The notes below the pieces were generated by a model, which did no database searches, was not told where the DNA came from, and saw only the letters and a program-made list of their open reading frames with translations. DNA of 64,000 nt from Nonlabens sp. (GTDB lineage Bacteria; Bacteroidota; Bacteroidia; Flavobacteriales; Flavobacteriaceae): assembly GCA_020630715.1 (NCBI GenBank), contig JAHDIQ010000002.1, positions 248,001-312,000 of the forward strand, written 5' to 3'. Positions within the stretch are counted from its first letter, which is position 1. Every line of letters starts with the position of its first letter. A program made the position numbers and the translations under genes. Below, one piece after another: positions 1 through 64,000 of the stretch.

Positions 1-108
1 ATGAGGTAAATGTGGACGTGTATTGATAATACAGTCTGTAAAGTCATCGCAGCTTTGTAAGCCGCTCATGACTATTAATCCTAAAAGTAATAGTATCCAT
101 TTTTTCAT
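1..108 (-). CDS. lipoprotein, N-terminal part only (cut by window edge)
   Basis: The first 36 codons are visible; the rest lies beyond the left edge. The protein begins MKKWILLLLGLIVMSG and continues to LQSC, a lipobox with Cys20, so it should be exported by Sec and lipidated. The residues after the cysteine are DDF, which loosely resembles the acidic surface-export signal known for Bacteroidota lipoproteins. No function can be given from this fragment. The ATG at 106-108 is the only sensible start. Confidence 0.7.
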   Translation of the reverse strand, partial: MKKWILLLLGLIVMSGLQSCDDFTDCIINTRPHLPH

Positions 109-197
109 AATCTTGGGCTTTGAAAGTAAATATCAAAAGGCTTGCCATATTATGAAATATCATTATAATATTTTCCTATTTATTATTGTTGCCTGTT

Positions 198-758
198 TTA
201 CGACCCTACAACATATTTATAATATAAAATAGCCGGGATTATAAGGATACCATTATACATTGCATGGAATAATATGGAATACACTAAACCTACTTTTACT
301 CGTATCATTCCTAAAAACAATCCTGCAATAATTTGTGGTGCGCACAACAATGGCATCAAGATCAAATTAGTCGCGTTCATTTCATAATTGCTAATATGGA
401 TCAACCCAAAAACAATTGCAAAAGCATAAAAGATAATTCTAAACCATTGTTGCTCTACATTTTTAAATAAGGTAATAGGAGCTCTAAAAATTAATTCCTC
501 AAATAATGGTGCTATAATTACCGCCGCAATTATGCTCACGTAGATAGGCATATTCATAACCATATCTACCACCGCATGATCATCTTGATTCACAATACCT
601 AATTCATTTAACAAAGTAATAGGAATAGTAATGGCGATGTTTGCTACCATAATCATCCAGAATGAAGTCCAGAATAGTTTTACCTTTTGCTCCTTGAAGA
701 ATGGATCGTCCGTTACGGAATTTGGATTTTTAAAATAGCTCAATATTTGCTGGAACAT
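198..758 (-). CDS. CPBP family intramembrane glutamic endopeptidase
   Basis: This 186-residue membrane protein belongs to the CPBP (CAAX protease/bacteriocin-processing, Abi) family of intramembrane proteases. The three family motifs are present: EELIFR with Glu87, Glu88 and Arg92, FGLIHI with His121, and HAMYN with His165 and Asn169. Hydrophobic stretches around residues 28-50, 70-85, 105-122, 130-150 and 157-180 are likely membrane segments. The frame opens further upstream with a TTG at 792-794, but the ATG at 756-758 gives the usual short cytoplasmic N-terminus and is preferred. It is divergent from the phosphomutase gene. Substrate unknown; roles in prenyl-protein processing, peptide processing or immunity are all known in the family. 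Confidence 0.85.
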   Translation of the reverse strand: MFQQILSYFKNPNSVTDDPFFKEQKVKLFWTSFWMIMVANIAITIPITLLNELGIVNQDDHAVVDMVMNMPIYVSIIAAVIIAPLFEELIFRAPITLFKNVEQQWFRIIFYAFAIVFGLIHISNYEMNATNLILMPLLCAPQIIAGLFLGMIRVKVGLVYSILFHAMYNGILIIPAILYYKYVVGS

Positions 759-843
759 AAGAAGACGTTTTAGACATAAGTTCACAAGGAGCAAGAATTG
801 TTACAGTTGTCTTATCAATAAATCCTTTATGAGCAACAAAACT

Positions 844-851
844 TATCTTTG
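844..851 (+). promoter_or_regulatory. -7 promoter box of the phosphomutase gene
   Basis: TATCTTTG matches the flavobacterial -7 consensus TAnnTTTG and lies 25 bases before the ATG at 877. No clear -33 TTG was seen. Confidence 0.55.
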
Positions 852-876
852 CATTGTAAATCGATGAATACTATAC

Positions 877-2589
877 ATGGATAAAGAGACGATTATTAAA
901 ACAGCGCAATCCTGGACTCAAGAACCGTTTGATCAGGAAACTAGAACACAATCACAACAACTTATAGATGCAAACAGTGATGATCTTGCAGAATCTTTCT
1001 ATAAAGACTTAGAATTTGGTACTGGCGGAATGCGCGGTATTATGGGCGTAGGAACTAATCGCATCAATAAATATACCTTAGGTAAAAACACGCAAGGACT
1101 TGCACAGTATTTAAAAGAGCAATTTCCTAATGATGCCCTTAAGGTTGCAATAGCCTATGACTGTCGTCATAATTCTAAAGAATTAGCGCAAATCGTTGCA
1201 CAAGTTTTAAGTGCAAATAATGTACACGTTTTCTTATATCCAGAGTTAAGACCTACTCCATTACTATCCTACACGGTAAAAAGAAAAAACTGCCACGCAG
1301 GAATTGTACTTACAGCAAGTCATAATCCGCCAGAATATAATGGTTATAAAGTCTACTGGCAAGATGGTGGGCAATTAGTACCACCACATGATAAAGCATT
1401 GTTAAGCACGATTAATGATCTGGATTTTAGCGATATTAACTTTAATCATAATGATGATTTAATTGAATATCTAGATGCTAGTGATGATCTAGCCTTTATA
1501 GAAGATAGCATTAAAACCGCACGTATTGCAGGCGATGTAGATCGTAGCAGAATCAAAATAGTATTTACTAGTTTGCACGGTACCAGTATCACCATGATTC
1601 CAGAAACCTTGAAACGCGCTGGATTTACAGATTTACACGTGGTAAAAGAACAAGCGCTACCAGATGGTGATTTCCCTACTGTTGATTCTCCTAATCCGGA
1701 GGAACCAGCAGCACTTAAAATGGCCGTTGATCTAGCAAATAAAATCAATGCAGATATTGTTATAGGAACAGATCCTGATTGCGACCGTTTAGGAGTTGCT
1801 GTGCGAGATACAGATGGTAATATGACTTTATTAAATGGGAATCAGACCATGATTGCCATGACAGATTTCTTATTGAAGCATACTAATTTAAAAGAAAAGG
1901 AACATCCTTTTATAGGATCTACCATTGTTTCAACACCTATGATGCACGACCTTGCATCACATCACCAGATAGAATGTAAAGAAGAATTAACTGGATTCAA
2001 ATGGATCGCAAAAATGATCGAAGATTATCCAAATCAAGATTTCATAGGTGGCGGCGAGGAAAGTTTCGGCTATATGGTGGGCGATTTTGTAAGAGATAAA
2101 GATGCAGTTACCGCAGCTTTACTGGCTTGTGAGATGTACGCTTTCGCGAAAGCGAAATCCTCAACAATCTACCAAGAATTATTACAGTTATATGTAGATC
2201 ATGGATGCTATCAGGAACGACTGGTATCACTAGTCAAAAAAGGAATCTCTGGCGCGACAGAAATCAAGCAAATGATGATCAATTTGCGCGAAGATACTCC
2301 TAAAACAATAGGAGAAAAAGATGTGATTATCGTGGAAGATTATGCATCTAGTACTAGATTCAATAAACACTTAAACACCACAGAAACATTGGACATCCCT
2401 AAGTCAAATGTATTAATCTTTTACTTAGCAGATGGATCTAAAATCGCTGCACGACCTAGTGGTACAGAACCTAAAATTAAGTTCTATATATCTGTTAAAA
2501 AGGATTTAGATCATGTAGATGATTATCCTGCCGTTAAACAAGAATTAGAAACTAAAATTGACCAGATTTTAAAGTCATTTGACCTATAA
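877..2589 (+). CDS. phospho-sugar mutase (phosphoglucomutase/phosphomannomutase)
   Basis: This cytoplasmic enzyme moves phosphate between C1 and C6 of hexose phosphates and feeds glycogen or cell-envelope sugar nucleotides. The alpha-D-phosphohexomutase motifs are all visible: TASHNP with the phosphorylated Ser148, the metal loop DPDCDR at 299-304, the sugar-binding loop GGGEES near 391-396, and the phosphate-binding RPSGTEPK starting at Arg526. At 570 residues it fits the long PgcA/PGM2-like branch. The palindrome at 2140-2153 is read in frame as AFAKA near residue 423. The next gene starts 3 bases after the stop, so an operon with the ABC exporter is likely. Confidence 0.93.
   Translation: MDKETIIKTAQSWTQEPFDQETRTQSQQLIDANSDDLAESFYKDLEFGTGGMRGIMGVGTNRINKYTLGKNTQGLAQYLKEQFPNDALKVAIAYDCRHNSKELAQIVAQVLSANNVHVFLYPELRPTPLLSYTVKRKNCHAGIVLTASHNPPEYNGYKVYWQDGGQLVPPHDKALLSTINDLDFSDINFNHNDDLIEYLDASDDLAFIEDSIKTARIAGDVDRSRIKIVFTSLHGTSITMIPETLKRAGFTDLHVVKEQALPDGDFPTVDSPNPEEPAALKMAVDLANKINADIVIGTDPDCDRLGVAVRDTDGNMTLLNGNQTMIAMTDFLLKHTNLKEKEHPFIGSTIVSTPMMHDLASHHQIECKEELTGFKWIAKMIEDYPNQDFIGGGEESFGYMVGDFVRDKDAVTAALLACEMYAFAKAKSSTIYQELLQLYVDHGCYQERLVSLVKKGISGATEIKQMMINLREDTPKTIGEKDVIIVEDYASSTRFNKHLNTTETLDIPKSNVLIFYLADGSKIAARPSGTEPKIKFYISVKKDLDHVDDYPAVKQELETKIDQILKSFDL
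2140..2153. repeat. palindrome GCTTTCGCGAAAGC, copy 1 (in phosphomutase)
   Basis: Perfect 14-bp palindrome within coding sequence, read in frame as AFAKA. Confidence 0.95.
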
Positions 2590-2592
2590 TTA

Positions 2593-4416
2593 ATGAATTA
2601 CTTTAAAGAAATACTTAATTACGGGCGACCTTATAAAAAATGGGCGGTGCTTAACATTATTAGTAATGTTCTTTACGCACTTTTTAGCACACTATCATTT
2701 GTCTCTCTAATGCCTGTATTGCAGGTATTATTTAATGAAACAAAAGAAGTGTATACAAAACCAGTATGGCAAGGAGTGACAAAGACTCAAGATTACTTGC
2801 AAGGTAACGTCAATTATTACGTATCAGAATATGCAAAGGATGATCCTAGCCAGGCATTAATCATGATGATCGTTCTAGTCTTAAGCATGTTTTTTCTAAA
2901 AAATCTATTTGGTTATTTAGGGATGTATTTTATGGCTTTTTTACGTAATGGTATGCTTAAAGATTTACGCGATGACTTGTATCATAAAATCATCAACCTA
3001 CCTATATCATTTTTCTCTGAAAAACGTAAAGGTGACACCATTGCTCGTGCGACAACAGACGTGAATGAAATTCAATCCAGCTATTTATCCATTCTAGAAT
3101 TGATTGTAAAAGAACCGCTAAATATTCTTTTCGCATTAATTGCGATGTTTATGTTTAGCATCAAATTATCCTTGTTTGTGCTTATTTTCATTCCTGTTTG
3201 TGGTTACATTATATCTGCTATAGGTAAGAAATTAAAAAGCAAATCAGAACGAGTTCAACGTACTCAAGGATTAGTATTATCACAACTAGAAGAAATGCTA
3301 GGCGGATTAAACGTGATTAAAGGTTTCAATGCAGAGGAACGTATGCAGGATTCTTTTGAAGAAACTACCAGCAGATTTAGCAAATATTCCATCAGTCTTT
3401 CTAAACGTAAAAGTATGGCGAGTCCAGTAAGTGAGGTATTAGGTATTGCCGTAATAGGATGTTTACTGTGGTTTGGTGGAAATATGGTATTGGTAGAAGG
3501 TACCTTGTCTAATTCTACATTTTTAGGTTTTATGGGGTTAGCTTATGGGATCCTAGCACCAGCTAAAGTTCTTGCAAAAGCCAGTTACGGCGTTAAAAAA
3601 GGAAATGCAAGTGCAGAGCGCGTTTTAAGCATTCTGCATACTGAAAATACGATTGAGGATAAGCAAGATGCTGTGGATATTTCTGCTTTCGCGAAAGCGA
3701 TCTCCATCAACAACATCACATTTGCCTATGAAGAAGAAGCTGTTCTCAAAGACTTCTCACTAGAAATCCCAAAAGGAACCAGCGTTGCTTTAGTAGGACA
3801 ATCCGGAAGCGGTAAAAGTACGATTGCTAATTTATTGACTCGGTTTTATGATGTAAACCAAGGAACCATTACCATAGATGATCACAATATTAAAGACGTT
3901 AGTTTAAAAAGCCTGCGTGATCAAATGGCGATTGTAACCCAAGATTCTGTGTTATTTAATGACACGATTGCCATGAATGTTGCCCTAGCAGATAAAAACG
4001 CAAGTGATGAACAGGTGATAGAAGCACTTAAAATTGCTAACGCTTGGGAATTTGTAAAAGAATTACCAGAAGGTATTCACACTAACGTAGGTGATAGTGG
4101 TGGCAAATTAAGTGGCGGACAAAAACAACGACTTTCTATCGCAAGAGCTGTTCTTAAAAATGCTCCTATCTTAATACTGGATGAAGCTACCAGCGCGCTA
4201 GACACAGAAAGTGAACGACTGGTGCAAGACGCACTAGAAAATGTGATGAAGAATAGAACTTCTATCATCATCGCTCACCGCTTATCTACTATTCAAAATG
4301 CAGATAAAATCATAGTCATGAACCGCGGTGAAATTGCAGAACAAGGAACGCATGAGGAACTGATCGCACAAGATGGAATCTATAATGGTCTTGTAACCAT
4401 GCAAAGTCTAAGCTAG
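2593..4416 (+). CDS. ABC transporter, fused permease-ATPase (MsbA-like exporter)
   Basis: This 607-residue half-transporter has an N-terminal six-helix membrane domain (about residues 15-340) and a C-terminal ATPase. Walker A GQSGSGKST is at 402-410, the signature LSGGQ at 506-510, and Walker B ILILDEA contains Asp530 and Glu531; the H-loop His is in IIAHRLST. The layout fits the homodimeric lipid/lipid A or multidrug exporter subfamily in the inner membrane. It sits 3 bases after the phosphomutase and 2 bases before the pseudouridine synthase gene. The palindrome at 3685-3698 codes AFAKA in the linker just before the ATPase domain. The substrate cannot be told from sequence. Confidence 0.92.
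   Translation: MNYFKEILNYGRPYKKWAVLNIISNVLYALFSTLSFVSLMPVLQVLFNETKEVYTKPVWQGVTKTQDYLQGNVNYYVSEYAKDDPSQALIMMIVLVLSMFFLKNLFGYLGMYFMAFLRNGMLKDLRDDLYHKIINLPISFFSEKRKGDTIARATTDVNEIQSSYLSILELIVKEPLNILFALIAMFMFSIKLSLFVLIFIPVCGYIISAIGKKLKSKSERVQRTQGLVLSQLEEMLGGLNVIKGFNAEERMQDSFEETTSRFSKYSISLSKRKSMASPVSEVLGIAVIGCLLWFGGNMVLVEGTLSNSTFLGFMGLAYGILAPAKVLAKASYGVKKGNASAERVLSILHTENTIEDKQDAVDISAFAKAISINNITFAYEEEAVLKDFSLEIPKGTSVALVGQSGSGKSTIANLLTRFYDVNQGTITIDDHNIKDVSLKSLRDQMAIVTQDSVLFNDTIAMNVALADKNASDEQVIEALKIANAWEFVKELPEGIHTNVGDSGGKLSGGQKQRLSIARAVLKNAPILILDEATSALDTESERLVQDALENVMKNRTSIIIAHRLSTIQNADKIIVMNRGEIAEQGTHEELIAQDGIYNGLVTMQSLS
3685..3698. repeat. palindrome GCTTTCGCGAAAGC, copy 2 (in ABC exporter)
   Basis: Perfect copy inside the coding region, read in frame as AFAKA at the linker between the membrane and ATPase domains. 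Confidence 0.95.
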
Positions 4417-4418
4417 TA

Positions 4419-6098
4419 ATGGCTGATTGCTTTATTTCATTTAAAAATCAGATCGATGGTATCGCATTACCTCAACGTTTTACTTTTCCATTTTTATATG
4501 AACCTCATCCACTAGCTAGAATAGCTAGTGAAGAATTACAAGCTTATATAGAAGATCATCAAAAAAGCTGGTCGCATAATTTCGGATTAGAAAAAGATAA
4601 GGATGGCGAGGCGCTAGGTAAAATGTTTGGTGTTTTAGTGGTACGTAATGATTCAAGAAAATTGGGCTACTTAGCTTCTTTTTCTGGAATGCTTAATGGA
4701 ACGATGGATGTCGATAGATTTGTTCCTGCTGCTTATGACGATAGTTTTGATGTGGCTTATTTTCATGAGCAATTTGATCATTTCAATAGCTTATCACAAC
4801 AAATAGATGTACAATCAAATAATCCAGCGTTTTTAAAACTACAATCAGAACTAAAAGAACAACAAGCAAGAATTAACAAGCTTTTAAACGCACAATCCAC
4901 AAAACATCAATTTCATCGTAAGAAACGTAAAAGCTATAGAAACAGCATTAAACCTGAACTAACCACACAAGAATGGGAAGCGTTGCTTTCCCAGCATCAT
5001 CAATTACAATTAAACGAGAAGTTTCTACTGCGTGAATATGAGATTTATCTATGCGACAAAATCGCTCCTTTACAAGAGGAATTCGATAAAATTAAAGATG
5101 CTATGCAACGGCTACAAGATCAACGCAAACAGTTATCACTAGCGCATCAAGACTGGATTTTTAGCCATTATAATTTATTAAATATTAACGGTGACACTAA
5201 AAATGTAGTAGCCATTTTTGAAGAAAAACAATTAGGCGTTCCACCATCCAGTACTGGTGATTGTGCAGCTCCTAAATTATTGCAATATGCCTTTAAAAAC
5301 GGCCTCACACCTATCGCTCTAGCCGAATTCTGGTGGGGAAAATCATCACCGTCTAAAGTGCGTAAACACAAACAGTTTTATCCAGCATGTCGCAGTAAAT
5401 GTGAACCTATATTAGATCACATGCTTACTGGAATAAATGTAGATCCTAATCCTATGCTTATAAATCCAGCTACTGGAAAAAGACTGGATATTATTTATGA
5501 AGATGATGCCATTGCCATTATTGACAAACCACATGATTTCTTATCCGTTCCAGGAAAGAATTTAAAAGATAGTGTTCTTACCAGAATGCAATCTAGATAT
5601 CCAGATGCGACTGGACCTTTACTAGTGCATCGACTAGATATGGCTACTTCTGGAATTTTAGTCATGGCAAAAACTAAAAAGGATCATCAACGTATACAGG
5701 AGCAGTTTATCCATAGAACGATTCATAAAAAATACATCGCCTTATTAGAAGGTGACGTCTCAAATAAAGAAGGCATCATAGAATTACCATTACGAGTAGA
5801 TCTGGATAATAGACCAGCACAATTAGTATGCTATGAAAATGGTAAACCAGCAATCACTAAATACCAAGTATTAGAATTAAAAAACGGTAAAACTCGAGTT
5901 GAATTTATTCCTATTACTGGTAGAACGCACCAACTAAGAGTTCATGCAGCTCACCCAAAAGGTTTAAATGCTAGTATTGTAGGTGATGATTTGTACGGAA
6001 CCGCAAGTGATCGATTGCATCTGCACGCAGTATATATAAAATTCAAGCATCCACGTAGTGGAAAATTAATTTCTTTTGAAATAGCTCCTAGCTTCTAA
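4419..6098 (+). CDS. RluA-family pseudouridine synthase with long N-terminal extension
   Basis: The C-terminal part (about residues 350-559) is an RluA-type pseudouridine synthase, which isomerises uridine in rRNA or tRNA. The catalytic motif HRLDMATSG contains Asp407, and GRTHQLRVH and GDDLYG are also present. Ahead of it lies a segment of about 340 residues, charged and partly coiled coil (about 130-250), with a cluster of Lys/Arg near residues 165-172. Long RluA proteins of about 550 residues are known in Bacteroidota and gammaproteobacteria, so the extension looks native rather than an artefact. It is the third gene of a tight run with 2-3 base gaps. RNA target unknown. Confidence 0.88.
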   Translation: MADCFISFKNQIDGIALPQRFTFPFLYEPHPLARIASEELQAYIEDHQKSWSHNFGLEKDKDGEALGKMFGVLVVRNDSRKLGYLASFSGMLNGTMDVDRFVPAAYDDSFDVAYFHEQFDHFNSLSQQIDVQSNNPAFLKLQSELKEQQARINKLLNAQSTKHQFHRKKRKSYRNSIKPELTTQEWEALLSQHHQLQLNEKFLLREYEIYLCDKIAPLQEEFDKIKDAMQRLQDQRKQLSLAHQDWIFSHYNLLNINGDTKNVVAIFEEKQLGVPPSSTGDCAAPKLLQYAFKNGLTPIALAEFWWGKSSPSKVRKHKQFYPACRSKCEPILDHMLTGINVDPNPMLINPATGKRLDIIYEDDAIAIIDKPHDFLSVPGKNLKDSVLTRMQSRYPDATGPLLVHRLDMATSGILVMAKTKKDHQRIQEQFIHRTIHKKYIALLEGDVSNKEGIIELPLRVDLDNRPAQLVCYENGKPAITKYQVLELKNGKTRVEFIPITGRTHQLRVHAAHPKGLNASIVGDDLYGTASDRLHLHAVYIKFKHPRSGKLISFEIAPSF

Positions 6099-6126
6099 AT
6101 TTCTGTTTTATTTTTATAAAAAAAAC

Positions 6127-6639
6127 ATGAAAACGTTTAGCTTCTTATTATTGTTTACTGCTTTTAGCATCCATCTATCTGCCCAACAACCAGCAACAGA
6201 ATTATTGAATGATGCGATCATACAGGCTAAAAAAGAAAACAAAAACATCCTCATAAAATTTGAAGCTTCCTGGTGTGGATGGTGCAAACGTATGACTAAG
6301 CAACTAAAAGATGAACGCGTTAAAGAGTATTTTGAAAAAAACTACGTCATCGTACCAATAGTAGCTATGGAAAGTGCAAAAAATAAACATCTTGAGAATC
6401 CTGGTTCAAATGATATACTAGGAGATTACGGAGGCGCAAAAGCTGGATTACCATTTTTTGTAATCATCGATTACAACGCTGTAGTACTTACAAATTCTTT
6501 TAACGATTTTGGTCAGAATTTAGGATGTCCTGCTAGTCCAGAAGAAGTGGAAGTCTTTATAAAAAAATTAGAAGCGACTTCTGATATGAGTGCTAGTGAT
6601 GTTGAAAATATCACGGCAGTATTTACACTAAAAAACTAA
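6127..6639 (+). CDS. secreted thioredoxin-like protein
   Basis: The product is a 170-residue thioredoxin-fold protein. It has a signal peptide (cleavage expected after the SAQ near residues 18-20) and a CGWC active site at Cys50-Cys53 in ASWCGWCKRM. The cis-proline region is GLPFFVIID. It should act as a thiol oxidoreductase or reductase in the periplasm or envelope. It follows the pseudouridine synthase by 28 bases and ends in a strong terminator. Its partner protein is not visible. Confidence 0.88.
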   Translation: MKTFSFLLLFTAFSIHLSAQQPATELLNDAIIQAKKENKNILIKFEASWCGWCKRMTKQLKDERVKEYFEKNYVIVPIVAMESAKNKHLENPGSNDILGDYGGAKAGLPFFVIIDYNAVVLTNSFNDFGQNLGCPASPEEVEVFIKKLEATSDMSASDVENITAVFTLKN

Positions 6640-6641
6640 CG

Positions 6642-6674
6642 CAAAAAAAAAGAGAGGACTTCTCCTCTCTTTCT
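6642..6674 (+). terminator. rho-independent terminator after thioredoxin gene
   Basis: The stem is AGAGAGGA (6651-6658) pairing with TCCTCTCT (6663-6670), loop CTTC, with an A-run before and a short T-rich tail after. The A-run would let it act in both directions. The remaining stretch up to 6907 holds no gene; a 10-base direct repeat (ATGCATTTCA) occurs twice near 6850-6890. Confidence 0.8.
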
Positions 6675-6907
6675 AAGCGATCTCCACCGCTTTATTTTCA
6701 ATAAACAACGTCTATCTTATTAGCCATATGCTTATTTACTTAAACCGTTGCTAAGATAGATACGTCTCTATTAACTGCACAAAATATCGGTGAAATAAAA
6801 TGGATAAAATTAGTTAATAGCTGATAGTCAATAGTTTAATAAAAACAGAAAGATGCATTTCATCGATAGTTAAAATGCATTTCACATAAAATATACGTAT
6901 TTAATCC

Positions 6908-7987
6908 TTATTTTACATCTAATTTGAAGCTAGAAATACGATTATTACCGGATAAGTAACCGTTTGTCGAATCTATCATTTTTGCGCTGTAAAAACCTTC
7001 ATCAGATAATTGCTTCCAGGATTGACCTTGATCACCACTCCACCATATTCCAGGAGATCCTACCGCTAGCAATTGTTTTCCTTGAGTTCCTGGAATAAAC
7101 AAGATGTCACTACAGTATCCAGGACCATCTTTTAATAATTTCCAGCTTTTACCACCATTAAAGGTAATGGCTTTATTAAAGGCATTATCTTCCTTCTTAT
7201 TCCAGTCACCACCTATAATCACTCCTAGATTTGAATCATAGAAGTCCATTGCAAAAATCCCAGTCATCTCGCCACCTTGAATTAAAGGAGTATTAAAAAT
7301 CTCCCATGAGCTTCCACGATCTTTACTGTGAAATACTCGCGCCATCACACCACCTGTAGCCATCCACACATGATCGCCATAAATCGAGATATTAGAATTA
7401 CTTGCTGCAAATGCTGCCTCGCCATCTACATAATCCGGTAATTCTTCACATTTTAACTTTCCCCATGTTTTACCACCATCGTATGTTTTTATTACAGAAA
7501 AGCAAGCGCCCATGGGATCACCCATGGCGATTCCTTCCTCATCATTCCAGAATCTCATACTGTCATAAAAAACACGCTCTTCCACCTCTGTATATACATG
7601 TTCTACTGATTCGTCCTTATGAGAAATCTTATAAATAAGCGCTGGATTTCCTGCTGTCAATATATAGGTGTAATTAGATGTCGTTGCGATAGATCTAAAT
7701 TCTACTTCTTCATCTTCATTAAGTTTAATAACACCACGATTAGGAGTTCCTGTCGCAGGATCTATGCTACCATAATTCCCTTTACTTCCTGCATACCAGT
7801 ACTTTTCACTTCCGTAATCTAGCGCACGCACGCTTGTAGAATCGGTCATTACCGGTGTGATGCTTATGCTTGCATCTGTTGCTATGGCAACTTCAGTTTC
7901 ATTTATATTTTCAGTTGACGTTTGCTGGTCTGTTTTACAACTAACCATTACTAACAATGCTAAGCTAAGAATGTAGATATTTTTCAT
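6908..7987 (-). CDS. lipoprotein with BNR/Asp-box repeats (Ycf48-like propeller)
   Basis: This 359-residue lipoprotein starts MKNIYILSLALLVMVSC, a lipobox with Cys17. The body has repeated Asp-box motifs of the S/T-x-D-x-G-x-x-W type (DGGKTWGKL, DRGSSWEIF, NGGKSWKLL, DQGQSWKQL), which indicate a beta-propeller of the BNR/Ycf48-like kind. In flavobacteria such genes are often labelled oxidoreductase, without clear evidence for a reaction. The frame is open another 29 codons upstream across a palindrome copy, but the signal peptide fixes the start at 7987. It is divergent from the methyltransferase gene. Confidence 0.85.
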   Translation of the reverse strand: MKNIYILSLALLVMVSCKTDQQTSTENINETEVAIATDASISITPVMTDSTSVRALDYGSEKYWYAGSKGNYGSIDPATGTPNRGVIKLNEDEEVEFRSIATTSNYTYILTAGNPALIYKISHKDESVEHVYTEVEERVFYDSMRFWNDEEGIAMGDPMGACFSVIKTYDGGKTWGKLKCEELPDYVDGEAAFAASNSNISIYGDHVWMATGGVMARVFHSKDRGSSWEIFNTPLIQGGEMTGIFAMDFYDSNLGVIIGGDWNKKEDNAFNKAITFNGGKSWKLLKDGPGYCSDILFIPGTQGKQLLAVGSPGIWWSGDQGQSWKQLSDEGFYSAKMIDSTNGYLSGNNRISSFKLDVK

Positions 7988-8033
7988 ATTGCAAAAATAA
8001 GTTGAAAAAGGTAAAAAGGTTGGGAAGTATTTC

Positions 8034-8047
8034 GCTTTCGCGAAAGC
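8034..8047. repeat. palindrome GCTTTCGCGAAAGC, copy 3 (divergent intergenic)
   Basis: Perfect copy in the intergenic region between the divergent BNR lipoprotein and RsmB-like genes. Confidence 0.95.
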
Positions 8048-8103
8048 GTAACAAAAACAATTCCTTCTCTTCATTTAACTACCAGTTTTCATTAGAATAC
8101 CAT

Positions 8104-8111
8104 TACTTTTG
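8104..8111 (+). promoter_or_regulatory. -7 box directly before the rRNA methyltransferase start
   Basis: TACTTTTG fits TAnnTTTG and ends 4 bases before the ATG at 8116. Transcription should start at or almost at the ATG, giving a leaderless mRNA. This box also argues against the longer upstream frame. Confidence 0.6.
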
Positions 8112-8115
8112 CAAA

Positions 8116-9324
8116 ATGAGATTTCATCATAATTTACTACAAGCAACTACAGACGCGTTACATAACATTTTTAATAATGATAAATACGCAGATCAGGCGA
8201 TACAAAAAATCTTAAAAAGCGATGCTCGATGGGGCGCGCGTGATAGAGGTTTTATAGCCGAAACTACTTACGACATCGTACGTTATAAGAGACTCTACGC
8301 AGCAATTGCAAACGTTCACGAGCCTTTTAAACCAGTTGATTTATGGCGACTCACCGCAGTATGGATCGTTCTTAAAGGATATGAAGTGCCCGCGTGGGAA
8401 GAATATTATAACACTCCTGTACGTCGTATTAAAGGTAAATTTGATGAGTTATCAAAAGATCGTGTCTATCGTGAATCCTTACCAGACTGGATGGATGAAC
8501 TAGCACTAAAAGAATTAGGTGGTATCTGGGAAAAGGAATCTAGAGCTCTTAATCAGCAAGCTCAGGTTATCCTGCGCACCAATACTTTGAAAACAGATCG
8601 CGCTACTTTAAAAGAAAAACTACAAGCAGAAAACATAGGGACTATTATAGATGATACCTATCCAGATGCTTTGATCCTTAAAGAACGTGCTAATGTATTT
8701 ATGACTAGCGTTTTTAAAGACGGATTATTTGAAGTACAAGATGCTGGTTCACAAGCTATCGCTCCATTTTTACAAGTTGAATCTGGACAACGAGTTTTAG
8801 ACGCTTGCGCTGGTGCTGGTGGTAAAGCCTTACACCTTGCGGCTTTAATGGAAAATAAAGGTCAGGTGATTGCTACTGATATTTATCAGAACAAATTGAA
8901 CGAATTAAAGCGTCGTGGACGTCGTGCTGGTGCTCATAATATTGAGACTAGAGTTATTGATACCACTAAGGTGATCAAAAAACTAAACGGTAAAATGGAT
9001 CGATTACTGATTGACGCGCCATGTAGTGGTCTAGGTGTATTGCGTCGTAATCCAGATGCTAAATGGAAATTACAACCAGAATTCATTGAAGAAATTAAAG
9101 CAACACAACAAGACATATTGCAACGCTATAGTAGTACAGTGAAATCTGGCGGTAAAATGGTTTATGCAACTTGTTCTATCTTACCATCAGAAAACGAAAT
9201 GCAAGTTGAAAAATTCTTAAATTCAGAAGCTGGTACTGGCTGGAAATTAGAAGAACAGCAATCCTTACTAGCGCATAGAGACCATTATGATGGTTTTTAT
9301 ATGGCACGTATGATTAAAGAATAA
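8116..9324 (+). CDS. RsmB/NOP family RNA (cytosine-5) methyltransferase
   Basis: This 402-residue SAM-dependent enzyme should methylate C5 of a cytosine in rRNA. It has an N-terminal NusB/RsmB-like helical part, then a Rossmann methyltransferase domain. The SAM motif is DACAGAGGKALHLAAL, and the two catalytic cysteines are in DAPCSGLG (Cys303) and ATCSILPSEN (Cys353). The frame is open from 8002, but that stretch runs through the palindrome and the promoter, so the ATG at 8116 is preferred. Specificity (RsmB, RsmF or another) cannot be assigned. Confidence 0.9.
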   Translation: MRFHHNLLQATTDALHNIFNNDKYADQAIQKILKSDARWGARDRGFIAETTYDIVRYKRLYAAIANVHEPFKPVDLWRLTAVWIVLKGYEVPAWEEYYNTPVRRIKGKFDELSKDRVYRESLPDWMDELALKELGGIWEKESRALNQQAQVILRTNTLKTDRATLKEKLQAENIGTIIDDTYPDALILKERANVFMTSVFKDGLFEVQDAGSQAIAPFLQVESGQRVLDACAGAGGKALHLAALMENKGQVIATDIYQNKLNELKRRGRRAGAHNIETRVIDTTKVIKKLNGKMDRLLIDAPCSGLGVLRRNPDAKWKLQPEFIEEIKATQQDILQRYSSTVKSGGKMVYATCSILPSENEMQVEKFLNSEAGTGWKLEEQQSLLAHRDHYDGFYMARMIKE

Positions 9325-9361
9325 TTACGACTTAATAAAGCCACCATTTTAAGGTGAACAC

Positions 9362-11383
9362 ATGATGAATAAATTTCTATTATTACTATTAGTTCCTTTC
9401 TTAGCATTTGCTCAAATTCCACCTGGATACTATAACAGTGCAAATGGTTTGACAGGATATCCATTAAAAACAGAATTGAGTAACATCATCACTAACGGTT
9501 ATAGCGCTCAAAGTTATGGTTCCTTAATAACCCTTTACAATACATCAGATAATGATGAGTATTATGATAATGGTACGCAAACAAACACAATCATTGACAT
9601 GTATTCTGAAAATCCCACCGGTGCAGATCCTTATAACTGGACTATAGGAACTAGTTCTAATTGCGGTAATTTTAATAGTGAAGGTGATTGTTATAATAGA
9701 GAACATATTTTCCCGCAAGGCTTTTTTAGTCAGAATGAACCTATGCGCAGTGATGCGCACCACGTAATCCCTACAGATGGTTGGGTGAATGGTGGACGTA
9801 GTAATTTACCATTTGGTGAGGTAAATCCTAATGGTGTTTCTGTAACTACCTATATGAATGGAAGTAAAAAAGGTCCATCTATTACTACTGGATTTTCTGG
9901 TGATGTGTTTGAACCTTTAGATGAATTTAAAGGAGACATCGCTCGTATGCTGTTATACTTTGCAACTAGATACGAAAGCAATATTAATGACGCTGGATGG
10001 GACGCGCCTAATGCTAGTAATAATAATCCTAGAGATGGATCTAGTGATCAATTTTATGAGCAATGGTACATTGACTTATTGCTAGACTGGCATGCACAAG
10101 ATCCTGTTAGTCAAAAAGAAATAGATCGTAACAACGATATCTATGTACATCAAAATAACAGGAATCCATTTATAGATAATCCAGCTTATGTGACTATGAT
10201 ATGGACGGCTAGTAACAATCCTACAGGAAGGTTATTTGTAACACTAGATGACACTTTTGTGGATGTAGACATGGATGGTTTTGGTAGTGTAGGTGATCAA
10301 ATCACTTATACTTATAACATTAATAATATAGGAACTACAGATTTATTTAATATTACTGCAGTAGCAGATTTTGGGTCGTTTGCCATACCAGGACAAATTA
10401 CGCAACTAGATGCTGGAACTAATAGCACAGATTCTTTTGGAACCTTAACCTACACTTTAACCGCTGCAGATGTTGCTAGTGCTTGCGCTTGCGTTATCAA
10501 TAAAATTACCGTTACGGCAGATTTTAATGCAACGGGTACAAATGGTAGTTTTATAAAAGAAAGTGATGACCCTAATGATTTTGCAAATGTAGATGGCAAT
10601 GGAGATATGCTGCCAGATGATGATACGGTAACGACTTTTAACGTTGCAAATCCTTCTGGACTTGCTACAGATTTATTTATATCAGAGTATCTAGAAGGAT
10701 CTTCTAATAATAAGGCGATTGAGCTTGCAAACTATACCGGTAACCCGATCGATCTATCTAATTACAGTTTACAAGTTAGTTTTAACGGTAGCGGTAGCTG
10801 GTCTAATCCTTTAGCTTTAAGCGGTTCACTTGCAGATCAAGATGTTTACGTATTGGCTCGTGGTAATGCCACTACTGCAATTACTAGTGTTGCAGATCAA
10901 TTAGTAGGTAGCAGTGGTCCATTAGCGTTTAATGGTGACGACGCCGTAGGTTTATTTAAAAACGGCTTGTTATTAGATGTCGTAGGAACGCCCGTAAATA
11001 CAGGAGATTTTGCCAAAGATGAAACGCTTATCCGTAAGCCGGAAGTGAATAGTCCTAATACCACATTTGATAAACCAGGTGAATGGAATGTTCTAGGAAT
11101 CGATAATAGTTCTGATTTAGGAATGCATACCTTCTCACCTACTGCTAGTATAACTGCCGTAGATTTAGATAGCTTGCGATTGTATCCTAATCCATCCACA
11201 GGAATTGTTTTTATCTCTAATCCTGATCTAGTTGAGCGCCTTGTGATCTATGACGCAACTGGTAGGATATTGCAGCACATCACTGATGTTACTTCTAGAT
11301 TTGAATTGACACGATCAGGATTATACTTTGTACAACTTGTAAATGGATCTACTACTCGTACGGTAAAAATTGTGGTGCGATAA
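9362..11383 (+). CDS. secreted endonuclease I with LTD domain and T9SS sorting domain
   Basis: This 673-residue secreted nuclease has a signal peptide (MNKFLLLLLVPFLAFAQ) and an endonuclease I (EndA/NucM) catalytic domain at about 20-280. Key motifs are NREHIFP, DAHHVIPTDGWVNGGRSNLP and NNRNPFIDNP. A beta-sandwich segment at about 300-430 follows, then a lamin-tail domain at about 440-560 beginning DLFISEYLEG. The C-terminus has a type A T9SS sorting domain with LYPNPSTG and GLYFVQL. It probably degrades extracellular DNA or RNA for nutrients. It follows the methyltransferase by 37 bases with AAGGTG ahead of the ATG. Confidence 0.92.
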   Translation: MMNKFLLLLLVPFLAFAQIPPGYYNSANGLTGYPLKTELSNIITNGYSAQSYGSLITLYNTSDNDEYYDNGTQTNTIIDMYSENPTGADPYNWTIGTSSNCGNFNSEGDCYNREHIFPQGFFSQNEPMRSDAHHVIPTDGWVNGGRSNLPFGEVNPNGVSVTTYMNGSKKGPSITTGFSGDVFEPLDEFKGDIARMLLYFATRYESNINDAGWDAPNASNNNPRDGSSDQFYEQWYIDLLLDWHAQDPVSQKEIDRNNDIYVHQNNRNPFIDNPAYVTMIWTASNNPTGRLFVTLDDTFVDVDMDGFGSVGDQITYTYNINNIGTTDLFNITAVADFGSFAIPGQITQLDAGTNSTDSFGTLTYTLTAADVASACACVINKITVTADFNATGTNGSFIKESDDPNDFANVDGNGDMLPDDDTVTTFNVANPSGLATDLFISEYLEGSSNNKAIELANYTGNPIDLSNYSLQVSFNGSGSWSNPLALSGSLADQDVYVLARGNATTAITSVADQLVGSSGPLAFNGDDAVGLFKNGLLLDVVGTPVNTGDFAKDETLIRKPEVNSPNTTFDKPGEWNVLGIDNSSDLGMHTFSPTASITAVDLDSLRLYPNPSTGIVFISNPDLVERLVIYDATGRILQHITDVTSRFELTRSGLYFVQLVNGSTTRTVKIVVR

Positions 11384-11404
11384 TACATGGTGTTATTTTG
11401 TTAC

Positions 11405-11418
11405 GCTTTCGCGAAAGC
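11405..11418. repeat. palindrome GCTTTCGCGAAAGC, copy 4 (intergenic)
   Basis: Perfect copy 21 bases after the endonuclease stop. The symmetry extends further with TTAC before and GTAA after. Confidence 0.95.
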
Positions 11419-11533
11419 GTAATTCTCCTGACTTTTTAAAATTCATCAACCTTTACAGACTTCATTAGGTAATGCCTGTGGTGAATCTAGTAGAATTCCT
11501 ATATTCACAAGATTAATTTTAGGTATTCCTACC

Positions 11534-12757
11534 ATCAGAAAAAATGTATTTCTTATCGTTATAGGATTGTGGATGATTCCAGTTATGGCTCAAACTTATG
11601 GTTATGGAGCAGAATTGGGACTAGGACATAGCTTTGCTGCAAATAAGGATTTCCCAAATCGCAATGCGCAATCGCAATTATGGATGCACATGTATCGCAA
11701 CCATGAGAATGCAGTTAAGAACTGGCAATATTACTTAAGAAAACCGCAAATAGGACTAAGTCTAGGTCTTACAGATTATGGGAATGCAACTGTCCTAGGT
11801 AGGTCTATTACAGTCATGCCTTTCGTAAAGTTTCAACCGTTAAAAAACAAACGTTTCAACACCTATTTAGGATTAGGAAGCTCTTATTTTACCACGTCTT
11901 TTGATCCTGTAAACAACCCATTAAATAGAGCTATAACTACAGACTTTACATGGACTTTTAGAGGCCAAATCAATTATCAAATCTTTGCTTATAAAGAATG
12001 GCATTTTGATGCTGGACTCAGTATCGTGCATCATTCTAATGGTCATACCAGTTTACCTAACAACGGTTTAAACTCTATTATAGGTACCGTTACTGCTCAA
12101 TTCCTTCCTAAACAAACTAGCGCAACAACCACAAGCCCATCTTTTACCAGCTCTAAACATTTCTACTTTAGTGCATTCAGTGGTTTAGGCTATAATGTGC
12201 TTTACGACGATCCTTATTTCAATCAGAAAAAACAGGTTTACACTATAGGTGGTGAATATGGTAAAATCTACAATCGCACCTGGAAACTAGGAATAGGAGC
12301 TTTTTACAGATTTTATGAGCATTATTATGACTATATCACTGATGGCGAGTTTTTAGTTAGAGAAGGAAATCGGTTTGAAGAACTTACCGTAAATCCTTTT
12401 AACAACGCTACGACCTTAGGAGTTTATGTAAAAGGTGAGCTACTATTAGATCATATAGGAATCGAACTTTCTATAGGTGCAAATATTTATAAACCAGCTT
12501 ATAAAATCGATTATACGATTAATGAAGGTTGGGAGAATCCGCCAAGGGAATTTCCTGATTTCTGGCAATTTGGTGAGTTAGATTCTGGTTACACGATACG
12601 ACATATTATTAATTCTAGATTAGGTATTAATTATTATCCGCTAGGAACTGATGCTTATCGCAAACACAACTTTTATGCAGGTGCGCATATTAATGCTAAT
12701 TACGGCCGTGCCGATTTTACCGAGTTGCGATTAGGTTATGTTTATGAAATAGAGTGA
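11534..12757 (+). CDS. acyloxyacyl hydrolase / lipid A 3-O-deacylase-like (PagL family) with non-canonical start
   Basis: The mature part is an outer-membrane beta-barrel of about 390 residues. It carries HHSNGHTSLPNNG, matching the His-Ser-Asn catalytic signature of PagL-type lipid A deacylases. An in-frame signal peptide, RKNVFLIVIGLWMIPVMAQ, is complete, but no ATG, GTG or TTG precedes it. The first conventional starts (TTG 11567, ATG 11573) fall inside the signal peptide. I placed the start at the in-frame ATC at 11534; ATT at 11525 is an alternative. Either a rare initiator is used or the start codon has been lost. Confidence 0.75.
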   Translation: MRKNVFLIVIGLWMIPVMAQTYGYGAELGLGHSFAANKDFPNRNAQSQLWMHMYRNHENAVKNWQYYLRKPQIGLSLGLTDYGNATVLGRSITVMPFVKFQPLKNKRFNTYLGLGSSYFTTSFDPVNNPLNRAITTDFTWTFRGQINYQIFAYKEWHFDAGLSIVHHSNGHTSLPNNGLNSIIGTVTAQFLPKQTSATTTSPSFTSSKHFYFSAFSGLGYNVLYDDPYFNQKKQVYTIGGEYGKIYNRTWKLGIGAFYRFYEHYYDYITDGEFLVREGNRFEELTVNPFNNATTLGVYVKGELLLDHIGIELSIGANIYKPAYKIDYTINEGWENPPREFPDFWQFGELDSGYTIRHIINSRLGINYYPLGTDAYRKHNFYAGAHINANYGRADFTELRLGYVYEIE

Positions 12758-12763
12758 GATCAT

Positions 12764-12900
12764 ATCTCGACAATTCGACATGCTCAGTGAGACGCTATCG
12801 CTCCATCTCGACTGTCGCTCCATCTCGACTGTCGCTCGATGTTCGCTTAGGCAGAATATTCCAGTTCGAGCGAAAGCGATATGTTGAGTTTACCGAAACG
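12764..12900. repeat. left repeat cluster of the GIY-YIG island
   Basis: This non-coding stretch holds several copies of the module CTCGACTGTCGCTC and a relative of the TTCGACAnGCTCAG repeat. It includes the left copy (12818-12872) of a 55-bp sequence repeated exactly at 13814-13868. The open frame through here is an accident of the repeats. Confidence 0.85.
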
Positions 12901-13313
12901 TCGAGAACGGTCTATGTTTTTCTATACCTCAGTTTCTTAGGAACATATTCTGATGATGCAAAAGCACTAAAGCCGGACGCTCAATAATGCTACTCAATTC
13001 CAGTTCGAGCGAAAGTCGAGAACGGTCTATGTTTTTCTACACCTCAGTTTCTTAGGAACACATTCTGATAATGCAAATGCTCTAAAGCCGGACGCTCAAT
13101 AATGCTACTCAATTCCAGTTCGAGCGAAAGTCGAGAACGGTCTATGTTTTTCTACACCTCAGTTTCTTAGGAACACATTCTGATAATGCAAATGCTCTAA
13201 AGCCGGACGCTCAATAATGCTACTCAATTCCAGTTCGAGCGAAAGTCGAGAACGGTCTATGTTTTTCTACACCTCAGTTTCTTAGGAACATATTCTGATG
13301 ATGCAAAAGCACT
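12901..13313. repeat. 115-bp tandem repeat, about 3.6 copies
   Basis: The unit begins TCGAGAACGGTCTATGTTTT and starts at 12901, 13016, 13131 and 13246, exactly 115 bases apart. Copies 2 and 3 are almost identical. Copies 1 and 4 share variant bases (CATATTCTGATGATGC). The last partial copy runs into the 3' end of the GIY-YIG gene. Confidence 0.93.
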
Positions 13314-13610
13314 CGTGCTATCATTCTGACAGGACGCTAGCCACTTTAATCGGTCAAAATCACCATTTGCTAGTGCTAATTTTTTAGCTTTTGACCAGCG
13401 TTTAATTCTCCTTTCATAATGTAAGGCTTGAAAGACGTCATTAAACACTTCGTGAAATAGGAGTTTAACAGGTCTTCGTTTGTAGGTGAATGCCTTTTTA
13501 TACTTCCCTGATTGGTGTTCTTCTAGCCTGCGCTCGATGTCTGTAGTGAAACCTGTGTATAATAGATCATCATTGCATTTTAAGATGTAGACGTAGAATT
13601 GATAGTTCAT
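13257..13610 (-). CDS. small GIY-YIG nuclease domain protein
   Basis: This 117-residue protein carries a GIY-YIG endonuclease-like fold (UPF0213/YhbQ type). The motif pair is YVYILKC and LLYTGFT, followed by DIERRLEEH and HYERRIKRWSKAKK. The core of about 85-90 residues matches the usual family length. The last 20 or so residues are encoded by the final copy of the 115-bp tandem repeat and are probably not conserved. It stands alone between two repeat arrays and 55-bp direct repeats, which suggests that it spreads with, or acts on, these repeats. That role is inference. Confidence 0.85.
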   Translation of the reverse strand: MNYQFYVYILKCNDDLLYTGFTTDIERRLEEHQSGKYKKAFTYKRRPVKLLFHEVFNDVFQALHYERRIKRWSKAKKLALANGDFDRLKWLASCQNDSTSAFASSEYVPKKLRCRKT

Positions 13611-13651
13611 GAGTGGAATTTAGGGGTTTTTAATGACATTGACCATATCTC

Positions 13652-13795
13652 GACTGTCGCTCGATATTAGAATGGATCAACATCTTTGACTATCGCTCGA
13701 TATTAGAATGGATCAACATCTTTGACTGTCGCTCGATATTAGAATGGATCAAAATATTTGACTGTCGCTCGATGTTAGTAATTATAAACAAACTT
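13652..13795. repeat. 36-bp tandem repeat, 3 full copies plus a partial one
   Basis: The unit begins GACTGTCGCTCGATATTAG; copies start at 13652, 13688, 13724 and 13760, exactly 36 bases apart. There are no unique spacers, so this is not a CRISPR array. Confidence 0.92.
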
Positions 13796-13813
13796 AATTA
13801 ATAACGGCTATCG

Positions 13814-13868
13814 CTCCATCTCGACTGTCGCTCGATGTTCGCTTAGGCAGAATATTCCAGTTCGAGCG
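13814..13868. repeat. right copy of 55-bp direct repeat flanking the GIY-YIG gene
   Basis: These 55 bases are identical and in the same orientation to 12818-12872. Similarity continues for about 25 more bases with changes. The pair encloses about 940 bases containing both tandem arrays and the nuclease gene. Confidence 0.9.
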
Positions 13869-13973
13869 GAAGTCAAGAACGGTCTGTGTTGATGTAAAGT
13901 AAAAACACTGATGACATTTTCACGTTGCTTCATCAGATTGCCACGTCGCGCGCTCCTCGCAATATGCAATAAG

Positions 13974-14067
13974 AACTTGTTTGATATCGTGTTAAAAAGA
14001 CCGTTAATAATTACGCTTTCGTACCGCAACGTGTGCGGCATAAACTTGTTTGATATCGTGTTAAAAA
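13974..14067. repeat. 25-bp direct repeat pair before purL
   Basis: A 25-base sequence starting AACTTGTTTGATATCG occurs at 13974-13998 and again at 14043-14067, 69 bases apart. Only the second copy is followed by a matching arm that makes a hairpin. Confidence 0.85.
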
Positions 14068-14083
14068 CACGATGATCAAACAA
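14046..14083. repeat. long hairpin upstream of purL
   Basis: TTGTTTGAT plus ATCGTGTT pairs with AACACGAT plus ATCAAACAA around a loop of three A, with one bulged G at 14074. That is 17 base pairs. No T-run follows on either strand, so it is not a standard terminator. It may be the end of a small mobile repeat or a regulatory structure. Confidence 0.7.
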
Positions 14084-14116
14084 AGTGAAATCAAGTCAAT
14101 CCTAGTCATAAAAAAG

Positions 14117-14124
14117 TATCTTTG
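14117..14124 (+). promoter_or_regulatory. -7 promoter box of purL
   Basis: TATCTTTG lies 23 bases before the purL ATG, just downstream of the hairpin. Confidence 0.55.
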
Positions 14125-14147
14125 TAACTAGCTTTAAAACGCTCACA

Positions 14148-17100
14148 ATGATCCATTTTTTCGGCGATGCAGGTACTAAGGTATATGCAGTTCAAACACA
14201 GCAAGAATTATCACAAGAAGACCTTTCTAAACTTATCTGGTTGCTAGGCGATGTGCCTAGAATTGAGGCAGATGCAATACCTGGAACATTTACTGGTCCA
14301 CGTGCAACTACCATAACGCCATGGTCTACAAATGCTGTAGAGATTACCCAAAACATGCAAATCAATGGTGTACAGCGTATTGAAGAATTCAACTGTTGTA
14401 AACCTGATGCTCACTATGACCAGATGCTACTGGTTAAAGTAGATGGACTGGATCAATCCCAATTTGACATCAACGTATCACCAGACGACATTCTAGAAAT
14501 TGAAGACATTGCGGCTTATAACATGCAAGAAGGTCTTGCGCTGAGTGATGACGAAATTGATTACCTCATCACCTTATCAGAAAAACTAGGACGTAAATTA
14601 ACAGACAGTGAGGTTTTTGGCTTTTCACAAGTGAATTCAGAGCATTGCCGTCATAAGATCTTTAATGGAACTTTTATCATAGATGGTGAAGAACAACCTA
14701 CATCGCTTTTTAAACTGATTAAAGAAACGAGCAAGCAACATCCTAACGAGATCGTTAGTGCGTACAGTGATAACGTGGCATTTGTAAACGGTCCAGAAGC
14801 CGAGCAATTTGCGCCAGCTAGTGCAGATCAACCTGATGTATATCAAACGTCGCTTTTTGACAGTGTGATTTCCCTAAAAGCCGAAACACACAACTTCCCT
14901 ACTACCGTGGAACCTTTTAATGGTGCAGCAACTGGATCTGGCGGAGAAATACGCGATCGCCTCGCTGGTGGACAAGGCTCACTACCACTAGCAGGAACAG
15001 CGGTGTACATGACTAGTTACTCTAGATTAAATGATCAACGTCCATGGGAAAAAGCCTTTAAAGCTAGAGAATGGTTGTATCAAACGCCATTAGATATTTT
15101 AATAAAAGCTAGTAATGGTGCTAGTGATTTTGGAAACAAATTTGGCCAGCCACTCATTACAGGATCTGTATTGACTTTTGAACATGATGAACATAATGAT
15201 GCCGCTTTGCACGCAAATGTCACCTCGAGCCCTTCGACAAGCTCAGGAGAGTCCGCAGTCGATAGGTCTCAGAGCGAAGGAGAGAATGCCACGTCGCAAG
15301 CTCCTCGTTACCTAGGTTTTGACAAAGTAATCATGCAAGCTGGTGGAATAGGTTATGGTAAAAAAGATCAAGCCTTAAAGAAAACACCAGATGCTGGCGA
15401 TGATATCATCGTTATGGGTGGTGATAACTACCGCATAGGAATGGGTGGCGCTGCGGTAAGTAGCGCAGACACTGGTTCTATGGATAGCGGTATAGAACTC
15501 AACGCCGTACAACGTTCTAATCCAGAAATGCAAAAACGCGCTGCAAATGCCATACGTGGTATGGTAGAAAGCAATAACAATCCTATAAAATCCATTCACG
15601 ATCACGGCGCTGGCGGACACTTAAACTGTCTATCAGAACTAGTAGAAGAAACGGGTGGCGTTATTAACGTAGATGCCTTACCTGTAGGAGATCCTACCCT
15701 ATCACGCAAAGAACTGATAGGTAATGAATCCCAAGAACGTATGGGACTGGTCATGGAACCTAAGGATACACCTATGCTAGAACGTATCGCACAACGCGAG
15801 CGTGCACCATTATATAAAGTAGGAACGGTAACAGGTGATAACAAATTTGTTTTTAGCGAGAAAGATGGACGCAGTCCTATGGATCTAGCGCTAGAAGACA
15901 TGTTTGGCAGTAGTCCTAAAACCATCATGGATGATCAGACCATTGACAGACTATACGATGCGGTGCCTTATGATGGTAAAGATTTTAAACTCTATTTATA
16001 TAACGTATTACGCCTAGAGGCCGTTGCCTGTAAAGACTGGCTTACTAATAAGGTAGACCGTTGCGTCACCGGTCGTGTTGCAAAACAACAAACCTGTGGT
16101 GAATTACAGCTACCGTTAAATAACGTAGGTGTTATGGCGATGGATTATAACGGTAAGAATGGAATAGCGACTACTATAGGTCACGCACCAGTAGCAGCCT
16201 TAATAGATCCAGCAGCTGGTTCTCGCAATGCGATTGCAGAAGCGCTGACTAATCTGGTTTTTGCACCGCTGGAAAAAGGACTAGCTGGCGTGAGTTTAAG
16301 CGCTAACTGGATGTGGCCGTGTAATAATCCAGGAGAAGATGTCCGACTATATAATGCTGTAAAAGCAGTGAGTGATTTTGCTATTGAATTAGGTATCAAT
16401 GTTCCTACAGGTAAGGATAGCCTGAGTATGAAGCAAAAATATCCAGATAAAGATGTACTATCGCCAGGTACCGTGATCATTAGTACGGTAGGATCTTGTG
16501 ATGCTATTTCTAAGGTAGTAGAACCAGTACTGCAACGCAATGAAAATGCGCCTATTTACTACATTAACATGAGTGGCGACGATCATAAATTAGGTGGTTC
16601 CAGCTTTGCTCAAACACAAAATAAAATAGGTGCAGCGTGCCCTACGATTGTGGATAGTGCCGCTTTCGCGAAAGCGTGGACAACAATACAATCATTGATA
16701 AAAAGTGGCAAAGTGCTAGCCGGACATGATGTTGCCAGTGGTGGATTAATCACGACATTATTAGAAATGTGTTTCCCATCACTAGGCGTAGGAATGGAAC
16801 TGGATCTAGCCGCAATAGGTGACGATATGGTCAAAATATTATTTGCAGAAAACGCAGGTATCGTACTCCAAGTAACAGATGACAGCGTAGCCACCGAATT
16901 AACAGCTACCGGAATCCCATTTTTCAAGATAGGAACCGCGATAGATGAAGCCGTGCTAGATATCAATGACTTTACCATAGACGTGGATGATATGCGCGAT
17001 GTATGGTATGAAACCTCGCATTTACTAGATCAAAAACAATCGTTTAATGGTCTGGCAGATGAACGCCTAGTAAATTATGTAGAACAACCGCTAGAATTCA

Positions 17101-17900
17101 AATTACCATCACATTTTACGGGTAAACTACCAGAAATACCTCAAAAACGCATCAAAGCAGCCGTAATACGAGAAAAAGGAAGCAACAGCGAGCGCGAGAT
17201 GGCACGAGCGATGTACCTCGCCGGATTTGAAGTGGTAGACGTTCACATGACCGATTTAATTAGCGGTCGTGAAACCCTAGAAGACGTACAATTTATCGCC
17301 GCCGTAGGTGGATTTTCTAACAGTGATGTGCTAGGAAGTGCCAAAGGCTGGGCTGGTGCTTTTAAATACAATGAGAAAGCAAATACGGCATTGAACAACT
17401 TTTTTGCCAGACCAGATACGATGAGTTTAGGCGTTTGTAACGGTTGCCAGTTATTTATAGAATTAGGATTAATCCATCCAGATCACGACCAGAAGCCAAA
17501 AATGCTGCACAACGACAGTGGAAAGTTTGAATGTAATTTCACCAGTGTTACTATAGCTGCAAATAATAGCATCATGTTATCCTCACTAGCAGGAAGCACG
17601 CTAGGAATATGGGCCGCACACGGCGAAGGTAAATTCCATTTACCTAAAGCGCGCAGCGCTTACCAGATTCCAGCCACTTATGGTTATGACAGCTATCCAG
17701 CAAATCCTAATGGATCTGACTACAACGCTGCAATGTTAAACAGTGAAGATGGACGTCACCTAGTGATGATGCCGCATTTAGAACGCTCTACATTCCCATG
17801 GAACTGGGCGCACTACCCTAGCGATCGCCAGGATGATGCGGTAACGCCATGGCTAGAAGCATTTGTAAATGCTAGAGTGTGGTGTGAAGAGCAATCTTAG
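14148..17900 (+). CDS. purL: phosphoribosylformylglycinamidine synthase, large fused form
   Basis: This 1250-residue enzyme makes FGAM from FGAR, glutamine and ATP in de novo purine synthesis. It is the single-chain form: an N-terminal PurS-like part, linker, two AIRS-type domains (GFSQVNSEHCRHKIFNG, MGGAAVSSADTG, PTGKDSLSMK) and a C-terminal glutaminase domain. The glutaminase nucleophile is the Cys of LGVCNGCQLF near residue 1096, with MPHLERSTFPW as the His/Glu region. About 27 residues (about 359-385, rich in Ser, Gly and Glu) come from a dispersed repeat at 15224-15302 inserted in frame before FDKVIMQAGGIGYG. A palindrome at 16662-16675 adds AFAKA. A terminator follows. Confidence 0.96.
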   Translation: MIHFFGDAGTKVYAVQTQQELSQEDLSKLIWLLGDVPRIEADAIPGTFTGPRATTITPWSTNAVEITQNMQINGVQRIEEFNCCKPDAHYDQMLLVKVDGLDQSQFDINVSPDDILEIEDIAAYNMQEGLALSDDEIDYLITLSEKLGRKLTDSEVFGFSQVNSEHCRHKIFNGTFIIDGEEQPTSLFKLIKETSKQHPNEIVSAYSDNVAFVNGPEAEQFAPASADQPDVYQTSLFDSVISLKAETHNFPTTVEPFNGAATGSGGEIRDRLAGGQGSLPLAGTAVYMTSYSRLNDQRPWEKAFKAREWLYQTPLDILIKASNGASDFGNKFGQPLITGSVLTFEHDEHNDAALHANVTSSPSTSSGESAVDRSQSEGENATSQAPRYLGFDKVIMQAGGIGYGKKDQALKKTPDAGDDIIVMGGDNYRIGMGGAAVSSADTGSMDSGIELNAVQRSNPEMQKRAANAIRGMVESNNNPIKSIHDHGAGGHLNCLSELVEETGGVINVDALPVGDPTLSRKELIGNESQERMGLVMEPKDTPMLERIAQRERAPLYKVGTVTGDNKFVFSEKDGRSPMDLALEDMFGSSPKTIMDDQTIDRLYDAVPYDGKDFKLYLYNVLRLEAVACKDWLTNKVDRCVTGRVAKQQTCGELQLPLNNVGVMAMDYNGKNGIATTIGHAPVAALIDPAAGSRNAIAEALTNLVFAPLEKGLAGVSLSANWMWPCNNPGEDVRLYNAVKAVSDFAIELGINVPTGKDSLSMKQKYPDKDVLSPGTVIISTVGSCDAISKVVEPVLQRNENAPIYYINMSGDDHKLGGSSFAQTQNKIGAACPTIVDSAAFAKAWTTIQSLIKSGKVLAGHDVASGGLITTLLEMCFPSLGVGMELDLAAIGDDMVKILFAENAGIVLQVTDDSVATELTATGIPFFKIGTAIDEAVLDINDFTIDVDDMRDVWYETSHLLDQKQSFNGLADERLVNYVEQPLEFKLPSHFTGKLPEIPQKRIKAAVIREKGSNSEREMARAMYLAGFEVVDVHMTDLISGRETLEDVQFIAAVGGFSNSDVLGSAKGWAGAFKYNEKANTALNNFFARPDTMSLGVCNGCQLFIELGLIHPDHDQKPKMLHNDSGKFECNFTSVTIAANNSIMLSSLAGSTLGIWAAHGEGKFHLPKARSAYQIPATYGYDSYPANPNGSDYNAAMLNSEDGRHLVMMPHLERSTFPWNWAHYPSDRQDDAVTPWLEAFVNARVWCEEQS
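15224..15302. repeat. dispersed repeat fragment inside purL
   Basis: This stretch contains CCTTCGACAAGCTCAGGAG, a relative of the repeat modules at 12770-12790 and 38002-38037. It encodes low-complexity residues absent from the usual PurL pattern and keeps the frame. Confidence 0.75.
16662..16675. repeat. palindrome GCTTTCGCGAAAGC, copy 5 (in purL)
   Basis: Perfect copy in purL, read in frame as AFAKA. Confidence 0.95.
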
Positions 17901-17926
17901 GATATCTACAGTTTTGTTTATAACGT

Positions 17927-17956
17927 AAAAAAATACCCCATTTGGGGTATTTTTTA
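17927..17956 (+). terminator. rho-independent terminator after purL
   Basis: TACCCCA pairs with TGGGGTA around a TT loop, flanked by a run of A before and six T after. It can work both ways and isolates purL from the defence genes. Confidence 0.9.
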
Positions 17957-18083
17957 TGGGGTAAGGTTTTTGTAGATTGTAGAAATTAATATGGGTTGTA
18001 TTTATTCTTAGAAGGCGTTTCTAATTTGCGAGAAACGAGCTATATGCAAGAAACTTGTCAAAAATTAAAACCAAAAGAAAAAA

Positions 18084-18872
18084 ATGTCAATAGATGGAGT
18101 AAGAATATTAGACAGCACAACTCACTCAATATTTTATATTGACGAACTTTCAAATGCATTAAAACAAATAATTAGAGAACAGTTACAAGGTATTTGGAAT
18201 GGATTTTCAACCACAGAATCTCTTCCTGAATTTTATTCATACAAAAACACACTATCATCTTTTCTAGACAGGTATAATTCCAAATCGGATGAAACAAAAA
18301 AAGGTATGATTGGAGAATTACTCTCTCACATTCTTTTAAGTCATCAAGAAAATAATTTGACTTCTTTATCAATATTAAAAAACAAGGAAGAAAGAAGTAT
18401 AAAAAAAGGATTTGATATAATCTATTGTGAGATTGACAATGATAAACTTTGGTATTCAGAAGTGAAATCAGGTGGTTTAAATAGTAGTACTACATCAAGT
18501 TACAATGATGTGCTTTTAAATAAAGCAAAGGAAGGTATTCAAAGTATGATAAATGAAAACAGAAATTCACTATGGGAAAGTGCATTATTTGATGTTTCTG
18601 CAACAATTAAAGAATCTGATGGCCGATTAAATTTTCAAGAATTACTTTCTAATGATTCACCAATAATGACATCTGAACAGTCCAAAAATGTAATTTTAAT
18701 ATCAGTATTATATCACAACTTAGCAGATGAAATTGATATTAATAGTGTTGAAAATTTTCGAAATTCAGTCATTGCTGAGGGCATCTTTCTTGATACAATT
18801 GTAATTTCTATTCAAAAGGCTACTTTTTTAGCAGTTTCAGACTTTTTAACCAACGAAATCTCGGCCGTATGA
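18084..18872 (+). CDS. hamA: HamA-like nuclease of a Hachiman-type anti-phage system (DUF1837)
   Basis: This 262-residue protein fits the DUF1837/HamA family, the effector of Hachiman defence. A PD-(D/E)xK-like nuclease pattern is visible: KKGMIGELL with Glu78, KKGFDIIY with Asp111, and LWYSEVKSG with Glu126-x-Lys128. In known Hachiman systems HamA cuts DNA and is held inactive by the helicase partner until damaged or foreign DNA is sensed. The next gene is a large helicase whose ATG overlaps this stop (ATGA at 18869-18872), the classic HamAB arrangement. The DNA is more AT-rich than its neighbours and lacks the genome's palindrome, which suggests recent transfer. The related AbpA of AbpAB is the main alternative. 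Confidence 0.78.
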   Translation: MSIDGVRILDSTTHSIFYIDELSNALKQIIREQLQGIWNGFSTTESLPEFYSYKNTLSSFLDRYNSKSDETKKGMIGELLSHILLSHQENNLTSLSILKNKEERSIKKGFDIIYCEIDNDKLWYSEVKSGGLNSSTTSSYNDVLLNKAKEGIQSMINENRNSLWESALFDVSATIKESDGRLNFQELLSNDSPIMTSEQSKNVILISVLYHNLADEIDINSVENFRNSVIAEGIFLDTIVISIQKATFLAVSDFLTNEISAV

Positions 18873-21352
18873 TGGAAATAGAACAGCTAAACTTAAACGA
18901 TTTTAGAAAAAAATTTAAAGGCTCTGATTTCCAAGTTTCTTATAACAAGATGCTTCTAAACTCAGAATTACAAGAAAATGAAAAGCTCCACCTTTTAAAA
19001 ACTGCAATATATTTATTGAATTTTGGAGATATTGACTTGCAAAAATTAGGGTACAAAGTAATTGTAAATTATTCTATTAGAAATAGTGATTATAAACCTT
19101 TATATGACCTTGCAATAAATAAAGATTATATTCCAATTTCAAAATTGATTGAAAGAAAACATTTCAATCAAGAATATATTGAAGAGCATTTTTTCAACCT
19201 TTTCTTTTCGTCATACCAAGAAAATTTTAAAAACGAAAATTATTATTTATCTAGTGGTCAAAAGAGTCTAATTGAGTTTTCAAAAAAAACAAATGACTTT
19301 GTAATAGTTGCTCCCACATCATATGGGAAATCAGAAATCATAATAAATAAAGTTCACTCAAATTTAGATAAGAGAATATGCATCATAGTGCCAAGTAAAG
19401 CATTATTGGCTCAAACAAAAAAACGCCTTTTAAATGATATTTCTGAAAATGGATTAACTAGGATAATTACGCATCCTGAAATGTATAAAGGAAATGAAGA
19501 AAGTTTTGTGTCAGTATTAACACAAGAAAGATTATTAAGATTACTTCAAAAAAATCCAAGACTAAAACTCGATTTAGTCCTAATTGACGAAGCCCATAAT
19601 CTATTTGGAGAAAAACCTTATGCTGAAAAACCTGACTCAAGAGCGTTGCTTCTAGCACAAACGATAATGATTTTAAAAAAAAGGAATAATAATGTTGTAT
19701 TAAACTTTTTCTCCCCATTCGTTCAGAACCAATCAAGTCTTGAAATTAAGCAGTTAGATTACAAGTTGGAGTTTCAGAACACGGTAGAGTTTATCAAAAC
19801 TGAAAAATATTTTGTTTGTGATTTTAAAAATGACCAAAAACTAAAAATCTATAATCAATTTTCTAATATATTTATTGAAACAAATAAAGTGTATCAAGAA
19901 GAAATTCAACTACTTAAATTAGAAAAAGCGAATAAAAACATAGTATATTTTAATAGACCGATTCATATTGAAGAGTTTTCTTTAAACCTTTCAAATACTT
20001 TAGATGATAACAACCAAAACTTTGAGGAAATTTCAAATACCATTTCAGATTATATACATCCGGATTACAACTTGTTAAAGTGCATAAAAAAAGGTATTGT
20101 ATATCATCACGGAGGTATGCCTGAATTAATTCGGCTTTATGTAGAAAGTTTATTTAGTGAAAATAAACATTTAGAATATATCATGACTAGTTCAACGCTT
20201 CTCGAAGGTGTAAATATTCCAGCAGAGAAAATTTTCTTATTCTCTGTTAAAAAAGGTATTCGTAAATTATCTAAATCTCAATTTAAAAATCTTATCGGAC
20301 GTATAAATAGGTTTAGTGAAATATTTAATCCTGAAAATGGAAACTTAAGTTTACTAGAGCCAAACATTTACGTTGTTAAAGGCACTTATTTTGATGGTAG
20401 AATTAAACCTGAAAAGTTTTTAATTGATAGAGCAAAAACTGAATTAGAAATCGAAGATGAAATAAATAATATTTTACTTAAAGATGAAAGTCAACTAAAT
20501 TCAGATGAGAAATCTGAATTGAAAAATACTTTAGAATATCTTGAAAATATTGAACCTAATTCTACAGATTTGGAAGATGCTGTATACGTTCAATCCGAAA
20601 TAGCAAAACTTTGTTATCAAAATAACATCTATGATTTTGACATAAAAGATAATGAACAAAGTATAATTAGTAATCTAAATTCATATAAAGAAAATAGCTT
20701 TTCAGTAATTTCTGATGCCAATGAATTATTGTCTGCAATCAATCATATTTTTATTCAAAATATATTTTTAAAAGACGATAATTTTAAAAGACTTGAAAAT
20801 GTAAAGGCAAGAAATTTTTATTCAATGATACTAACTTGGAGAAGTGAGAGTGCTTCCTACAAAGAGATGATTGGTAGCTTTATTAGTTATTGGAATACGT
20901 TGAATGAAGAAGAATTACTTATTTATGTAGGAAAAAAATGGGGAAGAGTTAAAAGAAACATTACAGACCGCCAACCTCTTTATATAGATTTAAGAGGAAA
21001 AGATAATTCTTACAGAATTAATGTTGCAATAATTAGGATAAAAGAAGAGCAGGATTATATTGAATTTAATGTTTTAAAATACATAGAAATTTTATTCGAA
21101 CTTGATCTACTTGAAGAAGATTATTACGAAAGAATTAAATACGGAACATCTGATAAAAAAATTATTACTTTAATAAAAAATGGTTTCTCTTTAGAATTAG
21201 CAAAGTGCTTAACTCAAGAAATTTACTCTTCTTTAATTTCAATAAACATAACAAATGATGAAGTTCTGTGTAGTCCTGAAATTATTCAACGAATGGAGAA
21301 TAATGAAGAAAATAAAATTTTAATATTCGAAGTTAAATATCATATGAACTAA
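18869..21352 (+). CDS. hamB: HamB-like superfamily 2 helicase of a Hachiman-type system
   Basis: This 827-residue helicase has the SF2 motifs in order: Walker A APTSYGKS at 148-155, motif II LIDEAHN at 238-244, GIVYHHGGMPELIR near 409-422, motif V TSSTLLEGVNIPA at about 440-452 and motif VI NLIGRINR at 474-481. That is a Ski2/DEAD-like core followed by about 340 residues without a recognised domain. Its ATG overlaps the hamA stop by 4 bases, so translation is coupled. As HamB it would load on and scan DNA while restraining HamA. The gene is AT-rich and free of palindromes, and a terminator-like hairpin follows at 21429. Confidence 0.8.
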   Translation: MMEIEQLNLNDFRKKFKGSDFQVSYNKMLLNSELQENEKLHLLKTAIYLLNFGDIDLQKLGYKVIVNYSIRNSDYKPLYDLAINKDYIPISKLIERKHFNQEYIEEHFFNLFFSSYQENFKNENYYLSSGQKSLIEFSKKTNDFVIVAPTSYGKSEIIINKVHSNLDKRICIIVPSKALLAQTKKRLLNDISENGLTRIITHPEMYKGNEESFVSVLTQERLLRLLQKNPRLKLDLVLIDEAHNLFGEKPYAEKPDSRALLLAQTIMILKKRNNNVVLNFFSPFVQNQSSLEIKQLDYKLEFQNTVEFIKTEKYFVCDFKNDQKLKIYNQFSNIFIETNKVYQEEIQLLKLEKANKNIVYFNRPIHIEEFSLNLSNTLDDNNQNFEEISNTISDYIHPDYNLLKCIKKGIVYHHGGMPELIRLYVESLFSENKHLEYIMTSSTLLEGVNIPAEKIFLFSVKKGIRKLSKSQFKNLIGRINRFSEIFNPENGNLSLLEPNIYVVKGTYFDGRIKPEKFLIDRAKTELEIEDEINNILLKDESQLNSDEKSELKNTLEYLENIEPNSTDLEDAVYVQSEIAKLCYQNNIYDFDIKDNEQSIISNLNSYKENSFSVISDANELLSAINHIFIQNIFLKDDNFKRLENVKARNFYSMILTWRSESASYKEMIGSFISYWNTLNEEELLIYVGKKWGRVKRNITDRQPLYIDLRGKDNSYRINVAIIRIKEEQDYIEFNVLKYIEILFELDLLEEDYYERIKYGTSDKKIITLIKNGFSLELAKCLTQEIYSSLISINITNDEVLCSPEIIQRMENNEENKILIFEVKYHMN

Positions 21353-21369
21353 TAAACACTTTAGTAAAA

Positions 21370-21420
21370 CAAAGAACTAAGCTAAAAAAACAACAATTTC
21401 TTTCATTAATTTGAGACCCA
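21370..21420 (+). repeat. intergenic element, copy A (after hamB)
   Basis: The stretch contains AAGAACTAAGCTAAAAA, then CATTAATTTGAGA. It matches copies near 24713-24770 and 26323-26372 in the same orientation, always after an accessory gene. The rest of the gap to 21690 holds only the hairpin at 21429. Confidence 0.65.
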
Positions 21421-21428
21421 ATTATTCT

Positions 21429-21475
21429 AGGCTCATAGATTCATTTGTTTGATTCTGGAGCCTTATTTATTTCTA
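21429..21475 (+). terminator. probable terminator after hamAB
   Basis: AGGCTC (21429-21434) pairs with GAGCCT (21458-21463). The inner arms AGATTCA and TGATTCT extend the stem imperfectly, and a T-rich tail follows. Confidence 0.6.
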
Positions 21476-21690
21476 TTTCACACTAATTATTTAGGCACTA
21501 CAGAAACCTAAGTTTCATCACACGTCCTACCTGATGTTGCTATTAAAAAACCTAGTTTTAGGAGTTTCTTTGCTACACTGTTGAAGGAATGAGACGACCT
21601 TTTAATTTGCTATATTTAAATCGTTAATTGATTAGTACTAAATCGAGACACTTATAAAATTTAAATCAAACTAAAACATACTAATTCCTT

Positions 21691-22527
21691 ATGAAGTGGC
21701 TCAACGCACCATATCCTTTATTACAAAAAGCTAGATCTAAGTGGTTATTTGCTTTATTATCTGGTGTTTTTGTTTTTGTGTTTTTGATAGTTTTTCAACC
21801 TTTTGGTGCAGGACAAACCTTTTCTTACAAATACGTATTCTTAGCAGGTTTTGGAGTTTCAGTGTTTCTTGGTGTGGCTGTTACCTATTTTATGTTGCCT
21901 AAACTATTTCCGGAGTTTTTTTGCGCAGAAAAATGGACCATAGGAAAGGAAATTCTATTACAGTGTTGTTGTATCTTGACTATAAGTGCTTTTAATTCTT
22001 TGCATAATTACAATTGGTGGCCCGATATTGTTTTACATGAAACCTTTTTAAATTTTCTTATCATCACCACGTCCATAGGGATTTTTCCCATCATAGGTTT
22101 AATCTTTTTTAAAGAGCGTACACTTTCAAAACGTAATATAGAGAAAGCACAATTACTTTCTAACCATTTACCGTCTACAGTGGTAAAAGAGACTGTAACA
22201 GTACAAATCCAAGAAGAAAGTAAAAAAGAATCACCTATCGTAATGCAATTAACAGATTTTGTGTACGCACAATCAGAAGGGAATTATATTACCATATATT
22301 ATTTGGAAGATCATTCGATAACGCAGAAATTAATTAGACTTTCTTTAAAACAACTTGAAATACAATTAGAACATCTTACTCAGATAAAACGTTGTCATCG
22401 CTCTTATCTTATTAATACGCAACACTTAACTTCTATTCATGGTAATGCAAGATCACTTACCATACAACTAGATAATGTTGATACACCTATTCCCGTTTCT
22501 AGATCTTTTTCAAAAGCTGATTTTTAA
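21691..22527 (+). CDS. membrane-bound LytTR family transcriptional regulator
   Basis: This 278-residue protein has four likely membrane helices (about residues 18-37, 45-68, 88-106 and 118-140) and a C-terminal LytTR DNA-binding domain (about 180-278). DFVYAQSEGNYITIYY and KRCHRSYLINTQHL are typical LytTR segments. No receiver domain is present, so the signal may be sensed by the membrane part. It precedes a DinB-like gene by about 110 bases in the same direction, a possible target, though this is inference. Confidence 0.85.
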   Translation: MKWLNAPYPLLQKARSKWLFALLSGVFVFVFLIVFQPFGAGQTFSYKYVFLAGFGVSVFLGVAVTYFMLPKLFPEFFCAEKWTIGKEILLQCCCILTISAFNSLHNYNWWPDIVLHETFLNFLIITTSIGIFPIIGLIFFKERTLSKRNIEKAQLLSNHLPSTVVKETVTVQIQEESKKESPIVMQLTDFVYAQSEGNYITIYYLEDHSITQKLIRLSLKQLEIQLEHLTQIKRCHRSYLINTQHLTSIHGNARSLTIQLDNVDTPIPVSRSFSKADF

Positions 22528-22635
22528 TAGCTTTCCCATTCATCACAAAAGTGGCACATCCATCCCGTTTTTTCATAACGCACTGATTTCGTGCCTACAT
22601 TTGGGCTAAATAATTTTTTTTTAAAATATATACTT

Positions 22636-23184
22636 ATGAAAAATCGTATTCACATCATCTTAGTCTTTATTGCAGGTATCTTACTATTAAGCAGCGCTAC
22701 AAGTATGGATTCAGAAAAAAGAAATTCTGATCTCAAATTACAACTTAATGAGGTCGCATCCTTTATTGCTGTAAGGGATACCATAAACCTTGAAATGTCA
22801 GAAGCTTCTGTTGCGTGGCACATGGATCACATTTATTTAATGGTAAATCAGTTACACAAAGCGCTCCAATATTCTGATGAAAGTAATTACAAAGCAGATT
22901 CCAATCCTACTCGAGACTATGTCTTTGCTTCAAATACGTTACCTAGAGGAAAAGTTACTGCGCCAGAGTCGGTAACACCAAAAGGAGATATAACGATCAA
23001 TACCTTACAAATGCATTATGATGAAGCACTTGCTACCGTAGAAAAGTTACCTACGCTTGCAGAAAACAAGCACTTTAGCCATCCTATTCTTGGTACTATG
23101 AATAGAGACGAGACTATTATCTTTCTTACTATTCATACAGAACATCACTTAAAAATTATACGCGACATATTGAAGAATAAGTAG
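22636..23184 (+). CDS. DinB-like / DUF1569 family protein
   Basis: This 182-residue protein has an N-terminal hydrophobic signal or anchor (MKNRIHIILVFIAGILLLSSA) and a four-helix DinB-like fold. Candidate metal-binding histidines are in VAWHMDH and in HTEHHLKI near the C-terminus, as in DUF1569. The frame opens earlier with GTG at 22591, but the signal peptide fixes the ATG at 22636. Most family members are cytoplasmic, so an exported one is slightly unusual. Substrate unknown. Confidence 0.72.
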   Translation: MKNRIHIILVFIAGILLLSSATSMDSEKRNSDLKLQLNEVASFIAVRDTINLEMSEASVAWHMDHIYLMVNQLHKALQYSDESNYKADSNPTRDYVFASNTLPRGKVTAPESVTPKGDITINTLQMHYDEALATVEKLPTLAENKHFSHPILGTMNRDETIIFLTIHTEHHLKIIRDILKNK

Positions 23185-23244
23185 TTCTTATTAAACAATT
23201 ACTCTTTTTGAACTAGCAAATAAACCGAATAAAATCAACTAAAA

Positions 23245-24666
23245 ATGAAAAAATTAATAATTCTCTTAATTACGCTATTTCTCACAGTAGCCTGCAAGAA
23301 TAATGAAAACTCAAAAAATAATCCTGCGTTTGAAGTAGTAGAAAATGATAAAACGCAACGATTAGATTCTGTTTACACAGCGCATTTTATTAGAAACGAA
23401 TTCAACGGTAATATCCTTTTAGCAGAAAAAGGCAAAATTATATTTCAAAAAAGCTATGGAATTGCTAACGAAGAGACTGGTGAGAAATTGAATATTGAGA
23501 CCGCTTTTGAATTAGCATCTGTCTCAAAACAATTTACCGCGATGGGAATTGTACAACTGCAAAAAGAAGGAAAGCTTTCTTATAGTGACCCGATCAGTAA
23601 GTATATACCAGAACTGAAACACTATTCAGATGTTACCATAAAGAATCTATTAACACACACTGGTGGCTTACCGGATTATATGAGTATGATGGAAGACAGC
23701 TGGGACAAATCTAAAATAGCCACAAATAAAGATGTGATTAACGCTTTCGCGAAAGCGTCTCCAGAAAAGCAATTTGAGCCCAATCTAAAATATAGTTACA
23801 GCAATACTGGATATTTAGTACTGGGTACTATTATAGAAAGAGTTAGCGGAAAATCATTTGAAGACTACTTAAATGAAAAGATTTTTTCACCATTAAAAAT
23901 GGAAAACACCTTTGTTTATCGCAGACGGTTTCAGCCAAAAAAGGTCGACAACTATGCACAAGGATACATTTATTCAGATAGCTTAAAGCGAAATATCGTA
24001 CCAGACGAATCCCCAGAAGATGATTATGTCGTTTATTTAGACGGTATTGTTGGTGATGGAATGGTGAACTCTACTATTATTGACTTGCTTAAATGGGATA
24101 GGGCACTATATGACAACCAACTCGTAAACGAAGAAGACAAAAAATTAATTTTCTCGTCCTATCCTACAGATAGTGGTGTAGAAACTAGTTATGGATTTGG
24201 ATGGATGGTTAGAAATGATAGTCTATATGGTAAAAGAGTTATTCATACAGGTCGTTGGGCTGGATATTTGACAATTATTGAAAGACACATAGATACTGAT
24301 AAAACAATCATACAACTTATGAATGTTGAAAACAAAATCACAACCAGTCCAGCTAAATTTGCACGAAAGATTTTGTATGACCAACCTATAGAGAAACCCT
24401 TTGAATTGCCTGAAGAAATACTCAAAAAATATGTAGGAACGTATAGTTGGGACGGACAAGAATCTGAGATTACGTTTGAATTTGGAAGTCTTTGGGATAG
24501 CGGTCAGTTTGAATTAAGACCAATTTCAAAGACCAAATTTGTCGTTATTGGTTACAGACCACAAGTTACTTTCACGTTTAACTTAGATGAGGTTGGCTCT
24601 GTAAAAAGTTACAGAGTACAACAAAAAGAAAACGATATTGATAAGACTTATATTCGAGAAAATTGA
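23245..24666 (+). CDS. serine hydrolase, class C beta-lactamase family lipoprotein
   Basis: The N-terminus MKKLIILLITLFLTVAC gives a lipobox at Cys17, so the protein should be membrane-anchored. The catalytic SxxK is in ELASVSKQFTAMG, the Tyr motif is YSYSNTGY, and HTGRWAGY is the third box. This is the AmpC/D-alanyl-D-alanine carboxypeptidase/esterase fold. A C-terminal beta domain of about 90 residues follows the catalytic part. The palindrome at 23743-23756 reads AFAKA in the NAFAKASPEKQ loop. Family members act as esterases or peptidases as well as lactamases; no resistance role can be claimed. Confidence 0.88.
   Translation: MKKLIILLITLFLTVACKNNENSKNNPAFEVVENDKTQRLDSVYTAHFIRNEFNGNILLAEKGKIIFQKSYGIANEETGEKLNIETAFELASVSKQFTAMGIVQLQKEGKLSYSDPISKYIPELKHYSDVTIKNLLTHTGGLPDYMSMMEDSWDKSKIATNKDVINAFAKASPEKQFEPNLKYSYSNTGYLVLGTIIERVSGKSFEDYLNEKIFSPLKMENTFVYRRRFQPKKVDNYAQGYIYSDSLKRNIVPDESPEDDYVVYLDGIVGDGMVNSTIIDLLKWDRALYDNQLVNEEDKKLIFSSYPTDSGVETSYGFGWMVRNDSLYGKRVIHTGRWAGYLTIIERHIDTDKTIIQLMNVENKITTSPAKFARKILYDQPIEKPFELPEEILKKYVGTYSWDGQESEITFEFGSLWDSGQFELRPISKTKFVVIGYRPQVTFTFNLDEVGSVKSYRVQQKENDIDKTYIREN
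23743..23756. repeat. palindrome GCTTTCGCGAAAGC, copy 6 (in serine hydrolase)
   Basis: Perfect copy in the serine hydrolase gene, read as AFAKA. Confidence 0.95.
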
Positions 24667-24712
24667 AAAACTGAATCAACTAGAATTATTTAACGATAAA
24701 TACTGTTACCAA

Positions 24713-24770
24713 CAATGAACTAAGCTAAAAATCTTAAATTAAGTCATTAATTTTAAATTGAGACTTCATA
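24713..24770 (+). repeat. intergenic element, copy B (after serine hydrolase)
   Basis: AATGAACTAAGCTAAAAA, then TCATTAATTTTAAATTGAGA, align with copies A and C. A hairpin near 24835-24862 (TAGCC/GGCTA arms) lies in the same gap. No gene is seen between 24667 and 24907. Confidence 0.65.
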
Positions 24771-24907
24771 TTTAAGCTGTCATTGCTAACCTACTGATTG
24801 AATCACTCAAACAAATCGTAAAAAGCCAGTCCTAAGCTATAAATTAAGCCTAAATTTGAGGCTATAGAAATTGGTATATTCCACACAACAGCTTTCTATG
24901 ATATTAA

Positions 24908-25672
24908 ATGTCAAAATTACCCAAAGAGCACCAGTTTGTTGATCTCTCAGACTATGGAAGACCTATTGCAAAGATCATTGCAAAGGCATTAAAAAACACT
25001 GCTTTTACACCTATTCATGTTACCATAGCCTTTATCATCTCTGGCTTGATTGCTATTGTTTTTATTCTAGAAGCACATTACTGGTTAGCAGCTTTTTTTC
25101 TGATTCTCAAATCTATTTTAGATGCCGCAGATGGTGAATTAGCTCGTGTAAAACAAAAACCTTCCTACACTGGTCGTTATCTTGACTCTGTTGCAGATAT
25201 CATCCTAAATGCGATCATTTTTATTTCTATTTGGTATGTTACAAACAGCTCTATATGGATCTGTACGTTAGCTTTTTTGGGATTACAATTACAAGGAACA
25301 TTGTATAACTATTACTACACTATTTTAAGGAATAAACTTGATGGCGATACGACCAGTCGGGTATTTGAAAACAAAGTGCCATTCGCATTACCAGGCGAAA
25401 AGCAACAGCATGTAAACATCCTTTTTAGACTCTATAAAATACTGTACAGCTCATTTGATAAGGTGATCTATGCGCTGGATCCTAGAGCAGGATACGGTAC
25501 GATGTTTCCTAAATGGTTCATGAGCGGTATCTCTACCTTTGGTCTAGGTTTTCAATTACTCCTTATTGCTGTGATGTTAGTATTAGGCTTAAAAGCCTTT
25601 ATACTATCGTTCTTTCTGGTTTATACCATCATGGTGGTTATTTTTATTGCTATTCGTAAGTTTTTGTTGTAG
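24908..25672 (+). CDS. CDP-alcohol phosphatidyltransferase family membrane protein
   Basis: The enzyme moves a phosphatidyl or related group from a CDP-alcohol to an acceptor alcohol in the inner membrane. The family signature D-x2-DG-x2-AR-x8-G-x3-D-x3-D is intact in DAADGELARVKQ plus GRYLDSVAD. Several membrane helices surround it (about residues 35-60, 95-135, 205-250). It is 254 residues long, somewhat longer than housekeeping PgsA. The acceptor is unknown, and it is not next to other lipid genes. Confidence 0.85.
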   Translation: MSKLPKEHQFVDLSDYGRPIAKIIAKALKNTAFTPIHVTIAFIISGLIAIVFILEAHYWLAAFFLILKSILDAADGELARVKQKPSYTGRYLDSVADIILNAIIFISIWYVTNSSIWICTLAFLGLQLQGTLYNYYYTILRNKLDGDTTSRVFENKVPFALPGEKQQHVNILFRLYKILYSSFDKVIYALDPRAGYGTMFPKWFMSGISTFGLGFQLLLIAVMLVLGLKAFILSFFLVYTIMVVIFIAIRKFLL

Positions 25673-25887
25673 TCACAACTCTTTAAAGGTAAAAAGATCT
25701 TTTAACGCAGTAACCCATTTAATTCTAGCCTGTGCATTATTAAGTATACAGTAAGTTGTTAGGATTAATGATTTGAACTCCATTGGTATTTGTTAACTTA
25801 GGTGCCAAAAAGCACCACTAATCAGGTACAAAAATGTTGTGCGTGATTTAAGAAAAATCTTGCTTATTTGAAAAAAATGAGATTTTA

Positions 25888-26229
25888 ATGAACAAATGGT
25901 TGCTATTAATTGGTGGTATAATTCTGGTTAGTATCATCGAAATTAGGGTGAAAATCAAATCAGATTTAAATGAAATTTTTGATGCCTTTAAATCTGAACA
26001 CACTCTAAATGAACCAAGTTTATATATTTTGTCTGAATCCATTTCGCCAAATGAAAAACATAAATATTACCAGTATCAATTTGATAAGGGTGGAGTTGGT
26101 TATTCAAGAGTATTCTGGACTGTAATTGAAAATAAAGAGAATCTTTACGATCTTGAAAAAGGCATTATTACGAGTGGTTATAAAATATTGGGGTGGAATA
26201 ATAAAAGTGCACTTATACTGGAGAAGTGA
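25888..26229 (+). CDS. hypothetical protein with N-terminal membrane anchor
   Basis: I do not recognise this 113-residue protein. It begins MNKWLLLIGGIILVSIIEI, a single membrane helix or uncleaved signal, followed by a soluble domain rich in Lys, Glu and aromatic residues. It is AT-rich and lies alone between two non-coding gaps (25673-25887 and 26230-26518). The first gap has a GGTGC/GCACC hairpin at 25800-25816. Confidence 0.6.
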   Translation: MNKWLLLIGGIILVSIIEIRVKIKSDLNEIFDAFKSEHTLNEPSLYILSESISPNEKHKYYQYQFDKGGVGYSRVFWTVIENKENLYDLEKGIITSGYKILGWNNKSALILEK

Positions 26230-26322
26230 TAACCATACTACAAAACGAATATAAAATACGAATTGAAGCATAGCCCTGAATTTATAGGAATAAAATTAAA
26301 ATAGTGGAAGGAAAAAAATACT

Positions 26323-26372
26323 CAACAAAGAATTAAGTCTAAAAACAACGAGTTGAATCATTAATTTGAGAA
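26323..26372 (+). repeat. intergenic element, copy C
   Basis: CAACAAAGAATTAAGTCTAA, then TCATTAATTTGAGA, align with copies A and B. Confidence 0.65.
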
Positions 26373-26487
26373 ACCATTATTTTAAAGCTTCTCTATTTCG
26401 TATTAACAACAACCATCCATAATCTTAAGAGAAATAATGTAGTTATTTCATCCCAAACTCCATAAGGTTTCCTTAACAATTGAAAGT

Positions 26488-26495
26488 TAACTTTG
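26488..26495 (+). promoter_or_regulatory. -7 promoter box of nhaA
   Basis: TAACTTTG lies 23 bases before the nhaA ATG. Confidence 0.5.
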
Positions 26496-26518
26496 TGATT
26501 TAAACCAATCCGATAATT

Positions 26519-27826
26519 ATGGGAGTAAGTAAACTATTGAGTCCGTTTCAAAAATTTGTGAAAATTGAGAGTTTCAGTGGTATACTACTCGTTGCAGCAA
26601 CCGTTATTGCCCTAGCTTGGGCTAATTCACCATGGGCTGCGTCTTACAGCGATTTGTGGAATTATAAGTTAGGTTTTAGTTCTGACGCTTTTTCATTAAA
26701 TAAACCAGTGATTTTATGGATTAATGATGGTTTGATGGCGATCTTCTTTTATCTGATAGGTCTAGAGATCAAGCGTGAGTTATTGATAGGAGAATTAAAC
26801 TCGGTTAAAAAAGCGATGTTTCCGCTTTTTGGCGCCATCGGTGGGATGACCATTCCTGTATTATTGTTTTTATTCTTAAATAACAATCCAGAAACGACAC
26901 CAGGTTGGGGAATTCCTATGGCTACAGATATTGCATTCTCACTCGCCATATTAAAAGCATTAGGCAAACGTGTGCCATTAAGTTTAAAAATATTTTTAAC
27001 AGCATTTGCTATCGTAGATGATATAGGTGCTGTAATGGTAATTGCGATATTTTACTCTGGTGCACTTAAGGTAAGTTTATTAGGTTATGCAGGGATTTTA
27101 CTTGCCGTTCTATACTTTCTATCATGGAAAGGTTACTATTCAAAATTTGTAAACATTCTACTAGGAATTGTAGTATGGACGCTATTTTTAAAAGCTGGAG
27201 TACATCCTACCCTAGCAGGAATCTTATTAGCATTTGCAGTACCAGTAAGACAAAACATAGGCAAAGTAAAATTTGTAGAGCGTTTAGGAGAAATAACAGG
27301 ACTGATAAAGTCTAGCGCAGATAATGATTCACCTATTCTTACTAAAAAGCAAATTGAGCATATAGATAACCTAGAAGATCTTACAGATCAATACCAGTCA
27401 CCATTACAGCGACTAGAGCATCAATTACACGGTTGGGTAGCTTATGTGATCATACCTATTTTTGCACTGGCAAATGCTGGAGTTGCTCTTAATAGTGATG
27501 TACCATTAGATCAGGCATTAGTCATAAATATAGCAATTGCTTTAGTAGTAGGAAATAGTGTTGGAATTTCAACCTTAGTACTTCTAGCAAAAAAATTAAA
27601 GATCATAACCGTTCCAGAAGAAATCAATAGCATGCAGATTGTAGGTGTCGCATTTTTAGCTGGAGTAGGATTTACAATGTCTATTTTTATATGTGGTCTA
27701 GCTTATGCAGGAAACAGCGTCTTTATCGATTCAGGGAAAATAGGAATCATCATAGGATCTGTTATTTCTGGTATTATAGGATATACCATTTTACGATTTG
27801 CTCGTAAGGAAGATTATGACGAGTAA
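26519..27826 (+). CDS. nhaA: Na+/H+ antiporter NhaA
   Basis: This inner-membrane antiporter exchanges Na+ or Li+ for protons and protects against salt and alkaline stress, fitting a marine host. The ion-binding aspartates are in FLTAFAIVDDIGAVMVIA. At 435 residues with about 12 hydrophobic segments it is near the family length, with a polar loop at about 255-305. It runs into a convergent rnz gene with no gap. Confidence 0.95.
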   Translation: MGVSKLLSPFQKFVKIESFSGILLVAATVIALAWANSPWAASYSDLWNYKLGFSSDAFSLNKPVILWINDGLMAIFFYLIGLEIKRELLIGELNSVKKAMFPLFGAIGGMTIPVLLFLFLNNNPETTPGWGIPMATDIAFSLAILKALGKRVPLSLKIFLTAFAIVDDIGAVMVIAIFYSGALKVSLLGYAGILLAVLYFLSWKGYYSKFVNILLGIVVWTLFLKAGVHPTLAGILLAFAVPVRQNIGKVKFVERLGEITGLIKSSADNDSPILTKKQIEHIDNLEDLTDQYQSPLQRLEHQLHGWVAYVIIPIFALANAGVALNSDVPLDQALVINIAIALVVGNSVGISTLVLLAKKLKIITVPEEINSMQIVGVAFLAGVGFTMSIFICGLAYAGNSVFIDSGKIGIIIGSVISGIIGYTILRFARKEDYDE

Positions 27827-28732
27827 TTATATTTCAAACACAGCTCCATCACGAGCTAACTCTACCTTATCAAAAACCTCCTGAGCCTCTTTACGGAATA
27901 ATTCATAATCACCGTATCTAGTAGAATAATGACCTAAAATCAACGTGCCTACTTGTGCTTCTCTCGCGATCGTAGCCGCTTGTGCAGCGGTGCTATGCTT
28001 AGTCTTGACGCATAAATGCTCGTGTGACTTTAAAAAGGTAGACTCATGATATAATACGGTAGCGTTTTTAACTAACGGTACAATATCTGGTTTATAAGCT
28101 GTATCACTACAAAAAGCATAACTTCTAGACGGTTGTGGATCATCGCTTAACTCATGATTTGCAATCACGCGACCATCATCCAGCGTAACATCTTCTCCTT
28201 TTTTAATCTTTCTATAATAAGCGATATCAACGCCGTACTCTTCACATGCAACTACGTTTAACTTGCGCTGGTAACCTTTCTCTTGAATTAAAAAACCTCT
28301 AGTATACACGCGATGATCTAACGGTATGGTGGTAACAATCACCTTTTCATCCTCGTAAAGCAATTCTGGTGTCGTGGCATCGCTTTCGCGAAAGCGTAAT
28401 TCAAACGGCGTATAACTACCGGTTAATTTTAATTGTAATAAAATGATTTCTTTAATGCCTTTAGGTCCATAAATAGTCAAAGGTGCATCGCGACCTAGCA
28501 AACAAAATGTAGAAATCATACCGATCAATCCAAAGAAATGATCACCATGCAAATGCGAAATAAAAATATGCTTAATACGTGCAAACTTCACTCGGTTTTT
28601 ACGCAGTGCGACCTGAGTACCTTCACCACAATCGATCATGAATAAATGACCACGCACTTCTAGTACTTGCGAAGTAGGATTTGTGGCCGCAGTAGGCGTT
28701 GCACTATGACAACCTAAAATGGTTAGTTTCAA
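27827..28732 (-). CDS. rnz: ribonuclease Z
   Basis: RNase Z trims the 3' end of tRNA precursors. The metallo-beta-lactamase motif HLHGDH contains His60, His62, Asp64 and His65, and FCSDTAYKPD and GHYSTRY complete the metal site. The 301-residue length is typical. The conserved N-terminus MKLTILGCHSATP begins at a TTG codon (28730-28732) with no in-frame ATG nearby, so a TTG start is likely. The palindrome at 28382-28395 is read as RFRES in the ELRFRESDATTPE loop. Confidence 0.95.
   Translation of the reverse strand: MKLTILGCHSATPTAATNPTSQVLEVRGHLFMIDCGEGTQVALRKNRVKFARIKHIFISHLHGDHFFGLIGMISTFCLLGRDAPLTIYGPKGIKEIILLQLKLTGSYTPFELRFRESDATTPELLYEDEKVIVTTIPLDHRVYTRGFLIQEKGYQRKLNVVACEEYGVDIAYYRKIKKGEDVTLDDGRVIANHELSDDPQPSRSYAFCSDTAYKPDIVPLVKNATVLYHESTFLKSHEHLCVKTKHSTAAQAATIAREAQVGTLILGHYSTRYGDYELFRKEAQEVFDKVELARDGAVFEI
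28382..28395. repeat. palindrome GCTTTCGCGAAAGC, copy 7 (in rnz)
   Basis: Perfect copy in rnz, read in the frame that gives FRES. Confidence 0.95.
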
Positions 28733-28751
28733 ATGAGTGTTTTTATGGTTT

Positions 28752-28759
28752 CAAATATA
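28752..28759 (-). promoter_or_regulatory. -7 promoter box of rnz
   Basis: On the minus strand TATATTTG lies 19 bases before the TTG start. Confidence 0.5.
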
Positions 28760-28777
28760 GGGAGAAGCACATTGAAT

Positions 28778-29302
28778 CTAATCTTGGTTTACAGTTAGTC
28801 GGCTATCATAAGAAAGTGAAGTGAAGAAATCACAATGACGTTTAAATAAATAGCCACTAGCGATAAATTCACAACGGTAATTTATTGAGTTAATGACTAA
28901 TTCTATTTGATCTAAATAATATTCCGCATTACGAGCAAAATATCTTGCAATATTTAATGAAACGCCCCATTTCAATAAAAACCAAAAAGGAGAATATTTT
29001 ATAGGTTGAACTAATTCCTCACCTTTTGTCAATATGATTGAGGAAATATCAGATAACGGCAAGGCGATCATGGACAATTTATTGGAATAATTAGCTCGTA
29101 ATAATAAACCCTTCGGGCGTTTTTCAAAATTACATTTAGAATCCATCTGTAGCTCATGCTCCTTATTGATCTTAGATTCAAACCGTTTTAAAAACAAACT
29201 AGGACTTCCTGTAATTACAGGTTTAGAAATATTAAAAACGATAGGTTCACCTAAAAGTTTATCTATTGCTCTTGAGCTTATTTCTTTTCCCTTATAAATC
29301 AA
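28778..29302 (-). CDS. hypothetical protein
   Basis: I do not recognise this 174-residue protein. It has no signal peptide; a hydrophobic stretch, PFWFLLKWGVSLNIA, lies near residue 105. It begins with a TTG that overlaps the stop of the upstream oxidoreductase gene (TTGA at 29299-29302), so translation is probably coupled. The link with the FAD enzyme is the only functional hint. Confidence 0.6.
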   Translation of the reverse strand: MIYKGKEISSRAIDKLLGEPIVFNISKPVITGSPSLFLKRFESKINKEHELQMDSKCNFEKRPKGLLLRANYSNKLSMIALPLSDISSIILTKGEELVQPIKYSPFWFLLKWGVSLNIARYFARNAEYYLDQIELVINSINYRCEFIASGYLFKRHCDFFTSLSYDSRLTVNQD

Positions 29303-30540
29303 ACGATCTGATGATTTTCAATTTTGGCAATGATGGCTTTTGCGGCAGCTTTACCATTTAACATCGCAGCATTTAAGCTACCGTTACTTAAGTGATCACC
29401 AGCTAGAAAAACATGCTGTGTTAATTGAGTCTCTGTTTCGCTCATGCAGTATTGTAAACTATCCAGTTGTGGTAATGCTTTATGGATCGTAATCTCGTGC
29501 AGTAAATCACCTAGCTCAATATTAGCTTGTGTTGACAGTTCTTCACGTACTTGATTAGTAAGATCTTCTAGCGATAAGTTGTGCTTTTTTACAATGGTAA
29601 CACTTACCACTTTATCATGATTAGGAATACAATCATTTAAAAAATGAAAGTTATTACTTAGACAGTTTTCTCCAGCTATTAAACCTATAATAGGTGTCTT
29701 AAAACCTACCACGTTTGTAGCAAAATATAAAGTCTGTACGCTATGCCATTTACGATCTGATTTTGGTAGGTTAGGAATAAGTGATGCAGCCTCTGTAGCG
29801 ATGATGGTGAAATCACTTTGTAATTGTGTGCCGTTTTTTAATTTGATCTGATCATTTAGGACTTGATCTACCGCAGTATTTAATTGAATATCACCATTTA
29901 ATTGAGTCGCCATTTGCTGTGGTATGGCTTGAATTCCTGATGCTGGAAGCGTAGCATTACCTTGCGTAAACATTTTGAACACAAATTCAAACATGCGACT
30001 GCTCGTTGCTAGATCTGGTTCTAGGAATATTCCAGTATAGAATGGTTTAAAAAATTGATGGATAATCTGGTCAGAAAAACCGTAGTTTTTTAAATATTCT
30101 AGTGTTGTTTGCTCCTCGGTCGTAAAGATATCATAGAGGCTTTTTTGAGTAAGCTTTCGCGAAAGCGTAAACACTAACCACTTATCTCTTAACGATCCTA
30201 TTCCTGCTACTAAAGTAGGTATGGCAAAGTCAAAATCACGTCTAGGATCACCTATTTTATGAGAGACTCCATCCTTAAAAATCATGGATCCTGGAACAAA
30301 TTTCTTTAAATCTAATGTTGTGGTGTCAATAAATTCTGAAACTGCTGGATAAGCATCTAGCATTACTTGAAAACCGTGATCATAGATATTTCCATCTTTA
30401 ATAGTCGTAGCAACACGTCCACCTATGTGATTACTAGCTTCTAAAATTGTGGCGTTATATCCGGCTTTTTCAAGCGTCATAGCTGCAGCAAGACCGCTCA
30501 CGCCAGCACCTATAATATGAATGGATGGTTGATGATTCAT
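29299..30540 (-). CDS. NAD(P)/FAD-dependent oxidoreductase (amine oxidase / phytoene desaturase-like)
   Basis: This 413-residue flavoprotein has an N-terminal FAD-binding Rossmann motif, IIGAGVSGLAAAMTLEKAGY, ending in the acidic residue of ILEAS, then a GGR motif (HIGGRVATT). The C-terminus has the second FAD contact VFLAGDHLSNGSLNAAMLNG. This is the amine oxidase/carotenoid desaturase superfamily; substrate unknown. The palindrome at 30153-30166 is read as LSRK in FTLSRKLTQ. Confidence 0.88.
   Translation of the reverse strand: MNHQPSIHIIGAGVSGLAAAMTLEKAGYNATILEASNHIGGRVATTIKDGNIYDHGFQVMLDAYPAVSEFIDTTTLDLKKFVPGSMIFKDGVSHKIGDPRRDFDFAIPTLVAGIGSLRDKWLVFTLSRKLTQKSLYDIFTTEEQTTLEYLKNYGFSDQIIHQFFKPFYTGIFLEPDLATSSRMFEFVFKMFTQGNATLPASGIQAIPQQMATQLNGDIQLNTAVDQVLNDQIKLKNGTQLQSDFTIIATEAASLIPNLPKSDRKWHSVQTLYFATNVVGFKTPIIGLIAGENCLSNNFHFLNDCIPNHDKVVSVTIVKKHNLSLEDLTNQVREELSTQANIELGDLLHEITIHKALPQLDSLQYCMSETETQLTQHVFLAGDHLSNGSLNAAMLNGKAAAKAIIAKIENHQIV
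30153..30166. repeat. palindrome GCTTTCGCGAAAGC, copy 8 (in FAD oxidoreductase)
   Basis: Perfect copy in the FAD oxidoreductase gene, read in the frame that gives LSRK. Confidence 0.95.
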
Positions 30541-30555
30541 AAAAATGATTTGTCA

Positions 30556-30563
30556 CAAATATA
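30556..30563 (-). promoter_or_regulatory. -7 promoter box of the FAD oxidoreductase gene
   Basis: Minus-strand TATATTTG lies 15 bases before the ATG at 30540. Confidence 0.55.
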
Positions 30564-30700
30564 AACTGCACGTGGTGAGAATAATTTTGATTTAAGAATC
30601 TTTTAATGAGGATGAGTTAATTAAATTTAAACCATTAATCAAAACGGTAAAGAACTGATATTTTTATCCAATTTTTAAGGAATCAAATCAATCCAGAAAC

Positions 30701-30708
30701 TATTTTTG
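30701..30708 (+). promoter_or_regulatory. -7 promoter box of the DUF3817 gene
   Basis: TATTTTTG lies 18 bases before the ATG at 30727. Confidence 0.55.
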
Positions 30709-30726
30709 CAACAGAAATAACGCTCT

Positions 30727-31020
30727 ATGACCACGTTTTTTAAATATCTAGCCATTGCCGAAGGTTACTCTTTTCTACTCATATTATTTGTGACCATGCC
30801 ATTAAAATACATTGGTGGAATAGGATTGCCTAATACGGTTGTAGGAATGGCACACGGATTTCTTTTCATGGCATACGTGGTAATGGCTATTGTAGTAGCA
30901 CAGCAATTAAAATGGCCCTTTAAAACCATGCTTATAGTAATTGCTATGTCTGTAGTTCCTTTTGGGACATTCTGGATGGAGCGTAAGTATTTAAGTAGTG
31001 AAACTCTTGCTACTTCTTAG
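30727..31020 (+). CDS. DUF3817 small membrane protein
   Basis: This 97-residue protein has three hydrophobic segments (about 6-30, 38-62, 67-85). The pattern AEGYSFLLILFVTMPLKY, then GMAHGFLFMAY, is typical of DUF3817. Function is unknown. Its 3' end overlaps the convergent thioesterase gene by 11 bases. Confidence 0.85.
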   Translation: MTTFFKYLAIAEGYSFLLILFVTMPLKYIGGIGLPNTVVGMAHGFLFMAYVVMAIVVAQQLKWPFKTMLIVIAMSVVPFGTFWMERKYLSSETLATS

Positions 31021-31408
31021 TATCTTTTAAACGGTCACTTACATATTCTACTTGAGTCTTTCCGTGTGGTAATGGTTTGCCATCTGGAGAAAGGTTTACC
31101 ATGATGATATTTTCTATAGTAATGATGGTTTGATGGGTCATCTTATTACGCACCTCACATTTTAAATCTATAGAAGTTTTACCAAATTTACTTACCTCTA
31201 ACCCTATTTCAACGATATCACCAGGATTTGCGCTTGCCGTAAAATTGATTTCGCTCATATATTTAGTAACTACCTTAGGATTTTCTAGCTGAATGATCGC
31301 ATAAAGAGCCGCTTCTTCATCTATCCATTCTAGCAATCTACCGCCAAAAAGCGTCCCGTTAGGATTTAAATCTTCTGGTTTGATCCATTTTCTTGTGTGA
31401 AATCTCAT
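31010..31408 (-). CDS. acyl-CoA thioesterase (hotdog fold)
   Basis: The 132-residue hotdog protein carries NPNGTLFGGRLLEWIDEEAA, the signature of the YciA/cytosolic acyl-CoA hydrolase group, with the catalytic-region Asp in WIDEEAA. It should hydrolyse acyl-CoA to free acid and CoA in the cytoplasm. The charged tail (SDRLKDTKK) lies in the overlap with the DUF3817 gene. Confidence 0.88.
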   Translation of the reverse strand: MRFHTRKWIKPEDLNPNGTLFGGRLLEWIDEEAALYAIIQLENPKVVTKYMSEINFTASANPGDIVEIGLEVSKFGKTSIDLKCEVRNKMTHQTIITIENIIMVNLSPDGKPLPHGKTQVEYVSDRLKDTKK

Positions 31409-31491
31409 ATCTTAATTTTAAGTAAAAATAAATCGATTCTTATAACTAGGAACTAAATTACTAATGATAAAATTGATGATTGTATATGGAT

Positions 31492-31499
31492 TACCTTTG
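31492..31499 (+). promoter_or_regulatory. -7 box directly before the RNA methyltransferase start
   Basis: TACCTTTG ends 5 bases before the ATG at 31505, so the mRNA is probably leaderless. This favours 31505 over the ATG at 31502. Confidence 0.55.
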
Positions 31500-31504
31500 T
31501 TATG

Positions 31505-32323
31505 ATGAAACATATTTCTAGTCCTAACAACGCCATTATACGTAAGGTAGAGCAATTGCAACGCAAGAGTAAAACTCGTAAGCAATTAGGTCTTTTTATT
31601 GTAGAAGGACAGCGTGAAGTACAATTATGCTATCGTGGTGGTTTTACGTTAGAAACACTATTTATCTGTGGTGAGATTTTACTGGACAAGACCGACTTTA
31701 CAGAACTTGAGGTCTATGATCATCTTAAATTAGAACAGCAACCAGAAATCATAAGCGTTACTGTAGAGGTATACGAGAAAGTAGCATACAGATCAGGTAC
31801 AGAAGGTGTTATCGCTATAGCGAAAGCAAAACCCCAACATCTCAACGATTTAAAATTATCATCTACTCCACTCATCCTCATCGCAGAATCTGTAGAGAAA
31901 CCTGGAAATATTGGTGCGCTATTGCGTACTGCAGATGCAGCTAAAGTTGATGCCGTTATCCTAGCAAATCCTGTAGCAGATTTATATAATCCTAATGTCA
32001 TAAGATCTAGTGTAGGTTGTGTTTTCACCGTGCCCGTTGCCACAGCATCCACAGCAAGTGTGATCACTTATTTAAAGGAACACAACATTAATTTATACGC
32101 TGCTACCTTACAAACCAGTACTCGATATGATCGTATGAATTTTAAGAAATCTTGTGCCATCGCGATGGGAACTGAAGCTACTGGACTTACAGATGAAATG
32201 AGAGCAGCAGCTATAGAAAATATCATCATTCCTATGAGTGGTGCTATAGATAGCATGAACGTTTCTGTTAGCGCGGCGATACTGCTTTTTGAGGCAAAAA
32301 GACAGCGTGATTTCTTACAATAA
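31505..32323 (+). CDS. TrmH/SpoU-family RNA 2'-O-methyltransferase
   Basis: This SPOUT enzyme of about 272 residues should methylate ribose 2'-OH in rRNA or tRNA. The three SpoU motifs are visible: ESVEKPGNIGALLRTADA, AMGTEATGLTDE and IIPMSGAIDSMNVSVSAAI. The N-terminal substrate-binding part (about residues 1-95) is present. Two adjacent ATG codons exist (31502 and 31505). The next gene starts 55 bases after the stop, with its own promoter. Confidence 0.92.
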   Translation: MKHISSPNNAIIRKVEQLQRKSKTRKQLGLFIVEGQREVQLCYRGGFTLETLFICGEILLDKTDFTELEVYDHLKLEQQPEIISVTVEVYEKVAYRSGTEGVIAIAKAKPQHLNDLKLSSTPLILIAESVEKPGNIGALLRTADAAKVDAVILANPVADLYNPNVIRSSVGCVFTVPVATASTASVITYLKEHNINLYAATLQTSTRYDRMNFKKSCAIAMGTEATGLTDEMRAAAIENIIIPMSGAIDSMNVSVSAAILLFEAKRQRDFLQ

Positions 32324-32351
32324 CAGTAGGATTTATAAGCCTTTTCTAACT

Positions 32352-32359
32352 TACCTTTG
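32352..32359 (+). promoter_or_regulatory. -7 promoter box of the M48 protease gene
   Basis: TACCTTTG lies 19 bases before the ATG at 32379 and helps to exclude the longer upstream frame. Confidence 0.55.
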
Positions 32360-32378
32360 TTATAAATTATTTGTATTT

Positions 32379-33614
32379 ATGACCGCAGATCTGTTGTTTC
32401 AAATCATTATAGGAATTCTCATTTTTGATTTTGTACTGGACCAGTTTCTAGGCTATTTAAATTACACATGGTACCACAAACCAGTTCCATCTACCGTAGC
32501 AGATGTCTACGATACTGACGAGTACCAGAAATCACAAGATTATAAGAAAACGGGTTATCGTTTTGGCTTATTAAGTAGTAGTATCTCTTTTATTGCGATT
32601 TTATCATTCTTATTCCTGGATGGGTTTGCCATCGTTGATAATTTTGCAAGGTCACTGGTAAATCATGAGATCTTAGTAGGATTAATATTCTTTACGATCA
32701 TAGGCGCAGCTGGTGAATTGATCTCTTTACCATTTTCCTATTACAGTACTTTTGTAATTGAAGAACGTTTTGGTTTCAATAAAACAACTAAACGCACTTT
32801 TGTTCTTGACAAAATTAAAGGCTGGATGCTTACGGCAGTTTTAGGTGGTGGGATTTTAAGCCTTGTAATTTTATGCTATCAATGGGCAGTACAAGACTTC
32901 TGGTGGTATGTATGGATTCTTATTACCGTCATCTCACTATTAATGAACATGTTTTATGCACGCATTTTTGTGCCATTATTTAATAAACAAGCGCCACTAG
33001 AGACTGGAAAGTTAAGAGATGCAATAAGTAGTTATGCTAGTACGGTAGGATTTCAACTAGATAAAATCTTTGTTATCGATGGCAGTAAACGATCTACTAA
33101 GGCAAATGCGTATTTCAGCGGTTTTGGTAGTGAGAAACGAGTTACTTTATATGACACCTTAATTTCAGAATTAGAGGAAGAAGAGATCGTAGCTGTGCTT
33201 GCTCATGAAGTAGGTCATTACAAAAAGAATCATATCATTTATAACATGATCGCTAGTGTGATCACTACAGGATTTACGTTGTGGATGTTTTCGCTAATTG
33301 TAGATAGTGAGATGTTATCACAAGCCTTAGGAGTTGCGACACCATCATTTCATATAGGATTAGTCGCTTTTGGACTGCTCTACTCGCCTATCTCTACGAT
33401 TACGGGAATAGTCATGAGTGTACTTTCTAGAAAATTTGAATATCAAGCAGATGCTTATGCAAGTAATACCTATAATTCTGAACCATTAGTTAATGCACTG
33501 AAAAAACTAAGTAAAACCAGCTTAAGTAATTTAACACCGCATCCAGCGTATGTGTTTTTTAATTACTCTCATCCTAGTTTGCATCAACGCATTGAAGCGA
33601 TGGAAAAGCTATAG
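32379..33614 (+). CDS. M48 family metallopeptidase (Ste24/CAAX prenyl protease-like)
   Basis: This 411-residue integral membrane zinc protease has the HExxH motif in VLAHEVGHYKKNH and the third ligand in FEYQADAYASN. Several membrane helices lie before and after the active site, as in Ste24. Bacterial members probably work in membrane-protein quality control; the substrate is unknown. The frame opens 30 codons earlier, but that extension crosses the promoter. Confidence 0.92.
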   Translation: MTADLLFQIIIGILIFDFVLDQFLGYLNYTWYHKPVPSTVADVYDTDEYQKSQDYKKTGYRFGLLSSSISFIAILSFLFLDGFAIVDNFARSLVNHEILVGLIFFTIIGAAGELISLPFSYYSTFVIEERFGFNKTTKRTFVLDKIKGWMLTAVLGGGILSLVILCYQWAVQDFWWYVWILITVISLLMNMFYARIFVPLFNKQAPLETGKLRDAISSYASTVGFQLDKIFVIDGSKRSTKANAYFSGFGSEKRVTLYDTLISELEEEEIVAVLAHEVGHYKKNHIIYNMIASVITTGFTLWMFSLIVDSEMLSQALGVATPSFHIGLVAFGLLYSPISTITGIVMSVLSRKFEYQADAYASNTYNSEPLVNALKKLSKTSLSNLTPHPAYVFFNYSHPSLHQRIEAMEKL

Positions 33615-33631
33615 AATAGATATAATCAACT

Positions 33632-33665
33632 AAAAAAGGTGCAAATTGATATCTGCACCTTTTTT
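33632..33665. terminator. bidirectional terminator between M48 and DUF2147 genes
   Basis: AAAAAAGGTGCA pairs with TGCACCTTTTTT around a 10-base loop. It lies between convergent genes and serves both. Confidence 0.9.
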
Positions 33666-33683
33666 AACGTAATTAATCCTATG

Positions 33684-34112
33684 TTATTTCAATCGTTCCC
33701 AGGTTTGAGTGCGGTATAAGAACATGATATATCCACGTACCATCAATAGGTCTGGATTATCCTCATTTACCCAAATTTTACAATCGTACACTTTCCCATT
33801 TTCAGGATCCATGATCGTTCCATCTTTATAAGAACTGCCTTTCTTTTTAAGATTTTTGATAATTTCTAAACCTTCTATCGGTGCGTCTTTTAAATCACCT
33901 TCGCAATTAACGCATAACGGTTTTGCTGGCGCATCTGGATCCAGCACTTTAAGTACTTTTCCATAGAATGATCCATTTTTTTCATAGATCTCTACATGAG
34001 ATTTTACGATGCCTGTTTCTTCATCTACGGTTTTCCAGACTCCAGTAACTTGTTGTGAATACGCTTTCGCAACAGCGAAACACATGAACAATACTATTAT
34101 TACATTTCTCAT
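33684..34112 (-). CDS. DUF2147 domain secreted protein
   Basis: The 142-residue product has a signal peptide (MRNVIIVLFMCFAVAKAYSQ) and a DUF2147 body: GVWKTVDEETG at the start, then LCVNCEGD, and YRTQTWERL at the end. It should be periplasmic; the family fold is lipocalin-like and its function is not settled. The signal peptide is partly coded by a degenerate palindrome at 34063-34080. Confidence 0.88.
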   Translation of the reverse strand: MRNVIIVLFMCFAVAKAYSQQVTGVWKTVDEETGIVKSHVEIYEKNGSFYGKVLKVLDPDAPAKPLCVNCEGDLKDAPIEGLEIIKNLKKKGSSYKDGTIMDPENGKVYDCKIWVNEDNPDLLMVRGYIMFLYRTQTWERLK

Positions 34113-34123
34113 ATAATGGAATT

Positions 34124-34154
34124 AAAAAATCCACGTAAGCTAGTTACGTGGATT
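34124..34154 (-). terminator. terminator after chalcone isomerase-like gene
   Basis: AATCCACGTAA pairs with TTACGTGGATT (loop GCTAG), with a T-run on the minus strand. Confidence 0.85.
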
Positions 34155-34175
34155 ATAAATATCGTTAAAAATGGA

Positions 34176-34739
34176 CTATAGTCCTAACATTCCTTCTTTA
34201 AGATCTGCATCTGCTGGATCTTCACCTAACCAGATCCCAAAAAGACCTTTCTTAAACGCGTTCCCTTTGATACTTCCTAGATACTCACCATTTTTTGAAA
34301 CAATAGTCCCTTGATTAGGCAAATATGCGATTACAAACTGGTCACCTTCTACAATGGCATCTTTAAATAAAGCTATAAATTGATTGATTTCATTTTTGAT
34401 CGCCTTGCGCTCTTTGCTAGTACAGCTATCGTCAAATCCATCCATTACAGCATCTTTCATGGCGTCTTGAGTCACGTTCTCATCTGTAATATCTAAAGTA
34501 ATCGCCATAGGCTCGTTAGCAGCTATTAAAGCATTACCGTCCTTAGTTTTCTTAGTAGTATACAATGCACCTACATATAAGTCGTACCAAAGTTTTTCAC
34601 GTAAACCTGCACCATTAAGCATTAATTCTTGATCTTGTACTGTTAACGACTTTTCTACTTTTACATCGTTAATAGTTACTTGTGCGCTAGCGCTGTATGT
34701 TGCTACTAAGGCAACGGCTAGTAAAACAAATTTTTTCAT
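34176..34739 (-). CDS. chalcone isomerase-like secreted protein
   Basis: This 187-residue protein has a signal peptide (cleavage after SASA) and a chalcone isomerase-like domain. GAGLREKLWYDLYVGALYT and AFKKGLFGIWLGEDPAD are typical of the bacterial periplasmic members. These are thought to bind fatty acids or similar ligands rather than isomerise flavonoids. It has its own terminator. Confidence 0.87.
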   Translation of the reverse strand: MKKFVLLAVALVATYSASAQVTINDVKVEKSLTVQDQELMLNGAGLREKLWYDLYVGALYTTKKTKDGNALIAANEPMAITLDITDENVTQDAMKDAVMDGFDDSCTSKERKAIKNEINQFIALFKDAIVEGDQFVIAYLPNQGTIVSKNGEYLGSIKGNAFKKGLFGIWLGEDPADADLKEGMLGL

Positions 34740-34769
34740 GGGTTTTCTTATTTAGTTTTTAAATATACT

Positions 34770-35699
34770 CTAACTATTCAAATTCTGTGCCCTTAATTTA
34801 CGTAATGATGCATTTAACTCAAAACCTAACAGTAAAACGTTAGAATTGAGCCAGATATAAATCATTAAAATTAACAACGCGCCTATGGATCCATAGATTT
34901 CATTATACGATGTAAAGTTATCTATATAAACACCATATAACATAGACAGTAGAATGATTAATAATGTCGTAACCGTTGCACCTATGGATAAAAACTTTGT
35001 CTTACGACCATCACGTGTTCCTGTATAATATAAGGTTGCAACAAAAATATAGGTAAGTACGATAAGTACCGCGTATCGCAATATGATATAAGCCGTTCCA
35101 CCACCATTTGTGCTCATAATATCTCTACTGCGCAGTTCTTCTAGCACATATTCTATATATCCCGTAACGGCTACCATAATTAATAAAAACAAAGTAAGCA
35201 TTACAGATACGGCTAGTGCCACCGCATATTGTCTAAAAAAACCACGATTTAATTCAATATGATAGGAACGTTCAAAGCCATTAAAAACAGCATTCACGCC
35301 ATTAGACATAAAAATTAAAGACGATATAAATGCAATTGTTAGTAATCCAGAATTACCTTGCAGGGCAATTTCTTTAAAGATGGTTTCAAAAATAGTCACT
35401 GCTTGCGCTGGTAGTAAGTTATTGACAAATTCCAAAAATTCATTCTGAAAGTTTTCAATAGGCACAAACGGAATCAAGTTTAAGGTAAATAGCAAAAATG
35501 GAAATAAGGCCATGAAGAAGCTATAACTAATGGCACTAGCTCTAGCGCCAAAAGCACCTTGTGCAATTCCCACCACATAGGTTTCTGCCACGTCATAAAG
35601 TGACATTCCTTCTAGACCAGGAATCTTAATTTTATGCGACCATTCCACTACCTTATTTAATACCGGTATGCGATCAATAAAGGTATTAGTTTGCTTCAT
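34770..35699 (-). CDS. YihY/BrkB family inner-membrane protein
   Basis: This 309-residue protein has six likely membrane helices and the YihY pattern RASAISYSFFMALFPFLLF early, with YGSIGALLILMIYIWLNSNVLL late. Family members are inner-membrane proteins of uncertain transport function, once called tRNA-processing ribonuclease BN in error. The ATG lies inside the end of nadC (14-base overlap), so it is co-translated with it. Confidence 0.9.
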   Translation of the reverse strand: MKQTNTFIDRIPVLNKVVEWSHKIKIPGLEGMSLYDVAETYVVGIAQGAFGARASAISYSFFMALFPFLLFTLNLIPFVPIENFQNEFLEFVNNLLPAQAVTIFETIFKEIALQGNSGLLTIAFISSLIFMSNGVNAVFNGFERSYHIELNRGFFRQYAVALAVSVMLTLFLLIMVAVTGYIEYVLEELRSRDIMSTNGGGTAYIILRYAVLIVLTYIFVATLYYTGTRDGRKTKFLSIGATVTTLLIILLSMLYGVYIDNFTSYNEIYGSIGALLILMIYIWLNSNVLLLGFELNASLRKLRAQNLNS

Positions 35700-36558
35700 G
35701 CACTGCTTTGAGACTTAAATCTAGGTTATACACACTATGTGTTAATGCACCACTTGAAATGAAATCCACACCACATTCTGCATAATGTCTTGCGGTCTCT
35801 AGAGTAATTCCGCCACTGCTTTCCGTAAGACATTGATCACCTATTAATGCCACAGCCTTACGAGTATCCTCATAATTAAAATTATCAATTAGGATGCGAT
35901 ACACGCCATCATTTGTAAGTATTTCTTTGATTTCATCTAGATCACGTGCTTCTACAATGATCTTTAAATCTCGTCCAGTTTCCTTCAAATATTGATGTGT
36001 TTGCTGTATCGCTTTACTTACGCCACCTGCAAAATCGATGTGATTATCCTTTAACATGATTACATCATATAGTCCAAAACGATGATTCACGCCACCACCT
36101 ATTTTAACTGCCCATTTCTCTAGTAACCTGATTCCAGGCGTGGTTTTACGCGTATCTAGTATTTTGGTTTTTGTACCTTCTAATAAATCCACAAAACTTC
36201 TGGTCTTTGTAGCGATAGCGCTCATACGTTGCATGGCATTTAGTGCCAATCGCTCTGCTTTTAAAATGGATTGCGAGCTACCTGATACGTAAAAAGCAAT
36301 ATCACCGTGCGTTACAGATGCTCCATCTTCTAGTAATGTTTCTATTTCTAGGTTAGGATCGACTGTTTTAAATACCGCTTTCGCGAAAGCGACACCAGCA
36401 AGAATCCCTGTATCTTTAACCAGCAAACGTGCTTTACCAGTTGCCGCTGCCGGAATACATGACAAACTACTATGATCACCATCGCCTACGTCTTCACGTA
36501 AGGCATTATCAATGATGCGTTGTAATTCTTCATGAAATTCTGGACTGTTGTAAATCAT
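35686..36558 (-). CDS. nadC: nicotinate-nucleotide diphosphorylase (carboxylating)
   Basis: Quinolinate phosphoribosyltransferase turns quinolinate and PRPP into nicotinate mononucleotide in NAD synthesis. DTRKTTPGIRLLEKWAVKIGG and DVIMLKDNH are hallmark motifs. The length of 290 residues is slightly long. The palindrome at 36377-36390 gives GVAFAKAVFK in the N-terminal domain. No nadA or nadB is nearby. The TATTTTTG box at 36578 supports the ATG at 36558. Confidence 0.95.
   Translation of the reverse strand: MIYNSPEFHEELQRIIDNALREDVGDGDHSSLSCIPAAATGKARLLVKDTGILAGVAFAKAVFKTVDPNLEIETLLEDGASVTHGDIAFYVSGSSQSILKAERLALNAMQRMSAIATKTRSFVDLLEGTKTKILDTRKTTPGIRLLEKWAVKIGGGVNHRFGLYDVIMLKDNHIDFAGGVSKAIQQTHQYLKETGRDLKIIVEARDLDEIKEILTNDGVYRILIDNFNYEDTRKAVALIGDQCLTESSGGITLETARHYAECGVDFISSGALTHSVYNLDLSLKAVHEAN
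36377..36390. repeat. palindrome GCTTTCGCGAAAGC, copy 9 (in nadC)
   Basis: Perfect copy in nadC, read as AFAKA. Confidence 0.95.
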
Positions 36559-36577
36559 TATGCGGTATTTATTACTT

Positions 36578-36585
36578 CAAAAATA
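36578..36585 (-). promoter_or_regulatory. -7 promoter box of nadC
   Basis: Minus-strand TATTTTTG lies 19 bases before the nadC ATG. Confidence 0.55.
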
Positions 36586-36618
36586 AGCATAAGCCACAAC
36601 TATGTGGTTATCTAGAAT

Positions 36619-36626
36619 TACTTTTG
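36619..36626 (+). promoter_or_regulatory. -7 box directly before rlmH
   Basis: TACTTTTG ends 4 bases before the ATG at 36631, so the transcript is predicted to be leaderless. Confidence 0.6.
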
Positions 36627-36630
36627 CAGT

Positions 36631-37104
36631 ATGAAAATCATGTTACTCGCTGTAGGAAAGACAGATGATGATCGCATTGCATCGCTGGTAGAAATGTATG
36701 TAAAGCGTTTACAGCATTATGTCACCTTTGAAGTTAAAATCATTCCAGATCTTAAGAATACTAAGAACTTAAGTAGCGATCAACAAAAAACCGAAGAAGG
36801 AAAACTCATTCTCAACCAATTAGAAAAAAGCGATTTTGTCACACTATTAGATGAAAAAGGAAAATCCTATACCAGCCTACAATTTGCAGACCTAATCAAT
36901 AAACGCAGTGTTTCTGGTTTAAAGCGACTTGTTTTTGTCATCGGTGGACCTTATGGATTCTCTCGTGATGTTTATGATCGTAGTAATTCTAAAATCTCCT
37001 TAAGTAGTATGACCTTTTCACATCAAATGGTACGTTTATTTGCCGTAGAGCAATTCTACAGAGCGTTTACGATACTTAGGAATGAACCGTATCATCATGA
37101 GTAG
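36631..37104 (+). CDS. rlmH: 23S rRNA (pseudouridine1915-N3)-methyltransferase
   Basis: RlmH is a small SPOUT enzyme that methylates pseudouridine 1915 of 23S rRNA in assembled ribosomes. VFVIGGPYGFS is the SAM-binding loop and FSHQMVRLFAVEQFYRAF the conserved C-terminal helix. The length of 157 residues is typical. It is divergent from nadC, and repeats begin about 35 bases after its stop. Confidence 0.95.
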   Translation: MKIMLLAVGKTDDDRIASLVEMYVKRLQHYVTFEVKIIPDLKNTKNLSSDQQKTEEGKLILNQLEKSDFVTLLDEKGKSYTSLQFADLINKRSVSGLKRLVFVIGGPYGFSRDVYDRSNSKISLSSMTFSHQMVRLFAVEQFYRAFTILRNEPYHHE

Positions 37105-37138
37105 GGAATTTCAGATTGATGATTTTTGATTTGAGATA

Positions 37139-37475
37139 TTAGAATTTGGAACTTGGAACTTGGAATTTGAAACTTCTAAGTTCTCGACTGTCGCTCAAAG
37201 TGAGCTTTTGGTTAGGTTGATCATGATAAAATTTGAACCTTAAACCTTTAACCACAATTTGATTAATGATTTTTGATTTGAGAACTTGGAACTTGGAACT
37301 TGGAATTTGGAATTTGAAACTTCTAAGTTCTCGACTGTCGCTCAAAGTGAGCTTTTGGTTAGGTTGATCATGATAAAATTTGAATCTTAAACCTTTAACC
37401 ACAATTTGATTAACGATTACCGATATTTGATTTTGGAACTTGGAATTTGGAATTTGAAACTTGGAACTTAATCCT
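37139..37475. repeat. 147-bp tandem repeat with TTGGAACTTGGAA tracts
   Basis: The shared landmark TTCTCGACTGTCGCTCAAAG occurs at 37181 and 37328, exactly 147 bases apart. The unit also holds GAACTTGGAACTTGGAATTT runs and TTAACCACAATTTGATTAA. It shares the CTCGACTGTCGCTC module with the 12.8-13.9 kb island. The open frame through it is not a real gene. Confidence 0.9.
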
Positions 37476-37481
37476 TTAACC

Positions 37482-38171
37482 TCAAACCTTCGTTGCACGT
37501 AACATCTCTCGCTTTCCTGGTGGACCAGGAAGTCGTTCAACGGTAAAACCAGCTTCTTGCATATTACGCCTAGCTTGACCTTGAGCGCAATAAGTGGTTA
37601 GGATTCCGCCGAGTTTTAAGGAGTTAAATGCTGTGGTAAAAATGTCAACCGTCCATAATTCGGGTTGCACACGTGGACCAAAGGCATCAAAATAAATCAG
37701 ATCAAATTGATCTTGATATGATATTTGATCAAAGGCGAGTTTCTTTTTTTCTAGATTAAAATTTGGAGTGATTGCATGAGCTTCTTCCCATGGAATATGA
37801 TGAATGGAATTGTAGAGGTTTTGATCGTTTAATAATTGACCATATTCCATTGCAATTGCTTCTTCCGTAGTTACAGGAAACGCTTCTACTCCTGTGTAAT
37901 TAATAGGTAAATTTGAATCAAACTGTGCGGTAAGCATGGCATTTAATCCAGTACCTAAACCATATTCTAGAATAGCTAATGGCTGTTTAGAATTTTGCTT
38001 TAGCGCGTCGCACTGAGCCTGTCGAAGTGAAAGCGAATACCGCAAACCCATTTCTATAAAAACATGAAGCGCCTCTTGCAAGGCGCCATGTTTTGAATGA
38101 TATTGTTCATTCCAGTCTGGCATGTGGATGGTTTTTGATCCATCGCCAGTGGTAATGATTTTACGTTCCAT
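37482..38171 (-). CDS. mnmD: tRNA 5-methylaminomethyl-2-thiouridine methyltransferase MnmD-like
   Basis: The protein matches the methyltransferase half of MnmC, encoded alone as MnmD. It would finish the mnm5s2U34 wobble modification of tRNA. The SAM motif is ILEYGLGTGLNAML, with YFDAFGPRVQPELW and TYCAQGQARRNMQEAGF downstream, and the tail GPPGKREMLRA. Residues SLSLRQAQCDALKQ near 50-63 come from a dispersed repeat (38002-38037) inserted in frame just before the SAM-binding strand. It starts 4 bases after the DUF4920 gene. Confidence 0.9.
   Translation of the reverse strand: MERKIITTGDGSKTIHMPDWNEQYHSKHGALQEALHVFIEMGLRYSLSLRQAQCDALKQNSKQPLAILEYGLGTGLNAMLTAQFDSNLPINYTGVEAFPVTTEEAIAMEYGQLLNDQNLYNSIHHIPWEEAHAITPNFNLEKKKLAFDQISYQDQFDLIYFDAFGPRVQPELWTVDIFTTAFNSLKLGGILTTYCAQGQARRNMQEAGFTVERLPGPPGKREMLRATKV
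38002..38037. repeat. dispersed repeat fragment inside mnmD
   Basis: CACTGAGCCTGTCGAAGTG and flanks form an imperfect hairpin and match the TTCGACAnGCTCAG repeat family in purL and the GIY-YIG island. Confidence 0.75.
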
Positions 38172-38175
38172 AGAA

Positions 38176-38739
38176 TTATTCAGAATCTGAAGATTCTTCT
38201 TCAGTTCCTGCTACATCTGGATTGTCAAATTTCTCAACTAAAGCGCCATCTGCTAGAAAGTTAAGCGTCACTTTATCTTCAGTTATTTTTGCGATTTCTT
38301 CCTCGCTATCGCCAGCATCCATTGCATAGTGCTTCAATTCATCTACAGGAGTAACCGTTTTGTAAGCTTTACCGCTTAAAATTACTTCTTTGTCTTTACC
38401 ATTTTTAGGTAAAAAGAAACCGTAGTCCTTAAACTTCACCATTGCGGTTTCAGTCTCATTTACGGGTAGCTTAATCCAGCATCCCATTTTTTCACAAACG
38501 TCCATGATCTGACCTTTTACCTTAACAGATATGGTATCACCAGTTTTCATGTTAGCATATTTTTCTCCTAATTTCATAGCGTCCATAGCGTCTGTAGCGC
38601 TAATTTCTTCACCATAACTCATGTAAGCAAGCTCTTCTACTTGCTCATCATTTACAGCAGGCATTTCTTCATTTTTAACCTCTTCCTTGCAGGACACAAA
38701 CAACAAGGCAATTAATAGAACACTCAATAAATTTTTCAT
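38176..38739 (-). CDS. DUF4920 lipoprotein
   Basis: This 187-residue lipoprotein starts MKNLLSVLLIALLFVSC with a lipobox at Cys17. The DUF4920 core is recognisable by GDTISVKVKGQIMDVCEKMGCWIKL and VKFKDYGFFLPK; the Cys pair may bind metal. The C-terminal tail is very acidic. The ATG at 38737-38739 gives the clean signal peptide; a GTG 18 bases upstream is less likely. mnmD follows 4 bases later. Confidence 0.87.
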   Translation of the reverse strand: MKNLLSVLLIALLFVSCKEEVKNEEMPAVNDEQVEELAYMSYGEEISATDAMDAMKLGEKYANMKTGDTISVKVKGQIMDVCEKMGCWIKLPVNETETAMVKFKDYGFFLPKNGKDKEVILSGKAYKTVTPVDELKHYAMDAGDSEEEIAKITEDKVTLNFLADGALVEKFDNPDVAGTEEESSDSE

Positions 38740-38800
38740 AATGTTGATATTTTTCACAAAAATAACAATTCGTTAGGTGATTCACGGTATGGTTATGCGG

Positions 38801-38808
38801 TATCTTTG
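38801..38808 (+). promoter_or_regulatory. -7 promoter box of ilvE
   Basis: TATCTTTG lies 17 bases before the ATG; AGGGA just before the start may act as ribosome binding site. Confidence 0.6.
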
Positions 38809-38825
38809 CAAAAAACTTAGGGATA

Positions 38826-39887
38826 ATGACAGACACTTACGAAATCGTTGTAGAGCCTATTCAAACTTCAAAATTAGCAAGTACTGATTTTGATAATTTG
38901 ACTTTTGGAAAATCATTTACTGACCATATGCTGGAATGCACATGGAAAGATGGTAAATGGCAACGACCTGTTATTAAACCTTACGGTCCTATTATGATGG
39001 AACCTAGTGCTAAGGTATTTCATTATGGTCAGGCGATTTTTGAAGGAATGAAAGCTTTTAAAGATGCTACTGGTGAAGTTTTTCTTTTTAGACCAGAAGA
39101 TAACTGCAAACGCTTTAATGAAAGTGCAAAACGCCTTGCAATGCCAGAAGTTCCTAGAGAGATCTTTGTAGAAGGATTAAAGCAACTTGTAAACCTTGAT
39201 AAAGATTGGGTACGTTACGGTGAAGGTCTTTCATTGTATCTACGACCTTTTATGATTGCAAGTGAGAATGGAGTTGCGGCAGCACCATCTACAGAATATA
39301 AATTCATGATTGTCATGTCTCCAGCTTTTGCCTATTATAAAGGTGATGTTAGAGTTATCATTGCTAGTGATTTTTCTCGTGCTGCAGATGGTGGTGTAGG
39401 ATATGCAAAAGCCGCTGGAAATTATGCAGCTAGCTTCTACCCTAACAATTTAGCCTTAAAGGAAGGTTACCAGCAAATCATCTGGACAGATGCTGCTACT
39501 CATAATTATATAGAGGAAGCTGGTACAATGAATATTTTTGTACGCATAGGTGATAAATTACTTACTGCACCATCTAATGATCGTATTTTAAATGGTGTTA
39601 CTAGACGTAGTGTTATGCAACTAGCAAAAGACAAAGGAATCACTATAGAAGAAAGACGCATTAGTGTGCAAGAAATCATCGATGCTGCAAATAATGATGA
39701 GTTAATGGAAATCTTCGGTTCTGGAACTGCTGCAGTTATCGTTCCTATTAAAGGATTTAAACATAAAGAATTTGTGCACGAATTACCTGTTTTAGAAAAC
39801 AGTTACGCTTCTCAAATCAAAGAACATTTAAAAGACATACAATACAATCGTGTAGAAGATCCTCACGGCTGGAGAGTACAGATTTAA
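38826..39887 (+). CDS. ilvE: branched-chain amino acid aminotransferase
   Basis: This PLP enzyme transfers amino groups between glutamate and branched-chain keto acids. The lysine region GYAKAAGNYAASF and EEAGTMNIFV are class IV aminotransferase motifs, and GSGTAAVI is the phosphate-binding end. The length of 353 residues is typical of the long bacterial form. A strong terminator follows. Confidence 0.94.
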   Translation: MTDTYEIVVEPIQTSKLASTDFDNLTFGKSFTDHMLECTWKDGKWQRPVIKPYGPIMMEPSAKVFHYGQAIFEGMKAFKDATGEVFLFRPEDNCKRFNESAKRLAMPEVPREIFVEGLKQLVNLDKDWVRYGEGLSLYLRPFMIASENGVAAAPSTEYKFMIVMSPAFAYYKGDVRVIIASDFSRAADGGVGYAKAAGNYAASFYPNNLALKEGYQQIIWTDAATHNYIEEAGTMNIFVRIGDKLLTAPSNDRILNGVTRRSVMQLAKDKGITIEERRISVQEIIDAANNDELMEIFGSGTAAVIVPIKGFKHKEFVHELPVLENSYASQIKEHLKDIQYNRVEDPHGWRVQI

Positions 39888-39890
39888 ATT

Positions 39891-39924
39891 AAAAAATCCC
39901 TGCTTTACGGCAGGGATTTTTTTT
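39891..39924. terminator. bidirectional terminator between ilvE and the MazG-like gene
   Basis: ATCCCTGC pairs with GCAGGGAT, flanked by A-run and T-run; it serves both convergent genes. Confidence 0.9.
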
Positions 39925-40315
39925 ACAAATGATCTTTTAAGATCTGCTTAAAGTCTGGTTTAAAATAATTAGGACCTTTAAGAACCTTACCATCTTCACG
40001 ATAGATAGGTTTACCGTCTGCGCCTAATTTACTCATATTAGATCGTTGAATCTCGTCAAAAACGTCTTCAATCACTTTCTGCATGCCGTGTTCTATAATC
40101 GTTCCACATAAAATATAAAGCATATCTCCTAGCGCATCTGCTACCTCAATAAGATCGCCATCTTGTGCAGCTTCTAGATATTCTTCATTTTCTTCTTTCA
40201 TTAATTCAAAACGTAGTTTATTCCTACGTTCTGTAATATTAGCGACTGGCTGGTCATTTATTCCTAGACCAAATGCTTCATGAAATTGTCTTACGGCGTT
40301 AATTTGTTTCTTCAT
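39923..40315 (-). CDS. MazG/HisE-like nucleoside triphosphate pyrophosphohydrolase
   Basis: The 130-residue all-alpha protein has EENEEYLEAA, then EVADALGDMLYILCG, the ExxE and ExxD metal-binding pattern of the MazG superfamily. It likely hydrolyses an NTP or phosphoribosyl-ATP to the monophosphate. It is not next to his genes, so a house-cleaning role is more likely than histidine synthesis. Confidence 0.85.
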   Translation of the reverse strand: MKKQINAVRQFHEAFGLGINDQPVANITERRNKLRFELMKEENEEYLEAAQDGDLIEVADALGDMLYILCGTIIEHGMQKVIEDVFDEIQRSNMSKLGADGKPIYREDGKVLKGPNYFKPDFKQILKDHL

Positions 40316-40340
40316 AGTTGAGATTGATGTTTTCCTATCG

Positions 40341-40348
40341 TAATTTTG
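40341..40348 (+). promoter_or_regulatory. -7 promoter box of the small membrane protein
   Basis: TAATTTTG lies 17 bases before the ATG at 40366 and sits inside the longer open frame, deciding the start. Confidence 0.55.
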
Positions 40349-40365
40349 TCAAAAATAGCACTTCT

Positions 40366-40584
40366 ATGTCTCATCCTTTACTATTATTAAAAGACCCTAT
40401 GTTTTCTGATGGTCAGATCACTTTTGGTGTTATTTTCTTTATCGCTTTCTGTATTATCATAAGCTTTATGTATTTGCGTGATAAGAATTTGCATACTAAA
40501 AACTACAAAGGTGTTAAATGGGTACTAGTAGGATTTGTTTCGTTTATCGTTTTACTTGTAATTATTAAGTTTACGTTGAAGTAG
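40366..40584 (+). CDS. small membrane protein, two predicted helices
   Basis: This 72-residue protein starts MSHPLLLLKDPMFSDG and has two hydrophobic segments, GVIFFIAFCIIISFMYL and VLVGFVSFIVLLVIIKF. The frame opens upstream at 40318, but that part crosses the promoter box. It resembles small conserved flavobacterial membrane proteins without known function. Confidence 0.7.
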   Translation: MSHPLLLLKDPMFSDGQITFGVIFFIAFCIIISFMYLRDKNLHTKNYKGVKWVLVGFVSFIVLLVIIKFTLK

Positions 40585-40678
40585 GTGCTTAAATATTCCA
40601 CTTAAAAAAATAGGCTTTCTATCAAATCATATCTACACCTGTACATTCATGATATGACTTATTAGTTGTATTAATTAT

Positions 40679-40692
40679 GCTTTCGCGAAAGC
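40679..40692. repeat. palindrome GCTTTCGCGAAAGC, copy 10 (convergent intergenic)
   Basis: Perfect copy between convergent genes, with GTAATA following. Confidence 0.95.
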
Positions 40693-40713
40693 GTAATACA
40701 CAAAACAGATTCA

Positions 40714-40747
40714 TAAAAAAAAGGCTGTCCTAAAAAGAACAGCCTTT
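40714..40747 (-). terminator. terminator after sucC
   Basis: AAAGGCTGT pairs with ACAGCCTTT; a run of eight T follows on the minus strand. Confidence 0.88.
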
Positions 40748-40768
40748 CATAAAATTTATAATTGGTAC

Positions 40769-41962
40769 TTAAGCAAGTACTCCTTGTACTTTATCTGCCG
40801 CTTCCTGGAATTCAACCGCGCTTTGAACATCTAGTCCAGAATTGTCGATTAATTCCTTAGCGATTTCTGCATTAGTACCTTGTAATCTAACAATAATAGG
40901 TACATTAATGGCATCACCCATGTTTTTATAAGCATCTACAATACCTTGTGCCACACGGTCACAACGTACAATACCACCAAAGATATTTACTAGAATGGCC
41001 TCTACAGCAGGATCTTTAAGAATAATGCGGAATGCTTCTTCCACACGCTTAGCATCTGCAGTACCACCTACATCTAGGAAGTTTGCAGGATCACCACCAG
41101 CTTGTTTAATTAAGTCCATCGTCGCCATAGCTAGTCCAGCACCATTAACCATACAACCTACATTTCCATCTAGATCTACATAGTTAAGGCCTACCGCTCT
41201 AGCTTCTACCTCTGTAGGGTTTTCTTCTCTAGTATCTCGCATAGCAGCAAAATCCTTGTGACGGAATAAGGCATTCTCATCAAGAGATATTTTACAATCT
41301 ACAGCAATAATGCTATCATCACTAGCTTTTAATACTGGATTAATCTCAAATAATGAAGAATCAGATCCTACATAAGCGTTATATAATGCGTAGACAAATT
41401 TTGTCATTTGCTTAAAAGCCTTACCACTTAAACCTAAGTTAAATGCGATGCGACGTGCTTGAAATCCTTGTAATCCATGAGCTGGATCTACTGTTTCTGT
41501 AAAGATTAAATGTGGTGTTTCCTCTGCAACGGTCTCGATATCCATTCCACCTTCTGTAGAATACATGATCATATTTTTACCTTGTGAACGATCTAGAAGA
41601 ACAGACATATAAAATTCCTCGATCTCACTTTCTCCTGGTTCATACACATCCTCTGCAATAAGTACTTGGTGTACTCTTTTACCTTCTGGCGGTGTTTGTG
41701 GAGTCACTAGATCCATTCCTATGATCTGTCCTGCGATATCTTTAACTTCATCTAGGTTTTTGGCTAGTTTAACACCACCACCTTTACCACGTCCACCAGC
41801 ATGTACTTGTGCTTTAATAACGTGCCATCCAGTTCCAGTTTCTTCTGTAAGCTCTTTTGCTACAGCTACAGCTTCATCTGCGGTAGTTGCGATTTTACCG
41901 CGTTGAACGGTTACACCATAACTAGCTAGTATTTCTTTGCCTTGATATTCGTGAAGATTCAT
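40769..41962 (-). CDS. sucC: succinyl-CoA synthetase (ADP-forming) beta subunit
   Basis: The beta subunit binds nucleotide and succinate in the TCA-cycle step from succinyl-CoA to succinate. The ATP-grasp region is shown by AQVHAGGRGKGGGVK, and the CoA-ligase end by VNIFGGIVRCDRVAQGI. The length of 397 residues is normal. sucD is not adjacent, as in many Bacteroidota. It has its own promoter and terminator. Confidence 0.96.
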   Translation of the reverse strand: MNLHEYQGKEILASYGVTVQRGKIATTADEAVAVAKELTEETGTGWHVIKAQVHAGGRGKGGGVKLAKNLDEVKDIAGQIIGMDLVTPQTPPEGKRVHQVLIAEDVYEPGESEIEEFYMSVLLDRSQGKNMIMYSTEGGMDIETVAEETPHLIFTETVDPAHGLQGFQARRIAFNLGLSGKAFKQMTKFVYALYNAYVGSDSSLFEINPVLKASDDSIIAVDCKISLDENALFRHKDFAAMRDTREENPTEVEARAVGLNYVDLDGNVGCMVNGAGLAMATMDLIKQAGGDPANFLDVGGTADAKRVEEAFRIILKDPAVEAILVNIFGGIVRCDRVAQGIVDAYKNMGDAINVPIIVRLQGTNAEIAKELIDNSGLDVQSAVEFQEAADKVQGVLA

Positions 41963-41990
41963 ATAATGATTTTAAAATTCAAATGTTCCA

Positions 41991-41998
41991 CAAAAATA
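41991..41998 (-). promoter_or_regulatory. -7 promoter box of sucC
   Basis: Minus-strand TATTTTTG lies 28 bases before the sucC ATG. Confidence 0.5.
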
Positions 41999-42081
41999 AG
42001 GAAGTGAGTCATTACTTAGAAACAAAAGTTATCATAAAAGATGAGCAACTTTAAAATTGATAAGATTTTAATATTATCCAT

Positions 42082-42109
42082 AAAAAAACCCGTGGAATGC
42101 CACGGGTTT
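42082..42109 (-). terminator. terminator after the DUF6268 gene
   Basis: AAACCCGTGG pairs with CCACGGGTTT around an AATG loop; T-run on the minus strand. Confidence 0.9.
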
Positions 42110-42129
42110 AAAATGTTATGTATTAAGAA

Positions 42130-43044
42130 TTATAATCCCAAGCGATAGATCAAATCTACCCCAAAGAATAATGCCGAATCAAATTCATCATTCCGTCTAT
42201 CGCGATCATCGCCACCTAAGGCTACTGTTAGCACTTGAGCTCCTACGGTCTGATCACTATCATAAAGACCATAATCTGTAGTGTCTAAACCTAACTTCAA
42301 TCTCGCAATTAACTTATCATCTAGCATGGTTATACCAGCATATAATGCAGCGCGTATGGATTCTTCTTGAACATAAGCTTCTGCGTTTCCATCTAAACCA
42401 CTTAAATTATAAGACTTAATACTAGTTCTTAGATCAGCTCCTAGACTTAATGACTTTGTTAAACTATAGTTTGCTTCCATACGGATAGGAAAAGCCGCAT
42501 CAATGTAAAACTTATTGTTAGGCGTTCTATAATAAACACCTACTAACGGCGTAATGATCTGACCAAATTCCTCTGTACTCGTATAAATACCGTACTTCAT
42601 TCTAAAGCGATTCTTTAATTTTTGTTCTAATAAAGCAATCACACCTATCTGGAAATCATTTCCACCTATATCTTCATAATTACCAGCTAGTTTAGGTAAA
42701 ATTAAATAAGTTCCTGTCCATTTTCTAGAGTGATACATTTTTACACCTAGATTTAAACGAGTCATGGATAAATTATCATGAGCAATTGCAGGACCTACTT
42801 GTAATGTTGTGTTTTCATAAGTAAAACCAGTAATCAATACTGTTTTTTTATTCAAAGGCGTAGGGTATAAAAATTCTAAATTGACATTTGTTGCTTGCGT
42901 CTCAAATTCAGAACCAGACTCAGCATCCTCTATATTTTGTAGAGTTGTATTTCCTATATTCAATCTAGCAATATCCAGATAATCTTGTGCCTGTAGCATA
43001 CTGATGCTCAATAAAGCAACAGATAGAAGTAAAACTTTTTTCAT
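42130..43044 (-). CDS. DUF6268 outer-membrane beta-barrel protein
   Basis: This 304-residue protein has a signal peptide (MKKVLLLSVALLSISMLQAQ) and alternating beta-strand sequence to a final hydrophobic-aromatic strand, VDLIYRLGL, typical of outer-membrane barrels. TGTYLILPKLAGNY and IGVIALLEQKLKNRFRMKYG fit DUF6268. Function unknown. The 220-base gap to ndk shows no gene. Confidence 0.82.
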   Translation of the reverse strand: MKKVLLLSVALLSISMLQAQDYLDIARLNIGNTTLQNIEDAESGSEFETQATNVNLEFLYPTPLNKKTVLITGFTYENTTLQVGPAIAHDNLSMTRLNLGVKMYHSRKWTGTYLILPKLAGNYEDIGGNDFQIGVIALLEQKLKNRFRMKYGIYTSTEEFGQIITPLVGVYYRTPNNKFYIDAAFPIRMEANYSLTKSLSLGADLRTSIKSYNLSGLDGNAEAYVQEESIRAALYAGITMLDDKLIARLKLGLDTTDYGLYDSDQTVGAQVLTVALGGDDRDRRNDEFDSALFFGVDLIYRLGL

Positions 43045-43242
43045 TTATATATCTTTTAAAAAATGTAGGGTTTAGATCGCTAAGTTAACTTAAGAATTGA
43101 ATTATTAATTGTATTTGATCAAAAAAATAGAGATTTCACTAAGTACCTATCAAAATTTTGATAAGAACAGAATGTTACAATTCACTGATTTAAAGCAATT
43201 TATTTTATAAAATAGATTATCATTAAATCTATAACAATGTAG

Positions 43243-43250
43243 TACTTTTG
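43243..43250 (+). promoter_or_regulatory. -7 promoter box of ndk
   Basis: TACTTTTG lies 21 bases before the ndk ATG. Confidence 0.6.
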
Positions 43251-43271
43251 CACCGCAATAAAAAAAGACAA

Positions 43272-43691
43272 ATGGCTACAAACAGAACATTTACAATGAT
43301 TAAGCCTGATGCGGTTGAGAACGGTCACATCGGTAACATACTTGAAAAAATTACAACAAGCGGTTTTAGAATCGTAGCGTTGAAAATGACTCAAATGACT
43401 ACAGCAGATGCTCAAGCATTTTATGCAGTACACAGCGAGCGTCCATTTTTTGGAGAATTAGTAGAATTCATGACACGTGGTCCTATCGTTGCAGCAATTC
43501 TTGAAAAAGAAAACGCTGTTGCAGATTTCCGTACCCTAATAGGCGCAACTAATCCTGCAGAGGCTGCAGAAGGTACCATACGCCAGTTATATGCTACTAG
43601 TATGGGAGAAAATGCAGTACATGGATCTGACAGTGATGAAAACGCTGCTATTGAAGGTGCATTCCACTTTTCTGGTCGTGAGATGTTCTAG
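43272..43691 (+). CDS. ndk: nucleoside diphosphate kinase
   Basis: Ndk passes the gamma-phosphate of ATP to other NDPs through a phosphohistidine. The 139-residue chain begins [15 protein letters not shown] and has the catalytic His in [12 protein letters not shown]. The frame opens 24 bases earlier with TTG, but homologous length and promoter position favour the ATG at 43272. A strong terminator follows. Confidence 0.96.
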
Positions 43692-43713
43692 TAATATCAC
43701 ATAATTAAGTTAC

Positions 43714-43743
43714 AAACCGCTTCTTAAAAGGAGCGGTTTTTTT
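43714..43743 (+). terminator. terminator after ndk
   Basis: AAACCGCT pairs with AGCGGTTT, followed by a T-run. Confidence 0.9.
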
Positions 43744-43769
43744 GTGCCCTAAAGGTTTATGGATATGAT

Positions 43770-43783
43770 GCTTTCGCGAAAGC
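43770..43783. repeat. palindrome GCTTTCGCGAAAGC, copy 11 (intergenic)
   Basis: Perfect copy 27 bases beyond the ndk terminator. Confidence 0.95.
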
Positions 43784-43842
43784 GTAATATCCACAACATA
43801 TCTACTCCTATTTTTTCATTAGAAGATCAACTTGCATTAGAA

Positions 43843-43850
43843 TATATTTG
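43843..43850 (+). promoter_or_regulatory. -7 promoter box of sdaA
   Basis: TATATTTG lies 26 bases before the ATG at 43877. Confidence 0.5.
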
Positions 43851-43876
43851 CACGCGAAATCGATTTCTTAATCATA

Positions 43877-45319
43877 ATGATTGAAACAAAAAAAATAGAA
43901 TCCATAAGCGTTTTTGACATGCTTAAAATAGGTGTAGGTCCTTCAAGTTCTCATACTTTAGGTCCATGGCGTGCTGCAAGACGATTTATAGAAAAATTGA
44001 GATCTAAAAACAAGCTAGCACTAGTAGAACGTATTGAAGTTGATCTATATGGATCACTTTCTTTAACGGGTAAAGGTCACGCTACAGATGTTGCGGTAAT
44101 CATGGGATTGTTAGATGCAGATCCTACAACCTGTGAAATAGACCAGATACCACATGAGGTCTCTTATATTCAAGATCAAAAAAAGCTACAAATAGATGGT
44201 GTTTATGTGATCGATTTTGACCCAGCGACAGATATTAAATTTCATAGGAAATTTTTACCATTTCATCCTAACGGTATCAGGTTTAAAGCAATTTTTTCAA
44301 ACAGCAAATCTGCTAGTGAAAAATATTACAGCATAGGTGGCGGATTTGTAGTACAAGAGGAACGCAAACGTGCACAACTTAAAAAACTAGATTTTGAGTG
44401 TTTTCCTAGACCTATAGAAAAGGCAACAGATTTACAAGAATTCTGCCGGCGTGAGAACAAAGCGGTTTCAGAAATCATTCTAGAAAATGAATTGTATTTA
44501 CATTCACAGGAAGAAATAGATAGTCGTTTAAAAGACATCTGGGATGTGATGCTAGAATCTATGTATGTAGGATGTCATACAGAAGGAACTTTGCCTGGTG
44601 GTTTAAACGTACGTCGTCGCGCTTATGATACGCATCAAAAATTACAAAAAGGAAAAACCTACAACGATAAATATGAGTGGATTGAAGCCATACGTGATAC
44701 GGAAGTAAAATTTAGAGAAATTCTCAAATGGGTTTCTTGTTATGCACTAGCCGTAAATGAAGTAAATGCATCACTAGGTCGTGTGGTTACCGCTCCTACT
44801 AACGGTAGTGCTGGTGTCATTCCTGCCGTGATGATGTATTATATGACTATAGAAAATCACGACGCAAATTTTGAAGACGTAAAAAAATACCTGTTAGTTG
44901 CTGGTGCGATAGGTTCTTTATTTAAAAAAGGTGCTACCATTAGCGCTGCAATGGGCGGTTGCCAGGCAGAAATAGGTGTAAGTAGCGCTATGGCCGCTGG
45001 CGCTCTTACAGAGTTGATGGGTGGAACGCCAGACCAAGTATTAATGGCTAGTGAAATTGCCATGGAACATCATTTAGGTCTTACTTGTGACCCTATTGGT
45101 GGACTAGTACAAGTTCCTTGCATTGAGCGTAATGCGATGGGTGCGATTAAAGCGATTAATGCTTGTGAAATGGCTCTTGATAGCGATGCGGCAAATGCAA
45201 AAGTTCCTTTAGATAAGGTAATTGAAACCATGTGGCAAACCGCACAAGACATGAACACAAAGTATAAAGAGACTAGTGAAGGTGGACTAGCCGTAAATGT
45301 GGCACTGTCTGATTGTTAA
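43877..45319 (+). CDS. sdaA: L-serine ammonia-lyase, iron-sulfur type
   Basis: The enzyme splits serine to pyruvate and ammonia using a [4Fe-4S] cluster. It is the single-chain form: an N-terminal beta domain with [16 protein letters not shown] and a C-terminal alpha domain. Cluster cysteines are likely in [31 protein letters not shown] and [11 protein letters not shown]. The length of 480 residues is typical. It opposes the serC/serA route 13 kb away. Confidence 0.94.
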
Positions 45320-45448
45320 ACTTATTTCATTTTCAGTTTTTCCCTAAATAATAAATTATTTTAAGTACTTTCTTGTTATGCTAAAAAGGTGTTTTAAATA
45401 AGATTACAATATCATCTTATCGATACACTTTTTCTCAAATGAGCTACT

Positions 45449-45456
45449 TACTTTTG
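45449..45456 (+). promoter_or_regulatory. -7 box directly before the DHH phosphoesterase
   Basis: TACTTTTG ends 6 bases before the ATG at 45463; a near-leaderless mRNA is expected. Confidence 0.58.
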
Positions 45457-45462
45457 TAGCTT

Positions 45463-46488
45463 ATGAATGATGCACAATTTCAAGAGTTAAAAGACCTACT
45501 GGCTAGTCCTAAAAAGATCGTTGTAGTTCCACATCGTAATCCAGATGGAGATGCTATAGGATCTACCACGGCGCTAAATGGTTACTTAAAACAACTAGGT
45601 CATAACAGTATCATTATCTCACCTAATGACTTTCCTAAGTTTCTTAAATGGATTCCTTCATCAGATGAAATTTTGATTTATGAAAACAACAAAGAACAGT
45701 CAGATCAATTAATTTCTCATGCTGATCTCATCTTTATACTGGATCAAAACGCATTTCATCGTGCTGGTGATATGGAAGAAATTTTATCAAAGACGACAAC
45801 CACTTACGTAATGATAGATCATCATCAACAGCCAGATGATTTTGCTACCTATATGTATAGTGATACCAGCATGAGTTCTACCTGTGAAATGGTCTATCAT
45901 TTTATAGACCGTATGCAACATACAGACTATATTACTCCAGCGATGGCGGCAAGCATGTATACCGGTATTATTACAGATACTGGAAATTTTAAATACCGTT
46001 CTACCACTAGTACGACTCTTAGAGTCGCCGCAGCTTTAATGGACAAAGGAGCAAATGCAGAGTCTATTAATCGCAATATATATGATGTAAATTCTACCTC
46101 TAGATTAAAACTACTAGGTATAGCCCTGAATAATCTTACGGTTCTACCAGAATATCGCACGGCTTACATTACCATGTCACAAAAAGAACTAGATGATAAT
46201 GGTTTTCAAAAAGGCGACACAGAAGGTTTTGTCAACTATGGATTAAGCCTAGAAGGAATTGTATTTGCATTAATATTCATAGAAAATGCTGCAGACGATA
46301 TGGTTAAAATTTCTTTGCGATCTAAAGGTGATTTTGATGTCAACCTATTAGCTAGAGAACATTTCAACGGCGGCGGACATATAAACGCAGCTGGTGGTCG
46401 TTCCCTAGTAAACCTTTCACAAACAGAACAAAAATTAATTAGTATCTTGCCCGACTATGAAAAACAGCTCATTGAGACCGTTATTTAA
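45463..46488 (+). CDS. nrnA: DHH-family phosphoesterase (NrnA-like oligoribonuclease/pAp phosphatase)
   Basis: This 341-residue enzyme has VVPHRNPDGDAIGST at residues 21-35, the DHH motif in VMIDHHQQPDD, and the DHHA1 glycine motif in FNGGGHINAAGG. NrnA proteins degrade nano-RNA and dephosphorylate pAp. gldI begins inside its last 32 bases, so the two are translated together; this linkage is common in flavobacteria. Confidence 0.92.
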   Translation: MNDAQFQELKDLLASPKKIVVVPHRNPDGDAIGSTTALNGYLKQLGHNSIIISPNDFPKFLKWIPSSDEILIYENNKEQSDQLISHADLIFILDQNAFHRAGDMEEILSKTTTTYVMIDHHQQPDDFATYMYSDTSMSSTCEMVYHFIDRMQHTDYITPAMAASMYTGIITDTGNFKYRSTTSTTLRVAAALMDKGANAESINRNIYDVNSTSRLKLLGIALNNLTVLPEYRTAYITMSQKELDDNGFQKGDTEGFVNYGLSLEGIVFALIFIENAADDMVKISLRSKGDFDVNLLAREHFNGGGHINAAGGRSLVNLSQTEQKLISILPDYEKQLIETVI

Positions 46489-47017
46489 AGTCACTTTGCT
46501 CCTACTTTTACTAGTAGTAATAAGTGGTTGTAAGAATTTGAAACCGCGCAAACCAGTAAGTAGCGCATCGTCGTCATACAATGAATTGTCTATAGAAAAG
46601 AATAAAAAATTATACGCTGCAGAAGAGGCTACAATCGAAGAAATCATCGCAAATCTAGATCGTAAATTCACCCGTAGTAGTAATGGATTCTACTATCATT
46701 TTAATAAAAAAGATAGTACCAGTAGTGTGACGCCTAAATTTGGCGATCGAGTTACATTTGCGTACAATGTTATTGCTTTAAATGGTGATACCATTTATAG
46801 ACAAGAAGAATTATCGCCCATTACTAAAAGTCTGGAACAAGAATACGGCGTTTTTAAAGGAATGAGAGAAGCCTTAAAGTTAATGCATGAAGGTGATCAG
46901 GCTACGTTCTACTTCCCTAGTTACATGGGATATGGTTACTATGGTGATGAAAATCGTATAGGGACTAACGTGCCTTTTAAAAGTGATGTTACCTTAATTG
47001 GTATTAATAAAGAGTAA
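46457..47017 (+). CDS. gldI: gliding motility-associated FKBP-type prolyl isomerase lipoprotein GldI
   Basis: This 186-residue lipoprotein (lipobox ending VISGC, Cys25) carries an FKBP-like domain: FGDRVTFAYNVIALNGDTIY, then GMREALKLMHEGDQATFYFPSYMGYGYYG and PFKSDVTLIGI. GldI is needed for gliding in Flavobacterium johnsoniae and presumably folds envelope proteins of that machinery. It overlaps nrnA by 32 bases and lies 86 bases before a second prolyl isomerase gene. Confidence 0.92.
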   Translation: MKNSSLRPLFKVTLLLLLLVVISGCKNLKPRKPVSSASSSYNELSIEKNKKLYAAEEATIEEIIANLDRKFTRSSNGFYYHFNKKDSTSSVTPKFGDRVTFAYNVIALNGDTIYRQEELSPITKSLEQEYGVFKGMREALKLMHEGDQATFYFPSYMGYGYYGDENRIGTNVPFKSDVTLIGINKE

Positions 47018-47035
47018 TAAAATAGTAGTTTATAC

Positions 47036-47049
47036 GCTTTCGCGAAAGC
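47036..47049. repeat. palindrome GCTTTCGCGAAAGC, copy 12 (intergenic)
   Basis: Perfect 14-mer 18 bases after the gldI stop; the outer flank is degraded on one side (CATAG instead of CGTAA). Confidence 0.95.
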
Positions 47050-47103
47050 ATAGTAATCACAACCCCAGAACAAAAAAGAAGAATTAATATTAAAAACAAT
47101 ACC

Positions 47104-48255
47104 ATGAAAAAAGTACACGTAATCCTAATTTTACTGGCCATAGTAATGACTGGCGCATCTTGTGAAGACAAGTATAAAGATGTAGAAGATGGGATTTATG
47201 CAGAGATCGTAACAAATAAAGGTACCATGTTTGCAGAATTATACTATGAAGCAGCACCACTTACGGTATCTAACTTTGTCGCACTAGCCGAAGGAAAACA
47301 TGATAAAATGTCTATAGACAGTTTAAAAGGAAAGCCGTTTTATGATGGACGTATTTTTCATCGTGTGATTAAAGATTTTATGATTCAAGGTGGAGATCCG
47401 GCAGGAACTGGATCTGGATCACCAGGATATAAATTTGACCAAGAGATCGTTGATACCTTAAAACACGATGAAAAAGGTGTGATGTCTATGGCAAATGCAG
47501 GACCTAATACAAACGGTAGTCAGTTTTTTATCATGCATAAAGAAAGTCCATTTTTAGATGGAAAGTATAACGTTTTTGGAAAAGTGGTAGAAGGTCTAGC
47601 TGTAGTAGATTCTATTGCCACCACTAAAACTGGCGCACAGGATAGACCAGAAGAAGAAATGATCATGCTAGATGTTAATATCATACGTAAAGGTCGTGAC
47701 GCAAAAAAGTGGGATGCCATGGAAACATTCAACAATGTTATTGCAGAAAAAGAAGCCACAGCAGAAAAGGAACGTCTAGCTCAAGAAGAACGCGCAAAAA
47801 AAGCTCCAGCATTAAGAGAAGCAAAAGCCAAGGAATTTGTAGCACTTAAAGCAAAAGCTACGCGTATGGATAACGGACTTATGATTTACAAAAAAACAAA
47901 AGGTACTGGTGGACGTCCAGTAGATGGGAATACTGTATTTATAGATTATAGTGGCTTTTTTGAAGACGGACGCCTATTTGACTCTAGTAATTTAGAAGTT
48001 TCTCAGAATTTTGATAATGTAAATCCAGCAAAAGCACAAGCTAAGGCATATAAACCTATGGGCGTAAAATTTGATCCTGCCGCCGGAATGGTGCAAGGAT
48101 TTAAAGATGCTATGCTAAGCATGAACTACGGCGATGAAATCGTTGCATTTATTCCTAGCGATCTTGCTTATGGTGAGCGCGGTGCTGGTGGTGTTATTCC
48201 TCCTAATACAGATTTAATCTTTGAAATGAAGATGATGGTAGATATGCAAGAGTAA
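47104..48255 (+). CDS. cyclophilin-FKBP fusion peptidylprolyl isomerase lipoprotein
   Basis: Two unrelated prolyl isomerase folds are joined in one 383-residue lipoprotein (lipobox MTGASC). The cyclophilin domain spans about residues 30-200, with FHRVIKDFMIQGGDP and MANAGPNTNGSQFFI. A charged helix rich in Ala, Glu and Lys (about 215-255) links to the FKBP domain (about 258-383), with NTVFIDYSGFFEDGRLFDSS and IPSDLAYGERGAGGVIPPNTDLIFE. It should help proteins fold in the periplasm. It lies directly after gldI. Confidence 0.93.
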   Translation: MKKVHVILILLAIVMTGASCEDKYKDVEDGIYAEIVTNKGTMFAELYYEAAPLTVSNFVALAEGKHDKMSIDSLKGKPFYDGRIFHRVIKDFMIQGGDPAGTGSGSPGYKFDQEIVDTLKHDEKGVMSMANAGPNTNGSQFFIMHKESPFLDGKYNVFGKVVEGLAVVDSIATTKTGAQDRPEEEMIMLDVNIIRKGRDAKKWDAMETFNNVIAEKEATAEKERLAQEERAKKAPALREAKAKEFVALKAKATRMDNGLMIYKKTKGTGGRPVDGNTVFIDYSGFFEDGRLFDSSNLEVSQNFDNVNPAKAQAKAYKPMGVKFDPAAGMVQGFKDAMLSMNYGDEIVAFIPSDLAYGERGAGGVIPPNTDLIFEMKMMVDMQE

Positions 48256-48277
48256 AACTCAGGTAGCAATTTATATT

Positions 48278-48309
48278 AAAAGCGCAATTCATCGGAATTG
48301 CGCTTTTTT
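48278..48309 (+). terminator. terminator after the PPIase fusion gene
   Basis: AAAAGCGCAATTC pairs with GAATTGCGCTTTT, loop ATCG, with T-run. Confidence 0.92.
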
Positions 48310-48358
48310 ATTTAAACCTTTTAATTATCTAAAAGTCTAAATGTAATAACTTTACGAT

Positions 48359-49585
48359 ATGAAGACTTTAAATTTCATTTTTAAACTAGCTTTTTTAAGC
48401 TTTCTCTTTATTTCCTGTGAAGGTAGTAATGATGACGATGGTAATGACAACGGTAATTCTGATCCTATAGACCGTACTACTTTTATCTCAAATCTAGATT
48501 ACAACGATTTAAATAACTGGGCATTTCATCCAGATCAAAGTTTTAATTTACTAGCAAATTATAATTTAGACATTGCACAAATAGGTGTTGATGGTCAGCT
48601 AGATGCGGTTATTAATGTTCCTAATAATGCGGCTACAGATACTGGTATCGATATATTCTGGGTACATCCTACACTATTAGAAACAGTTGAATTTACGGCT
48701 TACAATGTACCACTAGCAGATCAATCTACTTTTAGAGTTAACACCACGATTATTGCACAAGGTGGATTACTCGCTCAATATGGTCGCTTTTATGCTCCTA
48801 GATATCAGCAATCTACAGCGCCAGCTTACAGCCCTATAGAAACCGAAGAAAATCGTAGTGCGACGATCATGAATTCTTATGCAGATATTAAGTCTGCTTT
48901 TTTGAACTATCTAGACAATCATAATAATGGTAATCGCATCATCCTTGCCGGACATTCACAAGGATCTTTTTTAACGAGTATGCTGCTTAGAGAAGTTTTT
49001 GATAATTATCCAGAACTTAGGTCTAGACTAATCGTGGCAGGACTAGGCGGAATGAATTTTATCTACGCTCCTACTGGAACTTATGTAGGCGGACAATTTG
49101 AAAACATACCACTTTGTACCTCATCAGGTGAAACTGGATGTATTTTAAACTGGACTACTTTTAAAGAAAATCAAGCCTATCCTAGCATCAATACAGCATT
49201 ACCTAGTTTTAGTAATATCCTTAAAGATCAAGGCTTGTTGTACAATACCATTGACACCTCATCACAGTGGTTTGTTCAAGATGAGCAATATTATAATACA
49301 ACAGAACAACCACTGCGCAATTATATTACTCCTAGTGGTAATCATAGTTTTAATGTGACCCAAAACTTTCTAGCTTTTGATAACTATTATACCATACAGC
49401 AAGTGCGCAATGGAAACAATGGCATAGGTTTTCATGTAGGTCGTAACGACTTACCTAATGACCAGCGACCAGATGAATTGATTCCGCTAGAGAGTGATCC
49501 ATCGTTTGCCCGATTAGGTTATCATAATAAAGATTACAACATTTACCTATGGGCACTTATCCAGCAGATTAATGCTAAAATATAG
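48359..49585 (+). CDS. DUF3089 alpha/beta-hydrolase-like lipoprotein
   Basis: This 408-residue protein has a lipobox (LFISC), then an acidic tether (GSNDDDGNDNG). The DUF3089 body has DIFWVHPTLL early, the nucleophile elbow GHSQGS in the middle and GFHVGRNDLP late. This suggests a lipase- or esterase-like hydrolase exposed outside the cell membrane. Substrate unknown. It is convergent with pepD, 4 bases apart. Confidence 0.85.
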   Translation: MKTLNFIFKLAFLSFLFISCEGSNDDDGNDNGNSDPIDRTTFISNLDYNDLNNWAFHPDQSFNLLANYNLDIAQIGVDGQLDAVINVPNNAATDTGIDIFWVHPTLLETVEFTAYNVPLADQSTFRVNTTIIAQGGLLAQYGRFYAPRYQQSTAPAYSPIETEENRSATIMNSYADIKSAFLNYLDNHNNGNRIILAGHSQGSFLTSMLLREVFDNYPELRSRLIVAGLGGMNFIYAPTGTYVGGQFENIPLCTSSGETGCILNWTTFKENQAYPSINTALPSFSNILKDQGLLYNTIDTSSQWFVQDEQYYNTTEQPLRNYITPSGNHSFNVTQNFLAFDNYYTIQQVRNGNNGIGFHVGRNDLPNDQRPDELIPLESDPSFARLGYHNKDYNIYLWALIQQINAKI

Positions 49586-49589
49586 GTTT

Positions 49590-51044
49590 TTAAGCCTTAG
49601 GGATTTCTTTTAAAACCTCCTGTAAATAACGCCAGAATTTCTGTACTGATTTAATTTCAACATGTTCATCTGGGCTATGTGCACCACGTATATTAGGCCC
49701 AAAACTGATCATATCCAGTCCTGGATAACGTTCTCCTAAAATCCCACATTCTAGTCCTGCGTGACATGCGACTACTCTAGGTTCATGATCAAATAGCTGT
49801 ATATATTTGGCTTTTGCAATGTCTAATATTTCACTATTAGGATTAGGCTGCCATCCTCGATAATCTCCAGATAAGGTAACATCCATTCCCGCTAACTGCA
49901 TCACAGCACTAATACTAGAAGATAGATCTGTTTTTGAACTATCTACAGATGATCTAGTAAGACATGCGATTTCTAACTTACCATCACTTAAAGTTACTCT
50001 AGCTAGGTTATTACTAGTTTCTACTAATCCATCGATATCTGGACTCATTCTATAAACACCATTATGAATACCTAGCAATGTGAAGACCACTGCTCTACTA
50101 TCTGCAACCTTAAGTGCTTCATTGATAGCTTCTATTTTATGAAGTTCGATAACAAGATCTTCTTCTAATGTTTTGTATTCATCTAAGATGGCTTTCTTAC
50201 AACTCTCAAATCTATTCATCACCACATCATGATCTGGTGAGGCAAATTTTACACTCGCTTCACGAGGTATAGCATTACGTAAACTACCACCTTTAATATG
50301 AGTGATATGAATATCTGTTCTCTTTTGAATAGCATCCAGCAAACGTGTGATCATTTTATTAGCATTACCTAATCCTTTAATGATATCCATTCCACTGTGA
50401 CCACCATTCAATCCTTTTACAACAATTTCGTAGCTATCGTAGCCATTAGGAACTGGCATTAAATCGTAATCATGACGTGCTGTAATATCCACGCCACCAG
50501 CACAACCTATATCTATTTCATCATCTTCCTCTGTATCTAGATTTAAAAGGATGGTACTGTTTAGGATCGTTTTATCTAGCTCTTTTGCACCAGTCATTCC
50601 TGTTTCTTCATCTATAGTAAACAGCGCTTCTATGGCAGGATGAGCAATATCACTCGAAGAAAGCACACTCATGATTGCTGCGACTCCTATACCATTATCT
50701 GCTCCTAGTGTGGTACCATGAGCAGCAATAATATCGCCTTCTACATACATATCTATTCCTTGGGTTAAGAAATCAAAATCTGTATCATTATTTTTTTGAT
50801 GAACCATATCGATATGTGATTGCATAATGATGGATTTACGATCTTCCATTCCTGGACTGGCAGGCTTTTTAATAATCACGTTACCTATCGCATCTTCTAT
50901 CACTTCTAATCCTAGCTGCTTACCAAAATCCACCATAAAGGCACGCACGCGTTCTTCTTTTTTAGAAGGTCGTGGTACTGCATTTAAATCTGCAAAATGA
51001 TTCCATAATACTCGTGGTTCTTGTTTTCTAACTGCTATGCTCAT
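49590..51044 (-). CDS. pepD: aminoacyl-histidine dipeptidase (beta-Ala-His dipeptidase)
   Basis: This M20-type zinc peptidase cleaves dipeptides such as carnosine and Xaa-His. Metal-site motifs are MQSHIDMVHQK, GTTLGADNGIGVAA, FTIDEETGMTGAKEL, VVACHAGLECG and the final AHSPDEHVEI. The length of 484 residues is typical. A TATCTTTG box lies 20 bases upstream of the ATG. Confidence 0.94.
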   Translation of the reverse strand: MSIAVRKQEPRVLWNHFADLNAVPRPSKKEERVRAFMVDFGKQLGLEVIEDAIGNVIIKKPASPGMEDRKSIIMQSHIDMVHQKNNDTDFDFLTQGIDMYVEGDIIAAHGTTLGADNGIGVAAIMSVLSSSDIAHPAIEALFTIDEETGMTGAKELDKTILNSTILLNLDTEEDDEIDIGCAGGVDITARHDYDLMPVPNGYDSYEIVVKGLNGGHSGMDIIKGLGNANKMITRLLDAIQKRTDIHITHIKGGSLRNAIPREASVKFASPDHDVVMNRFESCKKAILDEYKTLEEDLVIELHKIEAINEALKVADSRAVVFTLLGIHNGVYRMSPDIDGLVETSNNLARVTLSDGKLEIACLTRSSVDSSKTDLSSSISAVMQLAGMDVTLSGDYRGWQPNPNSEILDIAKAKYIQLFDHEPRVVACHAGLECGILGERYPGLDMISFGPNIRGAHSPDEHVEIKSVQKFWRYLQEVLKEIPKA

Positions 51045-51064
51045 ATAATGATATATTTGGAATG

Positions 51065-51072
51065 CAAAGATA
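51065..51072 (-). promoter_or_regulatory. -7 promoter box of pepD
   Basis: Minus-strand TATCTTTG lies 20 bases before the pepD start. Confidence 0.55.
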
Positions 51073-51146
51073 CAAGCTAGTAGATGTTATCTTAAAAGTT
51101 CCTAGTTAAATAAAATGGTAAATTGATAGGCTTGCTATGGTATTAC

Positions 51147-51160
51147 GCTTTCGCGAAAGC
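51147..51160. repeat. palindrome GCTTTCGCGAAAGC, copy 13 (intergenic)
   Basis: Perfect copy between pepD and the DUF5723 gene, preceded by TTAC. Confidence 0.95.
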
Positions 51161-51226
51161 ATAACCTAATAGAAGTATATCCTAATAAAGGACCATACGA
51201 AAGTGAACTGACCTTTTACTCCACTG

Positions 51227-52651
51227 CTATCTAGAAACGTAAGGTTTATCAAAGATCAAATTAAAACCGAGTTGTAAAGACGCTGCATTTGCATTTGCGA
51301 GATTACGATACTCAAGCAGATGATCTGCTAGTACATAAAAGTGAACTGCGCCTATTTGTGTGGAAAAACCTAGTCCTATATTTCTACTAGAAAACTGGTC
51401 TACGGTATAGGTAACTTTTGCACTTAAATGATCAGAAAATCTACGTCTATAATAAGCCGTAATAGCAGACTGAAATTGAATCGGTCTTTTTACAGCAAAT
51501 AACTGTAAGCCTACATCATTTTTATAAGGACTAGCATACCTACCGCAATTACAATCTTCTTTTTCTTTACCAAATTGATAACGTACCGCAGCATTTAATT
51601 TCAGCGGTCGTAACGTGGTGTATGACGTTTGTGTGCTATCTACTTCAAATAGCTCTTCAAACTCATCTGCAACATCATCCCAGTACTGTTGAGCGGTTTG
51701 GCCACTTGCAACCTCAGGAAATAATGGATTGAATCCTTCATATTCATACTGCCCGTTAATAGCATAACTATCCACATCTTTAGTATGTGATATAAAACCT
51801 AGGTCTAGCATACTACCATCTATGGTGATTTGATCTGTTAGTTCATGAGTAAACCCTAGATCTACTCCTAACCCTAAATTACCACCTAAAAATAGCTTGT
51901 TACGCATGGTACTAATGCTGTTAGAAAGATTTCCGTTTTCTTCATATTCCTCTCTCAACGATAGCAGTCCTGATGAGTTAACTTGTAAATCCAGATCAAA
52001 GTTGTGTGTAAGTAAGTTGTTCTGACCTTCTACTGTTGTGAAACTTCCAGAATTATTAATGGAACTTATATCTGCAGCACTAGAATAAATTTTAAAACGC
52101 ACACCTATTCTAGACTTTTCATTGATCTTTTTAGAAATCCCTACATGAAATACAGATAGTAATTCGCCTCTTACTTTTAAATGATCTAGGTTAAATGGTC
52201 TGCCTATATTTCCCGCATTTCCTTCTATTGCGAGATCTAGGTAATCTTTTGGGATATAGGCTATGGCATCTGTCTCTTGATAAATCCCAAAACTGATGTA
52301 ATTCTCTCTCTCAATCGTATTACCAAAAGAAAAACCACCTGAAAACAGTTCTAATTGTTGATTCACATACGCATAATCGTTTTGATCAATGCGATTAATT
52401 ACCTGTCTTATTCTATTATTAAAAGTATTGCCATCATCTGCAAAAAGGTCAAATGTATTCACACCTGTAGAACCACCTTGAACGTGAATATGAGACAATA
52501 ATGGCATTCCTACATAAAAACCGTTATCTAAATCTACACTAGGATTTACTAGTGTGGATTGTGGTATTTCTGTAAAACCATAGAGCAACTGTTTATTTTG
52601 AGCAGTGACTAAAACGGTAAAGAAAAATAATAAGAAGCTTAATTTTCTCAT
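51227..52651 (-). CDS. DUF5723 outer-membrane beta-barrel protein
   Basis: The 474-residue product has a signal peptide ending VLVTAQ and long amphipathic beta-strand sequence. An early segment, VNPSVDLDNGFYVGMPLL, and the ISKKINEKSRIGVRFKIY region fit DUF5723. It overlaps the upstream lipoprotein gene by 4 bases, so the pair is co-expressed. Function unknown. Confidence 0.85.
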   Translation of the reverse strand: MRKLSFLLFFFTVLVTAQNKQLLYGFTEIPQSTLVNPSVDLDNGFYVGMPLLSHIHVQGGSTGVNTFDLFADDGNTFNNRIRQVINRIDQNDYAYVNQQLELFSGGFSFGNTIERENYISFGIYQETDAIAYIPKDYLDLAIEGNAGNIGRPFNLDHLKVRGELLSVFHVGISKKINEKSRIGVRFKIYSSAADISSINNSGSFTTVEGQNNLLTHNFDLDLQVNSSGLLSLREEYEENGNLSNSISTMRNKLFLGGNLGLGVDLGFTHELTDQITIDGSMLDLGFISHTKDVDSYAINGQYEYEGFNPLFPEVASGQTAQQYWDDVADEFEELFEVDSTQTSYTTLRPLKLNAAVRYQFGKEKEDCNCGRYASPYKNDVGLQLFAVKRPIQFQSAITAYYRRRFSDHLSAKVTYTVDQFSSRNIGLGFSTQIGAVHFYVLADHLLEYRNLANANAASLQLGFNLIFDKPYVSR

Positions 52652-53211
52652 TCCGTTGTTTCGGCTCTAAAATAAAAGACACCTTTTGAGTCTAAGGATA
52701 TCGTTTCAGTATCATTTTCTGTTAAGGTGGATCCATCTGTACTAGGTAATAATTGAAATTGAAATCTAATAGTTTTTGTTTCTATTAGACTATTGATGTT
52801 ATTTTCATCAAATTCAATAGTGAATAACAATGGCTGACTTGTTATAGAACTTTGTGGATCAATTGAAAACTGTGAGGCTCTTAAAAGTTGATCGTTATCA
52901 TCTAGAAATATGGTATTCACTTCAAATGCACGGTCTATCTGATTAGTCACTTCAAAAAATAAATCTGCTCTAACTAGATAATCTACTACGACTTCATTTG
53001 TGAAAATTTCAATATTATCTACAGCATCTGTAACAGATTGCAGTTCTGCACCATTATCTACAAATCTAGAAGCTTCTACATCTGTAAAGACCAGACTTAC
53101 CTCTGTAACTGGTTCTATGATCACATCTGTAGACTGATCAAAATCGACATCACTAATACAAGATGTTACTAACAACAGCGATAATAAAAGAAACGATGAA
53201 TAAAATCTCAT
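52648..53211 (-). CDS. hypothetical lipoprotein
   Basis: This 187-residue protein begins MRFYSSFLLLSLLLVTSC, a lipobox with Cys18, followed by acidic residues. The body is predicted mostly beta-strand, with VFEVTNQ-like Ig features, and I do not recognise it. The frame opens 20 codons earlier at a less likely start. It is coupled to the outer-membrane DUF5723 gene by a 4-base overlap, so the two may work together. Confidence 0.72.
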   Translation of the reverse strand: MRFYSSFLLLSLLLVTSCISDVDFDQSTDVIIEPVTEVSLVFTDVEASRFVDNGAELQSVTDAVDNIEIFTNEVVVDYLVRADLFFEVTNQIDRAFEVNTIFLDDNDQLLRASQFSIDPQSSITSQPLLFTIEFDENNINSLIETKTIRFQFQLLPSTDGSTLTENDTETISLDSKGVFYFRAETTE

Positions 53212-53322
53212 AGAAAAAGGAAGTCTAGTCAATTGAATATTTGTTAAATATAATACACTATTATAACTCAAATATGTTATTGAAAGTATAAAGGAATCTA
53301 TTATAACTGGTATCTTTATGCT

Positions 53323-53544
53323 ATGAATCGTAAGAATATCTTATTCATACTAATAGTATGTTGCCTTACCATAGGTCTAGCGCCTTTTACACCTGAACCT
53401 CATTTATGGGGTAAATTAAAATGGATTGCTGGCGGTGGCGATGGAATGCAATTAATGGATTATGGAGATTTACTGCTTCATGGATCGCCGTGGATGGCAT
53501 TGCTAGTTGCGCTGATATACTTTGGATTAAAGAATACTAATTAG
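53323..53544 (+). CDS. small conserved membrane protein
   Basis: This 73-residue protein has two hydrophobic segments (about 5-22 and 55-69) around a loop, PEPHLWGKLKWIAGGGDGMQ. The loop pattern is familiar from small flavobacterial membrane proteins of unknown function. TATCTTTA just 4 bases before the ATG is a weak -7 box. Its end overlaps the convergent DUF6503 gene by 8 bases. Confidence 0.7.
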   Translation: MNRKNILFILIVCCLTIGLAPFTPEPHLWGKLKWIAGGGDGMQLMDYGDLLLHGSPWMALLVALIYFGLKNTN

Positions 53545-54253
53545 TAATCGTATCTGTCCCTAGAAATTGATCATCCTTATTGTAATACCATTGACGTATG
53601 GCTGGAATTTGAATCTTGTTTAATTCATGATTACCAGATAGTAAAATGTATTCGCCAAAATCAGGCTTTAGTTTTCCTTTTTTATCAGTTTTAAAAAACT
53701 GGTATACTTCCATTCTATACGATTCTGGATCAAAGTAAAAAAACCATACATCACTTCCCACTTCTGGATCGTAGCTAACTTCTACCACTAAATATTCCTT
53801 TCCTTTGAAGCGTTTGCGTTGCACGATTTCATTAATAATGGTTCCATCATCCTTAAGTTTCATGGGTAAACCATAGAGATAGGTATAGTAATCGCGCATT
53901 ACTATCGCACGGTCCACATCTTTATCAGTAGTTGCAATGAGTTGATTTTTATCTCTTAAAATTATTTTGGAGACTCTTACCTCATCTTTTGAGATCGTAT
54001 AACCCGTAAGTAAACTATCTCTTGTAGCAAATAGCTCAAAAAACTGGGCTGGTAAATTGATCTCGATCTCACTAACTCGATCAGGATTATTAGGAGTGGT
54101 CATGGTAACTTGAAATTTACCTATAAATTCTGACCAGTTGTTATTAGGGTCGTGATATTCTATGGATTTATCCAGAACTTCTTGAGCTGGCAACTGCTGA
54201 CCTTGCGTAAAAAAGGCTACAGTTAAAAACAGAATGGCAATGATAATTTTCAC
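53537..54253 (-). CDS. DUF6503 secreted protein
   Basis: This 238-residue protein has a signal peptide (cleavage after TQGQ) and a body with DKSIEYHDPNNNW and a LolA-like beta fold: GSDVWFFYFDPESYRMEVYQF. This matches DUF6503, probably periplasmic. It is the last of three minus-strand envelope genes that overlap or abut. Confidence 0.82.
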   Translation of the reverse strand: MKIIIAILFLTVAFFTQGQQLPAQEVLDKSIEYHDPNNNWSEFIGKFQVTMTTPNNPDRVSEIEINLPAQFFELFATRDSLLTGYTISKDEVRVSKIILRDKNQLIATTDKDVDRAIVMRDYYTYLYGLPMKLKDDGTIINEIVQRKRFKGKEYLVVEVSYDPEVGSDVWFFYFDPESYRMEVYQFFKTDKKGKLKPDFGEYILLSGNHELNKIQIPAIRQWYYNKDDQFLGTDTITN

Positions 54254-54254
54254 A

Positions 54255-54905
54255 TTATTTAGGAGTAATTAATCTAATCCCGAGAGTTATATTGAAATAA
54301 TTACCACGCTCAAAATTAGTTTCTAATGACCTTGCAGCATCTATATCATAAAAGACATATTCATAACTAGGACCTACATAGAAAGCCATTTTATCAGATA
54401 TTAAAAAATCTAAGGAAGTTCCTATACGTAATAAACCACCAGTATCCTTAAATTTAGCTCCACCTTGATCTACATTTTGCCTATTTCGATTTTCAGTATG
54501 GCCATAGCCTATGTCACTTAGCAGCCTAAATTGATCATTTATTGTAAATTCATAACCTACATAAATGTAAGTATTGAATTTAGTAATTCTTTCATAAGGA
54601 CCTACAATTGAAATATCATCAATGCGTAAACCATCATATTCTAAAGCGCCTCCTATATAAAAATCATGGGTCATGTAATAATGAATACCTAAGCCACCAC
54701 CTAAACCATTACTTAAACCTTCACCGGCAAAATTGTCACCTGTAGGGTTCACATTCCTGAGAGAAAATGCAAAGGAAAACTTACGTTTGAATTGTTCTTT
54801 ATTATCTGATATTGTTTTTAATGAATCCTGTTGAGCGCTCATTATAGAAGTAAACAAAAGAAATATAACAATGGAAGCTCTAGTAATTGATAACATAATT
54901 CTCAT
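54255..54905 (-). CDS. outer-membrane beta-barrel protein
   Basis: This 216-residue barrel has a signal peptide ending SIMSAQQ, alternating strands such as FYIGGALEYDGL and TYIYVGYEFTI, and a final strand, YFNITLGIRLI. It fits small OmpA/OmpW-like porin-type barrels. It overlaps the upstream lipoprotein gene by 26 bases. Confidence 0.78.
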   Translation of the reverse strand: MRIMLSITRASIVIFLLFTSIMSAQQDSLKTISDNKEQFKRKFSFAFSLRNVNPTGDNFAGEGLSNGLGGGLGIHYYMTHDFYIGGALEYDGLRIDDISIVGPYERITKFNTYIYVGYEFTINDQFRLLSDIGYGHTENRNRQNVDQGGAKFKDTGGLLRIGTSLDFLISDKMAFYVGPSYEYVFYDIDAARSLETNFERGNYFNITLGIRLITPK

Positions 54906-55575
54906 TAGGATTAGAAATTATGAATGTTTGTTCCACTGGATTACCTTGCACGTCAGTGTATCTAACTAGTAATGAACCTGGATAGACCGCATTAAAGAAT
55001 TCAAATTCATTTACCATTTCAGTCGTATCAACACTTAAACGATTGAAAAAATTGCAATCAAAATCTTCAGAAATTCCCTGCTCATTGAATTGTGAGCAAA
55101 AACTAGATTCATAAATAAAATCTACATTAAAAGAGTTAGAAGCACCAGAGGTGTTTACCATCTCTAAAATAATCTCACTAGATTTTTTAAGAACAATGTC
55201 TTCTAAAACATATTCTAAATCTTCTTTATAATTTGAATCTGCAAGATCAATAATTGTTTCTGGATAACCATCTGCTAGCAATGCTACTCTTGTACCTGAA
55301 TTGTTATTTAAAAGCATGACATAAGAAACCACTCCATTTTCATCAGTCAAACCAGTACCCAATATAAAATCTTGCTCGGGAGCAGAGAATTTAGCTAGTG
55401 AGTATGGATCAATGTTGATAAAGTTTTCATTAAAAGCAGTCACTTCAACATCAGGTATAGGTATATTACTTGCGGTAAGTACTCTAGCTGATAGTTGTGC
55501 TCTTACATTATTTTCTAATCTAGGTTCACAAGATGTAGTTAATAATATCAGTACTAAAATGATAAGCAATCTCAT
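54880..55575 (-). CDS. lipoprotein with carboxypeptidase regulatory-like domain
   Basis: This 231-residue lipoprotein (MRLLIILVLILLTTSC, lipobox at Cys16) has an early Ig-like beta domain: QLSARVLTASNIPIPDVEVTAF, then GLTDENGVVSYVML, the pattern of carboxypeptidase regulatory-like domains. No catalytic motif is seen. It is the first gene of an overlapping three-gene envelope operon. The upstream extension of the frame is unlikely because it precedes the signal peptide. Confidence 0.78.
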   Translation of the reverse strand: MRLLIILVLILLTTSCEPRLENNVRAQLSARVLTASNIPIPDVEVTAFNENFINIDPYSLAKFSAPEQDFILGTGLTDENGVVSYVMLLNNNSGTRVALLADGYPETIIDLADSNYKEDLEYVLEDIVLKKSSEIILEMVNTSGASNSFNVDFIYESSFCSQFNEQGISEDFDCNFFNRLSVDTTEMVNEFEFFNAVYPGSLLVRYTDVQGNPVEQTFIISNPNENYVINY

Positions 55576-55631
55576 AAATAGATTTTGTATAAAGATACCT
55601 ATTATTAAAAATGGTTGCGTGTAATAACAAA

Positions 55632-55657
55632 AAAGCACCACTAAAAAAGTGATGCCT
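55632..55657 (-). terminator. terminator after ferredoxin gene
   Basis: On the minus strand GGCATCACT pairs with AGTGGTGC around a T-rich loop with one mismatch; a T-run follows. Confidence 0.65.
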
Positions 55658-55681
55658 TCTAAAACTTATATTAATAACTAC

Positions 55682-56032
55682 TTATGACTTATGCATAAAA
55701 GCTTGTTTAGCACGCAGTGTTGCTTCATCCTCTACGATATCTTCATCTGGAACACAACAATCTACAGGACATACCGCTGCACATTGTGGCTCTTCATGAA
55801 AACCTACACATTCTGTACACTTATCTGGTGCGATGTAATAGAACTCGTCACTTATAGGCTGTTGAGTTTCATTAGCATCTACTTCTTTTCCACTGGGTAA
55901 AACAACATTACCATCTAGATCAGTACCATCTGCATAGCGCCAGTCATCTGCTGCTTCATAAATAGCCGTGTTAGGGCATTCTGGTTCACAGGCGCCACAA
56001 TTAATACACTCGTCTGTTATGATGATTGCCAT
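55682..56032 (-). CDS. 4Fe-4S dicluster ferredoxin
   Basis: The 116-residue electron carrier has cluster cysteines at 9, 12, 15 and 19 ([11 protein letters not shown]) and a second set in [22 protein letters not shown]. This is the bacterial 2[4Fe-4S] type with an insertion between the clusters. The start is MAIIITDEC at 56032; the open extension runs through the promoter. It is divergent from the acyl-CoA reductase gene, with both -7 boxes within about 20 bases. Confidence 0.92.
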
Positions 56033-56044
56033 AGCTGTTTTCTT

Positions 56045-56052
56045 TACTTTTG
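56045..56052 (+). promoter_or_regulatory. -7 promoter box of the acyl-CoA reductase gene
   Basis: TACTTTTG lies 17 bases before the TTG start at 56070, two bases from the opposing box at 56055. Confidence 0.55.
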
Positions 56053-56054
56053 CA

Positions 56055-56062
56055 CAAAAATA
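56055..56062 (-). promoter_or_regulatory. -7 promoter box of the ferredoxin gene
   Basis: Minus-strand TATTTTTG lies 22 bases before the ferredoxin ATG. Confidence 0.55.
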
Positions 56063-56069
56063 ATGCCCA

Positions 56070-57176
56070 TTGAACTCACAGGCAATTAATAGCACGTTAA
56101 ATGATAGGATTTCCGCTTTCGCGAAAGCAGGATCACAACTATCTCATTACCTAAAACAAGACGGTTCTCTACCCAAATCTGTAGTGGAACAAATAGACGC
56201 TGCCTTACACCTAACGCGAATTAAGAATAGCTGGTTTGACACCGAAAACATACACCACGCCGTTGCACAATGGTCACAAGCACTTACTACAAAGGCTTTA
56301 CAAGAATGGATGGAACCATACCACATTTCTAATATCACTAGCAAAACAATTGGAATTATCACTGCTGGTAACATTCCCTTAGTAGGATTTCACGATGTTT
56401 TAAGCGTTATTTTAGTAGGTCATCACGCACTGATTAAAAATTCTAGTAACGATGATGTACTTACTAAATTGATATTAGAGCTAGCTACGACAGACTTTCC
56501 TGAGCTAATGACTTCTTACAGTTACATAGATGGTAAATTAGAGAATTACGATGCTGTTATCGCTACAGGAAGTAATAATACAGCGCGTTATTTTGAATAT
56601 TATTTTGGCAAGGTGCCTCATATCATCCGTAAGAATCGTAATAGTGTTGCCATAATTTCTGGTGATGAATCGCCAGAAGAAATGGAAGCTTTAAGTGAAG
56701 ATGTTTTTAGATACTATGGTCTAGGCTGTCGCAGTGTGAGTCATATTAAAGTCCCGATAGGATATAATTTTGACCATTTTTTTAATGGAATGTACAAACA
56801 ACGTCACCTCATTAAAAACGAAAAATATGTCAATAATTATGATTACAACAAGGCTGTTTATTTAATGAGTGATTTTGACTTGTTAGATAACGAATTCCTT
56901 TTAATTAAAGAAGAAACAGAAAGTTACTCATCACCTATTGCTAGTGTAGGTTATGCCTTTTATGACAGTACGCTGGATATCATAAATGAATTAAAAACGA
57001 ATGCTGATCAATTGCAATGCGTTGTAGCAGCTGGCAAAATGAAGGAAGTACTTCAAGAACAATTGAAAGAGTTTAAAGCACCACAAGTAGTAGAAAATGG
57101 CATGACACAACAGCCTGCGCTAAATGATTATGCAGATGGTGTGGATACGGTGAATTTCCTGTTGACATTATCCTAA
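56070..57176 (+). CDS. acyl-CoA reductase (LuxC family)
   Basis: This 368-residue protein belongs to the LuxC-type acyl-CoA/acyl reductases, which make aldehydes with [23 protein letters not shown], then [17 protein letters not shown], are cofactor-region motifs, and the catalytic Cys is in [10 protein letters not shown]. No ATG is available upstream; the frame starts at TTG 56070, right after an in-frame stop. The palindrome at 56115-56128 reads AFAKA in [12 protein letters not shown]. No luciferase genes are nearby, so bioluminescence is not implied. serC follows 73 bases later. Confidence 0.87.
56115..56128. repeat. palindrome GCTTTCGCGAAAGC, copy 14 (in acyl-CoA reductase)
   Basis: Perfect copy near the 5' end of the acyl-CoA reductase gene, read as AFAKA. 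Confidence 0.95.
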
Positions 57177-57249
57177 AAATTTTAAGATTTCATAACCTCA
57201 AACGGCTGTTATTAATGCATTTTTGTTATGCACTTATAATAGTATCACG

Positions 57250-58308
57250 ATGTTAAAACATAACTTTTCTGCAGGACCATGTATTTTACCACAGGATGTT
57301 TTTAAAAAAGCAGCCGCAGCGGTATTAAACTTTAACGACCTTAGTATTCTTGAAATCTCTCACCGTAGCAAAGACTTTGTAGCGGTAATGGAGAAAGCAC
57401 AGTCGCTAGCTCTTGACCATTTAGGACTTACAGATAAAGGTTATAAAGCACTATTTCTAGGTGGTGGCGCTAGCATGCAGTTTTTAATGACTGCTTATAA
57501 TTTATTAGAAACTAAAGCTGCCTATTTAAATACAGGTACGTGGTCTGATAAGGCGATAAAGGAAGCAAGGCTTTTTGGCGAAGTTGTAGAAGTAGCTTCT
57601 TCAAAAGATTCAAATTTCAATTATATCCCTAAAGGTTATAACGTTCCTAGTGATTCAGATTACTTTCATATCACGAGTAACAATACCATTTTTGGAACAC
57701 AGATTAAGGATGTTTCTGATGTTAACGTGCCTTTAGTGTGCGATATGAGTAGTGATATTTTTTCACGCCAACTAGATTTTTCAAAATTTGATCTGATCTA
57801 TGCTGGTGCGCAAAAAAATATGGGACCTGCTGGTGCTACCTTAATTGTCATTAAAGAAGATATTTTAGGAAAAGTGTCTCGTACCATACCATCTATGTTA
57901 AATTACCAGACTCATATAGGAAAAGATAGTATGTTTAATACGCCACCAGTATTTCCGGTGTATGTGAGTATGCTTACCTTAGAATGGTTAAAAGATAATG
58001 GCGGAATCCCTGCAATTGAAAAGATAAATGATGCAAAGGCATCCTTAATTTATAATGAGATAGACCGCAATCCACTTTTTAAAGGATTTGCCGCTGTAGA
58101 AGATCGTTCACACATGAATGCTACCTTCACACTAGAACAAGAATCCTTAAAAGATATATTTAATACAATGTGGGCAGATGCTGGAATAAACGGATTAAAC
58201 GGTCATAGATCTGTAGGTGGATATCGTGCTAGTATGTACAATGCATTAACTATAGAAAGTGTACAAACGCTGGTAAATGTGATGCAGGAATTAGAGAGGA
58301 AAGCTTGA
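57250..58308 (+). CDS. serC: 3-phosphoserine/phosphohydroxythreonine aminotransferase
   Basis: SerC makes phosphoserine from 3-phosphohydroxypyruvate and glutamate. The chain begins MLKHNFSAGPCILP, has the PLP lysine in YAGAQKNMGPAG, and ends with GLNGHRSVGGYRASMYNA. At 352 residues it is typical. The frame opens with TTG 27 bases earlier, but the ATG at 57250 matches the family start. serA follows after 175 bases of short AT-rich repeats. Confidence 0.95.
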   Translation: MLKHNFSAGPCILPQDVFKKAAAAVLNFNDLSILEISHRSKDFVAVMEKAQSLALDHLGLTDKGYKALFLGGGASMQFLMTAYNLLETKAAYLNTGTWSDKAIKEARLFGEVVEVASSKDSNFNYIPKGYNVPSDSDYFHITSNNTIFGTQIKDVSDVNVPLVCDMSSDIFSRQLDFSKFDLIYAGAQKNMGPAGATLIVIKEDILGKVSRTIPSMLNYQTHIGKDSMFNTPPVFPVYVSMLTLEWLKDNGGIPAIEKINDAKASLIYNEIDRNPLFKGFAAVEDRSHMNATFTLEQESLKDIFNTMWADAGINGLNGHRSVGGYRASMYNALTIESVQTLVNVMQELERKA

Positions 58309-58483
58309 TGAACTCGAAATTGAACTCGAACTCGAATTGAATTGAATCATCGTAAGACAGATAACTAATCATAATTGATAAATAACAATTAACTGATAAC
58401 AATTAACAAATCAACAGTTTGCCTTCTCACAAAGCTACGCGCAATGGACAAACAGCTGGCAACTGATAACTGAAAACTTAATT

Positions 58484-59443
58484 ATGAGTAAAAAAGTATT
58501 AGCAAACGACGGTATTTCACAAAGTGGTGTTGACGCATTAGTAGCAGCTGGCTACGAGGTGATCACTACTAATGTGGCACAAGAACAATTAGAAAAATAC
58601 ATCAACGATAAAGAAATTGCTGTATTATTAGTAAGATCTGCGACAACCGTACGTAAAGCATTAATAGACGCCTGCCCTAGCCTAAAAATCATAGGTCGTG
58701 GTGGTGTAGGAATGGATAATATAGATGTAGATTACGCACGCAGTAAAGGATTAAAAGTCATTAATACACCTGCCGCAAGCAGTGCTAGTGTTGCCGAACT
58801 TGTTTTTGCACACCTTTACGGTGGTGTACGTTTTCTTTATGACAGTAATCGCAACATGCCACTAGAAGGTGACGAAAACTTTAAAGGTCTTAAAAAACAG
58901 TATGCAAAAGGTATTGAGCTACGTGGTAAAACCATAGGTATTATAGGTATAGGTCGCATAGGTCAGGAAGTGGCAAAAATCGCTGCTGGTGTAGGAATGA
59001 ATGTTATAGCACACGATTCTTTTGCAAAAGAAGCTCCTACGGTCTCATGGAATCTTTTTGATGGACAAACCATAAATGTTGAAATTCCGTTAGTAAGCAA
59101 GGATCACTTACTTACTCAATCAGACTTTATTAGTTTGCATGTTCCTGCACAAAAAGATTACGTTCTAGGAGCAACAGAATTTCAAAAAATGAAAAAAGGT
59201 GCTGTAGTCGTAAACGCTGCTCGTGGTGGTGTACTGGATGAAGTAGCACTGGTTGCAGCATTAGAAAATGAACATTTATCATTTGCAGCACTAGACGTTT
59301 TTGAAACAGAACCTAAACCAGAGATCCAACTATTGATGAATAGTAAACTATCTTTAAGTCCGCATATAGGTGCTGCGACAAATGAGGCTCAAGACCGTAT
59401 AGGTGTTGAACTAGCAGACCAGATTAAAGAGATTTTAGGCTAA
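58484..59443 (+). CDS. serA: D-2-hydroxyacid dehydrogenase, likely 3-phosphoglycerate dehydrogenase
   Basis: This 319-residue NAD enzyme has GIIGIGRIGQEVAKIA as the nucleotide-binding motif, the catalytic Arg in NAARGGVLDE and His in SPHIGAATNEAQ. It lacks the C-terminal ACT domain of long SerA. Its place directly after serC supports a role as the first step of serine synthesis. The DUF1456 gene starts 5 bases after its stop. Confidence 0.9.
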   Translation: MSKKVLANDGISQSGVDALVAAGYEVITTNVAQEQLEKYINDKEIAVLLVRSATTVRKALIDACPSLKIIGRGGVGMDNIDVDYARSKGLKVINTPAASSASVAELVFAHLYGGVRFLYDSNRNMPLEGDENFKGLKKQYAKGIELRGKTIGIIGIGRIGQEVAKIAAGVGMNVIAHDSFAKEAPTVSWNLFDGQTINVEIPLVSKDHLLTQSDFISLHVPAQKDYVLGATEFQKMKKGAVVVNAARGGVLDEVALVAALENEHLSFAALDVFETEPKPEIQLLMNSKLSLSPHIGAATNEAQDRIGVELADQIKEILG

Positions 59444-59448
59444 ACTAA

Positions 59449-59940
59449 ATGGATAACAACGATATTTTACGACGCCTGCGCTACATTCTCAATCTAAGTG
59501 ATGATGCGATGATTGATATGTATAAAAAAGGTGGTGCACCGGTTACTAGGTCAGAAATTAGTGATTACCTTAAAAAAGAAGAACATCCAGATTTTGAAGA
59601 AGTCGTAGATGTTAATCTAGCGACATTTCTAAATGGTGCCATCGTAAACTATCGCGGTAAAAAAGACGGTGAAACTCCAGTTGCAGAGGAACAACTGGAT
59701 AATAATATCATTTTACGCAAATTGAAAATCGCCTTTAATTTTAAGTCTGATGAAATCGTTTACCTCATAAAATTAGGCGGTCAACAAATCACAGAGACTG
59801 AGCTTAGTGCGTTCTTTCGCAGGCCTAGTCACGCAAAGTATAAGTACTGCAATGATCAATACTTACGCACCTTTTTAAAAGGATTTCAAATCCAGCGTGA
59901 TAAACAACGTAAGGCAGAGGCTAGAAAGAAGGATTCTTAG
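59449..59940 (+). CDS. DUF1456 (YehS-like) protein
   Basis: This 163-residue cytoplasmic protein consists of two similar halves, NDILRRLRYILNLSDDAMIDMYKKGG and NIILRKLKIAFNFKSDEIVYLIKLGG, as expected of DUF1456. Each half ends with a basic helix. Function unknown. It lies 5 bases after serA, so is probably co-transcribed. Confidence 0.9.
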   Translation: MDNNDILRRLRYILNLSDDAMIDMYKKGGAPVTRSEISDYLKKEEHPDFEEVVDVNLATFLNGAIVNYRGKKDGETPVAEEQLDNNIILRKLKIAFNFKSDEIVYLIKLGGQQITETELSAFFRRPSHAKYKYCNDQYLRTFLKGFQIQRDKQRKAEARKKDS

Positions 59941-59964
59941 AACGTTTTATCGATGATTTATGAC

Positions 59965-59978
59965 GCTTTCGCGAAAGC
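59965..59978. repeat. palindrome GCTTTCGCGAAAGC, copy 15 (intergenic)
   Basis: Perfect copy 24 bases after the DUF1456 stop, followed by GTAATT; the last copy in the window. Confidence 0.95.
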
Positions 59979-60060
59979 GTAATTCCACGAAACGGCTAAA
60001 TCGCAACATCATTTCAAATAAGTGTATATTGAGATACGTTTAACAAATTAATAATTACCA

Positions 60061-60702
60061 ATGAGTTCAATATTAGACTTACTTAATTCTGATTTAGGAA
60101 AGACCTTAATCAGTGGTGCATCACAACGCACTGGACAACCAGCAGATAAAACTGCTAGTGTTTTATCTCAAGCAATGCCATTAAATCTAGGCGCTATGCA
60201 ACGTAATGCCTCAACACCAGAAGGTGCAAGTGCGTTAAGCAATGCGTTAGATAACCCAAAACATAGTGGTGGTATCATGGATATGTTAGGTGGTATACTA
60301 GGAGATGGAGCTGGAAGTCCAGACGAATTAGTACAAGAAGGATCTGGAATTTTAGGTCACGTACTAGGTGCAAAACAACCACAAGTAGAAAATGCATTAT
60401 CACAAGCAAATGGTATAGATGCTGGATCTGTAGGTGAGATTTTAAAAATGGCAGCGCCATTAATCATGGGAATGCTAGGAAAACAAAAACAATCTAGTGG
60501 TGTAGACCAAAATGGTATAGGCGATTTACTAGGAGGCCTAATGGGTGGATCTGCTGGAAATGCCGATCAATCCTTTATTGAAAAAATACTAGATGCAGAT
60601 GGTGATGGTTCCATCATTGATGATGTAGCTGGTATGGTAATGAATAGCGGTAAGAAAAAAGGAGGCATCGGCGGATTGCTAGGTGGTCTTTTTGGAAAAT
60701 AA
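60061..60702 (+). CDS. DUF937 protein
   Basis: This 213-residue protein is rich in Gly, Met, Leu and Ser, with segments such as GGIMDMLGGILGDG, LGHVLGAKQPQVENALSQANGI and LKMAAPLIMGMLGKQKQ typical of DUF937. The C-terminus has a calcium-loop-like DADGDGSIIDDV and ends in Gly/Leu repeats. Function unknown; no signal peptide. Confidence 0.88.
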   Translation: MSSILDLLNSDLGKTLISGASQRTGQPADKTASVLSQAMPLNLGAMQRNASTPEGASALSNALDNPKHSGGIMDMLGGILGDGAGSPDELVQEGSGILGHVLGAKQPQVENALSQANGIDAGSVGEILKMAAPLIMGMLGKQKQSSGVDQNGIGDLLGGLMGGSAGNADQSFIEKILDADGDGSIIDDVAGMVMNSGKKKGGIGGLLGGLFGK

Positions 60703-60800
60703 AACATAGTGTCTCAATGAAACAGATCATTCACTCAATGAATAGTTTCATTAACTATATAACAGTTTTAAAGTTGTTTTTATGCGGTTATGTTTACCGT

Positions 60801-61208
60801 ATGAAAACAACTTTTTACATTTTAATAGTACTATCTCTTATTGTAGGATGTGGTAGCTATAAATCAGAAACAGCTGTAGATAAAAACTTATCAACCGCTG
60901 CAGACACCGTGCGTATAGCAAACGATAGTCTGGAATATGAAATCATCATCATAGAACCTGGCTTTAACGCCTGGCTCGCAACACAACCACCTAGAGGTCA
61001 GTTTTCTCAAAGCACATTAGAACTGAGAAATCAGATAACAGTGACAGAGTTTAACTTAAGAGTTAATAACCCATCTACTTTTGATCCTAATTTGTATGTA
61101 TTTCCTATTGAATATAGGCGAAATGTAAATTATGGTTATGAAGTAAATTATCTATTGTACAATTACTTTCTTTTCTTTGAAAATAGATACAATCAGCGAC
61201 TTCCTTAA
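60801..61208 (+). CDS. DUF6146 lipoprotein
   Basis: This 135-residue lipoprotein starts MKTTFYILIVLSLIVGC with Cys17. The body has EYEIIIIEPGFNAWLATQPP and NYGYEVNYLLYNYFLFFENRY, typical of DUF6146. The frame opens 28 codons earlier, but the lipoprotein signal sets the ATG at 60801. Function unknown. Confidence 0.85.
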   Translation: MKTTFYILIVLSLIVGCGSYKSETAVDKNLSTAADTVRIANDSLEYEIIIIEPGFNAWLATQPPRGQFSQSTLELRNQITVTEFNLRVNNPSTFDPNLYVFPIEYRRNVNYGYEVNYLLYNYFLFFENRYNQRLP

Positions 61209-61210
61209 CG

Positions 61211-61218
61211 TATTTTTG
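61211..61218 (+). promoter_or_regulatory. -7 box directly before the DUF6787 gene
   Basis: TATTTTTG ends 4 bases before the ATG at 61223, overlapping the end of the DUF6146 gene's downstream region. Confidence 0.5.
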
Positions 61219-61222
61219 CAAC

Positions 61223-61726
61223 ATGCAACAGTTAAAAGATCGCTGGGATATCACCCATAATTACCAATTCATATTTTTACTTTTTGGGATCATAGGCTTA
61301 CTAGGATGTGGTTACTTTGTAGCTTCTGCCCTTTTGCCATCTTTCTTTGAAGATCTTATGTATGAATTGATCTTTATATTAGTTGCAACGCTGGTTTTTT
61401 CATTTGTATTCTATAGAATTTGCATGTGGCTTTTTCCTAAGTTGATTCAAAAGTGGAATATTAAAAATCGCTGGGAAATAGTGGTGATATTTATCGTATT
61501 TGCGATAACAGGATCAGCATCTGCTAGGTTGTCTGGTCCATTCATGGAATTGCTGGGCTTAGATCGATTAACCACAAATCCATGGATTTTCTGGCCGTTA
61601 CGCTTAATTATCATTTTTCCTATCTACCAAGTAACTCTTGTAGTTATAGGATGGATATTTGGACAGTTTAAGTTCTTTTGGTGGTTCGAAAAGAAGATGT
61701 TGAAGCGATTTGGAATTAATTTGTAG
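61223..61726 (+). CDS. DUF6787 membrane protein
   Basis: This 167-residue protein has four hydrophobic segments. The tail PFMELLGLDRL, NPWIFWPLRLIIIFPIYQVTLV and FGQFKFFWWFEKKMLKRFG is characteristic of DUF6787. Function unknown. It is the last core gene before the tRNA. Confidence 0.83.
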   Translation: MQQLKDRWDITHNYQFIFLLFGIIGLLGCGYFVASALLPSFFEDLMYELIFILVATLVFSFVFYRICMWLFPKLIQKWNIKNRWEIVVIFIVFAITGSASARLSGPFMELLGLDRLTTNPWIFWPLRLIIIFPIYQVTLVVIGWIFGQFKFFWWFEKKMLKRFGINL

Positions 61727-61762
61727 CTAGCGCTTAATTAATCGGTTTAAATTTTTCAACTT

Positions 61763-63451
61763 TTACAAATAGGTATATATTTGCAATCGCTTTAAAAAAG
61801 CAAAAAAGGTCGCATAGCTCAGTTGGATAGAGCACCTGCCTTCTAAGCAGGCGGTCGTAGGTTCGAATCCTACTGCGATCACTAAACGGGAATTTTCAAT
61901 GTTATTTTGAAAGTTTCCGTTTTTATTTACTTCTAACTTATCTGATAACCAAGCGATTTGAGCAAAAATAGAGTTTACTCTAAAAGTTTGAACTCTCTTG
62001 TTTTTGAAGTCATACCCTAAACCGTCTGGGAAGACCATATATTGGAGTTTCCGTTTTGTTTCTAAATCTCCAGAACTCCATAATGACGGGAGGTTAAGAG
62101 CGTATTTTAACGCTAAGCTTATTGACTTTTTAAGGTTTGAACTATCGAAGCTATGATTTGATAAATTTTCTCGTTTTCCTTTTATTTCAGCAGATAGTTT
62201 TGCTTTGAATTTATCATATTGAGCTTTGTTTATCTCTTCAAAAACATAGCGCTCTTCAAGTCTGTCTAGCTTGTTTTCTAGACTTAGTACTTCTTTATTT
62301 AGTCTTTCAGATTCTTTAATGCCTTCTTTATTCATTTTCACGAAAGTGTCATAAACAAGTTCTTGAAGTGGTGCAACGTACTTTTTTTCTTTTAATTGAT
62401 ATGATGCTAAGAGTTCTAAAAACTCTTGATGAAGCTTTTTTGCACTTCTATTCTCTTTGCTTCCTTTTCTTCTATTCTTGTAATAGTACAAGCCCTTTTT
62501 CTTAACGATAAATCCAGTGTAAGGTGTTCCGCAAGCAGTAGAGCGTAGAAACGTTTTAAGAGGTAAGTTTTCATCGTCTCTACTGTAATTTCTAGTTTCT
62601 GCTCCTGCATTGAGAAGATTATGAATTTTGAGGAAGACTTGACGACCAATCAGCGCTGGATGTTTACCTTCTATTATTTCTCCTGGAATAAGGCTATTTA
62701 CAATTAAACCACAGTAGAACGGATTTCTGAAAAGGTCACTGAGTTTCTTATCGCTGATGTTCAATCCTTTCTTTTGTAATCGTTTGGCAATCTCAACGTG
62801 AGACATATTATCATTAGCCTTCCAGAGAAAGGCTTGCTTTAATAATTTACCATCTTTTGTAATAACGAAATTGGGTGTTTTCCCTTTTCCAGGATTCGAA
62901 TTGGTATAGCCAAATGGATATGCACCAGTCCAATGACCTTTGCGCAGTTTTTCTTGCATTCCAGACACAGACTTATCTCTTCTCAATTCATTATCAAACT
63001 GAGAAAACATATAATATAAATTCTGTTGAAATGAACCAGCACTCGTTGAAGTGTCGACTTCTTGCGTTGCTGAAATAGTAACAATTCCTTGTCGTTTGAG
63101 CTGGTCACTTATGTATGCTCCGTTAGCACCAGTTCTTGAGAATCGGTCATAAGAGTAAACAATAATGTATCCGATATTACTTCTGCGTTTTACATAGTTG
63201 AGCATTTTCTGAAATTCCTTACGCTCATCACTTTTTGCAGACTCATAAGTGCCGCCAAAGTACTCAACGACTTCTAAATCTTTTTTGGTGGCCAGCTGTT
63301 TGCAATATTTCAACTGTGTTTCTAAACTAGCATTATTTTCAGCCTGCTCTTTAGTTGATACACGTGTATAAATAACGGCTTTACCATCTGTGCGTAGTTT
63401 TATGGATTTTCCTTCTTTGGCAAATTGGCTAAATATTGTTAAATCTTTCAT
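61763..63451 (-). CDS. large serine recombinase (site-specific integrase)
   Basis: This 562-residue protein would integrate and excise the element. The resolvase domain has VIYTRVSTKEQ with the nucleophile Ser32 and YSYDRFSRTG. A recombinase domain follows, with GHWTGAYPFGY and LSDLFRNPFYCGLIV. In the zinc-ribbon region only one Cys remains (STACGTPYTG); the usual later cysteines are replaced (YYYKNRRKGSKENRSAKK). A coiled coil lies at about 370-430. The last 45 or so residues are encoded antisense to the tRNA-Arg and its promoter, so the native C-terminus probably ended earlier in the unintegrated element. Confidence 0.9.
   Translation of the reverse strand: MKDLTIFSQFAKEGKSIKLRTDGKAVIYTRVSTKEQAENNASLETQLKYCKQLATKKDLEVVEYFGGTYESAKSDERKEFQKMLNYVKRRSNIGYIIVYSYDRFSRTGANGAYISDQLKRQGIVTISATQEVDTSTSAGSFQQNLYYMFSQFDNELRRDKSVSGMQEKLRKGHWTGAYPFGYTNSNPGKGKTPNFVITKDGKLLKQAFLWKANDNMSHVEIAKRLQKKGLNISDKKLSDLFRNPFYCGLIVNSLIPGEIIEGKHPALIGRQVFLKIHNLLNAGAETRNYSRDDENLPLKTFLRSTACGTPYTGFIVKKKGLYYYKNRRKGSKENRSAKKLHQEFLELLASYQLKEKKYVAPLQELVYDTFVKMNKEGIKESERLNKEVLSLENKLDRLEERYVFEEINKAQYDKFKAKLSAEIKGKRENLSNHSFDSSNLKKSISLALKYALNLPSLWSSGDLETKRKLQYMVFPDGLGYDFKNKRVQTFRVNSIFAQIAWLSDKLEVNKNGNFQNNIENSRLVIAVGFEPTTACLEGRCSIQLSYATFFAFLKRLQIYTYL
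61776..61783 (+). promoter_or_regulatory. -7 promoter box of tRNA-Arg
   Basis: TATATTTG lies 24 bases before the tRNA 5' end. Confidence 0.6.
61808..61881 (+). tRNA. tRNA-Arg (anticodon UCU)
   Basis: The acceptor arms GGTCGCA and TGCGATC pair with one G-U. The D arm contains AGCTCAGTTGGATAGAGC, the anticodon stem CCTGC/GCAGG encloses CTTCTAA with anticodon TCT, and the T arm has GTTCGAATCC. The discriminator is A61881 and CCA is not encoded. Its 3' end is the likely integration site of the element to the right. Confidence 0.97.
61845..61881 (+). other. probable attachment site core in the tRNA 3' half
   Basis: A serine recombinase gene lies directly against the tRNA 3' end, the usual arrangement at one end of a tRNA-integrated element. 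The exact core cannot be set because the second copy of the site is outside the window. Confidence 0.4.
61884..61924 (+). terminator. terminator downstream of tRNA-Arg
   Basis: AAACGGGAA pairs with TTTCCGTTT (one G-U), extended inside by TTTCAA/TTGAAA, followed by five T. It lies within the antisense reading frame of the recombinase. Confidence 0.8.
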
Positions 63452-63452
63452 T

Positions 63453-63626
63453 CTAACTTGTGTTTATTAAATGCTGACAGACAATTTGTGTTAGTTGTTT
63501 TAAACTACCTAATTCTTCTTCAGCTTCTTCTTTTGAGTAATCTTCAAATCCATCGAAGGACTTTAACCACTCGGTATTATATTTTTCTTCTTTTACTTTT
63601 TGCTCTTTAGCAACCGAATCTAACAT
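63453..63626 (-). CDS. small acidic protein coupled to the recombinase
   Basis: A 57-residue frame begins MLDSVAKEQKVKEEK and is rich in Glu and Lys. AGGAAG lies 7 bases before its ATG, a good ribosome binding site. Its stop is one base before the recombinase ATG, implying coupling. I do not recognise it; a recombination directionality factor or other partner is possible but unproven. Confidence 0.6.
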   Translation of the reverse strand: MLDSVAKEQKVKEEKYNTEWLKSFDGFEDYSKEEAEEELGSLKQLTQIVCQHLINTS

Positions 63627-63747
63627 TTTAACTTCCTAATCAATTGCTCCAAACTTTTTGGTTACAACTGAATCTGAAATAATGACCCTTATGGTCTTAC
63701 TGTTTAGCTTTGAGTAATTCAATCACTAAACCTTATGCGGCATTGGT

Positions 63748-63987
63748 TTATTTAACCTTTGTTCTGATGGTGCGGTTGATGTAAACTACACGGCCATCAT
63801 TTTGTTTAATCTCAATATTTTGGTAATCGTGTTCCTTCAGGATATCTACAAACTTCGTTCGTTCTTCAATTCGCTGGGTACTTTCTATCATATCAATGCG
63901 TCCGTTACGTTGGGTGACTTTAATCGATTCAAACGCCTGCTGGCGAAGCATTTTTAAAACCTGCTTTTCTTCCTTTGACAGGTTCAT
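63748..63987 (-). CDS. hypothetical protein of the integrated element
   Basis: This 79-residue charged protein begins MNLSKEEKQVLKMLRQQAFE and has two similar segments, SIKVTQRNGRIDMIESTQRI and NIEIKQNDGRVVYINRTIRT, suggesting an internal duplication of a short beta unit. It may bind nucleic acid. I do not recognise the family. Confidence 0.55.
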   Translation of the reverse strand: MNLSKEEKQVLKMLRQQAFESIKVTQRNGRIDMIESTQRIEERTKFVDILKEHDYQNIEIKQNDGRVVYINRTIRTKVK

Positions 63988-64000
63988 AAATTCATCCTTT

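Follow-up and report, generated by a model that had tools for sequence, protein, structure and literature searches.

An iterated 14-bp palindrome of Nonlabens and its resemblance to DNA uptake words

Copies in the window, the genome and the family

The window analyzed here is a 64-kb stretch of a Nonlabens genome (G000), and it contains 15 perfect copies of the 14-letter palindrome GCTTTCGCGAAAGC. Dinucleotide shuffles give an expectation of 0.00, so that the original prediction of 15 copies at these positions, with essentially none by chance, was borne out. Eight copies lie within genes, and their readings are also as predicted. According to word matches, reading frames and Pfam families, the word is read as AFAKA in a phosphomutase gene (2140..2153), an ABC exporter gene (3685..3698), purL (16662..16675, at residue 839), a gene for a serine hydrolase of the beta-lactamase fold (23743..23756) and nadC (36377..36390). 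It is read as AFAKA once more near the start of the gene at 56070-57176 (56115..56128, by word match and frame). With homologue alignments as additional evidence, one copy is read as RFRES in an rnz-like gene of the Lactamase_B_2 family (28382..28395) and one as LSRK in a gene for an FAD amine oxidoreductase (30153..30166). Pfam families thus back seven of the eight gene names given originally. The gene at 56070-57176 has no Pfam match at E<=1e-10, and therefore "acyl-CoA reductase" is a name from the original prediction only. Some of these sites recur elsewhere: that of the ABC exporter in one other Nonlabens (G010) and in G190, that of purL in other Nonlabens, Dokdonia and G190, and that of nadC in Dokdonia.

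The other seven copies lie between genes on the ORF map, at 11405..11418, 40679..40692 (between convergent genes), 43770..43783, 47036..47049, 51147..51160, 59965..59978 and, probably, 8034..8047, where the crude ORFs overlap. The copy at 47036..47049 is identical in G010 and G242, while its flanks are 67-71% identical. Intergenic copies had been described as often extended to TTAC...GTAA; this is right for the GTAA on the right side (5 of 7) but not for the TTAC on the left (2 of 7), and the full extension occurs once, at 11405..11418. The window holds no one-mismatch copies and just two two-mismatch copies, GCTATAGCGAAAGC at 31814..31827 and GCTTTCGCAACAGC at 34063..34076, which correspond to the "degenerate copies" noted earlier at 34063-34080 and near 31818.

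Genome-wide, there are 609 perfect copies in 2.98 Mb, approximately one per 4.9 kb, and none of the reversed control word. Base composition predicts 0.0034 copies. The observed count is thus about 1.8e5-fold above the expectation and clearly fails to approach it, which was one of the checks proposed with the original prediction. One-mismatch copies number just 103, and over-representation drops 293-fold from perfect to one-mismatch forms, the strong excess and steep fall that mark the uptake sequences of Neisseria (DUS) and Pasteurellaceae (USS). Excerpts of PMC1939737 give falls of 92-fold for H. influenzae and 82-fold for N. gonorrhoeae, obtained by another method and for words shorter than GCTTTCGCGAAAGC.

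Each of the 23 Nonlabens genomes searched carries 288-857 copies. Richness in the word is confined, across a sample of 397 Flavobacteriaceae, to Nonlabens, Dokdonia and a third genus (3 of 237 genera), and genomes outside the family have at most one copy each in the phylum sample. No comparable native word was seen in four non-carriers (58-69 kb each); in one of them, G087, the top word is GCTTTCGCGAAAGC itself, located in its island. The word also occurs in at least 120 stretches of viral contigs, as a single copy in 109 of 120 among the matches listed. The literature searched contains no report of it among the matches listed, and a letter search with TTTCGCGAAA gave papers judged unrelated.

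Origin of the copies

At 11 coding sites, homologues align across the word, and the differences are substitutions. A gap within the five residues occurs in 1 of 64 alignments at these sites and is a single residue long. Between diverged Nonlabens, the word is conserved beyond its flanks: identity is found in 21 of the 34 pairs of sites, versus 68 of 2129 control 14-mers (3.2%), and none of the 34 pairs has an indel at the word. The one exception, among 17 further sites, is a second copy in Dokdonia purL, which lies within a stretch, 24 residues long or more, that is absent in three other genera. This stretch is longer than the word itself. With that exception, the copies at these sites arose at tolerated places and left no insertion footprint in homologues, as for DUS and USS and not as for REP or MITE elements.

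Insertion into genes by a small element, mobile or repetitive (such as a REP or MITE), would account for the high copy number, and the Dokdonia purL stretch could be taken as its trace. It is nevertheless hardly credible, given the absence of indels in the Nonlabens pairs, the lone single-residue gap in the wider alignments, flanks that are unrelated past a few bases, and the length of the purL stretch, which far exceeds that of the word. The original prediction had spoken of a mobile or selected signal tolerated inside core enzymes. "Tolerated" holds, and "selected" is supported by the strong excess, the few one-mismatch copies, the conservation beyond the flanks and the origin by substitution, whereas "mobile" is not supported.

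Conservation of AFAKA at the same place in distant genera had been proposed as a further check. The same place is kept only where the genus carries the DNA word: exact places are common to carrier genera in 10 of 69 comparisons and to non-carriers in 0 of 68. The signal reading is therefore not refuted. The PurL tree, taken alone, separates the carriers (3 changes); the tree of pooled segments unites Dokdonia and G190 (90.9/88). Since the pooled tree joins these two and exact places are common to carrier genera, separate origins of the word and one origin followed by losses, or exchange, are equally likely.

Frame, flanks, spacing and word-free DNA

The suggestion of a preferred frame agrees with counts from sampled stretches of seven carrier genomes, where 118 coding copies comprise 67 read as AFAKA, 21 as FRES and 30 as LSRK; these counts come from a crude ORF caller and from related, hence non-independent, genomes. 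The flank preference is extended and symmetric, reaching about 22 bp in the form TTnCGCTTTCGCGAAAGCGnAA, and past a few bases the flanks of different copies are unrelated. In this genome the copies are strongly enriched between genes (16 of 36 within approximately 9% of the DNA), and in G190 no such enrichment exists (4 of 30 copies in approximately 11%). The 68 placed intergenic copies of seven genomes comprise 46 in tandem, 11 in convergent and 11 in divergent spaces, and divergent space is under-used in Nonlabens (5 of 53). This lack of a convergent bias, together with the under-use of divergent space, rules out a terminator or promoter element.

In this genome the copies are evenly spaced, with a CV of 0.45 over 57 intervals versus 0.98 by chance, and none of the 57 is shorter than 1 kb, versus 10.2 expected. 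By variance, evenness is not significant in G397 (CV 0.92, null 0.99, P 0.24) or in G190 (9 intervals, CV 0.66, P 0.14). Close pairs are rare in G397 as well (5 under 1 kb versus 18.3 expected), and gaps of 16-30 kb separate some of its copies. Two Nonlabens phages, which are close relatives of each other (71 kb), contain no GCTTTCGCGAAAGC where the host density predicts 14.6 copies. One relative has word-free gaps that include two island-like stretches; located in its gaps are Wadjet genes, a relaxase together with an integrase, and the ribosomal-protein operon. In this small sample of two related phages and four long gaps of one relative, the word is thus depleted from acquired DNA and from operons under strong constraint. 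As described in parts of PMC7811141, drive by uptake predicts that a word is distributed relatively evenly and is scarce in rRNA genes, in genes under strong constraint and in DNA of recent acquisition.

The same observations bear on two other readings. A lineage-specific nucleoid or segregation protein could bind the palindrome every few kilobases and so shape or mark the chromosome. Palindromy and symmetric extended flanks suit a dimeric binder, and the even spacing here, the intergenic orientations unlike those of a terminator or promoter, and the two phages without the word fit such a site. Nevertheless, abundance in 3 of 237 genera would be odd for a housekeeping role, G397 tolerates its long gaps, and other genera have different amino acids at the places where copies sit within core enzymes. 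We consider a chromosome-organizing site rather unlikely. The density of the word, close to that of Chi in E. coli, and the two phages also fit a Chi-like recombination or repair signal with a reader of the RecBCD or AddAB type, which would act in both directions because the word is palindromic. We give this little credence, because the Chi type is unlike a palindrome of 14 nt whose symmetric extension reaches about 22 bp, and because most of the Flavobacteriaceae do without the word.

Candidate readers of the word and known systems

The explanation that we favor, with a confidence slightly below even, is that the word is an uptake-signal-like tag of self DNA in the Nonlabens and Dokdonia lineages, held by biased DNA uptake. 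A dimeric DNA-binding factor of natural transformation would prefer DNA with GCTTTCGCGAAAGC (in its extended form TTnCGCTTTCGCGAAAGCGnAA). Alleles in which a point mutation creates the word would be taken up and recombined more often, and molecular drive would spread and keep the word wherever genes and proteins tolerate it. The uptake machine may be of the non-pilus type described for Riemerella. To our knowledge, neither Nonlabens nor Dokdonia has been reported to undergo natural transformation, and our literature searches named no case among the matches listed. Excerpts of PMC7965970 describe a preference for own DNA in Riemerella columbina, and excerpts of PMC8459023 state that transformation of R. 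anatipestifer requires ComEC, DprA, ComF and RecA plus four proteins that do not resemble known machines, and that homologues are common across Flavobacteriaceae. The Riemerella genes are common also where the word is absent.

The inner-membrane channel family of ComEC (PF03772) is present in 25 of 25 carriers, and also in 3 of 4 non-carriers searched. The platform family of type IV filaments and T2SS (PF00482) was found in 1 of the 6 carriers of the family sample (G242), versus 75 of 391 other genomes. It was not found in G000 (10 of 14 candidates scored), G010 (10 of 17), G394, G206 or G190. It is present also in G397, which has a T2SS/pilus-like operon with most parts. We dropped a filament machine of the G397 type as the reader of the word on the basis of these counts. 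With PF00482 in just one of six carriers, most of them lack a pilin, the known kind of receptor, and our searches found no receptor for the word. Counting against the uptake reading are this rarity of PF00482, the fruitless search for a receptor, the absence of known transformation in Nonlabens and Dokdonia, the Riemerella genes in genomes without the word, the shorter and non-palindromic form of known uptake sequences, the lack of significant evenness by variance in G397 and G190, the absence of intergenic enrichment in G190, and the argument, in the portion of PMC2397512 consulted, that many recent copies in Neisseria came via recombination rather than point mutation. PMC2397512 also reports, for Neisseria, that recombined tracts match the word spacing in length.

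A DNA methyltransferase is another candidate reader. HIP1 words are palindromes present in excess, have palindromic extensions and occur together with matching methyltransferases (PMC4390886, in part), so that a HIP1-like word linked to an orphan enzyme might be envisaged. In 12 carriers searched, the C5 family PF00145 has no match in G242, G403, G409 and G190, and the N6/N4 family PF01555 has none in G000, G242, G394 and G206. G242 thus lacks both, and neither family is present in all 12. On the basis of these two families, we consider a HIP1-like word improbable.

A broader version of the uptake reading is more speculative, and we would sooner doubt it than accept it: the reader of this palindromic Bacteroidota word would be a pilus-independent outer-membrane system of the Riemerella type, inherited or exchanged among Nonlabens, Dokdonia and the third genus, and where metal-efflux islands of other Flavobacteriaceae contain stray copies, these would serve as a "passport stamp" that reveals the genera from which the cargo came. 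Two families of Proteobacteria, the Pasteurellaceae and the Neisseriaceae, are known to have uptake words (PMC7811141, in part). If the uptake reading is true, the word represents a third, unrelated and palindromic system, in marine Bacteroidota mostly without a pilus platform, and both the origin of such words and the nature of their readers become testable in harmless marine bacteria. If it is a chromosome-organizing site instead, an abundant architectural protein awaits discovery. On either reading, the carrier genera have in this word an inherent marker by which gene flow out of them can be traced.

The original prediction knew of no defined function for the word. No receptor has turned up, but related classes do exist, and the word can be compared with them. 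The binding sites of ParB (parS) and Noc are also TTTC...GAAA palindromes and may resemble the word, although its spacer from TTTC to GAAA is two bases shorter and its copies number 600 rather than tens. Chi is likewise chromosome-wide and of similar density. Signals of the Chi type, however, are 5-8 nt long, non-palindromic and recognized in just one orientation on a single strand, whereas the word is a perfect palindrome of 14 nt, abundant in few genera only. HIP1 and the alternate HIPs of cyanobacteria share with it both iteration and a palindromic extension (PMC4390886, in part). The word is longer and of another sequence, and neither tested methyltransferase family accompanies it in all carriers searched. 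Known uptake sequences are shorter and non-palindromic. The present word differs from DUS and USS in being a perfect 14-bp palindrome, in its occurrence in Bacteroidota, in lacking a match to the filament platform gene in 5 of 6 carriers sampled here, and in that the uptake bias is here only putative. By contrast, it shares with them hundreds of copies and a steep one-mismatch loss, even spacing, tolerance in coding DNA in preferred frames, scarcity in acquired DNA and constrained operons (excerpts of PMC1939737 and PMC7811141), and a gradual origin by substitution as argued by PMC1939737. Overall, the word is most like a tag with which a species may recognize its own DNA.

Abundance and distribution of the word

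Overall, all 15 copies of the palindromic 14-nt word GCTTTCGCGAAAGC were recovered in the window exactly where the original prediction had placed them, against a chance expectation of none, and the eight said to lie inside genes do so, six read as AFAKA, one as RFRES and one as LSRK. The families of seven of these eight genes are backed by Pfam. Near-copies were limited in the window to two with two mismatches and none with one. Genome-wide, the count was far from that expected from composition, with 609 perfect copies against 0.0034 expected in 2,978,537 bases (17 contigs), where the reversed control word had zero copies. Copies with one mismatch numbered 103 (712 in total when one mismatch is allowed; 0.17 expected), so a single mismatch lowered the over-representation relative to base composition 293-fold. 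Among the sampled one-mismatch forms, 14 of 16 were altered at half-site position 5 or 6. The flanks preferred G, any base, A and A outward, giving the extended form TTnCGCTTTCGCGAAAGCGnAA. Frame and intergenic statistics were drawn from sampled stretches with crude ORF calls; on this footing no bias of intergenic copies to convergent space was found, and divergent space was under-used in Nonlabens (5 of 53). A second, clustered repeat family, CTCGACTGTCGCTC with TTCCAGTTCGAGCG, was seen at 12807-13868 and 37183-37343 of the window.

All 23 Nonlabens members searched carried 288 to 857 copies per genome, the minimum coming from an assembly that is 78% complete. Across 397 Flavobacteriaceae genomes (237 genera sampled), 80 had any copy and six had more than 400: four Nonlabens, Dokdonia sinensis SH27 (857) and G190, a member of a third genus (408; GC 47% in the stretches sampled). 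The remaining 74 had 1 to 19 copies each. In a phylum-wide draw the word occurred in 22 of 395 genomes, with at most one copy each outside the Flavobacteriaceae. When genome contigs were searched for the word in its PurL position, 18 loci came back, every one Nonlabens or Dokdonia.

Origin at coding sites and places shared between genera

The idea that the word is mobile was not supported at its coding sites. Alignment of 11 coding sites of the window's genome to nine other genomes (64 alignments) showed a single gap within the five residues of the site, one residue long and in one G190 protein, other gaps lying outside. In PurL of 30 further genomes the alignment around the site was gap-free, with AFAKA in carriers and YVKTV, YFKKA, YFAKA or the like in non-carriers; one Nonlabens carrier kept the peptide with its DNA one base off the word. 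A closer test, which five Nonlabens genomes entered, gave 34 usable ordered pairs from four of them (22 distinct sites, flank identity below 82%): 21 were identical, 10 had one mismatch and 3 had diverged, with no indels. Of 2129 control 14-mers drawn from these alignments, 68 were identical. The word is thus conserved far more strongly than the sequence around it, and it turns over too. One counter-example was a second Dokdonia purL copy, embedded in 24 or more residues for which G190 and two other genomes (G191, G034) have no counterpart; it was the single exception among 17 further Dokdonia and G190 sites, and small gaps close to other sites occur. Several AFAKA copies were seen at apparent signal-peptide ends (SAFAKAQ) in sampled stretches L122 and L123 of Dokdonia and L017-L034 of other genera, where A-x-A cleavage sites would let the word be accommodated easily.

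We examined 28 coding sites (11 Nonlabens, 7 G190, 10 Dokdonia) for sharing; conserved proteins were chosen, and sharing in recN and PurL had been seen beforehand, so the sample is not random. The exact word stood at the same place in other carrier genera in 10 of 69 comparisons (nine places). Its conservation in distant genera, which would have spoken against the original prediction, was found in none of 68 non-carrier comparisons. The purL place was common to all three carrier genera, that in nadC to Nonlabens and Dokdonia, that in the ABC exporter to Nonlabens and G190, and that in gcvP to G190 and a single Nonlabens. Another five places, in dapF, a rumA-like gene, recN, a helical protein and a short protein, were common to Dokdonia and G190 (gcvP and these five named from sequence). 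Nonlabens sites were matched in Dokdonia at 2 of 11 and in G190 at 2 of 10, G190 sites in Dokdonia at 4 of 7 and in Nonlabens at 1 of 8, and Dokdonia sites in G190 at 1 of 10 and in Nonlabens at 0 of 23. Since recN is merely 37% identical at the shared place, inheritance or exchange is favoured there; for dapF and nadC, similar residues in non-carriers would ease convergence. The PurL tree kept the carriers apart and a pooled-segment tree joined Dokdonia with G190; a single origin followed by losses, or exchange, is as probable as separate origins. The NadC segment of Dokdonia was 78.5% identical to that of the window (nadC, 35686-36558), against 59.6-72.5% for five others; both have the word at that position, and exchange between word-sharing genera is possible.

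Stray copies, spacing and word-free stretches

In stretches from 14 of the 74 low-copy genomes, 40 of 42 stray copies lay inside open frames of at least 120 codons. Three genomes of three genera (G087, G101, G215) had two word places in common within a single efflux-channel gene, flanked by nearly identical sequence, an apparent word-marked horizontal transfer, and related places turned up again in other low-copy genomes. The G087 copies lay in a P-type ATPase, an RND pump fused to an efflux channel, an outer-membrane efflux protein and a Fur-like protein (named from sequence; no Pfam match at 1e-8). We infer that the strays are cargo of metal-efflux islands moved horizontally from, or routed via, a carrier. 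Many strays in L016 and L017 (G087) and L018-L035 fell in genes of the metal-efflux type (P-type ATPase, RND pump, outer-membrane channel).

Contig C1 of the window's genome (44 sites) and the window together gave 57 intervals with a mean of 4965 nt and a CV of 0.45, against 0.98 by chance; none was under 1 kb, where chance gives 10.2. Stretches of three further Nonlabens gave a CV of 0.66, with 0 of 42 intervals under 1 kb against 6.8 by chance. Dokdonia (9 intervals) gave a CV of 0.47 (P 0.01) and G190 (9 intervals) 0.66 (P 0.14). In the Nonlabens genome G397 (93 intervals), long gaps raised the CV to 0.92 (P 0.24), yet intervals shorter than 1 kb numbered only 5, where 18.3 were expected. 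Four of the long gaps were read: they contained Wadjet-like genes with RHS-like giants; an integrase and a relaxase; a ribosomal-protein/secY/rpoA operon; and RHS-like giants adjoining a pilus-like operon. Wadjet-like defence genes (JetD, SbcC-like, DUF3375) were seen in its word-free gap L276:3244-9296. The window's end, without the word from 59979 on, has a serine recombinase (Resolvase domain, 61763-63451). No copy was present in the 71 kb of two phages, related to each other, that infect a Nonlabens host; at the host's density 14.6 would be expected.

Candidate readers of the word

The type IV filament/T2SS platform family PF00482 matched in one of six carriers sampled (10 of 14 first-look candidates scored for the window's genome), so that most of these carriers apparently lack access to the known pilus route. 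Over all 397 Flavobacteriaceae sampled it matched in 76. G397 has a T2SS/type IV filament-like operon (L347:6738-11882, L278:13-5698) with a GspF-like protein, a secretin, a GspE/PilB-like ATPase and pilins, one of which had ComP_DUS as its top Pfam match (E 4e-4, below the cut-off). This operon is not shared by all carriers, and we do not propose it as the reader.

The word follows the pattern described for uptake words (PMC7811141, PMC1939737, PMC2397512). Riemerella, assigned by its authors to the same family as Nonlabens, is competent (PMC7965970, PMC8459023). This pattern and this competence, with the pilus route apparently closed to most sampled carriers, lead us to prefer a pilus-independent DNA-uptake bias, tentatively but as a serious possibility, over the main rival explanation, a chromosome-organising protein that binds the word, which we consider unlikely. 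Under the preferred uptake bias, word-bearing DNA would be favoured in a putative pilus-independent uptake step through a hypothetical receptor. R. columbina prefers its own DNA, and its authors name no functional word (PMC7965970). Uptake in R. anatipestifer involves ComEC, DprA, ComF and RecA, together with four proteins that bear no resemblance to known machines (PMC8459023). ComEC is present in 25 of 25 carriers searched, and also in three of four non-carriers.
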